Source of the DNA: Zea mays
Taxonomy: Eukaryota > Streptophyta > Magnoliopsida > Poales > Poaceae
Assembly (NCBI RefSeq): GCF_902167145.1
Contig: NC_050097.1
Span: 173,320,923-173,384,922 of the forward strand
Direction: 5' to 3'
DNA: 64,000 bases
The notes under the pieces were generated by a model. The model saw only the letters and a list, made by a program, of their open reading frames with translations. It was not told the DNA's origin and did no database searches. Of this stretch, positions 1-64,000 are shown piece by piece (positions within the stretch are counted from its first letter, which is position 1; each line of letters starts with the position of its first letter). Made by a program: the position numbers and the translations under genes.

Positions 1-64
1 CATACTTGGAAAACATTGTCAAATCTTGTTTTTGAGGACCTTCGGAAGCCGAAGGCCCCCAACA
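1..64 (-). repeat. 3' LTR fragment of element A
   Basis: These 64 bases match the end of the A 5' LTR (8244-8307) with one visible difference, ending in CCCCCAACA. The next bases (GTAGCCCCTCGC, 65-76) are the reverse complement of a purine-rich GCGAGGGGCTAC tract, the expected polypurine tract of a minus-strand element. The same tract sits beside the LTRs of elements C and G. Confidence 0.85.
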
Positions 65-218
65 GTAGCCCCTCGCAATATTAATTTGCTGTAATGATAA
101 ATTCATATTGCGATATGGACGAAGGCCTTAAGCCGAAGGTCCGAAAAACACCTTCTCTTTGCTAGAATAGCAACAGTCTTTGACAAGCGGGACCCTCCAG
201 TTTTCAACGCACTAGGTG

Positions 219-226
219 TATAAATA
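219..226 (+). promoter_or_regulatory. TATA box of the A antisense gene
   Basis: TATAAATA lies about 150 bases upstream of the ATG at 373, outside the LTR, in the internal region of A on the strand opposite to gag. Equivalent boxes occur upstream of the antisense genes of C (43736-43743), G (33335-33342, minus strand) and D (24699-24706, minus strand). That repeated position supports a dedicated promoter. Confidence 0.6.
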
Positions 227-3200
227 AGAGCTCATCACGAGTTTATTTGGCACGCTCTCTTGCCAACTGCTTTTACTCACCCAACTTTTAGCCTGCGCGC
301 AACAACACTTGCTTGGCTTTTTTTAGATTTTTAAGCTTCGGTTTCGAGAGCACTTTCTCAGCGTTTGCAAGGATGTCTGAAGATAAAAAAGTTGTTGGTG
401 ATTCGAAGCTAAGTCTTTCTGAGGAGATGCATCTGGGCTTTCTTCAATCAATGTCGAAGACTAATACAGAGAAGATTACTAAAGAAATTTTGGAGGGTTT
501 ATTTGAAGATACTGGTGACAGTGACAGTTATGATGTGGATAGTGGTGGTGAAGACTCCGAAGATCGACCTTGGCGACCAAGCCATGCGGTTTTTGGTAAA
601 TCAAGTATTAAAGAAAATCATCTTGTCAATATGAGGGGCAGATATTTCCGGGACTTGTCCGTTGTGAGGGCTGATGAAGGAGAGAAGACTTGTCCGACTC
701 CTGAGGAAAATGAAGTCGTGGTATTCCGAAGCTTCTTGAAAGCTGGACTACGATTTCCCTTAAGCAGTTTTGTTGTAGAAATACTGAAGATATTTGAAAT
801 CTACCTTCACCAACTTACCCCCGAAGCAATCATAAGGATGAATATCTTTGTGTGGGCCGTGAGAAGCCAAGGTTTGGAACCTAATGCGAAAAGTTTCTGC
901 AACATACATGAATTATTGTACGAGACAAAACCCTGGGGTAGAGAACAGTATCACAACAATTTTGGCTGCTACAGCTTCGGCTCCCGGTCTGGGTCAAGCT
1001 GCCCCGTGCCGACCTTTCGAAAGAGGTGGCCCGACAACTGGATGACGGAATGGTTTTACGTGAAGAATGACTTGAAATCACGGGAAGATATAAAAAGGAT
1101 CATTATGCGTCCCATCTGGCAACGCTTCGGCCTGCGGAGGTCGAAGGTGGAAATGAATGAAGCAGCCGAAGAATGTCAGAGAGCCTTCGGTGTTGTTTGC
1201 TCTTTTATTGGGACAAGGGATTTGGTCCAAGAACACATTGCCTTCAGAGTATGGCCACTTGTGGAAAAATGGGAAATGCCGAAGGAAACCATTAAAGAAA
1301 CTGGCGAAGGTGGACTAGTCAGGCTGAAATACACATTTAAATACGGAGATAAATTCGTTGAGCCGGATGATGACTGGTTAAAAAGTATTGAGGCCATCAG
1401 CGATGAATTGCTTGGTGTATACTCAAAGACCGAAGATACTGCATTATCAGTGCCCTTTGGAGGCCGAAAGAGGAAGAGGCTCAATCGAGTATTTGATGCA
1501 ATTGGGTTTGTCTACCCCGACTACCGCTATCCAGCGCGGGGTCAAAAAAGAAAGAATCCATCCTCTGTGAAGGAAACTGCTTCAGCTGCTCCTAGTGAGC
1601 CGGCGCCAAAGAGGAAAAGGGTAAAGGTTCTCACACACCGACCACGTTATATTGAACCGGCCACAGTGCCTGAATTTGCCGGTGAGACCTCTTCGACCAC
1701 CGAAGCTAAAGAGCCAACCCCCTGCCAAATATTGAAGTGCTGGCCGAAGTGCCAGCGACTGAAAAAATAGAAGAACCGAGAGCTGAAGAAATAAAGACAT
1801 CAGAAATCTTGAGTCCTTCGGCAGAAACTGAGACGACAAAAAGCCATAAGGGTCCAGCAGTGACCCCTAAAAGAAGAAGGATGGTTAATGTGCTAGATGT
1901 TTTAGAGACAATCAAATCTTCAAGCACACCTCCAAAGAAAATTGTTAAAACTTCCGAAGTACATACAGAAGCTTTTGTCGCCGAAGCTTCAAAGCAACAG
2001 TCTGAAATTGAAGCCGGGCCTTCAGAGCCTGCCAAGGTGAAATCCTTGGAAGCCGAAAAAACAAAAATAGCAGAAAAAATTTTGGCTGAAGAAACTGGCG
2101 CTGCTGCCCCCGAAGCATCTTCCAAAGTACTTGATTATATTGTACGACATGCTTCGGGGAAGAAATTATCTGAAGAAGAAATTTTTGAAGCTAATCACTA
2201 TGCCCGAGAACTGAAGTATCCGAAAGGGGCCTTAGTATTCAATGGCACAGATGAAGATGACTTCTTATACTGCCTCCCAGACAACAAAGAATTATCTGTC
2301 TGCCGGGAGATGGCTAGAAGTATGGGGTTCCCGAAGCTTGAAGCTGGGCTCTGCGCTATGACGAAGGACGATCTTGCGGATAGCCTTGCATATAATAGTC
2401 TGAAGGTATGAGAATTGTATATTTGGAAATTTGTAATTTTTGAATCATTCTTTTATTCTTATACTAATTCTTTTTTCATATAGGGTTTAATACTGAGCAA
2501 CGCTTTGAGAGCGCAAAAGAATGCCGAAGACGAGAGCTATAATATTGCTTTCAACAACCTACGAACAGAGGTTATTAAGCTGAGGAACGAAGCTTTGGAA
2601 AAAGATAAAATTCTGCTTACACTGGTGGATAAAATAAAGGAAGACGAAGCTACCTCTAAGGCTCAAGCTGAAGCCCAAAAACGCGAAATTCAGGATCTTC
2701 GGAAACAGCTGGCCAGAGCTAAAGAAGAACGCATACTTGAAGAAACAAAACGAGAACTTAGTGATCAATGGGCAAATCATTTGGAAATAAATGTTGAAGA
2801 GCTTCGTGCATCCAAGAAAAGGTGCTATGACAAATCCATAGAGTGTGTTAAGAAGATAAAATCCAGCTTCGCCAGCGTTGGCGCATTCTCTAGCGAAGAA
2901 AATTTCACAAGGGGGAATCCAGAAGGCCCGATTGAATGGATCAGTCACGAAGCTGAGGCCTTCGAGGAAATCTTGAATAGCCGCGGAGACATATGTGCTT
3001 TTTCAGGCGCTAGGGGGATTGCTACTGTTTTGTAAAGAAAAGGCTGTGATCATGTGAAATCTTTAGCGCAATCCGAAACTGCCTTGTCTTCCGAAGATAT
3101 AAAAGACCCCTCGACCGAAGCAAGCCTGGTTGGTGGAAAATTTTTCACCGACATCTGGGACAATGGCGGCCGAGAAATGGCCCAAGAAATCATTCAAAAA

Positions 3201-3669
3201 AGCGAAAAAGGCATCCATGATGCTAGGAAGGTAGCAGAGGCTGCTGAGAAAAGCGCAGAGCCCGAAGGGCAAATAGGTATTAATTAGTGATAACTGACTC
3301 TTCGTTGTAACTTTTTGGTTTCGAACTTGTTCATGGTTTGTAATAGTAATATATCCATATCTTCTCTTCCCTCAGAACCTGCTGAGCTATCACCAAGCCC
3401 GAATTTTTTGTATTTTGGCCATTTTTCGGAAAAAAAACACGTTTAGACCCTAGAAAATTTTAATTGCATTTTTGGACCCTTTGCTCGGCGCCATAGCCTA
3501 TGGCGCCGAGGTAACATAGCTCGGCGCCATAGGTTATGGCGCCGAGGTACATGCTACGTTGGCACAACCCGACGCCGTGGCGTTGACGTGGCACCGAGCT
3601 CGGCGCCACAGATCTTGGCGCCGAGCTCGATTGTGTTATCAACAGTTTTGTTGCAAAGAAATAACATAA

Positions 3670-3741
3670 AGCCATCTAGCTCAGTTGGTGGAGCACAAAG
3701 TTTTAAACCATGAGGTTGGAGGTTCGAGCCCTACAACTTAC
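3670..3741 (+). pseudogene. tRNA-Lys-like sequence in left arm of the Mutator-like element
   Basis: A box A-like TAGCTCAGTTGG and a box B-like GGTTCGAGCCC are spaced as in a tRNA gene, and the D arm folds normally. The anticodon region GTTTTAAACC resembles that of plant tRNA-Lys, but the loop now reads TTTTAAA. The ends AGCCATC and AACTTAC do not pair as an acceptor stem, so this is a tRNA-derived sequence and not a working tRNA. Its RNA polymerase III promoter boxes could still be active. Confidence 0.6.
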
Positions 3742-4630
3742 CTAGATTTTTTTTATCTTTTAAATAACTCATTAGGTATACTATTTGGAATGCAAGATTA
3801 TTATATAAATCAATACATTAATTTTGTAGTCTCATCAGTTTAATTTTCTAGGGTCTAAACGTGTTTTTTTCCGAAAAATGGCCAAAATACAAAAAAAAAA
3901 TCGCGAACCGACCCTTCGGTTACACTGTCTGTGGCATCATTCTCGTCGACACCGATGCACGGTGGTTTGAAGCCATTCATTCAAATAAAATCCAACATAT
4001 AGATCCTAATTAATCGCCCTCGCACCTGCTCAGGATCGGACGCACAACATTATTAACTAGCGTCACACAGGCGTCGTGTGCCGACTGTACTTTGCTGGTA
4101 GCCACTTATGCTATTTCTCTAGTTATATTACTGACAGAGCATGCACATTATATTGAAGTTGTGCTTGACTGCTTGCACATCCATCGTCGATCAGAGATAG
4201 TTAGTCAAATTGTGCTTGACTGCTTGCACATCCAACGTCGATCAGAGATAGTTAGCCATTCATTCATTCATTCATTATATTGAAGTTGTGCTTGTGCTTG
4301 ACTGCTAGCGTGCTAAAACCATGAGACGAAAGTAATAACGTCTGTTAGATAGTTAGTCAAATTAATTCAGTACCAGTTTAATCTAGAAAAAATATTAACA
4401 ACCATATTTATAGCATTAGGCGTGTGAACGAGCGTAATCAAATTAACAAATATGGTATTGAACTATTGATCATGATTTCAACCGTGGAAAATACAAAATC
4501 GGTTTGTATAAAATTAAACTGGTGAGACTACAAAATTCATGTATTGATTTATATAATAATCTTGCATTCTAAATAGTATACCTAATGAGTTATTTAAAAA
4601 ATGAGTTATTTAAAAGATAAAAAAAATCTG

Positions 4631-4703
4631 GGCAAGTTGTAGGGCTCAAACCCCCAACCTCATGGTTTAAAACCTTGTGCTCCACCAACTGAGCTAGATG
4701 GCT
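4631..4703 (-). pseudogene. tRNA-Lys-like sequence in right arm of the Mutator-like element
   Basis: Inverted copy of the sequence at 3670-3741, with a few differences in the T arm and anticodon stem (CAAGG instead of CAAAG). Box A is intact; box B is weaker here (GGTTTGAGCCC). The acceptor stem again cannot form. Confidence 0.58.
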
Positions 4704-4983
4704 TTGTGTTATTTCTTTGCAACAAAACCGTTGATAACACCACCGAGCTCGGCGCCAAGATCTGTGGCGCCGAGCTCGGTGCCACGTCAACGCCACGGCG
4801 TCGGGTTGTGCCAACGCAGCACGTACCTCGGCGCCATAACCTATGGCGCCGAGCTGTGTTACCTCGGCGCCATAGGCTATGTCGCCGAGCAAAGGGTCCA
4901 AAACTGCAATTAAAATTTTCTAGGGTCCAAACGTGTTTTTTTCCCGAAAAAGGGCCAAAATACAAAAAATTCGGTCACCAGGC

Positions 4984-5094
4984 CCCCACACGAAGGGGGA
5001 TGACGAAATTAAACAAATGGCCGAAGCCATCATGGATAGAGTTGTTGATCAGCTTCTAAATGAAGCTGCAGAAGTAGTCTTAAAGGAATATTAA
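4984..5094 (+). other. Last coding part of exon 3 of the A antisense gene
   Basis: After the right TSD, the exon resumes and encodes a short acidic/hydrophobic tail (contains DDEIKQMAEAIMDRVV) before TAA. The counterpart exon 3 in B and C is also short, begins DDEA and is acidic. Confidence 0.55.
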
Positions 5095-6034
5095 ATGCTG
5101 CTGTAAAAACATTTAGATTGTAATGCTTGCTGAGTATCATGTGTAATATTGTGTAACTTTGGATATAACATTTTAGCTGTTTATAATTCTATTTTTGACG
5201 ATGCATGAAACATCATATACGTACCATTTTTGAGCCTTCGGCGAAAAAACACCTTCCCTTCTTTTCATGCTTCGTAAAAATCAATGATCAATCCTTGTAA
5301 AATCAATAATCAATAGGTCCTTCCATTTCAGAGCTTGACGATGGTATAACTTTTCAACGGCTATTTTTTGTGCCTTGTCACTATTTCTTCAAAACAATCT
5401 TCGAATATCAATATCGAGACCCCCCTTCTTGCGTTGTTGATGCACTATGATGTATGATGTTATGCTATGCAAATGATGTAATGATGTAATGCTGTGTAAA
5501 ATGATATTTGCCGAAGGTTGACATTAATTTTTCTCTGTAAGCCTCCCTTAGGAGCTTCTTCGCCTTTTACTTCAGCGGAATCAGCGTTTATTTTTCGCTG
5601 TAAGCCTCCCTTAGGAGCTTCTTCGCCTTTTACTTTCAGCGGAATCAGCGTTTATTTTTCGCTGTAAGCCTCCCTTAGGAGCTTATTCGCCTTTTACTTT
5701 CAGCGGAATCAGCGCTTATTTTTCGCTGTAGGCTCAGAAAACTTACACTGCGCTCCCTTAGGAACGACCTTTTGCTGCTTCGAAAAAATTGTGTTGTGTT
5801 CCTTAGAACAAATTTTTGATAATTCGAAGGTCCTCCTTTACATCATAAATTCTCATGCTTCAGCAACTTAGGCCTATGGAAAAGATATATTTTCATTATG
5901 GTAAAAAGCGAAACTATTACAAGAAATTGAAAGACGATAAAAGACATTTAGACTCTCCATAATTGTTCCTTATTAAAAATAAAATAATACTGAATGTGAA
6001 AATGCGAAAAGTTGCTGTCGAGGTAGGATATTTG
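5095..6034. repeat. Convergent non-coding zone of A with 63-bp tandem repeats
   Basis: No gene between the end of the antisense gene and the end of gag. At 5530-5740 there are three full and one partial copies of a 63-64-bp unit containing CTGTAAGCCTCCCTTAGGAG and CTTCGCCTTTTACTT. Elements B (about 10336-10600) and C (about 47308-47530) have the same unit at the same relative position, where gag-pol and the antisense gene converge. A role in 3'-end formation is possible but unproven. Confidence 0.75.
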
Positions 6035-7550
6035 TCAGTAAATGTGCTTCGACTCTGGCACAGTGCTATTGACTGTGCAAGCTTCGGACTCCTCTCTGAA
6101 GTTCCGCTGAAGGTGAGTGTGCTGACTCCCTTCTGGCTGCTGACCTCGTTGTGTTGGTGGTGGCGGTGGAGGCTGTTGCCAAGATGCTTGGGGTTGGCTT
6201 GCCGAAGCAACAGAAGCTGCAGAGTGATTGCCTACATATTCTGGAATGTAAGGCGAATGGTACGAAGCAGTATGCATGACCTGCTTCGGCTGACTCTGTT
6301 GTGCTGCAGCTTCTGCTATCTCCTTTTGCTTCTGGATGGTAACATGGCACATCCTGGTGGTATGGCCCTTGTCTTCACCACAGAATAGGCAGTAGATTTT
6401 TCTTAGCTGATCCCCAAATCTTCCCCCAAAGCCCCTGGCGCCTCTGCCCCTTGGCGCTGGCGGCCGAAAAGAGCTTTGCTGCTGCCCCGAAGCTTGCGAG
6501 GAGTATTGTGGCCTTTGTTGTTGGTTCCCTCTATCATCACTCTGAGTGGAGTTATGAATTGACCTGACGTGCCTCGGATGAAATCTTCCTCCGAAGGCCC
6601 TGGTCATTTCAGAGAACCTGAATGCCTCCTCCCTTCTTTGGCGGAAGTCATTGTCAGCTCGGATATACTCGTCCATCTTCTGGAGCAGCTTCTCCAAAGT
6701 TTGTGGTGGCTTCCTGGCAAAGTATTGCGCTGAAGGTCCCGACCGAAGTCCCTTAATCATGGCCTTAATGACAATTTCATTAGGCACTGTTGGCGCCTGT
6801 GCCCTCAGACGCAGAAACCTTCGGACATACGCTTGAAGGTATTCTTCGTGGTCCTAGGTACACTGGAATAAAGCTTGAGCAGTAACTGGCTTCGTCTAAA
6901 ACCCTTGGAAGCTGGTTATCAATATATCCTTTAGCTTCTGCCATGAGGTGATTGTCCCTGGCCGAAGAGAGGAGTACCAGGTTTGAGCGACACTCTTGAC
7001 GGCCATGACGAAAGACTTTGCCATGACTGCAGTATTGCCACCATACAAAGATATGGTTGCTTCATAGCTCATCAAGAATTGCTTCGGGTCTGAATGACCG
7101 TCGTACATGGGGAGCTGGGGTGGCTTGTAAGACTAGGGCCATGGTGTAGCCTGCAATTCTGTTGATAGAGGAGAAGCATCATCAAAAGCAAAATTTCCAT
7201 GATGGAAATCTTCATACCAGTCGTCCTCATTGTAGAAGCCCTCCTGATGAAGCTCTCTGCGCGGAGGCCTTCGGTTCTGGTCATCTTGAGCAAGATGACG
7301 AACCTCTTCCGAAGCTTCATCTATCTGCCTCTGAAGGTCAGCTAGACGAGCCATCTTCTCCTTCTTTCGTTGCGCCTGTTGATGGAGCATCTCCAGGTTT
7401 TGGATTTCCTGGTCCAAGTCGTCCTCCGGAGGCGTTGGACTGGTGGCCTTCCTCTTCTGGCTTCGGGCCTCCCTAAGAGAAAGGACGTCCTGATTGGGGT
7501 CCAGCGGTTGCAGAGTGGCAGCCCCTGTCGCTGAAGCTTTTCGGCGGCAT
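6035..7550 (-). pseudogene. gag of element A, broken
   Basis: Structural Gag of a Ty3-gypsy element; forms the virus-like particle. The likely start is the ATG at 7550-7548 (MPPK), followed by a one-base frameshift in the A4 run at 7538-7541. The N-terminal part is rich in K/E/Q and probably coiled coil. The middle matches the retrotransposon gag core (DGHSDPKQFLMSYE, then AKSFVMAVK and SSLRPGTITSWQKLKD). The C-terminal part has a zinc knuckle CLFCGEDKGHTTRMC, C-X2-C-X5-H-X4-C, and a Q/P-rich tail. In-frame stops occur at 7133-7135, 6896-6898 and near 6855. The frame ends at 6035 with no protease or pol behind it. The 5' neighbour is the PBS at 7612-7622. Confidence 0.85.
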
Positions 7551-7611
7551 GGCGAAGGTGATGCTTGCCGAAGGTGTTCAAAGCTCAAGAAATGGAAGTG
7601 AGTTCACCGGA

Positions 7612-7622
7612 GGTGGGCGCCA
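7612..7622 (-). promoter_or_regulatory. Primer binding site of element A (tRNA-Lys type)
   Basis: On the minus strand TGGCGCCCACC follows the LTR end after one spacer base. It is complementary to the 3' end of plant tRNA-Lys(CUU) as I know it (...GGTGGGCG plus CCA). The same site is at 26554-26564 (B), 51756-51766 (C) and, longer, at 14079-14091 (D). Confidence 0.7.
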
Positions 7623-7623
7623 A

Positions 7624-8307
7624 TGTTGGGGACTTGTTCTCAAATGCTATGAATTAAGAACAAGGCAACATAAAATGTTAAATATCAAAGCCCTTCGTCC
7701 TTTGGAACATTATTTCCCTTCGGATATAATGAATTTCGGACGAAGGTTGTGAAGGACATACCTTCACAATCATAATAAAAGATAGGAGAGATTTGTACAC
7801 AAAACACGGAAAATAACATGATTACTTTGAACATTATTATTAATTTATTTCTATTTATCTTACTTATATAAACAACAACAAATTACAAATGTACCTTCGG
7901 TTTGAAGGAAAGTAAGGGTACAAGCGTGATGCTAATGCAAATGCCAAGTCAGCGTGAATAGTACGGGAGTACTGTTCATCTATTTATAGGCACGAGACAC
8001 AGCCCGTGTAAAATTACATTAATGCCCTTTACTTTTATCAATAACTCTATAGTAATTCTTCGAGGTCTAATTTGGCTTTTCATCTTTAGGTCGGTTCCCC
8101 TTTTCTGCTGTCATGCCGAAGCTTTTCTGCACATAGCTTCGTGATCGTTTCATCCTTTGTCATGATCGTCTTCCATTTCAGTCAAGCTTTGTCTTGACCA
8201 TGCTCTTGTATACCCGCAACCTGATTCCGAAGATACCTGCTCGCATACTTGGAAAACATTGTCAAATCATGTTTTTGAGGACCTTCGGAAGCCGAAGGCC
8301 CCCAACA
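7624..8307 (-). repeat. 5' LTR of element A
   Basis: 684 bp, TG...CA. The plus-strand ends are TGTTGGGGACTTGTTCTC and GAAGGCCCCCAACA. The minus-strand TATA box TATAAATA is at 7988-7981. LTRs of the same family are B 26566-27199 (634 bp), C 42882-43477 and 51768-52363 (596 bp each) and G 33499-34170 (672 bp). Terminal parts are shared; interiors differ. Confidence 0.9.
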
Positions 8308-9911
8308 GACGAAGAAGAAGAAACTGCTGCAACACCCTCTACCACCGACGTGGAGGAAATTTTAAAGGTAATGACTGAATCTTTGCCTGTCAAGCTAAGT
8401 CCACTGGGGCCACATCTGACGAAGCTTTTTCAGAAGGAAAAGGAGCCTGAAAAAATGAAGAAGGCGGCTAGGCCGAAAAAACAAAGAATCATTACAGTGA
8501 CGGAAGTCATTGAAGGGACACCACCACAAGCTTCAGCTCTGAAGGCACCAGCTGTTGAGAGCACAATAGCTACCGAAGCTGCACCTTCGGAAGCTACAGC
8601 TGCTGAAGCTACCACAACCAAAGATATTCAGTTAGAAAGCACAATTGCAAATATTGATAAGATACTTCTAGACATGGCCGTAGAAGAAACTGCTGCATCC
8701 ACTAAAGAGACTACGGCCCCAGAGCCTGAGAAGAAGAAAGAAATAGCCGAAGACACTTCGGAAGATGAAATTTTTAACTTTCAAAACTTAGTTGGACAAG
8801 AGCTAACAAAGGCTGAAAAGAAGAGCTAAAAGAGTATGCCATATCTTGCGGATATCGGCCGGGGGCACTTCTCTTCGGTGGTGTCGATGACAAAAAGTTG
8901 GGCTGTGTCCGGGATCATACCAGAGCGAAGGTTATTGGTACTCTATCAAAGAGTATTGGTTTCCCGAAGCTCGAAACGGACATTAGCCGCTACCGACGAC
9001 AGCACATCGTCGGTAGTTTATTCTATTCCAATTTCAAGGTAAACAACTTTTCTTTAACTTTTATTGTTTTAACAACGAAGATGTTTTCTAACGAAGGTTG
9101 TTTGTGCGCAGAGTATGCTTTTGAGTAAAGCTTTGAAAATGCAGCAAGATTTGGAAGATAAAAAACACGAAGTTATAATTGAGAGTTTAGAAAGCAAAAT
9201 AAAAGACCAATCAGCTGCTCTTGAAAAGGAGTTTGAGCTTCAGACAACCGAAGGCTTACTGGCAGAAGCTGAAGCTAAAATAGCAGAACGAAATACGAAG
9301 CTTCTCTCTCAGTCAGAAAGCTTCGAACAAGAAAAACAGAAGCTTAATGCAAAATTTGAAGCCGAGGTCCAGAAAAGTTCAGATTTGCAAAAATCATTGA
9401 CAGGGCTTCAAAACAAATGTTTGGAGTTCAGTAATCGGTGTATACAACGACTGAAGCAGGTCTTTTATTCGGTTGGAGCCAGCAGCGAGAAATTTAATCC
9501 TTCGACTGAAGACCTGCCAGGGGCCTTCGAACATATCGAAGGTGAAATTGATGACCTTGATGAAGTTATAGCTGGACATGGTGACTTTTGTGCCCTGATA
9601 GCTTCTCGGGGCACAGCTGTCCCCTTCCTGAAATCTGGCTACGAACATGGGAAGGTTGTCAATAGACCCAATTTCAGTTTATCACCAGCAGATCTAGAGA
9701 ATATTCCCAACCTTGCCCGAAGCATAGCAAATAGATTTATAAAACTGGTATGGACAAAGGGTGGATGAAGCATAGCTGGCGATGAAGCTCGGAGTCATCT
9801 TAAGTCGGTAACAAAATCATACCTTGTGCTTACCTCTTCCTTTAAACTTGAATCTTCCTTACAATACTTTAATATATACAGGATGATGAAGCCGACGAAG
9901 CTGAAGAGTAA
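8308..9911 (+). pseudogene. Antisense gene of element B, 3' part
   Basis: Continuation of a gene whose start lies left of the window, cut by element A. The exon 1 tail is 8308-9038, intron 9039-9111, exon 2 9112-9807, intron 9808-9881, exon 3 9882-9911 (DDEADEAEE then TAA). It is closely alike to the gene in C throughout. Exon 1 tail: acidic and lysine-rich, with LPVKLSPLGP and SKSIGFPKLETDISRYRR. Exon 2: coiled coil (KMQQDLEDKKHEV and following heptads), then a compact region with EHIEGEIDDLDEVIAGHGDF. Lesions: a one-base frameshift near 8815-8830, where the C copy reads through, and a TGA in exon 2 near 9766-9768 where C has CGA. The longer open frame beginning at 8194 is an artefact that reads out of the A LTR. 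Confidence 0.75.
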
Positions 9912-10820
9912 GAAGACGAAGCCGAAGCTCAATGGATGACGAAGCTGAAGCCGAAGCTCAATAGATAACTGTAGAAAAAACTCTGAGGACTCTTGTAATA
10001 ACCTTTGTAAAAAATAATGTAATTAAATTTTACTCTGAACCTTGTCCATACCTTGTAATATATTCTTACCTTTCCGTCAATGTATAAAGTGCTTCGGTGT
10101 GAACGAACTTAGCATTTTTGAGCCAAAGGCGAAAAACACCTTCCCTTCTTTTCGTACACAGTGAAGCATAAAACTGCTGTGTTATGATGATGATGATCCT
10201 ATGTATGTCTAAATGAATGTTTATGAATGCAAATGTATGATGTAATGTACCGTGCAAATGAATGTCCAAACACATGCATACGAAGCCACAACCATAGCCT
10301 TCATTCCCTTAGGAATAATCAAAGTCTCTTTGCCATTTATTTTTCGGCTTCACCGTTTATTTTTCGGTGTATCAGCGTTGACTTTTCGCTGTAAGTTCTG
10401 CATTCCCTTAGGAACGTCTTTTGAACTTCTTCGCCTTCTATTTCGGCGGTATCGTGTTGACTTTTCGCGCTTCGCCTTATATTTCGGCGGAATCAACGTT
10501 GACTTTTCGCTGTAAGCTCTGCATTCCCTTAGGAACGACTTTTGAGCAGAAAACTTACACTGCGCTCCCTTAGGAATGGCTTTTTGTAGCTTCGTCGTGC
10601 TCTGCATCCCCTTAGGGACGTATTTCGAGCTTCTCCCTGTTTTTTCTTTTCTCTTTGCACTCGATGGTGCATGCTCAGCTTTTACATTTACATTTTTTGG
10701 GGGATATTGCTCTTGTAGAGCTGAAATAAAAAAGAGAAATTACATGCTATGGCCCCATTAAAAACCTTTCTCCCCCTTTAGAAAGGAAAAGGGTACCATA
10801 GGAAAAAAGATTACATCAAG
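9912..10820. repeat. Convergent non-coding zone of B with degenerate tandem repeats
   Basis: No gene. At about 10336-10600 are diverged copies of the unit seen in A and C (CTGTAAG, CCCTTAGGA, CTTCGCC, TTTCGGCGG). It separates the plus-strand antisense gene end from the minus-strand pol stop at 10821. Confidence 0.65.
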
Positions 10821-13596
10821 CTATACATAATATTGCCGAAGCTCATCCGCATTCCAAGATCTAGGAATGTCGTTTCCATCCATATCCTTCAATCTGTAAG
10901 AACCGGGTCTTGACGAAGATACTACCAGAAAAGGTCCTTCCCACTTCAACTGTAGCTTGCCTACTGTATCTGGGTTGGCAACTCTCCGAAGTACCAAGTG
11001 CCCTTGCTTGATGTTTTTTAACCGAACTTTTATGTCACGCCATTTTATTGTTTCAGCTTGATATTTATTGATGTTCTCCACAGCCTGAAGCCTGATCCCT
11101 TCTATAGCATCTTTTGCCACAGAATAATCAGCTTCGTCCTCTGCCGAAGCCACTGTTCTTATTGATCCTGCTTTAGCTTCTTCTGGGGTTATTGCTTCGT
11201 CACCAAACAATAATTTGAATGGTGTAAAACCTTTGACCTTGATATTGTTGTGTTGTGGCTCCACACCACTTTGATCAATTCATCTTGCCACTTTCCTCTG
11301 GGCTGATTGAAGATTAACTTCATTATTCCTGTCATTATAATGCCATTAGCTCTTTCAACAAGTCCATTTGACTCCGGATGTCTGACCGATGCAAAATGAA
11401 TCTTCGTGCCAATTTGTCCACAAAACTATTTGAAAGCTTCAGCATCGAACTGTGTTCCATTGTCCACAGTAATAGCCTTCGGCACTCCGAAGCGACAAAC
11501 AATATTTTGCCAGAAAAATTTCTGGACAGTGACCGAAGTTATTGTGGCTAAAGGCTTCGCCTCAATCCACTTGGAAAAATATTCTACCACCACCACAACA
11601 TATTTTAAATTTCCTTGAGCTGGTGGAAGTGGGCCTAGCAAATTGAGGCCCCACCTTTGCAACGGCCAAGTGGGCTGTATTAACTGAGTTAGAGATGAAG
11701 GTTGTTTCTGATCTCTTGCACATTTTTGACAGCCTTCACATTTTTGAACTAACTCTACTGCATCCGAAGCTGCCTTCGGCCAATAAAATCCTTGATGAAA
11801 ATTTTTTCCCAGCAAGGGCCTAGATCCGATGTGAGATCCACACAGACCTGCGTGTATCTCCTTCATCAATTCGATACCTTCGGTCCTTGATAAACATTTG
11901 AGGAGTGGTGAACAAACTCCATGTTTATACAATTCCCCTTCTATCATGACATATGGTCTTGTTCTTGCCTCCATTCTTTTGTTATAAGCTTCGCCACTTG
12001 AAAGAAAATTTCCTTGAAGGAAAGATATTATTTCAGTTCTCCAATCTTCACTGTGCACTGGAGAAATAGTGAGCACTGCTCTTTCCATAAGCTCAACCGA
12101 AGGTGCTTTTATTGTTTCAAAAAATACTTCGGAGGGTAAAGGGAGCCCCTGAGCCGCTGATTTGGCTAGCAAATCCGCATGCTCATTTTCACCTCTTGGA
12201 ATACTTTTGACAGAAAACCCTTCGAAGGAAGCTTCCAACCTTCAGACTGCATCCAGATATTTTTCAAGCTTCGAATCTCGTGCCTTGCTGCTTTTATCCA
12301 CATGGCCAGCTATGACTTGAGAATCAGTCTTTAAGATGGCCCTTCTTATTCCCATTGCCCTTAGTTTCCGAAGCCCTAATAAAAGTGCTTCGTACTCAAC
12401 AATATTATTTGTGCAACTGAAATCCAGTTTGACTGCGAAAAATGTTTTGACATTCGAACGTGCGACTAGCACCGCAGCTGCTCCTGCACCAAAGGTTCCC
12501 CAAGAACCATCGCAGAATACCATCCAAGCTTCAGCATCTTTGCTTGTCCCTTCCTCGTGAGCCCCTGGCGTCCAATCAGCTATGAAGTCTGCTAGCGCCT
12601 GAGATTGAATTGAAGATCTATGCACGTAGTCAATGGTGAATTCATTGAGCTCCGCGGCCCACTTTCCAACCCTTCCAGTAGCTTCTCTGTTCCTCATAAT
12701 ATCCTTCAAAGGCTGTGACGAGGGAACAATTATGTGATAAGCCTGGAAATAATGTCGAAGCTTCCTGGAAGCCATTAACACAGCATACAACACTTTCTCC
12801 AACTCTGTGTAATTTTTCTTCGATAAGCTCAACACCTCGGAGACAAAATATACTGGGACTTGCTTTCTATTTTGTCCTTCAAGCTTCTCCTGTACAAGCG
12901 CCGCGCTCACTGTGGAGTGTGAAGCTGCCACATACAATAGCAGAGGAGCCCCTAGCGTGGGTGGAGTTAGCGTCGTTAGGTCTATCAGGTACTGCTTCAA
13001 CTCTTCGAAGGCTTTCTGCTGAGCTGATCCCCATTAAAAGACTTCGGCCGACTTCAGCACTTCAAAGAATGGTAAATTTCTCTCTGCTGGTCTAGATATG
13101 AATCGATTCTAAGATGTCAGTCTTCCTGTCAGCTTGTCCGAAGGATAGCTTCAATTTTATTTGGATTAGCTTCGATCCCTTTTGTTGAAACTAGACAACC
13201 AAGGAATTTTCCCTTTTTTACTCCGAAGACACATTTTTCTGGATTCAACTTCAGGCCAGCTTGCCTAAAATTAGCAAATGTTTCCTGCAGATCAGCAATG
13301 TGATTTTCCTGCTTTGTGCTTTTTACAATGATATCATCAACATATGTTAGCACATTTCTGCCTATCTGAGAGTGAAGGACTTTCGTTGTCATTCTACTGA
13401 AGCTTCCTCCAGCGTTCTTGAGCCTCTCAGGCATCCAAAGATAACAATATGTGCCGCTGGGGGTTATGAAGCTGGTTTTTGGCTCATTTTCCTTTTTCAT
13501 CCAGATTTGATGGTAGCCTGAATAACAATCTAGTAGACTCATGAGTTCTGACGAAGCTGCTGCATCTACTAGAGAATCTATTCTTGGTAATGGGAA
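10821..13596 (-). pseudogene. pol of element B, 3' part (RT, RNase H, integrase)
   Basis: Continues the B polyprotein interrupted by D. In order on the minus strand: RT palm with LLDCYSGYHQIW and the YVDD catalytic motif (near 13340), RT connection, RNase H starting VFCDGSWGTFGAGAAAVLV (near 12520) with IVEYEALLLGL, the integrase zinc-binding region (GSHIG...FYWPKA...CEGCQKCARDQ), the catalytic core with WGLNLLGPLPPAQGN, TVDNGTQFDAEAF and HPESNGLVERANG, and a C-terminal domain ending RQYYV. Stop TAG 10821-10823. Lesions: a roughly 30-base deletion near 13105-13140, TGA near 12242, TAG near 11426, and a frameshift between about 11270 and 11420. The second aspartate of the integrase DDE triad is present. 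Confidence 0.87.
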
Positions 13597-13601
13597 CTCA
13601 T

Positions 13602-14076
13602 TGTTGGGGCGAAGGCAAAGACGCCACCCTTCGCTCAAGGCCTTCGCTGCAGCCGCTGGTCCGACGGAGACAAAGTGGGCAGGGACACCCTTCGCAGGTC
13701 TCGGCACTTTGACGAAGGCCTGCGGCGACGTCCTCCCACGGCGCGTCCTCGTTCAGTCCCAGGGCCCACGTGCGATCCGGCCCATTGTAACGGGCCCCGC
13801 GTGGCTGCCTCTGTATTACGGGCCTAACTTGTAAAGGAATACTTGTAATTACAGCTTGTAACCCTGCTTTATGGGAATATTCTGGGGATAAAATAGGTGT
13901 CTGAGGGCACATGCGTCCTTAACACAAGACGCTGGGCACTCAGATACCTATAAATACCCCCGCACAGTGCCCGTGAGAGGCTAGATCAACAGAGCTATTG
14001 CCCCCGTGCACGTAACCCTGTTGTCACTACTGTTCACCCTTGTTGGCCTCCTTGCCGCAGAGAGCAAGTTCCAACA
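13602..14076 (+). repeat. 5' LTR of element D
   Basis: 475 bp, starts TGTTGGGGCGAAGGC and ends GTTCCAACA. TATAAATA at 13949-13956 is the likely promoter. Open frames on either strand within it are not genes. Confidence 0.95.
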
Positions 14077-14078
14077 TT

Positions 14079-14091
14079 TGGCGCCCACCGT
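14079..14091 (+). promoter_or_regulatory. Primer binding site of element D (tRNA-Lys type)
   Basis: TGGCGCCCACCGT begins two bases after the LTR. It matches 13 bases of the complement of the tRNA-Lys(CUU) 3' end including CCA. Confidence 0.75.
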
Positions 14092-14116
14092 TCGTGCTAC
14101 GACAAAACCACCCGCG

Positions 14117-15700
14117 ATGGCACCCAAGAGAGCTAACCCCAAGGCTGACGAGGCTGCGAAGGCAGCGCTGCTGGCCGCAAGAAAGGGCAAGGCCCTCGTC
14201 CTCACCCAATCCACCCACCAAGAGGCCACTGAAGACAATGTTCCCCACACCGGCGAAGACGACACCTTCCGCACCTGCGGAACCGAAGGACAGTCGCAGC
14301 CGCCCCCAGGCTTCGCCCCACTGGAAGGCGCGGACCTCACCGAGGACGGTGAGGTCCTCGGCGTCTCGACAGAAGAACAGCTGCAGCTGCGCGCCCTGCG
14401 CCTCAGGAACCGCAATCTCCAGAGGCAGAAAGAGATACTGGAGGCCAAGCGCCAGCGTGTGTCCGCATTAGCCAAAGTGCGGCAAATGATACGCGACGAG
14501 GAGCAGAAAGCCCAAGACCTCGAGCGCGAGATCGCGCTGATGCAGCGCGAAGGCCACCTCGGTCTACAGCAAGAGCCACCCTTCCAACAGCGCGCTCAAC
14601 CGGAGGACACGTGCGAAGGCCACCTCGGCCGGCAGCATGGCCCACCCCTGCAGCACCGGGCGCAGCCGGAGAACCCGCGTTTCCCCCAGCATGACTACGT
14701 CTCCCAGCACGGCGCGCCATTCCAAGGGGTCAACTACCTCGACGAGCGAAGTCCCCTGGCGCCGCACCTACAAGTGACGCCTTGGCCAGTTAACTTTCGA
14801 GCGGGGGCATACCCCAAGTACAACGGCAGCACCGACCCGGCGCAATACATCATGAGTTATCAAGTCGCCGTTGCATCAGCCGGAGGGGACGACGCCACAA
14901 TGGCGAAGTCTTTCATCATCGCCCTAGAAGGCCCAGCACTCACCTGGTTCACCAGATTGCCTCCGTTGTCCATTGATTCGTGGAGAAGTCTCAGGGACAA
15001 GTTCCTCCTCAACTTCCAAGGGTACCGTCCAGACACCGACGCTTTGGCCGAGCTCTCGCTTTGCAAACAGCTGGAAAAGGAGACTCTGCGGGAGTATTAC
15101 CGCAAGTTCTTAACACTCAAGTCGCAGCTGCCCTCTGTCGACGATCAGATCGCTATCCACTACGCCATCAGTGGCCTTCGGGCCGGCGTCCTCTACAGCC
15201 ATTGTATCAGAGATCCACCCAAGAGCTTGCAGGAGCTATATCAGCTCTTCGAAAAATATGCCAAATTCGAAGAGCTCCACCAGCGCAAGGTCGAGTCACA
15301 ACGGAAACCCAACAGTCAGACTCCGCAGTCCAGCCGCACGTGGACAAGGACTCCGCAGCCAGACTCCGGTCGAGACGGCCGCAGTCAGCAGCAAGTCCAC
15401 AACATCGTCAACCAACAGCCTGCTGCTGACCCCCCTCGCCGCCAGGAATATCCCCCCCCCCCCAGGGCCGCGGAAATGGAACTCGCGGCAGGGGTCGAGG
15501 GCGGGCGCAGCAGCCGCCGCGCCGGTTCTATTGCCTTTTCCACGGCGAAGACTGCGCCCACCAGACCAAAGACTGCCCCGAGACGAAGGCCACCAGAGAC
15601 AGAATGGCACGGGCGCAGCCAGCCGACAATCCCAGGATCGTCGCGCATAATTACCAGCCACCCCCTCCACCATATATCCACGCTCCCGCTCCGCATCCAC
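14117..15700 (+). pseudogene. gag of element D (one frameshift)
   Basis: The ATG at 14117 (MAPKRANPKADEA) is the first after the PBS; a longer frame from 14006 starts inside the LTR and is unlikely. Residues about 110-180 are arginine/glutamate-rich coiled coil, followed by a repeated glutamine-rich segment. The gag core includes ATMAKSFIIALEGPALTWF, SWRSLRDKFLLNFQGY and LREYYRKFLTLKSQLP. The zinc-knuckle-like motif (CLFHGEDCAHQTKDC) is in a different frame from the gag core. The frame changes in a run of twelve C (15452-15463); one more C would join them. This may be a real mutation, slippage or an assembly error. Gag and pol are probably one polyprotein. Confidence 0.87.
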
Positions 15701-18700
15701 CGCACCACGCTTACCAACACCATCAGGAAGTACAAATCGTACCTCCTCCACAACCACCACCACACCAGCAACACCAAAACATCCCCCATGCCCCAAAGCA
15801 GGAAGACTTCGCCGATCAACCATATCGTGGAGTCATTCACATGATAACAGGGGGGTCGAGCACTGACTTCGACACCAAGCGGCAGAAGCGGGACCACTAC
15901 CGCAGTATCAACCATGTCGCCGTCACTGGCCCAGTCGTGCAGACGAAGTGGTCCCACATACCGCTAACCTTCGACGCGCGAGACGTCGACCTGCGCAGCG
16001 CCCCCCACATCGACGCTATGGTCATCAATTGCAGTGTGGCAGGCTGGGACTTACACAAAGTCCTAGTCGACAACGGCAGTCAGGCGGACATCATCTTCCT
16101 CCACGCCTTCGACCGCATGGGTATAAGCCACAGCTTGCTGAAGCCTTCGGACAACCCGTTGTATGGTTTCGGCGGCAAGGGCACCTTTCCAGTTGGCAAG
16201 ATAGAGTTGCCCCTCTCCTTCGGTGTAGCACCCAATGCCCGAAGTGAGCAAGTAACCTTCGATATTGTCGACATGGTATATCCATACAACGCCATCATGG
16301 GCCGGGGCTCCATCAACAAGTTCGAAGCTGCCATCCACGGGTTGTACCTATGTATGAAGATACCAGGCCCGCTAGGCGCCATCACAATCTACGGCAACCA
16401 GCAGACGGCGCGCAACATAGAGCGGGACTTCGTGCCCGGTCAGAGAAATGTACACTGTCTCACGACCCAGCGCGAAGTCCCTGCGCCGGCCAGCCCAACC
16501 GACAAGCAGCACGACAAGGCACAATTGCAGTGCCAAGACGGGACCAAGACTGTCCCCCTCGATCAGGCCACGCCCAAGCAGACAGTAACTATCAGCGAAG
16601 ACCTCACCTCACTTGAAGAAGAGAGACTTCTCTGCTGCCTGGCCAAGAATAAAGATGTCTTCGCCTGGTCTGCCCTCGATCTGGTCGGAGTCAGCCGAGC
16701 CATAATTGAGCACAGCTTGGGGATTGACCCTTCGGTGCGACCCAAAAAGCAGAAGCTTCGCAAAATGTCAGACGAAAAGACAGAAGCCGCCAAGGCGGAG
16801 GTGCATCGCCTCCTGGAGGCTAAATTCATCGAGCCAGTGGCTTACCCCACGTGGCTCTCCAATGTTGTGATGGTGCAGAAAAAAAGCGGAAAATGGCGCA
16901 TGTGCATAGATTTCACCAGTCTCAATAAGTCCTGCCTAAAGGACAACTTCCCGTTGCCACGGATCGACAAAATAGTCGATAGCGCGGCCGGATGCGAGGT
17001 CATGTCCCTCCTCGACTGCTTTCTCCGGCTATCACCAGATATACATGAAGGAGGAAGACAAGGCTAGCACCAGCTTTATAACACCCTTCGGCACTTATTG
17101 CTTTGTCAGAATGCCGGAGGGTCTCAAGAATGCCGGATCCACCTTCTCCAGACTCACCAAAACAGTGCTCGAGGGGCAGGTCGGCAGAAATATATTCACA
17201 TATGTGGACGACATCGTCGTCGCCAGCAAGAATAAGGAGGACCATCTCGCCGACCTGGCAGAGACATTCGCGAACATGCGAGATGCACGACTCCGCCTAA
17301 ACCCGGAAAAGTGCGTTTTCGGTGTTCGCCAGGGCAAGATATTGGGCTACCTGGTGTCCCGCCGCGGCATCGAGGCCAACCCAACCAAAATCCAGGCCAT
17401 CGTCGATATGTCACCTCCGCAGTCCGCCAGGGACGTCCAGCGCCTGACAGGCAGGATGGCCGCTCTCAACAGATTCATCTCCAGGTCCGCCGAGCGAAGT
17501 CTCCCCTTCCTCAAAACACTCCGCGGCGCGAAGGACTTCGCTTGGGGACCAGAGCAAGCAGCGGCCTTCGCCTCATTAAAACAGTACCTGGCGGAGCTGG
17601 CCATCCTCACAAGCCCCGACTCCTCGCTCCCCTTATTGCTCTATGTCGCGGCTTCGCCGCACGCGGTCAGCGCGGCACTGGTACAGGAGCAGACAGTCGG
17701 GGGCGCAGTCAGACAGTGCCCTGTCTACTATGTCTCCGAAGTCCTGACGCCATCCAAATGCAACATGACAGAGCTGGAGAAGATCGCCTACGCAGTTGTC
17801 ATGTCCTCGCGCAAGCTGCGCCATTATTTTGAAGCATTCAAGGTCCGAGTCACCTCAGACAGGGGACTCGGCGAACTATTCAGGAACCCAGAGGCATCAG
17901 TGAGGATCGCCAAGTGGGCAGCCGAACTCTCCGGCTACCACATCAGCTTCGAGCCCAGGACAGCTATCAAATCGCAAGTCCTGGCAGACTTCGTCGTCGA
18001 CTGGACTGGGCCAGTAACACAGCCGGACCCATCCACAGAAAAGGTCTGGACTATTCATTGCGACGGTGCATGGTGTCATGCGGGGGTAGGCGTCGCTGCA
18101 GTCATCACCTCACCAGCCGGAGTCAAACACAGATATGCAGCACGCCTCAGCTTCGCTCTGGAATCCGACAAATGTACAAACAACATAGCAGAGTATGAAG
18201 CAGTCATCCTCGGCCTCCGCAAGCTAAGGGCCCTCGGTGTCACCACATGTATCATCAAAACAGACTCCAAGGTAGTTGCCGGTCAGGTCGAGAAAGACTA
18301 CGCAGCAAAAGACCCCGCGCTCATGCAATACCTCGCGGCTATCCGAAGTCTCGAGAGACAGTTCAAGGGATTCACCCTACAGCATGTGGACAGGGCCAAG
18401 AATGAGGAGGCCGATGCATTAGCCAAGGCCGCCGCCAGGGGCGAGCCCCTGCCCTCCGACGTTTTCTTTCACACCATCGGCACGCCAGCCGTTCGGAGCC
18501 CCGAAGGGCTCCAAATAACTAATGATAGCGAGGGCCACCGTATAGTCAACCTAATCATGACCGAAGACTGGCGGGCCCCAATAACCCTGTTCCTACAGGG
18601 ATACTATCATCCAACCGACGTCAGTGAGGCGAAGCGCCTCAGACATCGAAGCCGGGACTTCGCACTGATCGAGGGCCAATTATACAAGAAAGGGGTCAGT

Positions 18701-19792
18701 CAGCCAATGCTCAAATGCGTCACCGAGACCGAAGGCATGCAAATCCTGCGCGAGGTACACAGTGGCACGTGCGGCTCGCACGCGGGGCCAAGGGCCCTGG
18801 CTGCAAAGGTGATCCGACAAGGGTTTTACTGGCCTGCAATGATCTGCGCCGCAAATCGAGTCACAAGGTCCTGCGAAGCCTGCCAGAAATTCTCTCCTCG
18901 GTCAGGCAACCCCTCGCAATACACAAAGCTGATTGCTCATACATGGCCTCTTCAGCGCTGGGGCCTGGACATTGTCGGGCCCCTGCCCACCGCTCAGGGG
19001 AACCTTAAGTTCGCCTTCGTAGCCGTCGAATACTTCACCAAGTGGATTGAAGCGAGGGCCGTTTCCACAATCACATCAAAGACTGCCCAAAAATTCTTTT
19101 GGCAGAACATTGTTTGCCGCTTCGGAGTACCGTCCGAGCTAACAGTTGACAACAGCAAGCAGTTTGACAGCCAAGATTTCAAGGATTTTTGTTTTTCCAT
19201 CGGCACCAAGCTTGCCTTCGCTTCAGTCTATCATCCGCAGTCCAACGGAGTCGTGGAGCGTGCCAATGGGAAAATATTCACGGCTGTCAAGAAGATGCTC
19301 CTCGATGAAAAAAAAGGCAGATGGACCGACTTATTACCGGAGGCAGTCTGGGCGCTAAACACAACCGAGTGCAGGGCGACCGGATTCACTCCTTTCCGCC
19401 TTCTATACGGATCGGAGGCAATGACCCCGCAAGAAATAAAGCATGGGTCTCCGCGCACAGCTCCGTCAGCCACCCCCGACGTGGATGAGCCAACCTCCAA
19501 AGGTCTCATTGACGGAGACCGGGTCTTCGCCCTGCAGGCCTTAAACAAATACCAAGCCCAGACCAAAGCATGGCGCGACCGCGCAGTCATCCCAAAGGAG
19601 TTCAGCGCGGGGGACCTCGTACTCATCCGAACAGCTCGGACGGAGTCCAAGGGCAAGTTGGAGCCCAAGTGGGAGGGCCCCTTCATAGTCAAAACAAAAG
19701 CTTCCCCCAGCGCTTACAGGCTCACAACGCCAGATGGCGAAGACCTGGAGCACTCCTGGAACATCGACAACCTTCGTAAATTTTTTGTTTAA
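15700..19792 (+). pseudogene. protease-RT-RNase H-integrase of element D (one frameshift)
   Basis: Protease active site VLVDNGSQADI (near 16063), in place of the DTG seen in B. RT: RMCIDFTSLNKSC, LLDCF, then FTYVDDIVVASK (YVDD near 17200). RNase H: IHCDGAWCHAGVG (near 18056) and NNIAEYEAVILGL. Integrase: CGSHAGP, FYWPAM, CEACQKF zinc-binding residues, then WGLDIVGPLP, TVDNSKQFDSQDF and NGVVERANGK as the DDE triad; SAGDLVL and WEGPFIV in the C-terminal domain; the last residues are LRKFFV. An extra T in the run 17020-17022, in the RT palm between LLDCF and GYHQIY-like residues, splits the frame; otherwise pol is open for about 915 codons downstream. The N-to-S step is DNG to DNS beside the second catalytic aspartate, compared with TVDNG in B and C. 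Confidence 0.9.
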
Positions 19793-20840
19793 AACTTAGG
19801 GCTGAGTTCGCCCTTGTAATTCACCACAAACAATCTTGTACCGGCCCGCACTCTTTTCCTCCCGGGGGGTGAGGTTTTTAACGAGGCGGAGCCATGTAAT
19901 ATATGTGAGAAAAATCCCCCGCAAAAGCATGTGTCGAAAAAAGACCGCGACAACGGTCTTCGGCATTCGACCAATTCGAGGTCACCGCGAGGCTAAGCGC
20001 TAGCCACCCTCGCGTGCGACCAATCCGCGCAGAAGTCGCCTAAGGGTGCAGCCGGACTTAGCACAACAAGTGCGCAAAAACCAAAGTCTACCGCGAAGAC
20101 TATCCGCGCAGAAGTCGCCTAAGGGTGCAGCCGGACTTAGCACAACAAGTGCGCAAAAACCGAAGTCTACCGCGAAGACTATCCGCGCAGAAGTTGCCTA
20201 AGGGTGCAGCCGGACTTAGCACAACAAGTGCGCAAAATCCGACGTCTATCGCGAAGACTATCCGCGCAGAAGTCGCCTAAGGGTGCAGCCGGACTTAGCA
20301 CAACAAGTGCGCAAAAACCGAAGTCTACCGCGAAGACTATCCGCGCAGAAGTCGCCTAAGGGTGCAGCCGGACTTAGCACAACAAGTGCGCAAAAACCGA
20401 AGTCTACCGCGAAGACTATCCGCGCAGAAGTCGCCTAAGGGTGCAGCCGGACTTAGCACAACAAGTGCGCAAAATCCGACGTCTATCGCGAAGACTATCC
20501 GCGCAGAAGTCGCCTAAGGGTGCAGCCGGACTTAGCACAACAAGTGCGCAAAAACCGAAGTCTATCGCGAAGACTATCCGCGCAGAAGTCGCCTAAAAGG
20601 TGCAGCCGGACTAAGCCAAGCCCGCAAAAAACCGAAGTCTATCGCAAGAACCGCCTAAGGGCGCAGCCGACCCAGTATAACAAAAGCAGAAACGACAGCA
20701 AGACCAATTATAATCATACTGGCACAGCACAATCAATCACACCAGACAAAGTACACAGCGCCCTCGCAGGCAAAGGCACGCGAGGGCACACTACTCCATT
20801 TTACAAGCCCTTACACATACACAAGCGAGGGCACCACGCC
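19793..20840. repeat. Convergent zone of D with 79-bp tandem array
   Basis: About eight copies of a 79-bp unit start at 20023, 20102, 20181, 20260, 20339, 20418, 20497 and 20576 (last one partial). Each begins ATCCGCGCAGAAGTCGCC. The third and sixth copies share a variant tail (AAAATCCGACGTCTATCGCG), giving a hint of a 237-bp higher-order period. The array lies between the pol stop and the end of the opposite-strand gene, the same place as the 63-bp repeats in A, B and C but with unrelated sequence. Confidence 0.9.
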
Positions 20841-23800
20841 CTACATCGGCTCAACCTTAGGAATAATCCCCATCTCTCTATAATTAAATAACATTATCCT
20901 AAGCTCCTCACCCGCAAAAAGGCTTCGCAGCTCCCCTTCCCCTACACCCGAGGCGGCCGGCAAAGACAGCAGCTCCTGCCGACCAGCCCTACTAACGCGA
21001 AGCCGAGCCCCTTCCTCCGCACTAATCCTACGCTTTGCAACCGCCCTTCGTCGTCGGTGCCCGGTGCTAGGACCGGGCACGCCTGGCGCGTCCGCAGCAT
21101 GTGGTGCAGCCTCCGCCGCAGCCACGTCCAAGGCCGCAAAATAATCCAAGTCCTCCTCCGACGACTCCTCGGTCCACTCAACCGAGCTCCCAGAGTCAGT
21201 AAAATCAAAAAACTCAGAAACAGACCCACCACATTCATTTCCATCTTCCGCGGTCGAAGCCGCCAAAAACTCAGTAGTAGCGGTTGCGTGCGCAGGCCCA
21301 AAATCTTGAACCTGCGCAGCAACCAAAATTCAGTACAACATCCAAAAATTCCTCAACCCTAAACACCACCTATGCCACCTGCGAAGGCCCTACCGCCGCG
21401 GGAGCCTCCGCCGAGGCCTCCGCCGCTGCCTCCGCCCCCACCTCCGCTGGATCCTCAGCGCTCGGCGCGGCAGCTGCGGGGGCATCGGGCGCGCCTTCGG
21501 CCACCTTTGGGGGAAGGTCTTCGCCGGCCGCAGCGGGTGCAGGGGCGCCTGGTGCGGCCTCCGCAGTCTCCGGGGTCGGTCCCGGGGCGACTCCAGTCGC
21601 GGCCTCCGCAGGGGTCGTCTCCGGCTCAGGCAGCGCACTGTTCAGCGCCCCGAAGTCGTCCACCCGCTCGCCGCGCTCCGCCTAAGACAAAACGCACAAA
21701 AATTCAGCAAACACACGCACAGACCGCATCCAGCAAACGCCGAGTAAACGACAACGTTACCTGAGCCCTCGCAGCCTCGGCCCGCGCCCGGACCACCTCA
21801 CGACCGTATGAACCCCACATCCGGTCATAGAGGGCCCCGGCGGACTCCTTCACCACGGGGTCTTCGACCTCAAAGATATCTCGCCCAAAATCCTCATCCA
21901 CCTGGTCGAGGGCCTCAAAGTGCCGGCAGCCTTCGCGAGAGAGCGCGTTCATCGCTGCCTCGCAGGTGACCAGGAAGGTGAACGACATCAACCCCGCCAA
22001 GACAGTGGGGAGCTCCTGCAGTTCCTCCTGCACCCATTCCAGACAGCGAAGTCCGGCCTCTCGCTCCGGCACCTCGAAGTCACCCGTCCGCACACCCAGC
22101 TCACGATATGAAGTCATGAGCTGCGTGCGCGTCCGTTCGGCCTCCGCTCGCACCGCGGCCTCGGCCCCCTCCGCGCGGCTCTCCAGGGCAGTAAGCCGCC
22201 GCTGCAGCTCTCCGGCGAGCTCCTTGGCGATATTGCCTTCCGCCCGCGCCAGCCTGGCCTCCGCCTGCGCAGACTGCTCTTTGGCGATGGCTTCGTTGGC
22301 CTCCCTCCTCTCCCCCGCCAGCTGGCGCCGGAGGTCAGCCTTCTCCTTCTCAAGGGCGGCCACCTTCTCCGCCAGTTTGCGGCACTTGCTGTCGGAGGCC
22401 GACTTCTCACGGACGGCATCAGCATGTTGCGTCCGAAGTCTCTCGACCTCGTCAGACAAAGCCGCCGTAAGGGCCCCCGACGCAGTGCGGCTGGTGAAGT
22501 CAGCCACCTGCAGAACACACGAAAGGCCGTTGTAAAAAAAATGTATAGCTCGGCGGACCTGACTCAGCGCCTCCGCCGCTCGACTCAACGCCTCCGTCGC
22601 TCCCTTCAGCCGGCGGGTCGCCACGCCCGCCTCGTCTCTGACCAGCGCGAGGGCAGACACCTCGCCTCCGGCGCCAAGGGTCTCTCCCCCCGCCTTCGGC
22701 GCTGGCGCAGCCATCGCGATCGCCGCGCCAGGCACAACTAGAGCAAGCGGGCCCTCGTCCGACCCTGCAACGCGTCAACAAAATTAAAAAAAAATGTATA
22801 TAAATATATTTATACAGACTTACCCCCGAGATAATCCTCCACATTAATCTCGGTGCCGAAGTCGGCAACGCGTTTGCCAGGCGGCGGTAGCGTTCCGCCC
22901 GCCTTCGCAGCCTCCGCCACTCCTCTGACGGACGGCACCACCTTCGACAGCTTGGGGCCTCCGGCGCCCACCGTCGCCTCCAGCGCCTTGCCAGGCGCGG
23001 AGGCGCCCACCTTCGCCGGCAGCGGCGGCTTGCTTCCGCCGGAGGCCTCAGCCTTCGCCGTTCCCCGCTGCCTTTTCGGCCGGGCTTCGTGAACCCTCAC
23101 AGTCGCCTGGCGTTTTCGCGCCGCGCCTTGGCGATCCTTGTCCATCACTGCCCACACAACATGACCGATATTTCGCCCATAAGGAAAAACTTTCCACCGA
23201 TGAACCATACGAGATGTAAAACAGTCCTCCTCGGCCGCGCAGGGGATAGAAATGTCTTTAGGCCAACAACCCCCGGTAACCTTCAGCATCCGCGCCGAAG
23301 ACTCCCGGAGCTCGGCCGAAGTCATCCTTTCCCCCGGGGCCGCACACGTCCTCATTAACTCTCTAGCGAAACTATCAGACACCCCAAGTCTTCCCATCGC
23401 AGTACCTAATTTTCTCTTTTTCGAGGAGGCGGCGGCCGCCAGCGCAGGGTCGCCTTCAGTCTCCACCGCCGGTTTCTTCCCACGGCGGTCTGCTTCGTCT
23501 TGACCAGGGTAGCCGTCGTACGGCAGCTGATTTAATTCGAAGACCCTGTTCAAACGTTCATTTGACCCGCGGATGTCAAAACTGCGCTGGCCTTCCGTCC
23601 TCAGCACGTAGCGCCCCACGAGCCGCACCGCCAAGTCCTCCGCATCCCGCACAAAGGCGGCCGGGTCACGGTTCCGCAAATTAAGCGCGGAGGCAGGACT
23701 TCGCACCACCCTTCCTCCGTGGAAAGGCATCTGGCGAGGGCATACTTCGCCCAGCGCCCAGCCGTGCGCCAAGGGCCAGACCCCGTACGCCGCAAACTCT

Positions 23801-24540
23801 TCAACTAAATCACGACCGCTGCTCTGACCGGCGGCGCACCGAAGGGCCCCTTCGTCTGCATCCTCTTCTGCCACTTCAAAAGGCGGATACGCAGAGTAAT
23901 AGTGAGAGCACATTTCGGACACGGGGAGCCCTTGATGGCCTTCGACAGTAGCCTCAGCAACATAAAACCAAAATTCATTCCAATTGCCCCATTTGTTGCG
24001 GGCGCACGGGACCAACTCCACTACCGGCATTGTGGTCTTGCCGGTCTTCGGCGTGAAAGTGCATGACCCGAACTGGGCAACTCCGCCCTCAACCACCCTT
24101 TTCTGCAAATGCAAACAATAATTCTTCGCAAAAACTTCAACTGACGGCTGCCCGCCGTACGAAGTCGTCGCCCAGACATACTTCGCCAGCGCCACTATGG
24201 CGTTCGGTGTCAGTTGATGTATTTGAACGCTGAATCTGCGCAGGACTTCGCCGACAAACCGGTGCGCAGGCAAGCGGAGTCCGGCGACGAAGAACGCCTC
24301 GAAAACAACCAACTCGCCCTCCGGCTCGGGGACTTCCTCCGTCCCCGGAGCACGAGCGACTCCGCCGCCAAAGTAGCCCAACCGCTGCATATCTTCAATA
24401 CGGGCTGACGTCATCCGTGACACACCAAATTCAATAGAGTCGCCGGCGCGCAACTCCTCCACCATCACGTTACTCAACGTCTCCTCAGACGAGGCGGCGG
24501 CCGGCGGCGTGGCGTTGGCGGAAGAAGAAGAGGATGGCAT
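20841..24540 (-). CDS. Four-exon antisense gene of element D, apparently intact
   Basis: Function unknown. Predicted exons on the minus strand: 24540-22824, 22764-21761, 21681-21379 and 21311-20841. Introns are GT-AG, 59-81 bases. The exon phases agree and give one open frame of 1164 codons plus TAG. Exon 1 has the domain shared with A, C and G (FEAFFVAGLRLPAHRFV, IHQLTPNAIVALAKYVWA; resembles PF04195). Exon 2 is a long alanine/arginine/glutamate coiled coil (LAEKVAALEKEKADLRRQLA). Exon 3 is alanine/proline-rich and low complexity. Exon 4 is acidic, then basic (GHRRRRAVAKRR), and ends KVEPM. ATG 24540 (MPSSSSSANA) was chosen because codons upstream in the frame lack ATG. TATAAAAG lies at 24706-24699. 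It runs opposite to gag-pol, and its introns would survive copying from a sense transcript. Confidence 0.72.
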
Positions 24541-24698
24541 TGCTACGTACCGTCGGCGGCGGCGGGCGGTCTGCTTCACTCGAGCCAGAACGCCGGCGAG
24601 CAAAGGGAGCAGCGGAGGAAAAGGAGCAGCAAGACGGCGGGCGGCTAGGGTTTTACGGAGCGCGGAAAGCAGAGTTCAAACAGCGCCGCCCCCGCCCC

Positions 24699-24706
24699 CT
24701 TTTATA
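24699..24706 (-). promoter_or_regulatory. TATA box of the D antisense gene
   Basis: TATAAAAG on the minus strand, about 160 bases before the chosen ATG, between the gene and the 3' LTR of D. A GC-rich tract flanks it. Confidence 0.55.
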
Positions 24707-24897
24707 GGCAGGGCGCGGCTCTTCGGGAAACCCGCAATCCGACAGGCCGCGACGCTTCGGGAAACCCGCAATCCAACAGTACGCCGTCCATCAACGGTCA
24801 CATCAAAAACCCCCGCGGAACCACTTCGAGCGAGGGCAGCGTCTCCGCCATCTAGCGACGTCTTCGGCACCAGGTGACTTTGTCGAACTGGTCCCTC

Positions 24898-24907
24898 GGA
24901 GGGCAAA
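24898..24907 (+). promoter_or_regulatory. Polypurine tract of element D
   Basis: GGAGGGCAAA lies immediately upstream of the 3' LTR, mostly purine, the expected plus-strand primer position. Confidence 0.65.
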
Positions 24908-25382
24908 TGTTGGGGCGAAGGCAAAGACGCCACCCTTCGCTCAAGGCCTTCGCTGCAGCCGCTGGTCCGACGGAGACAAAGCGGGCAGGGACACCCTTCG
25001 CAGGTCTTGGCACTTTGACGAAGGCCTGCGGCGACGTCCTCCCACGGCGCGTCCTCGTTCAGTCCCAGGGCCCACGTGCGATCCGGCCCATTGTAACGGG
25101 CCCCGCGTGGCTGCCTCTGTATTACGGGCCTAACTTGTAAAGGAATACTTGTAATTACAGCTTGTAACCCTGCTTTATGGGAATATTCTGGGGATAAAAT
25201 AGGTGTCTGAGGGCACATGCGTCCTTAACACAAGACGCTGGGCACTCAGATACCTATAAATACCCCCGCACAGTGCCCGTGAGAGGCTAGATCAACAGAG
25301 CTATTGCCCCCGTGCACGTAACCCTGTTGTCACTACTGTTCACCCTTGTTGGCCTCCTTGCCGCAGAGAGCAAGTTCCAACA
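24908..25382 (+). repeat. 3' LTR of element D
   Basis: 475 bp, same ends as the 5' copy. Two differences seen by eye: GACAAAGCGGG here against GACAAAGTGGG, and GGTCTTGGC here against GGTCTCGGC. TATA box at 25255-25262. Followed by TSD CTCAT. Confidence 0.95.
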
Positions 25383-25387
25383 CTCAT

Positions 25388-26522
25388 CCTTCGGACAAGC
25401 CTTGTTGAGATCCGTAAAATCAATACATATTCTCCATTTACCATTGGCCTTCTTCACCATAACAGTGTTGGCTAGCCATTCTGGGTATTTTACTTCTCTG
25501 ATGGCTCCAGCAGTAAGAAGTCTTTTCACTTCATTCCGAGCACCTTCGGCTTTGTCATCAGACATTTTCTGAAGCCTCTGCTTTTTGGGTCTGAAGGATG
25601 GATCGACATTGAGCGAGTGTTCAATGACATCCCTGTTGACACCACAGAGATCGTTGGCTGACCATGTAAAGACATCTTTGTTGTTGAACAGAAATTTTGT
25701 TAGGGTTTTCTCCTGTTCCTCAGACAATTGAGATCCCAGCAACACCTTCTGCTCTGCTATATCTTCACATAAGAGCATGGGCTTCGGCTGATCGGCCGAA
25801 GCAGCCTTCTCCCTTCTGTACTTGTACTGCTCATAAGCTTTGGCTCCATCTATATTATGAATTGCTTTTGAGTCTGTCCAGTTTCCTTTAGCCTTTCTGG
25901 TAGCTTCCTGACTTTCATGAATAGCAATAGGCCCTTGATCCGAAGGTATCTTCATGCATAGATATGTTGGATGAAGAATTGCTTCAAAAGCATTAAGTGT
26001 CCCACGACCAATGATTGCATTGTAGGGGTATTCCATGTCGACAATATCAAAGACTACTTGCTCAGTCCTTATATTGTTGACAAATCCGAAGGTCACTGGC
26101 ATCGTGATCTTGCCGAGCGCTACAATCTGCCTTCCTCCGAAGCCACAAAGAGGGTGTGTAGCATCATGAATCTTATCCTCTGGCTCTTGCATCTGTCTGA
26201 AGGCCTTAGCAAATATAATATCCGATGCACTGCCTGTATCAACTAGAACATTGTGGACCAGAAATCCTTTGATGACGCAAGAGATAACCATAGCATCATT
26301 GTGAGGGTAATCCTTGAGCTGAAGGTCCTCTTGGGAGAAGGTAATTGGGATGTGGGACCATCTCGACTTGATGAAGGGTCCCTGCACCCCGACATGTTGT
26401 ACCCTTCTCTGTGCCTCCTTCTTCAGCTTCTTGTTGGCCGGCTCTGAGCATGAACCGCCTGTTATCGGGAGTATCATCTTCGTAGCTGAAGCAGCTCTAG
26501 CTTGGTTGTTGAACAAAGCCAT
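25388..26522 (-). pseudogene. pol of element B, 5' part (protease and start of RT)
   Basis: The frame starts with ATG at 26522-26520 (MALFNNQARAAS), about 30 bases after the PBS, with no gag before it. The aspartic protease active site is VLVDTGSASDIIFAKAF (DTG), followed by MEYPYNAIIGRGTLNAF. The RT N-terminal region has FRPKKQRLQKMSDDKAEGA, YPEWLANTVMVKKANGKWR and CIDFTDLNKACPKDE, where element D interrupts it. The 11-base-plus sequences on either side of D rejoin at the CTCAT TSD and correspond to unbroken sequence in C (near 50589). No stop occurs in this part. A longer open frame reading from 26585 includes LTR sequence and is not meaningful. Confidence 0.88.
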
Positions 26523-26565
26523 CAACTCAAAAAGTGGAAGTGAGTTCACCGGAGGTGGGCGCCAA

Positions 26566-27199
26566 TGTTGGGAGCTTGTTCTCAAATGCTTTGAATTAAG
26601 AACAAGGCAACATAAAATGTTAAATATTAATGTCCTTCGTCCGCTGAATCATTATTTCCCCAAGAATTTAATGAGCTTCGGACGAAGGCCATGAGTAAGA
26701 TATCACGAAGGTCATACCTTCGTGATTAGAGTTATAAAACAATGTAAAATGAAATATATAAAATACAAAACATTAGATAACTATATATCAAAAGCACATA
26801 ATATTATTCACATATTCTGTTATGCAAACATAAATATTAAAACATAAAATTTAGGTATATTTATACCTTCGCCATGACAGAAAGCAATAATTCCAGCGTA
26901 ACGTGTCAGCGGTTACCAAATTGCGTGAACAGTACATGGGTACTGTTCACCTATTTATAGGCACAGGGCGCAGCCTATGCATAATTACATTTATGCACTT
27001 TACAATCGACTACAATAATAACACAGAACATCATGGGTCTTTTAGGTCATTTCATCTTTAAGTCGGTTCACCCCTTCGTCTTGAGGCATGTCAGTGTGCT
27101 GAAGCTTTATAGACGATAGCTTCGGCGCTGCTCTTGAGAGGATCTGCCGAAGTTGTTTTCTTTCTTTAGGATCTTCGGCTACGAAGCATACCCCCAACA
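26566..27199 (-). repeat. 5' LTR of element B
   Basis: 634 bp. The plus-strand ends are TGTTGGGAGCTTGTTCTC and CATACCCCCAACA. Minus-strand TATAAATA is at 26959-26952. PBS TGGCGCCCACC at 26554-26564 (minus). The flank on the right is copia pol of element F. Confidence 0.9.
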
Positions 27200-29339
27200 C
27201 TGGCTCTATCTACATCGTCTCCTCAAGAAGACCTCCTACGAACTCCTTACCGGTAACAAACCCAATGTTTCTTACTTTCGTGTATTTGGGAGCAAATGCT
27301 ACATTTTGGTGAAGAAAGATAGACATTCCAAATTTGCTTCCAAAGCTGTAGAAAGGTTTTTACTAGGATATGACTCAAATACAAAGGCGTATAGAGTCTT
27401 CAACAAATCATCGGGTTTGGTTGAAGTCTCTAGCGATGTTGTATTTGATGAGACTAATGGCTCTCCAAGAGAGCAAGTTGATCTTGATGATGTAGATGAA
27501 GATGATGTTCCAACGACCGCTATACGCACCATGGCGATTGGAGATGTGCGACCACAGGAACAACAAGAGCAAGATCAACCTTCTTCCTCAATGATGGTGC
27601 ATCCCCCAACTCAAGATGACAGACAGGTTCATCAAGAAGAGGTGTGTGATCAAGGGGGAGCACAAGAAGAACAAGTGATGGAGGAAGAAGTACCACCGGC
27701 CCCTCCAACTCAAGTCCGAGCGACAATTCAAAGGAATCACCCCGTTGACCAGATTCTGGGTGACATAAGCAAGGGAGTAACAACTCGCTCAATATTAGCT
27801 AATTTTTGTGAGCATTACTCATTTGTCTCTTCTATTGAGCCTTTCAGGGTAGAAGAGGCCTTGCAAGATCCGGGCTGGTTGTTGGCCATGCAGGAAGAGC
27901 TCAACAACTTCAAGACGAATGAAGTTTGGAGCCTGGTGCCACGTCCAAAGCAAAACGTTGTGGGAACCAAGTGGGTGTTCCGCAACAAGCAAGACGAGCA
28001 CGGGGTGGTGACAAGAAACAAGGCTCGACTTGTGGCAAAAGGTTATGCCCAAGTCGCAGGTTTGGATTTCGAGGAGACTTTTGCTCCTATGGCTAGGCTA
28101 GAGTCTATTAGAATATTATTAGCCTATGTCGCTCACCACTCCTTCAGTTTGTTTCAAATGGATGTGAAGAGCGCTTTTCTCAACGGGCCAATCAAGGAGG
28201 AGGTGTACGTGGAACAACCCCCTGGCTTTGAGGATGACAAGTAACCCGACCATGTGTGTAAGCTCTCTAAGGCGCTCTATGGACTTAAGCAAGCCCTAAG
28301 AACATGGTATGAATGCCTTAGAGATTTCTTAATTGCTAATTCTTTCAAGGTTGGGAAAGCTGATCCCACTCTTTTCACTAAGACTTGTGACGGTGACCTT
28401 TTTGTGTGCCAAATTTATGTCGATGACATAATATTTGGTTCTACTAACCAAAAGTCTTGTGAGGAGTTTAGCAGGGTAATGACTCAAAAGTTTGAGTTGT
28501 CAATGATGGGCGAGTTGAACTACTTCCTTGGGTTCCAAGTGAAGCAACTCAAGGATGGCACCTTCATCTCCCAAAAGAAGTACACTCAAGATCTTCTCAA
28601 GAGGTTTGGGATGAAGGACGCCAAGCCCGCGAAGACACCGATGGGAACCGACGGGCATGTTGACCTCAACAAAGGAGGTAAGTCCGTTGATCAAAAGGCA
28701 TATCGGTCTATGATAGGGTCTTTACTTTATTTATGTGCTAGTAGACCGGATATTATGCTTAGCATATGCATGTGTGCTAGATTTCAATCCGACCCAAGGG
28801 AATGTCACCTTGTGGCCGTTAAGCGGATTCTTAGATATTTAGTCTATATGCCTTGCTTCGGGATCTGGTATCCAAAGAGGTCTACCTTTGACTTAATTGG
28901 ATATTCAGACTCCGATTATGCTGGATGCAAGGTTGATAGGAAGAGTACATCAGGGACATGCCAATTCCTAGGAAGGTCCCTGGTGTCATGGAGTTCAAAG
29001 AAACAAACCTCTGTTGCCCTATCCACCGCTGAGGTCGAGTATGTTGCCGCAGGACAGTGTTGCACGCAACTACTTTAGATGAGGCAAACCCTCCGGGACT
29101 TTGGCTACAATCTGAGCAAAATCCCACTCCTATGTGACAATGAGAGTGCAATCCGCATGGCGGATAATCCTGTTGAACACAGCCACACTAAGCACATAGA
29201 CATCCGGCATCACTTTCTGAGAGACCACCAACAAAAGGGAGATATCGAGGTTTTCCATATTAGCACCGAGAACCAGCTAGCCAATATCTTTACCAAGACA
29301 TTAGATGAGAAAACTTTTGCAGGCTGCGTAGTGAGCTAA
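27200..29339 (+). pseudogene. copia pol of element F, 3' part, with several stops
   Basis: Starts within the integrase C-terminal region ([19 protein letters not shown]). RT follows: [60 protein letters not shown] and [11 protein letters not shown] (near 28416). RNase [21 protein letters not shown] and ALSTAEVEYVAAGQCC. In-frame stops: TAA 28242-28244 where K has TAT, and TAG 29076-29078 where K has TGG. A one-base deletion near 29312 replaces the normal LRxELNxLDSRN ending. Dead copy. It is about as close to K as expected between sister families. Confidence 0.88.
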
Positions 29340-30152
29340 ATGTCTTAGATTCGCGTAACTTGGATTGATCTATAGCATACATGTGTTTTATGCCTTTGAT
29401 CATGTTACTTTGTGTATCTATTAAATTTGTTGATTATTTATGGTGCTCAAGTTGTGCAAGGGTTCCCCGGACCTCACAAGTCCATGTGTGAATGATGCAC
29501 ATACTTAGGGGGAGAAGTGCTACAACTTGACCCTTTGAGACTAACCCTTGTGTTTGAGTTATTTGATGTAGTCTCAAAGGTGTATTGAAAGGGAAAGGTG
29601 AACTTGGACCATGCAAAGACTTCCACTGCACTCCGGTATTAGTGTACTCACCTCCAAGTTCAATCTTATGCTCTTATTGTCTTTTTGCTCTTAATTGACA
29701 AATTTTTGGTGAGGCAATGGGGTTACCGGGCCACGAATGATCCTGTTTTGGTGCTTAATGCCAAAGCGGGAGAAATTAAGGCCAAAGCAAATGGATCAGC
29801 TACCACTTGAGAATTTTGAAAATTGTAGAGTTAGGATTTTGATTTGTCAAAATACTCTCATTACAAAATTTGGTCTCTTGTGGAGAGATTTTATAATTAT
29901 GGGAAAAGGGAGAGTTTTTGGCACTTGATCAATCTTTCCATTGGAATATCTCTCTTTGTGCCCAAACAAGTGTGTTTGACTTAGAGATAGGAAAATTAGT
30001 TTGATTTGCAAAAACAAACCAAGTGGTGGCAAAGAATGATCCAAATATGCCAAATTAGAGTCAAAAGCAATTTGGTCTTCAATTTGAATTGATGTTGCAT
30101 GTTTTGCAATGCTTTTTGATGTGTTGGCATAAATCACCAAAAAGGGGGAGAT
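29340..30152 (+). other. Untranslated 3' tail of element F
   Basis: No gene. Two purine tracts are present, TTAGGGGGAGAAG near 29506 and the true PPT AAAAAGGGGGAG at 30139-30150. Elements of this lineage often have an env-like frame here; none is visible. Confidence 0.6.
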
Positions 30153-31426
30153 TGAAAGGGAAATGTGCCCTTGGGCCATTTCTATAATGTTTTGGTGATT
30201 AAATGTCCAACACATAGTGAGTGAAATGTTATGTGCCAAACAAGCAAAAGATGCAAATCATATGACAAGGTACGTTTCTAGACTTAGTACATTGTTTTGA
30301 GTACTAACATATTGTGTCTAAGTGCTAGAAACAGAGAAAAGAAAAAATCCAAAAGACTTGGCTCGGTGCACCCAAATCTCTGCTCAGTCTGGCACACCGG
30401 ACTGTCCGGTGCGCCAGGCTGAACTCCGATGAACAGGCCGCTCTCGGGAGAATTTGGCGGCGTATGGCTATAATTCACCGGACTGTCCGATGGTGCACCG
30501 GACTGTCCGGTGAGCCAACGGCTGCCAGCGCAACGGTCGGCCGCGCAATCTGCGGGCGACGCGTGGCCCGCGCCAACGGTCGGCAGGGGCACCGGACTGT
30601 CCAGTGTGCACCGGACAGTGTCTGGTATGCACCGGACAGTGTCCGATGCGCCAACTGCCACGAATCTGCAACAGTCGGCTGCGCCAGAATTGGAAGGAGA
30701 TCGTGCACCGTACATGAACAGTGTCTGTCCGGTGGTGCGTCGGACTGTCTGGTGCGCCACCCGACAGAAGGCAAGGATAACCTTCCTTGTTCGCCTCCAA
30801 CGGCTCCTAGCTGCCTTGGGGCTATAAAAGGGACCCCTAGGCGCATGGAGGAGTAACCCAAGCACACTCTAAGAATTCCAAGACTTCTAGTCCTCACTTT
30901 CACGCAATCGTTCATCGTTCTTGAGATTGAAGCACTTTTTCGAGTTGCAAACTCCATGTGCATGTTTTGTGTGCTCATCTTCTCACTTGTGTGCGTGTTT
31001 GCGGTGTGGATTTAATTCTAGTGTGTGTTGCTCTTCCCAACCTTACTCCGTGCTTTCTTTGTGATCAATCTTGTAAGGGCGAGAGGCTCCAACTTGTGGA
31101 GATTTCTCGCAAACGGGAAGAAAACTATAAGGAAGAATATCGTGGTATTCAAGTTGATCATCGGATCACTTGAAAGGGGTTGAGTGCAACCCTCGTCCAT
31201 TGGGACGCCACAACGTGGAGGTAGGCAAGTGTTATACTTGGCCGAACCACGGGATAAACCACTGTGTCTCTTGTGTTGTCTTTCTCTGTGATTATTGTGA
31301 TTCGCAAGAGCTCGCTCTATAGCCACTTGGTTCTATTGCACTAACATCTTTATAACCAAGCTTGTGGCTATTTAGTATTGAATTTTACAGGATTACCTAT
31401 TCACCCCCCCCCTCTAGGTGCTCTCA
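30153..31426 (+). repeat. 3' LTR of element F
   Basis: 1274 bp, starts TGAAAGGGAAATGTGCCC and ends CTCTAGGTGCTCTCA. It holds many direct and inverted copies of CACCGGACTGTCCGGTG-like sequence between about 30390 and 30760. TATAAAAG at 30823-30830 is the likely promoter. The start is what I recall for Ji elements. Confidence 0.85.
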
Positions 31427-33205
31427 CTTGTGGATACTTCAGATCCCTGGCATATTGTCTAGCTTCGGCAATCTGCTCTTCTGACAATTGCTTCCCTGAA
31501 GCATGTCACACGATAAACTCCAGCTCTTCGGCAGGTGCTTCGGGAGAAGGAGACTTAAATTTTTCAGGCACACTTTCTTTTTCCAAGGTTAGAGGAGCAG
31601 GCCCCGAAGGATATGCTTCGGCGGGAACTGAGGGTCTAGCCTCAGAAGTAGCCTGCGCTATGCCAGCTTCGCTAGATTTCTTTATGGCTTCGCCCCCTGT
31701 ATCAGGCGCTAAAGCAGGAGTTGGTACCTTTACATATTCCATGACAGCATCTATTACACTGGCCATTCTCCTCCTCGGAGTTGCTATAGGAATCTGTGAT
31801 GCCTTCGGCAGATCCGTCTCTTGCAACAGACTCAGAGCCTTCGGCTGCTCTGCCGCTTTCTTCAGTTCTAGCCCTTCGATCGGTTCTGTCCTAGCTTCGA
31901 CAGGAGCGAAGCAACTTGCCTCAGATACGGAAGAAGACCCCTCAATAGGCCTCGTCACTTTGGCAGTTTCAATGCGCTTGGGGCGATGCGTTAAAACCTT
32001 AACTTTTTCGACCTCGGCGTGCTAGAAGTCGCCGAAGCAGCACTCTTTCTTTTCTTTCCTTGCTTTCGCGAAGGATAACAGTAATCTGGGTATACAAACC
32101 CGATGACATCAAATACTCTATTTAATATCTTTTTGTCTCGAGCCCCGAAGGCCGTTGTCATAGCATCATCTTCAGCCTTCGAGTAGGCACCAAGCAATTC
32201 ATCACTGGTTGCTTCAATGGCATCTAGCCAGTCATCATTTGGCTCATCAAACTGATTCCTGTATTTGAACGTGTACTTCAGGTAGATTAAACCACCTTGG
32301 CTAGACCCAGCAGCAACCTCCTTCGGCATCTCCCACCCACTTGCGAGTGGCCACACTCTATAGGCAATGTGCTCCTGGACCAAGTCCCTGGTGCCTATGT
32401 AAGTACATACTGTATTAAAAGCAGTCTGGCATGCTTGTATATCGTTCCCAAGGGCAGTGGGTGGCCTCCTAATGTCGAAGCGAGACCATATATGACGTTG
32501 AATAATCCCCTTAATGTCTTCCCTTTCAACCAGGTCATTTTTCACGTAGAACCACTCCTGCATCCAGGCCCCCGACCATCTCTTCCGAAATGTCAGAACT
32601 GGGTAGCTCATCCTAGAGCGAGACACGAAGCCGTAGCAACCGAAGTTGTTGTGATATTGTTCCTTCCCGGTAGCCTTCGTCTCATAAGATAGCTCATGGA
32701 TGTTACCAAAACATTTTGCATCTGGTTCCAATCCCTGGCTCCTCATGGCCTAAATAAAGATCCCCGTCTTAATGATAGCTTCAGGAGTAAGCTGATGAAG
32801 GTAAATTTCGAAAGTCTTCCGAACTTCAACCACCAACTTATCCAGAGGGAACCGAAGCCCTGCCTTCATGAAGCTTCTATAAACTACCACCTCGTCAGCT
32901 TTGGGTAGAGGGACATTATTTTCCCCTCCAGCCCTCACAATTGAAATATCACGGAAGTACCTTCCCCTCATTGCATCAATCTGCCCTTGCTTGATGGTTG
33001 ATTTCCCGAAGACGACATGGCTTGGTATCCAGGGCCGATCTTCGGCATCTTCATTTCTGGTTTCTACATCAAAGCTTTCACTATCACTGGAACCCTCAGA
33101 TATCCCAGCTAACATCTCATGTGCAATCTTCTTTGCGTTGGTTTTTTCCATAGCTTCATAAAACCCGGACAGCGCCGGGTCAACAATCTTCTTCTCGTCA
33201 ACCAT
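31427..33205 (-). pseudogene. Antisense gene of element G, exon 1, broken
   Basis: Starts MVDEKKIVDPAL at 33205 and matches the A protein along its length: DRPWIPSHVVFGKSTIKQG, MRGRYFRDISIVRAGG, MKAGLRFPLDKLVVEV, LHQLTPEAI, IGTRDLVQEHIAYRVWPLA and a C-terminal part with NRVFDVIGFVYPDYCYPSR. An in-frame TAG sits at 32750-32752 (before AMRSQGLEPD), and a frameshift between about 31991 and 31960 leads into the frame ending near 31506. The rest continues to the F insertion at 31427, where the frame reads EARQYARDLKYPQ-like residues. TATAAATA at 33342-33335 precedes it. Confidence 0.77.
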
Positions 33206-33498
33206 TAAGTCGATGGTCGTTGGAATGCCGAAGCTTGAAATTCAATTGAACTCGTCAAAGCAAGAAAGTTTAAAATGACGAGCATAATGTAAGCAACTGA
33301 AATGGCACAGGAAAGGCTTTCAATGCAAGCTCCTATTTATATGCCTAGTGCCCCACGACATGGTGGGTCCTGCATGTCAGTGTCATTCTCTATTCTAGCG
33401 AAGGGAAGGTGTTTTTTCGGACCTTCGGCTAAAGGCCTTTGTTCACGTTGCAGTCTAAATTTGTTACAAAGAAACAAATTGATACTGCGAGGGGCTAC

Positions 33499-34170
33499 TA
33501 TTGGGGGCCTTCTTTCTCCGAAGGTCCTCAAAAACACGACTAACCATATGTTTCTAGTGTGACATGTGTTATTTCAGAGGGGAGCTTCGGATTCGGGATG
33601 AAGGTTCTCTCTCATGACAAGATGAAAATACAATCCGAAGGTGATGAAAATGGACAACGAAGCTATAGCCAAAGAGCTTCGGCTTGAAGTGATGATGAAG
33701 ACCAAGTACATTGATGGATGAGAAGGGACAAAGACTACTTAATCCCTAATAATTAATATTATGTTCATAGATGAATGTTAAGGGCATAAATGTATTTTCA
33801 ACCGGGCTGCGTCTCGTGCCTATAAATAGATGAACAGTAGCACCGTACTGTTCACGCTGGATTGTATTCACTCTCTCGCATCCTCACCTTCGAGCAAACC
33901 GAAGGCACCAATGTAATATTAACATTGTTGATATTCATATATGTTTTATGAAATGCAAGAATAAATGAAATGTTAAGATATAATTATCATACTTATTCAT
34001 TCGCATTTCTATTCTTATATTGATATGATAAATGTATGTCCTTCTTGACCTTCGTCTGAGAAGTATTATACCCGCAAGGAAATAATGCTTCGAAGGACGA
34101 AGGTCCTTAATGATTAACAATTGTGTTGCCTTGTTCTCGACTCACAACATTTGAGAACAAGTGACCAACA
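33499..34170 (+). repeat. 3' LTR of element G
   Basis: 672 bp in reverse orientation to the A LTR. It starts TATTGGGGGCC, where A would read TGTTGGGGGCC, so the terminal TG has mutated to TA. It ends AGAACAAGTGACCAACA. TATAAATA at 33821-33828. Confidence 0.8.
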
Positions 34171-34938
34171 AAGGCGATGGTGGGATCACACTAGTGCAAT
34201 CCCATTATGTGGAAAAGGTTTTGAGTCGCTTTGGTTGTAGCGAATGTGAACCTGCTCCAACATCTTATGATCCTAGTATGCTTTTGAAGAAAAATCGAAG
34301 GATATCTAGGGATCAATTGAGATATTCCTAAATAATTGGTTCACTCATGTACTTACCTAGCGCTACGAGGCCTGACATCTCATTTGCTATGAGCAAACTT
34401 AGCCGGTTTGTTTCAAATCCGGGCTTGAGAGAGTTTTGCGCTATCTAAAAGGTACTATGAGTTTAGGCAACCATTATACCGGGTACCCAACAATACTGGA
34501 GGGTTATTATGATGCAAATTGGATATCTGATGCTCATGAGATATATGCCACAAGTGGATATGTGTTTTCACTTGGAGGTGACATTGTTTCATGGAAGCCT
34601 TGCAAGCAGACCATCTTAACAAGGTCGACTATGGAAGCAGAACTCACAGCATTAGATACCGCTTCAGTTGAGGCTGATTGAAAAACCTGTGCCAACTATT
34701 TCTATGAACTATGATAACCAGACTGTGATAATCAAGATAAACAGTTCTAAGGATAATACGAAGTCGACAAGGCACATAAAGAGGCGTTTAAAATCTGTCA
34801 AGAAATTGAAAAACTCTGGAGTAATAGCGTTGGACATATGTTCATACATCTAAAAATCTGGCAGATCAATTTACTAAGGGGCTATTACGTAGTGTGATAG
34901 ATAGTGCATCGAGTGAGATGGGCATGAGACCCACCTAA
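34171..34938 (+). pseudogene. copia RT tail and RNase H of element H, decayed
   Basis: Begins in the RT/connection region (LVQSHYVEKVLSRFGC, then PTSYDPSMLLKKNRR), then GSLMYLPSATRPDISFAMSK. RNase H follows in a shifted frame: [49 protein letters not shown] and [13 protein letters not shown]. The end (ADQFTKGLLRSVID, GMRPT then TAA at 34936-34938) is the usual copia pol terminus. At least three frame changes and an internal stop. It is not the Opie/Ji type; the RNase H is nearer to plant elements with a GYSDADW-to-YYDANW style motif. Confidence 0.8.
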
Positions 34939-35469
34939 AGTTTATCATAGTGGTAACCTGTTATATGTGATCGGAGATCCCATGAATTAGAATAGTGAAA
35001 CAAGATAGTGGTAGACTGAGAGGAAAGACCCTTAATAAGGTTCATTTTAGATGCACATATTTCCTTATTGTAAGGTAGGTTTGTGTTTACACCTTAATAT
35101 GTTCCAAGTGGCTTTGTGAAGCAAAGATGTTGTCCTACAGAACATCTTTAGAGGAACATACCTATACGGGTTAACTGCTAGTCACAATTTATGAGATCTG
35201 GGTGGTCTCTAGATACCCATGAAAGGCTATGGAGTTTGACTTATATGCTCCAACCAGAGGGGATGCACTCAACAATCTAGTACTAGTAAAGAGTTTAACT
35301 TATTCCACGCAAAAATGCCAATTCAAGCCTAGTCCATTGTGCAGTTGTGGTCAAGTGCAGTCTAGATTCTAGGTGGATGTTCAACATAACAGTCTTCATC
35401 GAAACACCAGTATATCAAACGTTTAGGATGATGAGAGCATTTTAGTGTGACTTAGCATTTGATTGGGAT
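34939..35469 (+). other. Untranslated tail of element H
   Basis: No gene seen. AT-rich copia 3' region between the pol stop and the probable LTR. Confidence 0.5.
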
Positions 35470-36432
35470 TGTTGAATTAATGTGGGCTTGGCCCAAATTA
35501 ATAGTCAATGCTAAAGGTCCACTTTAATGCTACGGTGTACTAGTACTTTAGTACCATACCGGAAGTTTAAAGGGATAATTCAATCAATTTAAATAGGTGG
35601 ACCATTGGTGCATCTATTGAGAAGCTGAGAAAAGGATGAAGGACTGCCACACGCACGCGCGCGTCGGCCGGGCCGTGGTAGATCAGACCTTGGTTCGAAT
35701 ATTCATTCCTAACAATTGTGCATTTTGCCTGGAGTGATGACCGTCCATTATTCTCGTTCATTACTAGTTGTTTCTTGTGTTATGGCTAGTAACGGACGGG
35801 TTGTAATGGCTGTAAGCTATTAACAGACGTCACTGATGGCGTCAGTTTCTGGCTGGCTGTAATGGTAGCTCTGATGGCGACCGTTACTGTCCATTCGCCT
35901 CCCTCTGTGTGTGTACATATACGGAGGAGGTGAGGCTGCTTCTGGTTACAACACGTACGAACAGTCTCAGACACGTTGCATATAACCCATCCTCGTCCCA
36001 CCTTCTGCGAGCACAGAGAGAGTGGGAGAGCAGGCCTCCGAAATCGTTGTCCGCAGAGCTACACTTGCACGGGTGTGTAGACGATCAAGTTTTTGGGGAG
36101 CGTACTTGCGACTGCTCGCTTCGTCCGCTCGACCAACGCTAAATTGATCAAGTTCCTCGTCGCCGGCGTCATTCGAGGGATTACACTATGTACATCTATC
36201 TGCGTACGACTACATGGAACATACACACGAGATGTCTTGTGTGAATGGAGCCACTGATGCCTTGAGCATCGGTCCCTCCGCAGGGTACACTCTGATCTTC
36301 GTATTTGTGCATGTTTTACTGTTGTTTACTGCTTATGTGAGTAGTGATACACACATGGACATACATGTCGTCACATACATCACTATGGTTTCCTGGATTA
36401 AATTAAAACTGAAAATGCCTATTTCTCTAACA
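35470..36432 (+). repeat. Probable 3' LTR of element H
   Basis: Begins TGTTGAATTAATGTGGGC after a purine-rich TTGATTGGGAT and ends ATTTCTCTAACA, so TG...CA with TGTTGAA/CTAACA ends, about 963 bp. No second LTR in the window confirms the limits. Confidence 0.5.
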
Positions 36433-36586
36433 AAATCATGCTAAAGTTTATTGATTTGAAATTCAAAAAAATAAATTTGCAACTACCAAGTCATTAAAAC
36501 ATCATTTTTGTAGGCGGATTGTGAAGCTATATATTCTTCTCATTTATTTTATCCTATTCGGAGTATATGGTACTTTTTTTATTCTT
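36433..36586. other. Spacer between H and the small CACTA element
   Basis: AT-rich; no feature recognised. Confidence 0.5.
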
Positions 36587-37787
36587 CACTAGTACACAAA
36601 AGCTCTATAGTGACAGTTCTAAACCTATTTACACTGGTGTTCTATTTACATTAGTGTTTTCAGAACCGCCAGAGTTAGGGGACAGGAGAAATTGATATTT
36701 ATACTGGCGGTTATTTTGGAACCGCAAGTGGAAATAGCATTTCCAACGGCGGTTTTCTTAATTACCAAACATGTCTTCTTCTCTCTCCATACAAACACAT
36801 GCACCATTTATTAAACAACTTAATATATCTTGAATAAACTGAATCGAGAACTGAACATAAGAAGGGGAGAGAGGAGAGACAATATCTAACCATTTTAAGC
36901 AACCTCATTTGAGAAAATAGATTAAAAAACCTAGCTATACTCTTCTCTCTAACACATGGTGAAATCCTAGTTCCAAAATGTGGCTAAAATTAAACAAAAC
37001 TAAACAAAATATAGCTATAGAAACATAATTAAACCAACCTTTCCTAGCAACCAATAAAAAGTTTCTTAATTACCAACCATATTTTCCTCTCTCTCCATAA
37101 AAACACATGCACCATTTATTAAACAACTAAATATATGTTGGATAAACTATTGAGAACTAAACATGAAAAGGGAGGGGAGAGACAAAATCTAACCATCTTA
37201 AGCAACCTCATTTGAGGAAATAGAGAAAACAACCTAGCTATACTCTTTTCTCTCACACATGGTGAAAACCCTAGATCCAAAATGTGGCTAAAATTGAGCA
37301 AGAATGAACAAAAATTGGCAAGAGAAACATAAACCAACCTTTCTTAGCAACATTTTTTTCCAAAAAATGAAGATCAAACCTCTCCCCATGTATTTTGTGA
37401 AATATGGATCTCCAAAATTGCCTGCAATGGAAGGTGGCTGCGAGAAACGGTACTGATCAGGGAGGAAGAAAGGGGGTTTATACAACAAAGGGCACATGCG
37501 GTTGGAGTAAGCAACCGCCAGTGAAAACATATTTCCACTGACAGTTTTCTTAACATAATCACCAGTGAAAACAGTTGATTTCCACTGTCTGTTGCTGTAA
37601 TGGAACCGCCAGTGGAAGCAAGACCATCACAGGCAGTTCCCTTACACCAACCTCCAGTGAAAATCGATAGTTTCCGCTGGCGGTTCATTAATCAGGCCCA
37701 CCATTTTATTATCACTAGCGCGCGGTAATCGAAATCGCCTATAAAAATTAAACCCCACCACAGGCTTAGAGCTCTTTTCTACTAGTG
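36587..37787. mobile_element. Small non-autonomous CACTA element
   Basis: 1201 bp, ends CACTAGTACACAAAAGCTCT and, from the other side, CACTAGTAGAAAAGAGCTCT. The 3-bp TSD CTT is at 36584-36586 and 37788-37790. Subterminal copies of an AACCGCCAGTGGAAA-like motif occur in both orientations near both ends, as expected for transposase-binding repeats. An internal segment of about 300 bp is tandemly duplicated (about 36757-37055 and 37062-37350). No protein is encoded. Confidence 0.87.
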
Positions 37788-38249
37788 CTTGTAACTTCTA
37801 AATCCTGAAACAATTGTAGTTTGAAAGCCTTACAAAATTACATCTAAGTTACACCCATGGATACAAAATATAGATAACTATTATTTATACAAAAACAAAG
37901 AAATGAGAACCTTGCTACTTGCTAGTCATTAGTGGTGGATCCTTCTCTCAGTCTTAATTTAGTTTAACAATTTAGTGATAAATTAGGTGGATTAATTACT
38001 TTCATGTGAGATGTATTGGTGCTTAGTCCACAAGTAAAGTTTCGCATCATGGTGGCCATGAAGGAGAGATATCACTTAAACGTGATGAAATGCTCAACAT
38101 GATGAGGATTTATATTGTGGTGGATGGATATGGAAGCAAAAGCTGAAAGGCAAAGGTATATGTATAGGGTTTTGCTTTATGGACCCAAGGTGTGTAAAGA
38201 AGTGAATGGTCAGATATAAAATAGTCAACTATAAAGTGGAGTTCTTTAT
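37788..38249. other. AT-rich spacer
   Basis: No gene or element recognised between the small CACTA element and the GC-rich stretch at 38250. Confidence 0.5.
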
Positions 38250-38638
38250 CTAATAGTTGTGTAGTGCCACTAGGTGAGAACTAACATTGCAATATGTTCG
38301 ACGGTGTGACCCACGGCTTGCCGGCGTTGAGACAAGTAGGGTGAGGGTCGGGGAGAAGCGGCGGTCGAAGGCGAGCTCGATGATGGCCTCGGCTCCGCGA
38401 GCGGTGGATGACAACGCTAAGTCCACGTACGTCAGCGTGAACCAAAGCATGGTAGTGTCGGCGACGAGCTTCCGACGTCTGATGAGCTCGGGAAGAAGGC
38501 ACCGGAGCTTCGACATGCGATGAAGAACATGGTGTGGGGTTCGGCTCGGGCAGAGGAGGACGGAGGAGGTGTGGCCATGGAGCTCCGCATGGTGGCAATG
38601 CCGCCGCCCGCGGTGAGCACTCTGGAGAGGACGACAGA
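38250..38638 (-). pseudogene. GC-rich gene-like fragment beside CACTA element E
   Basis: Unlike its AT-rich neighbours, this 0.4-kb stretch is about two-thirds GC and has an open minus-strand frame reading through SKLRCLLPELIRRRKLVAD and ARGAEAIIELAFDRRFSP to a stop at 38250. I do not recognise the protein. The CACTA element E abuts it at 38639, so E may have split a gene or gene fragment. The corresponding flank on the other side (53200-53400) is also GC-rich and has CACGTG-containing promoter-like sequence. Confidence 0.3.
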
Positions 38639-38669
38639 CACTACAGGAAACGCCTAAATTTTCGTGGGT

Positions 38670-38935
38670 CGGGCTATTTTCGTCGGCCGGCCCACAAAAA
38701 TACAATGTTATTTTCGTTGGCCAGCGTGACCGATGAAAATGTGTCCTATTTTCGTGGGCCAGCGAATATTTTCGTCGGCCTCGGGACCGACGAAACTGTG
38801 GGATATTTTCGTCGGCCGCAGCTAGGCCGACGAAAATAAGTGGGGTATTTTCGTCGATCGCAGCCAGGCCGACGAAAATAAGTCATTAATCGGCCTCTAT
38901 TTTCGTCGGCCTTAATGAGGCCGACGAAAATAGAG
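38670..38935. repeat. Left subterminal repeats of E
   Basis: About a dozen copies of TTTTCGTCGGCC or GGCCGACGAAAA, direct and inverted, with variants (TTTTCGTTGGCC, TTTTCGTGGGCC). In En/Spm such motifs bind the accessory transposase protein. Confidence 0.85.
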
Positions 38936-38949
38936 ACCCGTTAATCCTC

Positions 38950-39420
38950 CATCCGGCTTCAGCACGCATCTTCTCTCTCGCTCGTCTCTAGAAGCGCCGC
39001 TGCCCGCCCGCCGTCGCCGCGCTCGCCGCGCCTCGCCCGCCCGCCCTCGCCGCGCTCGCCGCGCCGCCTGAGCGCGCCCGCCCGCGCGCCGCCCGAGCGC
39101 GCCAGCCCACCCTCGCCCGAGCCGCCCGCCCGCCGCCTGAGCGCGCCCGCCCGCCCTCGCCGAGCCGCCCGCGCCCCGCCTGAGCGCGCCCTCGCCCGAG
39201 CCTCTCGCACCCCGCCTGAGCGCGCCTGCCCGCCCTCGCCGAGCCGCCCGCCCGTGAAGAAGGGAGCACGCCGCCGCACGCAGCCCGCGCTCCCTCGCCG
39301 CGCTCGCCGCGCCGTCCGCCCGCGAAGAAGGGAGCCCGTGGCCGCCGTCGCGAAGAAGGGAGTCTGCCGTCCGTCCACGCCGCGCTTGCCATCCGTCGAC
39401 GCCGCCCTCGTTCCCCGCGG
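38950..39420 (+). other. CpG-rich leader of E
   Basis: Extremely C/G-rich, with many GCCGCCCGC-type repeats. It probably holds the promoter and first non-coding exon of the transposase gene. Open frames on the other strand are low-complexity artefacts. A donor-like GCG|GTGAGC occurs at 39419-39424. Confidence 0.5.
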
Positions 39421-39716
39421 TGAGCCTCCCCGTCTCCCTTCTTAATTTGATGCACATGGCGGCCGTGGCGTGCCGTGCGCGCGGCCGTGGCGGTCGTGGC
39501 GGCCGTTAACCGTTATACAGTTTGTTAAGGCGGTGGTGAATTGGTTTTGTATAGTGAAGAGTGCATGCTAGATCGGTGGTGATCAGTGATCATCAGTGAT
39601 CAGTGCCTCAATATCCTCAATGTCTCATTCTATTATCTTAATTTTAGAGTTTAGTTTAATGTTTAGAGTTTAGTTTTAATCGTTAACCGTAGCGAACCGT
39701 ATGCGTCACCCGTTCG

Positions 39717-39757
39717 GGAACGGCGAACGTCACATTGGCTTGTGAGGTTCGCCGTTC
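39717..39757. other. Short hairpin in the E leader intron
   Basis: GGAACGGCGAAC pairs with GTTCGCCGTTCC; the stem continues for about 18 bp with few mismatches and a short loop. Confidence 0.65.
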
Positions 39758-39787
39758 CGGAATTGTCCACGTATTTTGGACAGCCTG

Positions 39788-39979
39788 AGAGTGTAGGTCG
39801 ATGCTTGTGATTTGTGACATGTGCCTTACGATTGACGCGGAATTTCGGTTGTGTAACCCAGTTGTTCTCCAACGCACCATGTTCAGGCTTGTGCTTGGAG
39901 AGCAGCGGGGTTATGCTGCTGAAATTTTGCGGCAATCGTAGGCTACACGTCACAAATCACAAGCATCGGCCTACACTCT
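39788..39979. other. Long foldback (about 95-bp arms) in the predicted leader intron of E
   Basis: GAGTGTAGGTCGATGCTTGT near 39788 pairs imperfectly with ACAAGCATCGGCCTACACTC ending at 39979. Complementarity continues inward to a short loop near 39883. It lies between a donor-like site near 39420 and an acceptor-like TTTTGTTTAG ending at 40060. It could be a hairpin-RNA source or an embedded foldback element. Confidence 0.65.
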
Positions 39980-40068
39980 TGGGTGGGTTTAGGGCCTTTA
40001 CCTAATAGGGAGTTCACCTAAGCCACGGACGATCGTTGATGTTCTTTGTCTTTTGTTTAGCCTTTGAA

Positions 40069-41745
40069 ATGGATGGTGATCGGAGGGTGATGTATGACGG
40101 GTGGAGAAAGGATGGGGCACATTCGAATGAATGGATGGGTGTAACAAAGGCTTTTCTTGAGCATGCTTTCAAAGATGCAACTGGTCGTCTAGTGAAGTGT
40201 CCTTGCAATCGCTGCGAGAACAAGTGGCCTCAGAAGATAGAAGAAATGGAGAAACACCTTTGCAAAAGTGGGTTTATGCCGAACTACCTTGTATGGTACC
40301 GGCATGGAGAGTCTATTAGACACGTTGACGCGGAGGTGGAACTTGATGACGATCATGATAGGATGGATGACATGTTGCATGATCTTGGTAGGGATGTTGA
40401 AATGAACGCTGAGGAGCCGGGGCAGCTTCCACGCGATGCTCAGGAATTCTTCCGGCTACTCACCGCAGGAGAAGAGAGACTGCACGAGCACACTCAGATG
40501 TCAGTTCTTGGGACTCTCACAAGACTAATGGCGATAAAGTTGAAGCACAACATTTCAAATAGTGCTTACAACGACATCGTCCAACTGATGGGCGAGGTTC
40601 TCCCGGAGAATCATAAGTTGCCAAAGAATATGTACTTCGCAAAGAAGATGTTGGCTGGTCTTGGGATGACATATGAGAAGATCGACGTGTGTCCCAACAG
40701 TTGCATGTTATTCTTTGAGGAGGATGACAAGCTGGACCGTTGTAAGCATTGCGAAGCTTCTAGATATGTCGAGGTGACAAATGATGAGGGTGAATTGGTA
40801 GTTACGAAGGTCGCAGCTAAGCAACTTCGTCGGTTGCCCATCATTCCTCGGCTTTCAAGGTTGTTCCTCAACAAGGAAATAGCTCTGCATATGACGTGGC
40901 CAAAGAATGGTGTACGTCTCGTCACTGATCCAGACATAATGGTCCATCCGTCAGGCGGTGATGCGTGGAAGGCATTTGACGAGTTTGATCCCGAATTTGC
41001 AAACGACCCTAGGAGTGTACGGCTTGGTCTATCGACGGACGGATTCACACCTTTCAATACCAGTGCAAGCCCTTACTCGTGTTGGCCTGTCTTCATTGTG
41101 CCATATAATCTTCCTCCTGAGTTGGTCAATAAAGAAGAGTTCATGTTCCTTGCACTAGTCATCCCAGGCCCCGAGCATCCAGGGCCAAAGCTGAATATGT
41201 TTGTTCGCCCTTTAATTGAAGAGCTGAAACAATTGTGGAGAGGTGTGAAGGCTTATGACAGTCATACTGAAAAGGAGTTTACCATGCGCGCTGCTTATTT
41301 GTGGTCAGTGCATGATCTGCTAGCGTATGGAGATTGGTCTGGATGGTGTGTTCATGGTCGGTTGTGCTGTCCCATATGTATGAATGATACGGATGCATTC
41401 AGATTGAAGCATGGTGGGAAAGTGTCATTCTTTGATGCTCATCGACGTTGGACTCCATTCAAGCATGATTTCAGGAATTCACTTACTGCATTCAGAAGTG
41501 GAGCCAAAATCAGAAATGGGCCACCAAAGAGGCAAACTGCACCGCAGATAATGGCATGGCATGCTTGTCTGAAGCAAGGAGAAAATGATAGGTTTCAAGG
41601 CTACGGGGAGGACCACAACTGGACCCATATTTCATCAATATGGGAGCTTCCGTATGCAAAAGCCTTGATCATGCCGCACAACATAGACTTGATGCACCAA
41701 GAGCGTAACGTTGCTGAAAGCATCATAAACTCTTCCTTTTCATGC
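40069..41745 (+). pseudogene. tnp2-type transposase exon of E, 3' truncated
   Basis: Catalytic transposase of the CACTA (En/Spm) superfamily. The start at 40069 (MDGDRRVMYDGW) follows a likely splice acceptor and matches the family; the frame is open slightly upstream. N-terminal transposase-associated domain: WMGVTKAFLEHAF and CPCNRCENKW (residues about 20-60). The tnp2 domain covers about residues 160-560: GLGMTYEKIDVCPNSCMLFF, LRRLPIIPRLSRLFLNKEIA, LSTDGFTPFNTSASPYSCWP, SGWCVHGRLCCPICMNDTDA, HRRWTPFKHDFRNS and IMPHNIDLMHQERNVAESI. After NVAES the normal continuation is missing and the sequence passes straight into an intron end (CTTTTCATGCAG, to 41747). I infer an internal deletion. The annotated long frame running to 41865 is non-homologous at its end. 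Confidence 0.88.
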
Positions 41746-41747
41746 AG

Positions 41748-42826
41748 GAAGCTGAAAGTGGAGTTGCTCCAAGTTTTATGGAGGTTTACGTCCGTGGTCA
41801 CCGTGGCCCTGATCCGGCGAACCCTGATGTGCTATGCAGCGAGGCGGCAAGGGAGAAAATGGTAAACAAGTTTGTATTTACGAATTAAATTGCATGTTTT
41901 GTGTCTAACTCCAACTTTCTTTGCAGAGTGCATATGGGGAGGAAATGACTCAACGCCATGGGCCTGACTTCGACTGGATGCAATCAGACTTAGATGCCTC
42001 GGCGTTGTACCACAGTGGTGGGGGTAGAAAGCATGGCAGGTGAGGTGTTTGTGTTTGATTCGACGATTTCATTAACAAGAATGTGTCCACTTAATGGCTC
42101 AACTATGTGTATCATGCAGGTTTGCCTTTGGCACCGGCGTTGTGGAATATAACAGGACAATAGGTCAAGGGAAGGCATCGTCTTCGGGAGGGAGTTCTCG
42201 CTCCTCCAGGTCTGCTCGAGAGGCTCAGCTGGAGGAGGAGACTCGGGCAGCACAAGAGCAGGCTCGAGCAGCACAGGAGCAGGCTCGAGCAGCGCAGGAG
42301 TAGGTTGGACAGCTGACACAATATATGGCTTCTTATTTTCAGGTAATCCGTCTATCTCATCACGTGTCGTCATTGAATTCAAAGTATAATGTTGTGATTC
42401 TAACGTTGCATCCATTTGCAGGAAATGACTACTCGACTCGGCCCTGATATGAACTTGCCCGCTTTTCGCCCTCCCAGGTAACACTATCTGAACACTTCAA
42501 TTCCATAGCAACTCTTTTTTATTATCAAAAATGGCTCGCAGGCACAAGGATGGGGACAGTGGCCAGGACAAGCTCCTGCGTCGCAGCCACAGTGGACCGG
42601 TGTTGGGTGGACGCAGGCACCTCCAGGCACTTGGACGCCTCCACCCCAAGGATCGCAGCCAGTCCCGGGATGGGTGCCACCGGTCTCCCAGCCACCGGCA
42701 GGCTCTCAGCCATTTCAAGCGTGGATGGCACCGCCACCGACGGGTTGGGTGCCACCACCTCTGGGGTGGCCAGCACAACAGTACTCGTGGATGCATGCAC
42801 AACCTCCTCCTCACCATGGATCACAG
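41748..42826 (+). pseudogene. Transposase_24-like exons of E (accessory transposase), 5' set
   Basis: Predicted exons 41748-41861, 41927-42039, 42120-42342, 42422-42477 and 42542-42826, separated by short GT-AG introns. The first encodes FMEVYVRGHRGPDPANPDVL, a hallmark of plant En/Spm Transposase_24 (PF03004) C-terminal regions; then ERHGPDFDWM-like residues, RFAFGTGVVEYNRT, a repeated AQEQARA glutamine/alanine coiled coil, and a proline/tryptophan/glutamine-rich tail. An in-frame TAG occurs at 42301-42303. The phase between 42477 and 42542 does not join cleanly, so this splice site is uncertain or the copy is damaged. Confidence 0.68.
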
Positions 42827-42881
42827 GTGACGTTCCATGTTTAGTTTTATGCAAATATTGACCAAACACAGCAATGTATAG

Positions 42882-43477
42882 TGTTGGGGACTTGTTCTCA
42901 AATGCTATGAATCAAGAACAAGGCAACATAAAATGTTAAATGTTAATGCCCTTCGTCCAACGAAGCATTATTCCCTTAAGGTTTAATGAACTTTGGACGA
43001 AGGTTAAAGACAATATGATTACGAAGGTTAAATCTTCGTAATTGAATTCTAATAGATTGAATAAAGTAATATAAAATATGAAGCGTCAAAGGTGAATAAA
43101 TTATAAATGAACAACATTACTTTCATATTGTATCTATTTAATATATTTAAGCATTGGATACAGTAATACCTCTGCCTTGGCAAAAGGTTGATTCCCGAAT
43201 GGTGCGATCACTATTACAGGAATGCGTGAACAGTAAAGGAATGTCGTTCACTATTTATAGACACGGGACACAGCCTGTGAGGAATTACAATTATGCCCCT
43301 CATAAGGGATTACAACAGCGACTCAAACATTTATGGACTAAAAGGTCATTCTACTTTTATGTCGGTTTGTAATTCCGAAGCTTCATGAAGAGGAACCTTC
43401 GGTCATCACATGCGGACAGCTTCAGCCGAAGCTGTTTCTTCCTACCAGACCTTCGGCGACGAAGCATAGTCCCAACA
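42882..43477 (-). repeat. 3' LTR of element C
   Basis: 596 bp, plus-strand ends TGTTGGGGACTTGTTCTC and AGTCCCAACA. TATA box at 43259-43252 (minus strand). The PPT-type GAAGGGGCTAC (reverse complement of 43478-43488) adjoins it. Confidence 0.95.
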
Positions 43478-43735
43478 GTAGCCCCTTCGCGGTGCTAGAT
43501 CGTTTTTTGTAACGAGCTTGATCCGTGAAAAAAGTATCTTAGGCTTCGGGAAGCCGAAGGTCCAAAAAAACACCTTCCCTGAGCTCGTTGACGAGAAACG
43601 ATTCAGTTTCCAAGCGCGTGACGGTCCCACCTTGCAGAGTTACTATTTGGTCTCTGCGGTCCACCGCGCAGCGGGTGCAAGCAGCTGTTCGCCTGGTGTA
43701 AAAATCCTGGCGATTCACCTTCTTACCTGCATCAC

Positions 43736-43743
43736 TATATAAA
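43736..43743 (+). promoter_or_regulatory. TATA box of the C antisense gene
   Basis: TATATAAA about 190 bases upstream of ATG 43930, inside C but outside the LTR. Confidence 0.6.
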
Positions 43744-43929
43744 CAGACGGGTAGGTGTGAAGTTACCACAGCATTCATTGCTATTTGCACTGTTTTGCTG
43801 CCAAAATTTTTAACCATAGCCGAAGCTTGACTCTCGAAACCAAACGAAGCTCCAGCTTGAAGCCTACTTCGTCAGAAGAAAAAAAACTTCGGAAGAAAAG
43901 TATTTAGTTCCCAAAAAATCCAGAATTAA

Positions 43930-46830
43930 ATGGCTAGAGTGCGCTCTACCGCTAGGGTTGAGCGTGAAGGAGGCGAAGCTGAAGGATCGGAGACTATTCC
44001 CATCTCCGAAGCGATGCAACGATCCGGACTGGTAACCTCGAAAGAAATCCCCACTGCTGAAACAGAACAGGCAACTGCCGAAGCGGAAGAAGGAAACATT
44101 GAGGAAACTGATTCCGAAGATGATTATCATATTGCCATGCCAAGTAAGCCCAGCCACTTGGACTTCGGAAAGTCAACTATCTCTAAGGCTGATCTCTCCA
44201 AGATGGTGAAGTCGGGTTATTTCAGTGAGAGTCAGAAGAAGCTACTTCGCTTCGGGGGGGAAGAGACTACCCCGAAGCCGGAGAGGGATGAAATAATCAT
44301 TTTCAAGAGCTTTCTAAAGGCTGGGTTGAGATTCCCCCTCCATGGGATTATTGCAGATGTATTGAAGAAGTTTGGGATCTACTTTCATCAGCTGACTCCT
44401 AACGCTATCGTTAGGCTTAGTGTTTATATCTGGGCCCTCCGAAGCCAGGCAGTGGAGCCGTTTTCCGATAGCTTTTGTCGAGTTCATGAGCTGCACTACC
44501 AGACGAAGGCTAGAAAAGATGGATTGCATGATAACTTTGGTTGCTATAATTTTGCTTATCGGAAAACCACGAAATTTCCTGTAATCAGCTACCGAAGCAA
44601 ATGGCCGGCAGGCTGGAAGTCGGAATGGTTTTATGTGAAAGTTGACGAAGACAAAGAGAAGCTGGTACAAAGCCCTCTTGAATTGATCTTCGGAGAAACA
44701 AGACCGTGATGCCAAATGTCATTAGAAGGTCCCACTTGGGCTGCACTGGCTGAGTTTAAAATTATTTCAGAGCATATCGGCACAAGAGACCTGGTTCAAG
44801 AGTTCTTGGCCTTCAGGGTTTTTCCTACTTTAAAAGAATGGGAAATGCCGAAGCTAAAGGGGGAGAAGAAAGAAGGGGAACTTGTGCGGTTACCTTACTA
44901 TTACAAGTTTAAGAAATACTTTAAGACACCTTGCCAAGAGTGGCTGGACACAATTGAAATGATGTGCAATGAAATACTTGGTAATTACTCCAAAAAAGAA
45001 GATCAGTTGATGACTGCGGCCTTCGGTACCCGTCCGAAGCGAAGACTGAATCGAGTGTTGGACGCCTTGGGTTTTGAATACCCTGACTACGAACAACTGA
45101 ATAAAGGTGTCGAAGGCCGGAAAAGGAAAAGGGTAGCCGAAGCTTTAAATGAAGATGAGAAAGAACCACCAAAAGAGAAGAAAATTCCGAAGAAGAGAAA
45201 AGTATCATCTCCGAAGCGAAAAGTATCCGACGAAGAAGAGACTCCCGCATCACGCTCTGCCACTGACGTGGAAGAGATTTTGAAGGTAATGACTGAATCC
45301 CTGCCTGTGAAGCTAAGTCCATTAGGGCCTCAACTGACGAAGTTTTTTCAGAAGGAAAAGGAGCCCGAAAAAACGAAGGAAACAACTAAAACAAAGAGAC
45401 AAAGAATCATCGCAGTGACAGAAGTCATTGACAAGACACCACCGAGAGCCTCAGCTCGGAAGATACCAGCGGCTGAGGAAATAACAAATATTGAAGTCGC
45501 ACCTTCGGAGATCACGGCTACCGAAGCTACCTCAACCGAAGATTTGAACTTGGAAACCACAATCGAACATATCAACAAAATACTGCTAAACATGGCCACA
45601 GAAGAAGCTACGACTGCCGCCGAAGAGACCATGGCCGCAGTGTCTGGGAAAGAAAAGGAAATCTCTGATGAAACTTCAGAGGACGAAGCCTTCATGTTTC
45701 AAAATTTAGTTGGACAAGAACTGTCAAAAACCGAAATAGAAGAGCTTAAAGAATATGCCAAATCTTGCGGATTTAAACCAGGAGCACTCCTCTTCGGGGG
45801 TATTGACGATGAAAAATTAGACTGTATCCGGGATCAAACTGAAGCTAAGATTATCGGTACTCTGTCAAAGAGTATCGGTTTTCCGAAGCTAGAAACGGAT
45901 ATTAGCCGCTACCGACGACAACATATCGTTGGTAGTTTATTTTATTCCAATTTCAAGGTGAACTACTTTTCCCTTGACTTTTATTGTTTTTAATAACGAA
46001 GACATTTCTAACGAAGGTTGTTTATGTGCAGAGTATGCTGTTGAGTAAAGCTTTGAAAATGCAGCAGGATCTGGAAGACAAAAAACACGAGGTTATAATT
46101 GAAAATTTAGAGAGCAAATTAAAAGAGCAATCAGCTACTATTGAAAAGAAAAACTTCGAGCTTCAGACAACTGAAGGCTTATTGGCAGAAGCCGAAGCTA
46201 AAATAGCAGAATTGAATACGAAGCTTCTCTGCCAATCTGAACAGTTTGAACAAGAAAAGCAAGAACTTAATGCGAAACTTGAAGCCGAAGTCCAACAAAA
46301 TTCAGATTTGAAAAAATTATTGGCAAGCCTTCAAGACAAATGTTTGGAGTTTAGCAATAAATGTATTCAATGACTGAGAAAAATCTTCCACTCAGTCGGG
46401 GCTAGCAGTGGGAAGTTCACCCCGTCAACTGAAGATTTACCAAAAACCTTCGAACATATTGAGGGTGAAATTGATGAGCTTGACGAAGTTATAGCCGGGC
46501 ACGGTGACTTCTGTGCCTGGGTAGCTTCTCGGGGCACTGCTGCAGCTTTTCTGAAAGCTGGCTACGACCATGGAAAAATTGTTAATAGGCCCAATTTCAC
46601 TCTATCACCATCAATTTTAGATGATATTCCTGACCTCGCCCGAAGCATTTCTAATAGATTTGTAAAGATGATATGGACAAAAGGCGGGCGAGAAAAGGCT
46701 GGAGACGAAGCTCGGAGTCATCTTGAACCAGTAAGAAATCATACCTTGTGCTTACCTTTTCCTTCAAACTTGGTTTTGACTCTCAACAACTTAATTCATG
46801 TAGGATGACGAAGCCGAGACCGATGCTTAG
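43930..46830 (+). pseudogene. Spliced antisense gene of element C, two nonsense codons
   Basis: Exons 43930-45957, 46032-46730 and 46804-46830; introns 45958-46031 and 46731-46803, GT-AG. All exons are in phase; 918 codons including the stop TAG. N-terminal half: acidic leader, then FKSFLKAGLRFPLHGIIADV, HQLTPNAIVRLSVYIWALR (PF04195-like), IGTRDLVQEFLAFRVF and LNRVLDALGFEYPDYE. Middle: lysine/glutamate-rich, with KRKRV and KKRKVSSPKRK basic clusters (possible nuclear localisation). Exon 2: coiled coil (KMQQDLEDKKHEVIIENLES onward), then FEHIEGEIDELDEVIAGHGD. In-frame TGA at 44707-44709 and at about 46371-46373; the second is CGA in B. Apart from these it is complete. Transcribed towards gag-pol's 3' end. 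Confidence 0.8.
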
Positions 46831-47771
46831 AGTACGACGCCAAAGCTGAGGCCCCATGAAGATCAGTAGGAGTAGACTGTAGAAAAACTCAAGAAACTTT
46901 TGAAATAGCTTTTGTAAATATGGCTAAACAGTTCTTAATGAATTTTGTTCATACCTTGTAATATGCTCTTAACCTTCCATTAATGTATGAGGTGCTTTGA
47001 TGTGGACGAAATTATCTTTTTGAGACGAAGGCGAAAAAACACCTTCCCTTCTTTTCGTACACACCGAAGCATAAAAAACAGCTTTTTCTTTTTGCCAAAG
47101 CTCTTCTTTTTGTACACAACGAAGTACAAAAGACAGTTTTTTCCTTTTTGCCGAAGAAACCACTTATGCTATGACGATGGTTATCCTACATATGCCTGGA
47201 TGAATGTTTATGAATGCAAATGTTATGATGTAATGTGGTGTGCAAATGAATGTCCAAACACATATCCGAAGCCATAATCACAACCGTTATTTCCTTAGAA
47301 ACAATCACATATCAGCGCTGACTTTTCGCTGTAAGCCTCCCTTAGGAGCTTCTTCGCCTTTTACTTTCGGCGGTATCAGCGTTGACTTTTCGCTGTAAGC
47401 CTCCCTTAGGAGCTTCTTCGCCTTTTACTTTCGGCGGTATCAGCGTTGACTTTTCGCTGTAAGCTCTGCATTCCCTTTGGAACGACTTTTGAGCAGAAAA
47501 CTTACACTGCGCTCCCTTTGGAGCGACTTCTTTAGTAGCTTCGTCGTGCTCCGCATCCCCTTAGGGACGGCTTTCGAGCTTCTTCCCTATTTCTTTTCGG
47601 CACTCGATGGTGCGTTCTCAGTTTTTACATTTACATATTTGGGGGATTTTGCTCTTATAGAGCTAAAAAAGGAAATTACATGTGATGGCCCCATTAAAAA
47701 CCTTTCTCCCCCTTCAGAAAGGAAAATGGTGCCATGAAAGAAAAATAAAAAATATAAAAAATTACATCGAG
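46831..47771. repeat. Convergent non-coding zone of C with 63-bp tandem repeats
   Basis: Two-and-a-half near-perfect 63-bp copies start at about 47329, 47392 and 47455 (unit includes GCTGTAAGCCTCCCTTAGGA and CTTTCGGCGGTATCAGCG). They lie between the antisense gene and the end of pol, as in A and B. No gene. Confidence 0.8.
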
Positions 47772-50700
47772 TTATACATAATATCGCCGAAGCTCATCCG
47801 CATTCCAAGATCTAGGAATGTCGTTGTCGTCCATATCCTTCAATCTGTATGAACCGGGTCTTGACGAAGATACTACCAAAAAAGGTCCCTCCCATTTCAA
47901 CTGCAACTTGCCCACTGTGTCTGGGTTAGCCACTCTCCGAAGCACCAAATGTCCTGGCTCAATATTCTTTAGCCGAACCTTTCTATCACGCCATTTGATT
48001 GTTTCGGCTTGATATTTATTGATGTTCTCCACAGCTTGAAGCCTGATCCCTTCTATAGCATCTTTTTCCACAGAATGATCAGCTTCAGAATCTGATTCTA
48101 CCGAAGCTACTACTCTTATTGATCCAGTTTTAGCTTCCTCTGGAGTTATTGCTTCGTCACCAAACAATAATTTGAATGGAGTAAAGCCTGTTGACCTTGA
48201 TGTTGTTGTGTTGTGGCTCCATACCACTTTGATTAATTGATCTGGCCACTTTCCCCTGGGTTGATTGAAGATTAACTTCATTATTCCTGTCATTATGATG
48301 CCATTGGCTCTTTCAACAAGTCCATTTGACTCCGGATGCCTGACTGATGCAAAATGGATCTTTGTGCCAATTTGATCACAGAATTCTCTGAAAGCTTCGG
48401 AGTCGAACTGTGTTCCATTATCTACAGTGATGGCCTTTGGTACTCCGAAACGACAAACAATATTCTGCCAGAAAAACTTTTGAATGGTGGCCGAAGTTAT
48501 TGTGGCTAAAGGCTTTGCCTCAATCCATTTAGAAAAATATTCCACAGCCACTACAACATATCTTAAGTTTCCTTGGGCCGGTGGTAACGGACCTAACAAG
48601 TCAAGGCCCCACCTTTGCAATGGCCAGATGGGTTGTATGAGCTGAGTTAGAGACGAAGGTTGTTTTTGATCTCTTGCACATTTCTGACAACCTTCGCACT
48701 TTCGAACTAATTCCGCTGCATCCGAAGCTGCCTTCGGCCAATAAAACCCTTGACGAAAAACTTTTCCAAGTAACGACCTAGATCCAATGTGAGATCCACA
48801 CAGGCCTGCATGTATTTCTTTCATCAATTCTATGCCTTCGGCTCTAGATAAACACTTGAGTAATGGAGCACAAACTCCATGCTTGTACAACTCCCCTTCT
48901 ATCATGACATATGGACGAGCTCTTGCCTCTATCCTCCTGTTATAAGCTTCGTCATCTGAAAGGAAGTTACCCTGAAGGTAAGAGATGATCTCAGTTCTCC
49001 AGTCTTCACTATAAACAGGAGATATATTGAGGACTGCTCTTTCAAGAAGTTCCACTGAAGGTGCTTTTATTGTTTCGAAGAACACATCCGAAGGTAAGGG
49101 CAGCCCCTGTGCTGCTGACTTAGCTAGCAAATCAGCATGCTCATTTTGTCCTCGAGGGATATTTTTGACAGAAAATCCTTCAAAGGAAGCTTCAATCCTT
49201 CGGACCGTGTCTAGATATTTTTCAAGCTTCGGATCTTTAGCCTTACAACTCTTGTCGATATGACCCGAAACAACCTGGGAATCAGTTTTAAGAATGGCCC
49301 TTCTGATTCCCATTGCTTTTAACTTCTGAAGGCCCAAAAGCAGGGCTTCGTACTCAGTAATATTGTTTGTACAACTAAAATCGAGTCTTGCCGCATAACA
49401 AGTTTTAACTTTGGATGGTGAGACCAACACAGCGGCTGCTCCTGCTCCGAAGGTTCCCCAAGACCCATCGCAAAACACTGTCCATACTTCAGCATCTTTA
49501 TTTGTTTCTTCATCCTGAGCCCCTGGCGTCCAGTCAGCAATGAAATCTGCCAACGCTTGAGACTGGATCGAAGATCTATGCACATAATCAATGCAAAATT
49601 CATTGAGCTCTGCAGCCTATTTTCCAATCCGTCCAGTAGCTTCTCTATTTCTCATAATATCCTTCAACGGTTGCGAAGAAGGAACAACAATATTGTATGC
49701 TTGAAAGTAATGCCGAAGCTTCCTGGATGCCATCAAAACAGCATATAACACCTTCTCCAATTCTGTATAGTTTTTCTTCGATAAACTAAGAACCTCAGAT
49801 ACAAAATATACTGGGACCTGCTTCTTGACTTGGCCATCAAGCTTCTCCTGGACAAGTGCTGCACTTACCGCTGAGTGCGAAGCTGCCACATATAATAACA
49901 AAGGAGCCCCTGGTGTTGGTGGAGTTAATGTTGTTAAATCTATCAAATATTGCTTCAGTTCCTCGAAGGCTTTTTGTTGGCTTGGTCCCCATTGAAAGAC
50001 TTCGGCTGATTTCAGCACTTCGAAGAATGGTAAATTTCTCTCTGCTGATCTGGATATGAATCTATTGAGAGATGTCAGCCTCCCTGTCAGTCTTTGGGCC
50101 CCCTTTTTGTATTTGGTGGCTCCATTCGAAGTATAGCTTCAATTTTACTTGGATTAGCTTCAATTCCCTTTGTTGAAACCAAGCATCCAAGAAATTTCCC
50201 CTTCTTTACTCTGAAGACACATTTTTCTGGATTCAGCTTTAGACCAGCTTGTCTAAAACTGGCGAAGGTCTCCTGCAAATCAGCAATGTGATTTTCTTGT
50301 TTCGTGCTTTTTACAATGATATCATCAACATAAGTTAGCACATTTCTGCCTATCTGAGACTGAAGAACCTTCGCAGTCATTCTGCTGAAACTTCCTCCAG
50401 CGTTCTTGAGCCCCTCAGGCATCCGAAGGTAACAATATGTTCCACTAGGGGTTATGAAACTGGTCTTCGACTCATCCTCCTTCTTCATCCAAATTTGATG
50501 ATAGCCTGAATAACAATCTAGAAGACTCATAAGTTCTGACGAAGCTGCTGCATCAACTAAGGAGTCTATCCTTGGCAATGGGAATTCGTCCTTCGGACAG
50601 GCCTTGTTGAGATCCGTAAAATCGATACACATTCGCCATTTGCCATTGGCCTTTTTTACCATAACAGTGTTAGCTAGCCATTCTGGGTACTTTACTTCTC

Positions 50701-51724
50701 TGATAACTCCTGCACTGAGGAGTCTTTTGACTTCATTCCGAGCTCCTTCGGCCTTGTCTTCAGACATTTTCCGAAGCCTCTGCTTTCTGGGTCTGAAGAA
50801 TGGGTCAACATTGAGTGAGTGTTCAATAACATCCCTGTTAACTCCGCAAAGATCATTGGCTGACCATGCAAAAACATCTTTGTTGTTGAACAAAAACCTT
50901 ATCAAGGTTTTCTCCTGTTCTTCGGATAATTGGGAGCCCAACAGCACCTTCTGCTCTGCTATGTCCTCACATAAAAGCATGGGCTTCGGCTGATCTGCCG
51001 AAGCTGCTTTCTCCCTGCTGAATTTGTACTGTTCACAAGCTTCAGCTCCATCTATATTATGGATTGCTTTTGAGTCAGTCCAGTTTCCCTCGGCCCTTCT
51101 GGCAGCTTCCTGACTTCCATGAATAGCAATGGGTCCTTGATCCGAAGGTATCTTCATGCAAAGGTAAGCAGGATGAAGAATTGCTTCGAAAGCATTGAGG
51201 GTGCCACGACCAATAATTGCATTGTAAGGGTATTCCATGTCAACAATGTCAAACACAACTTGCTCAGTTCTGGTGTTGTTGATGAATCCGAAGGTCACTG
51301 GCATGGTGATTTTGCCTAGTGCTACAATCTGTCTTCCTCCGAAGCCACAGAGAGGGTGCGTAGCATCATGAATCTTATCTTCTGGCTCTTGCATTTGTCT
51401 GAAGGCCTTAGCAAATATAATATCAGCTGCACTGCCTATATCAACCAAAACATTGTGGACCAGAAACCCTTTGATAACGCAAGAAATAACCATAGCATCG
51501 TTATGAGGAAAATCCTTGAGCTGAAGGTCCTCTTGGGAGAAGGTGATTGGAATGTGGGACCATCTTGACTTGATGAAGGGTCCCTGCACTCCAACATGTT
51601 GTACCCTTCTCTGCGCCTCTTTCTTCTGCTTTTTGTTGGTTGGTTCTGAGCACGAACCACCTGTTATCGGGAGCACCAGCTTCGGGGCCGAAGCAGCTCC
51701 AACTTGATCGTTAATCGAAGCCAT
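47772..51724 (-). pseudogene. protease-pol of element C, two lesions, no gag
   Basis: The ATG at 51724-51722 (MASINDQVGAAS) lies just behind the PBS. Protease: NVLVDIGSAADIIFAKAF, with DIG where B has DTG, so the active site may be altered. RT: CIDFTDLNKACPKDEFPLPR, LLDCYSGYHQIWMKKED, FSRMTAKVLQSQIGRN and LTYVDDIIVKS (YVDD). RNase H: VFCDGSWGTFGAGAAAVLV, NNITEYEALLLGL. Integrase: CGSHIGSR, FYWPKA and CEGCQKCARDQ; WGLDLLGPLPPAQGN, ITVDNGTQFDSEAF and HPESNGLVERANG; the C-terminus is RRYYV. A one-base deletion in an A run near 50104-50110 and a TAG at 49617-49619 (where RT-family copies have TGG) break the frame. Stop TAA 47772-47774. Confidence 0.9.
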
Positions 51725-51767
51725 CAGCTCAAAAAGTGGAAGTGAGTTGACCAGAGGTGGGCGCCAA

Positions 51768-52363
51768 TGTTGGGGACTTGTTCTCAAATGCTATGAATCA
51801 AGAACAAGGCAACATAAAATGTTAAATGTTAATGCCCTTCGTCCAACGAAGCATTATTCCCTTAAGGTTTAATGAACTTTGGACGAAGGTTAAAGACAAT
51901 ATGATTACGAAGGTTAAATCTTCGTAATTGAATTCTAATAGATTGAATAAAGTAATATAAAATATGAAGCGTCAAAGGTGAATAAATTATAAATGAACAA
52001 CATTACTTTCATATTGTATCTATTTAATATATTTAAGCATTGGATACAGTAATACCTCTGCCTTGGCAAAAGGTTGATTCCCGAATGGTGCGATCACTAT
52101 TACAGGAATGCGTGAACAGTAAAGGAATGTCGTTCACTATTTATAGACACGGGACACAGCCTGTGAGGAATTACAATTATGCCCCTCATAAGGGATTACA
52201 ACAGCGACTCAAACATTTATGGACTAAAAGGTCATTCTACTTTTATGTCGGTTTGTAATTCCGAAGCTTCATGAAGAGGAACCTTCGGTCATCACATGCG
52301 GACAGCTTCAGCCGAAGCTGTTTCTTCCTACCAGACCTTCGGCGACGAAGCATAGTCCCAACA
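51768..52363 (-). repeat. 5' LTR of element C
   Basis: Same length and, by eye, same sequence as 42882-43477. TATA box at 52145-52138 (minus). Confidence 0.95.
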
Positions 52364-52418
52364 TATAGGTATAGTGATAGCAAAATACAGCCTTATTTGA
52401 ATGATTGATGAATTGCAG

Positions 52419-52556
52419 GGTTCAGCGTCACATGCTCATGGATCGGAGGGTGGTGTCAACGTCCAAGACTTCCTCGTCCATGGTGCTGGAGGGAGTGGCC
52501 ACCTTCCTGGTGGCGGAGGAGGGAGTGGCCAAAACTCCCACAGCCCGCCGGAGTGA
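52419..52556 (+). CDS. Last exon of the E transposase gene
   Basis: Follows acceptor TGAATTGCAG; starts GSASHAHGSEGG, glycine/serine/histidine-rich, ends SPPE then TGA at 52554-52556. It is in phase with the exon ending at 42826. Element C lies inside the intervening intron (42827-52418), enlarging it by about 9.5 kb. Confidence 0.55.
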   Translation, partial: GSASHAHGSEGGVNVQDFLVHGAGGSGHLPGGGGGSGQNSHSPPE

Positions 52557-52828
52557 GGAGTGAGGAGTGAGTAGTGAGTAGCTTATGGACTTATGGACTC
52601 TAGACTTATGGACTAGAGTTTTGTGAATTGTGTATTTGAATGGACAATGGACTTATGGACTTATGGACTCTAGACTTATTTGAATGGACTATGGACTATT
52701 TATGTATATGTGAATGTGTTTTGTGAATTATGTATTAGGCTTGTGAATCTGTATATGTGAATTGTGATATTGTGTATATTGCTGTGAATTATTAATAGGT
52801 GCAGAAAAATCTGTTTTGGGGGGGAACC

Positions 52829-53168
52829 ATCAATTTTCGTCGGCCTCGGTGGTGGCCGACGAAAATATGTTCCCAGGCTATTTTCGTCGGCCACCACCGA
52901 GGCCGACGAAAATAGCCTGGCACATATTTTCGTCGGCCCTCACCGAGGCTGACGAAAATAGCCTGGCACGTATTTTCGTCGGCCATCACCGGGCCGACGA
53001 AAATAGTCAGTCGACCATTGATTTTCGTCGGCCTTGGTAAAGCCGACGAAAATAGGTTATTTTCGTCGGTACCGACGAAAATAGGTGCCTATTTTCGTCG
53101 AACTTATTTTCGGTGGCTATTTTCGTACTCTATTTTCGTCGGTTTAGGCTTATTTTTGTGGGTTTTTG
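52829..53168. repeat. Right subterminal repeats of E
   Basis: About fifteen copies of TTTTCGTCGG or its complement in both orientations, denser than on the left, several arranged as back-to-back pairs (GGCCGACGAAAATATGT...ATTTTCGTCGGCC). Confidence 0.85.
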
Positions 53169-53199
53169 GCCCACGAAAATTTAGGCGTTTCCTGTAGTG

Positions 53200-53585
53200 A
53201 GAGTGTGAGAGCGGGCGAGGAGGAGCGGCACAGAGAGGAGACGAGCGTGCGCTCGATGAAAATAGAGCGGGTGCAGTAGGAGATCGCCCACACGTGGGGG
53301 ACAAGGCACGGCGCACGCAGGACTCGGCCACCACGTGTCCTGGCGAGTGCCACTTGGCCAGTGCGGTCAACCGATGTTCAAACGCGAAAATGACAAGGAA
53401 GGAGGGCGCTACGGGCATTGGTCATTATAGTAAAATTGCTCCCCGCTCCACCGGCTACAAGTTTTCTATAGCGCTTGGGCTGATTAGCAGGATGGTTAAG
53501 GAGTCAATGACCTTCATAAACTAGTATGCCACTATTATTGTTTTCCAGAGAAAACCGATGTCAGGCCTTGTCAAAACATGTCATA
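53200..53585. other. Flank between CACTA E and copia K
   Basis: GC-rich to about 53430, with CACGTG-like motifs (CCCACACGTGGGGG near 53288, CCACCACGTGTCC near 53329); reads like a promoter or 5' region on the minus strand. No gene recognised. Confidence 0.35.
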
Positions 53586-54898
53586 TGAAAGGGAATTAGG
53601 CTTACACCTAGTCCCTAATTAATTTTGGTGGTTGAATTGCCCAACACAAATAATTGGACTAACTAGTTTGCCCAAGTGTATAGACTATACAGGTGTAAAA
53701 GGTTCACACTCAGCCAATAAAAAGATCAAGTTTTAGATTCAACAAAAGAGCAAAGGGCCAACCGAAGGCACCTCTGGTCTGGCGCACCGGACTGTCCGGT
53801 GTGCCACCGGACAGTGTCCGGTGCACCAGAGGACTCCAACTCAAACTTGCCACCTTCGGGAATTTCCAGAGGCACTCGCGCTATAATTCACCGGACTGTC
53901 CGGTGTACACCGGACAGTGTCCGGTGCGCCAAGGAAGAGCGGTCTCAGGAACTCGCCAGCTTCGGGAAACTCCAACGGCTAGTCCGCTATAATTCACCGG
54001 ACTGTCCGGTGTGCACCGGACTGTCCGGTGCAACTCCGGAGCAACGGCTAGTCGGCGCCAACGGCTACCTGCGGCGCATTAAATGCGCGCGCAGCGCGCG
54101 CAGAAGTCAGGCGCGCCCATACTGGCACACCGGACAGCAAACAGTACCTGTCCGGTGTGCACCGGACACCCAGGCGGGCCCACAAGTCAGAAGCTCCAAC
54201 GGTCAGAATCCAACGGCAGTAATGACGTGGCAGGGGGCACCGGACTGTCCGGTGTGCACCGGACTGTCCGGTGCGCCATCAAGCAGACAGCCTCCCAACG
54301 GCCACTTTTTGTGGTTGGGGCTATAAATACCCCAACCACCCCACCATTCATTGCATCCAAGTTTTCCACTTCCCAACTACTACATGAGCTCTAGCATTCA
54401 ATTCTAGACACACCCAAGAGATCAAATCCTCTCCAATTCCACTCAAGCCTTTTAGTGACTAGTGAGAGAGATTTGCCGTGTTCTTTTGAGCTCTTGCGCT
54501 TGGATCGCTTTCTTTCTTTCTCACTTGCTCTTGTGATCAAAACTCAATTGTAACCAAGGCAAGAGGCACCAATTGTGTGGTGGCCCTTGCGGGGAAGTTT
54601 TGTTCCCGTTTTGATTGAGAAGAAGAAAAGCTCACTCGATCTGTGGATCGTTTGAGAGAGGGAAGGGTTGAAAGAGACCCGGCCTTTGTGGCCTCCTCAA
54701 CGGGGAGTAGGTTTGCAAGAACCGAACCTCGGTAAAACAAATCTCCGTGTCTCACTTGCTTATTCGCTTGGGATTTGTTTTGCGCCCTCTCTCGCGGACT
54801 TGTTTATATTTCTAACGCTAACCCGGCTTGTAGTTGTGTTTATATTTGTAAATTTCAGTTTCGCCCTATTCACCCCCCCCCCCTCTAGGCGACTATCA
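53586..54898 (+). repeat. 5' LTR of element K
   Basis: 1313 bp. Starts TGAAAGGGAATTAGGC and ends GGCGACTATCA. Repeated ACCGGACTGTCCGGTG motifs. TATAAATA at 54322-54329. Confidence 0.95.
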
Positions 54899-54900
54899 AT

Positions 54901-54912
54901 TGGTATCAGAGC
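54901..54912 (+). promoter_or_regulatory. Primer binding site of element K
   Basis: TGGTATCAGAGC, complementary to the 3' end of plant initiator tRNA-Met, two bases after the LTR. Confidence 0.9.
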
Positions 54913-54946
54913 CCGGTGCTTCATTAGAGCCTAACCGCTCGAAGTG

Positions 54947-57639
54947 ATGTCGGGAGATCACGCCAAGAAGGAGATGGAGACCGGCGACAAGCCCACTACA
55001 AGCCAAGGGAGCACTTCATCGGAAGAGTCCCGCACCAAGAGGAAGGAGAAGAAGAAGGACTCCTCCAAACGGAAGGAGAAAAGATCTTCTTCCTCACACC
55101 ACAAAGAGAAGAAGGAAAAATCTTCTTCCCACAAGTCGCATCGGAAAGGTGACAAGCACAAGAGGATGAGGAAGGTGGTCTACTACGAGACCGACACTTC
55201 ATCAACATCGACCTCCGACTCCGATGCGCCCTCCGTAACTTCTAAACGCCAAGAGCGTAAGAAGTTTAGTAAGATCCCCTTACACTATCCTCGTACATCT
55301 AGACATACTCCATTACTTTCCGTTCCAATAGGCAAACCGCCAACCTTTGACGGTGAAGATTATGCTAGGTGGAGTGATTTAATGAAATTTCATCTAATCT
55401 CACTCCACAAAAGTATATGGAATGTTGTTGAGTTTGGAGCACAGGTACCATCCGTAGGGGATGAGGATTATGATGAGGACGAGGTGGCCCAAATCGAGCA
55501 CTTCAACTCTCAAGCTACAACCATACTCCTTGCCTCTCTAAGCAAGGAGGAGTACAATAAGGTGCAAGGATTGAAGAATGCAAAGGAGATTTGGGACCTA
55601 CTCAAGACCGCGCACGAAGGTGATGAACTCACCAAGATTACCAAGCGGGAAACGGTCGAGGGGGAGCTCGGTCGCTTCCGTCTTCACCAAGGGGAGGAGC
55701 CACAAGATATGTACAACCGGCTCAAGACTTTGGTGAACCAAGTGCGCAACCTTGGGAGCAAGAAGTGGGATGACCACGAGGTGGTTAAGGTTATTCTTAG
55801 ATCACTCATTTTTCTTAACCCCACTCAAGTTCAATTAATTCGTGGTAATCCTAGATATACTCAAATGACCCCCGAGGAAGTTATCGGGAATTTTGTGAGC
55901 TTTGAATGCATGATCAAAGGCTCCAAGAAGATCAACGAGCTTGATGAACCCTCCACGTCCGAGGCACAACCGGTGGCATTTAAGGCGACGGAGGAGAAGA
56001 AGGAGGAGTCTACACCAAGTAGACAACCAATTGATGCCTCCAAACTCGACAATAAGGAGATGGCTTTAATCATCAAAAGCTTTCGCCAAATCCTCAAGCA
56101 ACGGAAGGGGAAGGATTACAAATCCCGTTCCAAGAAGGTTTGCTACAAGTGTGGTAAGCCCGGTCATTTTATAGCTAAATGTCCATTATCAAGTGACAGT
56201 GACAGGGGCGACGACAAGAAGGGGAGAAGAAAGGAGAAGAAGAGGTACTACAAGAAGAAGGCGGCGATGCCCATGTTTGTCGGGAGTGGGATTCCGACGA
56301 AAGCTCAAGCGACTCCTCCGACGACGAGGACGCCGCCAACATCGCCGTCACCAAGGGACTTCTCTTCCCCAACGTCGGCCACAAGTGTCTCATGGCAAAG
56401 GACGGCAAAAAGAAGGTAAAATCAAGATCCTCCACTAAATATGAAACCTCTAGTGATGATAATGCTAGTGATGAGGAAGATAGTTTGCGTTCCCTTTTTG
56501 CCAACCTTAACATAGCTCAAAAAGAAAAATTAAATGAACTAGTCAGCGCTATTCATGAAAAGGATGACCTTTTGGATTCCCAAGAGGATTGTCTAATTAA
56601 AGAAAACAAGAAACATGTTAAGGTTAAAAAGGCTTATACTCTTGAAATTGAGAAATGTGAAAAGTTATCTAGTGAGCTAAGCACTTGTCGTGAGATGATT
56701 GACAACCTTAGGAATAAAAATGCTAGTTTAAATGCTAAGGTTGATTCTCATGTTTGCATTGATTCAACTTTCAATCCTAGAGATAATAATGATGATTTGC
56801 TTGCTAGGATTGAAGAATTGAACATTTCCCTTGCTAGCCTTAAAATGGAAAATGAAAATTTAATTGCTAAGGCTAAAGATTTTGATGTTTGCAAAATCAC
56901 AATTTCCGATCTTAGAGATAAAAATGATATTCTTCATGCTAAGATTGTTGAACTTAATTCTTGCAAACCATCTACATCTACCATTGAGCATGTCACTATT
57001 TGCACTAGATGTAGAGATATTGATGTTAATGCTATTCATGATCATATGGCTTTAATTAAACAACAAAATGATCATATAGCAAAACTAGATGCTAAAATTG
57101 CCGAGCACAACTTAGAAAATGAGAAATTTAAATTTGCTCGTAGCATGCTTTATAATGGGAGACGCCCGGGCATCAAGGATGGCATTGGCTTCCAAAGGGG
57201 AGACAATGTCAAACTTAGTGCCCCTCCTAAAAGATTGTCTAATTTTGTTAAGGGCAAGGCTCCCATGCCTCAGGATAACGAGGGTTACATTTTATACCCT
57301 GCCGGTTATCCCGAAAGCAAAATTAGGAGAATTCATTCTAGAAAGTCTCACTCTGGACCTAATCATGCTTTTATATATAAGGGTGAGACATCAAGCTCTA
57401 GGCAACCAACCCATGCTAAGTTGCCTAGAAAGAAAACTCCTAGTGCATCAAATGATCATAACATTTCATTTAAAACTTTTGATGCATCTTATGTTTTAAC
57501 TAACAAATTCGGCAAGGTAGTTGCCAAATATGTTGGGGGCAAGCACAAGGGCTCCAAGACTTGTGTTTGGGTACCCAAAGTTCTTGTGTCTAATGCCAAA
57601 GGACCCAAAACCATTTGGGTACCTAAAGTCAAGAACTAA
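54947..57639 (+). pseudogene. gag of element K (one frameshift)
   Basis: ATG 54947 (MSGDHAKKEMETGD) is the first after the PBS. Lysine/serine-rich N-terminus, then PPTFDGEDYARWSDLMKFHL and IWDLLKTAHEGDELTKITKR of the copia gag domain, and a perfect CCHC zinc knuckle CYKCGKPGHFIAKC (near 56142). Just after KRYYKKK the frame shifts by a one-base deletion near 56260. The shifted frame (56263-57639) continues with EWDSDESSSDSSDDED and GLLFPNVGHKCLMAKD, a long coiled coil and a basic tail, ending TAA 57637-57639. The extended C-terminal coiled coil is usual for this lineage. Confidence 0.88.
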
Positions 57640-60600
57640 ACTTGTTTTGTAGGTTTATGCATCCGGGGGCTCAAGTTGGATACTCGACAGCGGGTGCACG
57701 AACCACATGACTGGGGAGAAAAAGATGTTCTCCTCATATGAGAAAAACCAAGATCCCCAAAGAGCGATCACATTCGGGGATGGAAATCAAGGTTTGGTCA
57801 AAGGTTTGGGTAAAATTGCTATATCTCCTGACCATTCCATTTCCAATGTTTTTCTTGTTGATTCTTTAGATTACAACTTGCTTTCTGTTTCTCAACTATG
57901 TCAAATGGGCTACAACTGTCTATTCACTGATGTAGGTGTCACTGTCTTTAGAAGAAGTGATGATTCAATAGCATTTAAAGGAGTGTTAGAGGGTCAGCTA
58001 TACTTGGTAAATTTTGATAGAGCTGAACTCGACACTTGCTTAATTGCTAAGACTAACATGGGTTGGCTCTGGCACCGCAGACTAGCCCATGTTGGGATGA
58101 AGAATCTTCACAAGCTTCTAAAGGGAGAACACATATTAGGATTAACAAATGTTCATTTTGAGAAAGACAGGATTTGTAGCGCATGCCAAGCAGGGAAGCA
58201 AGTTGGCTCTCATCATCCGCATAAGAACATAATGACGACCGACAGGCCACTGGAGCTCCTACACATGGACCTATTCGGCCCGATCGCTTACATAAGCATC
58301 GGCGGGAGTAAGTACTGTCTAGTTATTGTGGATGATTATTCTCGCTTCACTTGGGTATTCTTTTTACAGGAAAAATCTCAAACCCAAGAGACCTTAAAGG
58401 GATTCTTGAGACGGGCTCAAAATGAGTTCGGTTTAAGGATCAAGAAAATAAGAAGCGACAACGGGACGGAGTTCAAGAATTCTCAAATTGAAGGCTTCCT
58501 TGAGGAGGAGGGCATCAAGCATGAGTTCTCTTCTCCCTACACGCCACAACAAAATGGTGTAGTGGAGAGGAAGAATAGAACTCTATTGGACATGGCAAGG
58601 ACCATGCTTGATGAGTACAAAACTTCGGATCGGTTTTAGGCCGAGGCGGTCAACACCGCTTGCTACGCCATCAACCGGTTATATCTACACCGAATCCTCA
58701 AGAAGACATCATATGAACTCCTAACCGGTAAAAAGCCCAACATTTCATATTTTAGAGTCTTTGGTAGCAAATGCTTTATTCTTGTTAAAAGAGGTAGAAA
58801 ATCTAAATTTGCTCCTAAGACTGTAGAAGGCTTTTTACTTGGTTATGACTCAAACACAAGGGCATATAGGGTCTTTAACAAGTCCACTGGACTAGTTGAA
58901 GTCTCATGTGACGTTGTGTTTGATGAGGCTAACGGCTCTCAAGTAGAGCAAGTTGATCTTGATGAGATAGGTGAAGAAGAGGCTCCATGCATCGCGCTAA
59001 GGAACATGTCCATTGGGGATGTGTGTCCTAAGGAATCCGAAGAGCCTCCAAATGCACAAGATCAACCTTCCTCCTCAATACAAGCATCTCCACCGACTCA
59101 AAATGAGGATGAAGCTCGAGTTGATGAAATAGAAGATCAAGCAAATGAGCCACCTCAAGATGATGGCATTGATCAAGGGGGAGATGCAAATAAGGAAGAC
59201 AAGGAGGAAGAGGAACAAAGACCGCCACATCCAAGAGTCCACCAAGCAATACAACGAGATCACCCCGTCGACACCATACTCGGCGACATTGATAAGGGGG
59301 TAACCACTCGATCTCGTGTTGCACATTTTTGTGAACATTACTCGTTTGTTTCCTCTATTGAGCCACACAGGGTAGAGGAAGCACTACAAGATTCGGATTG
59401 GGTGGTGGCGATGCAAGAGGAGCTCAACAACTTCACTAGAAATGAGGTATGGCACTTAGTTCCACGTCCTAATCAAAATGTTGTAGGAACCAAATGGGTC
59501 TTCCGCAACAAGCAAGACGAGCATGGTGTGGTGACAAGGAACAAAGCTCGACTTGTGGCCAAGGGATACTCCCAAGTCGAAGGTTTGGATTTCGGTGAAA
59601 CCTATGCACCCGTAGCTAGGCTTGAGTCAATTCGCATATTATTAGCCTATGCTACTTACCATGGCTTTAAGCTCTATCAAATGGACGTGAAAAGTGCCTT
59701 CCTCAATGGACCAATCAAGGAAGAGGTCTATGTTGAGCAACCTCCCGGCTTTGAAGACAGTGAGTATCCTAACCATGTCTATAAGCTCTCTAAGGCGCTT
59801 TATGGGCTCAAGCAAGCCCCAAGAGCATGGTATGAATGCCTTAGAGATTTCCTTATTGCTAATGGCTTCAAAGTCGGAAAGGCCGATCCTACACTCTTTA
59901 CTAAAACTCTTGAAAATGATTTGTTTGTATGCCAAATTTATGTTGATGATATCATATTTGGGTCTACTAACGAATCTACTTGTGAGGAATTTAGTAGGAT
60001 CATGACACAGAAATTCGAGATGTCTATGATGGGGGAGTTGAAGTATTTCTTAGGATTTCAAGTGAAGCAACTCCAAGAGGGCACCTTCATTAGCCAAACA
60101 AAGTACACTCAAGATATTCTAACCAAGTTTGGGATGAAGGATGCCAAGCCTATCAAGACACCCATGGGAACCAATGGGCATCTCGACCTCGACACGGGAG
60201 GTAAGTCCGTGGATCAAAAGGTATACCGGTCGATGATAGGTTCTTTACTCTATTTATGTGCATCTCGACCGGATATTATGCTTTCCGTATGCATGTGTGC
60301 AAGATTCCAAGCCGACCCTAAGGAAGCTCACCTTACGGCCGTGAAACGAATCTTGAGATATTTAGCTTATACTCCTAAGTTTGGGCTTTGGTATCCTAGG
60401 GGATCCACTTTTGATTTGATTGGTTATTCGGATGCCGATTGGGCGGGGTGCAAAATCAATAGGAAGAGCACATCGGGGACTTGCCAGTTCTTGGGAAGAT
60501 CCTTGGTGTCTTGGGCTTCAAAGAAGCAAAATTCGGTCGCTCTTTCCACCGCCGAAGCCGAGTATATTGCCGCAGGACATTGTTGCGCGCAATTGCTTTG

Positions 60601-60895
60601 GATGAGGCAAACCCTGCGGGACTACGGTTATAGATTAACCAAAGTCCCTTTGCTATGTGACAATGAGAGTGCAATCAAAATGGCCGACAATCCCGTCGAG
60701 CATAGCCGCACTAAGCACATAGCCATTCGGTATCATTTTCTTAGGGATCACCAACAAAAGGGAGATATCGAAATTTCTTACATTAACACTAAAGATCAAT
60801 TAGCCGATATCTTTACCAAGCCTCTTGATGAACAATCTTTTAACAAACTTAGGCATGAGCTCAATATTCTTGATTCTAGGAACTTCTTTTGTTAA
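57640..60895 (+). pseudogene. copia pol of element K (one nonsense codon)
   Basis: Protease active site WILDSGCTNHMTG (near 57678). Integrase: H/H/C/C zinc-binding region HRRLAHVGMKNLHKLLK ... CSACQAGKQ, core D (LHMDLFGPIAYI), D (IRSDNGTEFKNS), E (PQQNGVVERKNRTL). TAG at 58637-58639 interrupts after TSDRF; TGG is normal there. The rest of pol, in the same frame, follows: [18 protein letters not shown], then RT ([21 protein letters not shown] block, [11 protein letters not shown] near 59944) and RNase H ([36 protein letters not shown]), ending [11 protein letters not shown] then TAA. The start of the pol frame overlaps the gag stop in another frame, so a frameshift or separate initiation is expected. 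Confidence 0.9.
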
Positions 60896-61718
60896 AATTG
60901 CACACATTGCTCTTTTATATACCTTTGATCATGTCTCTTTTATATGCTATGACTAATGTGTCTTCAAGTGTATTTCAAACCAAGTCATAGGTATATTGAA
61001 AGGAAATTGGAGTCTTCGGCAAAGACAAAAGGCTTCCACTCCGTAACTCATACTTCGCCATCACTCCAAGCAACTCTCTATTCCTTGGGGAGAAATGAGC
61101 ATCAAGGAAAAGGACTTCATCTTTGGTATAATCTTAACTCATTTGTTTATGACCAAAGAGGAAGATAGCACTTTGAGGGCTCTAATGATTCCGTTTTTGG
61201 CGATTCATGCCAATAAGGGGGAGAAGTGAGCCCAAAGCAAAAGGACCGCACCACCACCAATTTCAAAAACTTAAGTGTTGAATATTTTTCAATTAGTATC
61301 CAATTGTGTTCAAAAGGGGGAGAAAATAGTATTTCAAAATGATATTTCAAAACCCTCTTGAACACTAAGAGGAGAATCTCATTTAGGGGGAGTTTTTAGT
61401 CAAAGGAAAAGCATTTGAAACAGGGGAGAAAATTTCAAATCTTGTAAATGCTTTGCAAAACTCTTATTCACTACCTTTGACTATTTGCAAAAGAACTTTG
61501 AAAAGGATTTACAAAAAAGTTTGCAAAAACAAAACATGTGGTGCAAACGTGGTCCAAAATGTTATATAAGAAAGAAACAATCCATGCATATCTTGTAAGT
61601 ATTTATATTGGCTCAATTCCAAGCAACCTTTGCACTTATATTATGCAAACTAGTTCAATTATGCACTTCTATATTTGCTTTGGTTTGTGTTGGCATCAAT
61701 CACCAAAAAGGGGGAGAT
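60896..61718 (+). other. Untranslated tail and polypurine tracts of element K
   Basis: No gene; no env-like frame. Purine tracts of the type AAGGGGGAG occur near 61214, 61314 and 61388, and the true PPT AAAAAGGGGGAG is at 61705-61716. Confidence 0.7.
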
Positions 61719-62986
61719 TGAAAGGGAATTAGGCTTACACCTAGTCCCTAATTAATTTTGGTGGTTGAATTGCCCAACACAAATAATTGGAATAACTAGT
61801 TTGCCCAAGTGTATAGACTATACAGGTGTAAAAGGTTCACACTCAGCCAATAAAAAGATCAAGTTTTGGATTCAACAAAAGAGCAAAGGGCCAACCGAAG
61901 GCACCTTTGGTCTGGCGCACCGGACTGTCCGGTGCACCAGAGGACTCCAACTCAAACTTGCCACCTTCGGGAATTTCCAGAGGCACTCGCGCTATAATTC
62001 ACCGGACTGTCCGGTGTACACCGGACAGTGTCCGGTGCGCCAAGGAAGAGCGGTCTCAGGAACTCGCCAGCTTCGGGAAACTCCAACGGCTAGTCCGCTA
62101 TAATTCACCGGACTGTCCGGTGCAACTCCGGAGCAACGGCTAGTCGGCGCCAACGGCTACCTGCGGCGCATTAAATGCGCGCGCAGCGCGCGCAGAAGTC
62201 AGGCGCGCCCATACTGGCACACCGGACAGCAAACAGTACCTGTCCGGTGTGCACCGGACACCCAGGCGGGCCCACAAGTCAGAAGCTCCAACGGTCAGAA
62301 TCCAACGGTAGTAATGACGTGGCAGGGGGCACCGGACTGTCTGGTGTGCACCGGATTGTCCGGTGCGCCATCAAGCAGACAGCCTCCCAACGGCCACTTT
62401 TTGTGGTTGGGGCTATAAATACCCCAACCACCCCACCATTCATTGCATCCAAGTTTTCCACTTCCCAACTACTACATGAGCTCTAGCATTCAATTCTAGA
62501 CACACCCAAGAGATCAAATCCTCTCCAATTCCACTCAAGCCTTTTAGTGACTAGTGAGAGAGATTTGCCGTGTTCTTTTGAGCTCTTGCGCTTGGATCGC
62601 TTTCTTTCTTTCTCACTTGCTCTTGTGATCAAAACTCAATTGTAACCAAGGCAAGAGGCACCAATTGTGTGGTGGCCCTTGCGGGGAAGTTTTGTTCCTG
62701 TTTTGATTGAGAAGAAGAAAAGCTCACTCGATCCGTGGATCGTTTGAGAGAGGGAAGGGTTGAAAGAGACCCGGCCTTTGTGGCCTCCTCAACGGGGAGT
62801 AGGTTTGCAAGAACCGAACCTCGGTAAAACAAATCTCCGTGTCTCACTTGCTTATTCGCTTGGGATTTGTTTTGCGCCCTCTCTCGCGGACTTGTTTATA
62901 TTTCTAACGCTAACCCGGCTTGTAGTTGTGTTTATATTTGTAAATTTCAGTTTCGCCCTATTCACCCCCCCTCTAGGCGACTATCA
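61719..62986 (+). repeat. 3' LTR of element K
   Basis: 1268 bp. Differs from the 5' LTR by about eight substitutions and by losing two short segments (about 22 and 19 bases) between ACCGGACTGTCCGGTG direct repeats, plus a shorter C run. TATAAATA at 62414-62421. Confidence 0.95.
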
Positions 62987-62991
62987 TCATA

Positions 62992-63599
62992 CAAATTTAA
63001 AAACTTGTCTACTTTTTACAGGGCATGCCTTAAGTAATTAGCTGCAACTTTTATATTTGTATCTAATCAATTTGATGCTTATTTCCTAACGAACAAGTCA
63101 AAGTTTGGAGCTTGGTGAAGAATTTGACTTAGAAAAACTCAGATTTTTCCCGATTTCACTTAACCCACTTCTCAACTATCATTACCACTTAATCCTTTCC
63201 CTTTTAACTTAGGTCCATACAACTTGGTATTTTATGATGTTATTTACCTACTCCTTAGGTTTTGGTCCTAATTAACATCTTCACATATCAAGCAAAACCT
63301 ATACTAGACCACACACACATTACACACAAGTTAAGCAAACTATCATCACATGTGGTAAGAGTTGAAAAACTATCTCAAGAAAATCTAAGCCACTTTAGGT
63401 TGGTTTAGCTACACACACAAGTAGTCCTTAATGGTATAAGATTCTATAACATAATTTTCTAGTATTTTAAGCACATTCACCATTCACATCAAAATATAAG
63501 CAATTTATGAATTAAATTCAAGTCATGAATGATTAATGATGCTCATGAGGATTCTTTCATGATGCATATGAATTGTATAAGCATTGTTAATACTAGAGG
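62992..63599. other. AT-rich flank
   Basis: No gene or element recognised. Confidence 0.5.
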
Positions 63600-64000
63600 T
63601 GTTACATCATGTCCATCCTCTAGCCCCTAAACTACCATGTCTTGATGATGGGGTTCAAAGCACTAACTGGGAAACTTGAATGGCCCTGAATTTTTGGCAC
63701 TCTTGGTAGCCTTTCTAGCATTTGAAACAGTCTTCTAGAAGTGTCGCCCAATAGTAGTCAGATCTCTTGACCAACCTCTTCATATTCAAGACCAACTGTT
63801 GTGTGTGCCACATGTGCCTTTGTGCATGTTGTGCATTAGCTCTAAAGCTTAAGGCCCTGTAGCTTATCTACTTACTTGCACCCCAAGCAAGATCCCTCAA
63901 GTAATTAAGGATATCAACTATCTAGTTGACTACATCGATCTACAAAATTTCCACTACATGGTCCTAGTACCAAGCATGTAACTAGATGCCATCTAGGCCA
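63600..64000 (-). pseudogene. Decayed gypsy integrase remnant
   Basis: On the minus strand, fragments read LVLNMKRLVKRSDYYWATLL, EDCFKC and YQECQKFRAIQ, then LNPIIKTW and RMDMM with stops between. These match the zinc-binding region and start of the core of Ty3-gypsy integrases (GYYWPTMLEDCF..., CQ.C.KFG, L.PIIKPWPFRGWGMD). No boundaries visible; it may continue beyond 64000. Confidence 0.55.

Follow-up and report, generated by a model that had tools for sequence, protein, structure and literature searches.

Retrotransposons whose gag and pol genes lie in separate copies have been described in maize. In the available part of a maize survey (PMC8547701), Cinful codes for the polyprotein domains and Zeon for GAG, in a relationship "approaching a mutualism", and 25 LTR families have GAG and POL split, with <1% of copies holding both; in its Cinful-zeon family, GAG-only and POL-only copies make up 1.6 and 13.5%, respectively. 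Zeon measures 7.3 kb and Cinful is listed at 8.5 kb in one paper, and the two were merged (family Cinful-zeon, RLG00001) under an 80% identity rule. Copies of the merged family, as far as the accessible description goes, peak in size at 7.1–7.5 and 9.2–9.7 kb and have LTRs of 450–750 bp. Cinful-1, cited in PMC11963269 under accession AF049110, also served as a query for the Retand lineage. In the portion of the Retand description at hand, an antisense PF04195 gene was present in 97% of clusters and tandem repeats in about half; seven of 63 clusters were without GAG and two more without GAG plus protease, and 53 of the 63 were not defective in typical domains and thus carry gag and pol.

The window analysed here, a 64,000-nucleotide stretch of Zea mays DNA, contains the related elements A, B, C and G (Table 1). 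Very probably they form a split Ty3/gypsy system like Cinful/Zeon, within the Retand lineage (Tat), in which A is of the gag type and B and C are of the pol type. This arrangement has already been described in maize.

Table 1. Features of the four elements in the window.
Feature	Position	Strand	Remarks
Element A, gag-only type	1..8307	-	Distal (3′) LTR cut by window start; inserted in B
A 5′ LTR	7624..8307	-	684 bp
A primer binding site	7606..7622	-	TGGCGCCCACC-type
A gag	6038..7552	-	Full length relative to homologues, broken
A 64-bp tandem repeats	5527..5730	-	~300 bp behind gag end
A antisense gene	292..3035	+	Three ORF pieces, first with PF04195
Element B, pol-only type	8308..27199	-	Distal LTR outside window; split by nested gypsy (13602-25382)
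B 5′ LTR	26566..27199	-	634 bp
B primer binding site	26548..26564	-	
B pol, first piece	25383..26522	-	Protease and start of RT
B pol, second piece	10824..13601	-	Remaining RT, RNase H, integrase
B tandem repeat copies, degenerate	10350..10510	-	
B antisense gene, remaining part	8308..9768	+	Without PF04195 match
Element C, pol-only type	42882..52363	-	Complete, 9482 bp, target duplication TATAG
C 5′ LTR	51768..52363	-	596 bp
C 3′ LTR	42882..43477	-	596 bp
C primer binding site	51750..51766	-	
C pol	47775..51724	-	Protease, RT, RNase H, integrase; broken
C 64-bp tandem repeats	47310..47490	-	~300 bp behind pol end
C antisense gene	43930..45993	+	First ORF with PF04195
G antisense gene	31991..33241	-	A-like; G itself on + strand, 5′ half outside window
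G 3′ LTR	33499..34170	+	

The first-pass annotation had read A as an element with gag directly behind its primer binding site (PBS) and no pol, and B and C as the reverse; both readings held. The database Gag P0246 (residues 4–509 of 509) matched positions 7543–6038 (−) of A at 82% identity, directly behind the PBS, and three-frame translation revealed a frame change near the start of this gag plus three in-frame stops. When pieces of C pol were used as queries, no pol was detected in A, where only residues 1–22 of the stop-to-stop frame matched, and these are LTR/PBS sequence; elsewhere in the window these queries hit B and C themselves, the nested gypsy and, at a weak level, the copia integrase. 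The start of A (1–64) agrees with that of the LTR at 7624–8307 except for one mismatch in 64, and B sequence picks up again at 8308, which places the junction of A in B at 8307/8308. By arithmetic, A without its nested insert measures ~7343 bp.

In B and C, pol lies directly behind the PBS, starting 43 nt behind the LTR in both (with an ATG in C) and sharing an N-terminus, and no gag was detected in either: at E 1e-3 over the whole window, P0246 matched neither of them, its sole match outside A being the Gag of the nested gypsy (14648–15304; 34%). The longest stretch shared by B and C is 83.6% alike. The two LTRs of C are identical (596/596) and the 5-bp duplication TATAG flanks the element on both sides. 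C pol carries one frame change and one stop; the identity of the LTRs is of no help in dating these lesions before or after insertion.

Outside the genes, the types have several blocks in common. The PBSs of A, B and C all read TGGCGCCCACCTC, which we take to be of the tRNA-Lys type, and the LTR ends are common to the three; the TATA box is alike across all four LTRs. The first-pass annotation had listed shared LTR ends, PBS, polypurine tract (PPT) and 63-bp repeats, of which the ends and the PBS stood as stated. The PPT is visible and alike in A and C, and likewise in G, that of B falling beyond the window; the repeats have a period of 64 in A and C (TRF) and are degenerate in B. Likeness of the repeat blocks (80% for A–C, 72% for B–C and 66% for A–B) is too little for claiming exchange. 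Between A and C, DNA similarity covers the LTR plus the 42 nt that follow it, is lost at the gene, and returns ~256 nt behind the end of gag and 232 nt behind the end of pol. That the complementarity of A and C is only apparent, a product of chance truncation or misassembly, is extremely improbable: A does contain a nested insert and loses its distal end at the window border, and both A gag and C pol bear lesions, yet the LTRs of C are identical and a target duplication flanks it, A gag is full length, the A–C similarity breaks at both borders of the cassette, and the pattern is repeated among the listed homologues.

The antisense gene and the LTR tree both follow the split. Amino acid identity of the antisense gene is 55–63% for A–G and 63% for B–C, versus 26–46% across the types, bearing out the earlier proposal that its version follows the split. 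For G, which is covered by its 3′ half only, with the gag/pol region beyond the window, the PF04195 score of this gene is just below the cut-off (23.5 versus 26.2 bits). In a tree of the four LTRs, the quartet AG|BC was favoured by 37 informative sites versus 13 and 10 for the other two groupings (ultrafast bootstrap 100). The types could not be told apart from raw LTR identity alone, as it hardly differs within them (66% for A–G, 67% for B–C) and across them (57–66%; A–B 66%, B–G 62%, A–C 60% and C–G 57%); for A–C it ranges from 60 to 68% depending on the aligner. Alignment with free end gaps gave inflated LTR identities of 78–85%, C–G being inflated most; the A–C value so obtained (81% over 509 columns) was set aside for 60–68%. 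All four LTRs are <70% alike, so that the four elements look like several subfamilies, and A is not necessarily the direct partner of C. We also considered whether the LTRs of the two types had been homogenised; with a quartet that follows the split and raw identities that hardly differ, the case for it is weak. It is conceivable, although unlikely, that the system is an old two-component retrotransposon, in which gag and pol lineages, with LTRs 57–66% alike across the types and a B–C synonymous divergence in pol of 0.45 to >0.9, have long kept their own LTR and antisense version and are yet interdependent via a few shared cis signals, chiefly the U5-PBS stretch and the structured 64-bp repeats, which would serve as a common packaging signal.

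Between B and C, dN/dS in pol is low. Across six pieces (1234 codons; the first of 402 codons, of which the first 22 are LTR/PBS sequence), dN/dS was 0.02–0.10 at a synonymous divergence of 0.45 to >0.9, and the codon-position counts (for example, 22, 18 and 105) agree with these low values. Such values in elements that are themselves gag-less imply that Gag is supplied from elsewhere. Among the database homologues (lists of the best 120 hits per search), none of the 218 listed Gag homologues matched pol and none of the 120 listed Pol homologues matched gag, although, where a Pol homologue stops short of the PBS, this count would overlook any gag encoded further upstream in an ORF of its own. 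Twelve of the 120 extend as far upstream as the PBS (P0154 as judged by eye, the other 11 by script), seven of them into the LTR; two of the 218 Gag homologues (P0252 and P0312) reach both PBS and LTR, and 99 have a C-terminus as in A Gag. Scans of viral contigs found no relatives of C protease-RT or A gag.

These data bear on whether A- and C-type elements could be parasites that arose, each by a separate internal deletion, from an intact element with this LTR and both gag and pol, and that live off it. The nested gypsy inside B, a complete element, shows that elements of the same general plan with both genes exist, and one-sided dependants with a complete relative are known. In the accessible descriptions, barley BARE2 is, like B and C, a Gag-less element, packaged in the particles of its relative BARE1, but its dependence is one-sided, BARE1 making its own Gag, and both belong to the copia superfamily; TR-GAG elements are, like A, LTR elements coding for GAG only, one of which was shown to transpose in Arabidopsis, but they have a complete relative at hand and the text available describes no pol-only partner class. 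Derivation by deletion is nevertheless very unlikely, since B and C, as alike as described above over their longest shared stretch, have their gag-less junction in the same position, pol dN/dS is low, both genes were found together in none of the listed homologues of either kind, and in the survey excerpt on the 25 split families (PMC8547701) hardly any copies hold both.

The Gag implied by the low dN/dS of pol could in principle be provided by another Retand-type family with complete elements, for instance that of the nested element, leaving A as a dead sideline. A complete cousin is indeed present in the window, with a protease-RT 49–65% identical to that of the pol type; its Gag, however, is only ~34% identical to A-type Gag, its LTR is different beyond the first bases, and database relatives of A-type Gag are numerous and share a conserved end. 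This source of Gag is highly improbable.

The split Cinful/Zeon-like system thus remains the preferred reading. Each type keeps the cis signals (TATA to U5, PBS, PPT and the 64-bp repeat block) and has a single gene cassette between PBS and repeats, gag in A and pol in B/C. A-type Gag would build the particles, C-type Pol would be assembled into them in trans, and RNAs of both types would be packaged and copied by virtue of the shared cis signals. The mutual dependence put forward by the first-pass annotation is the best reading, supported by the low dN/dS of a pol without gag; like trans-complementation between gag-type and pol-type elements, it is what we infer from the sequence.

By description, on which the comparison is based, the likeness to Cinful/Zeon lies in pol-only copies (B and C), a gag-only copy (A) and probable membership of the Retand lineage. 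The sizes of A (~7343 bp) and C (9482 bp) and of the LTRs (684, 634 and 596 bp) lie within the ranges given for Cinful-zeon, but C is unlike the Cinful of 8.5 kb listed in one paper, and LTR identities of 60–68% for A–C and even 67% for B–C, both pol-type, are below the 80% by which Cinful and Zeon were merged. The other maize families among the 25 resemble the locus, in the survey text available, in holding GAG and POL in separate copies. Retand traits are present as well: an antisense gene lies past the coding region and ahead of the 3′ LTR, with a PF04195 match above cut-off in A and C, and tandem repeats follow pol. Grande, RIRE2, Retand and other elements of the lineage, in the parts of their descriptions at hand, often contain tandem repeats too, and in them pol is likewise separated from the 3′ LTR by an antisense gene, in most cases with PF04195, but most representative clusters of that lineage keep gag and pol, unlike A, B and C. 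The Grande and knob primers given in the accessible part of PMC7264354 had no match in the window at ≤4 substitutions. The partial Cinful/Zeon description and the 25 split families (PMC8547701) together make it most likely that the elements found here belong to that system or a close relative. Cinful/zeon had been cited earlier as an example of systems in which one of the partners is defective, and mutual dependence had been thought more unusual; the same survey, in the text available, assigns the polyprotein domains to Cinful and GAG to Zeon in a near-mutualism and the same split to 25 maize LTR families.

The locus offers a clean example of a split retrotransposon genome, in which both kinds of element would need help to be copied. 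That dN/dS is low in a gag-less pol supports a division of labour over decay, and the blocks shared by the two types point to the cis signals that a split system needs.

Gene content, assessed both with Pfam profiles and by homology search, divides the related Ty3/gypsy elements of the window into two types. In element A, the Gag aligned at 82% identity with a database Gag of 509 residues (positions 4-509), a protein to which elements B and C had no match at E 1e-3, whereas RT, RNase H and integrase were detected in both B and C by Pfam. Conversely, A had no match to the pol pieces of C beyond 22 residues, which are LTR and primer binding site (PBS) sequence. In C the PBS is followed by a short leader peptide and then protease, with the same order in B, and the first ATG lies 43 nt past the LTR in each. 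The gag of A is broken by a frame change near its start and three in-frame stops, and the pol of C by one frame change and one stop. Both the observation of the first-pass annotation and its main idea, that of complementary gag-only and pol-only classes, were right. The protease active-site motif of C differs from that of B, both forms occurring among the database copies listed.

The window is filled by a nested set of grass-type LTR retrotransposons, as delineated by self-comparison and open reading frame lists (see table). The copia fragment adjoining B probably belongs to an element that hosts the B insertion and itself interrupts G, a fourth relative; this nesting would place the gag/pol portion of G out of view. 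The gypsy element nested in B shares the general plan of the split elements but is complete, with gag, pol, eight 79-bp repeat copies and an antisense PF04195 gene between 475-bp LTRs (99.6% identical; CTCAT duplication). The insert in A, which we take to be Mutator-like, has inverted arms of ~460 bp (92% alike) and lies between 10-bp repeats that differ at one position; its arms presumably include a stretch similar to a tRNA gene, and ARAGORN called no tRNA gene in them. The second copia element, presumably similar to maize Ji or Opie, contains CACCGGACTGTCCGGTG palindromes.

Features of the retrotransposon nest (window coordinates)
Feature	Position	Strand	Remarks
Element A	before window start to 8307	minus	inserted within B; visible LTR 684 bp
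Insert in A	3400-4973		inverted-repeat insert
64-bp repeats of A	5527-5730		
Element B	8308-27199	minus	distal LTR beyond window; interrupted by gypsy
Gypsy nested in B	13602-25382		complete
Copia RT fragment	27207-29297		right of B, between B and G
Element G		plus	in view: antisense gene and 3' LTR only
CACTA-type transposase ORF	40009-41865		tnp2 and transposase-associated domain
Element C	42882-52363	minus	LTRs identical (596/596 bases); TATAG flanks each side
64-bp repeats of C	47310-47490		
Protease active-site motif of C	51434-51445		
Copia element	53586-62986		gag, integrase, RT; LTRs ~1.3 kb, 96% alike

The A and C types differ by one cassette. DNA similarity between them begins upstream of the TATA box, spans the LTR and extends 42 nt beyond it; it is lost where the gene starts and returns in 64-bp repeats 256 nt past the end of gag in A and 232 nt past the end of pol in C. 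With 79% identity in an alignment of 233 columns, and 89-90% in overlapping sub-blocks, the repeats rank with the most conserved internal stretches common to both elements, and four repeat stretches are predicted to fold more stably than most dinucleotide-shuffled controls (z from -1.9 to -3.3).

Behind the repeats lies the antisense gene, carrying PF04195 in A and C. Its amino acid identity is 55-63% between A and G and 63% between B and C, yet 26-46% across the split, bearing out the earlier proposal that its version follows the split. The LTR quartet likewise groups A with G and B with C (37 informative sites versus 13 and 10), despite raw LTR identities that lie close together (57-67%).

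Homologues were drawn from 5.8 billion predicted proteins by searches that returned 2664, 3610 and 690 matches, the best 120 of each being listed (mostly from metagenome contigs) and scoring in the pol search being limited to the 7989 candidates with most shared words. Among those listed, none of 218 distinct Gag homologues matched pol and none of 120 Pol homologues matched gag. Under a single rule for all, 99 of the 218 share the C-terminus of A (two other rules gave 92/120 and 6/98), and two extend back through the PBS. Of the 120 listed Pol homologues, 12 extend back as far as the PBS and 7 of these continue into the LTR, with none entering gag. One Gag homologue, P0281, bears a foreign SH3 domain. 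These lists, not equivalent to a genome census, support the split.

Between the pols of B and C, dN/dS (NG86) was 0.06, 0.04, 0.02, 0.05, 0.06 and 0.10 in six pieces (1234 codons), with dS saturated in two pieces (1.9, 2.2) and 22 codons of the first being LTR/PBS sequence. Since the gag-less junction and the pol N-terminus are common to B and C, gag was most likely already absent in their common ancestor, and pol most likely stayed functional in both lines after its loss. A pol working without gag needs Gag from another element; this pattern, which does not single out that donor, argues for lasting dependence and against two dead deletion products.

The features of these elements agree with the maize Cinful/Zeon system in most respects tested. 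In a maize survey, Cinful is described as encoding polyprotein domains and Zeon as encoding GAG, a relationship said to approach a mutualism, and 25 LTR families are reported to have gag and pol split in this way (PMC8547701). Zeon and Cinful are given as 7.3 and 8.5 kb (PMC2412881); A (~7343 bp once its 1574-bp inverted-repeat insert is left out) and C (9482 bp) compare with reported Cinful-zeon size peaks of 7.1-7.5 and 9.2-9.7 kb (PMC5311732). A 2025 Retand survey, with Cinful-1 among its queries, reports that 97% of clusters have PF04195 in antisense orientation and that roughly half have tandem repeats; of its 63 clusters, 10 are defective (seven lacking GAG, a further two lacking both GAG and protease), nine of these ten being from Poales (PMC11963269). 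Another paper describes Cinful-Zeon as abundant in Zea and Tripsacum; the final two columns of its table show 0.00 Mb, and its discussion notes that other lineages have low copy numbers (PMC7718754). The types of element in the window suggest a Zea or Tripsacum relative as host. However, the A-C LTRs (60-68% alike) fall short of the 80% family rule of Cinful/Zeon, as do those of B and C (67%), both pol-type, so that the window may hold several related split subfamilies, not one matched pair. The split gag/pol system itself is already described; the present analysis adds the limits of the cassette, a dN/dS test of gag-less pol, and an LTR tree and antisense gene that both track the split.
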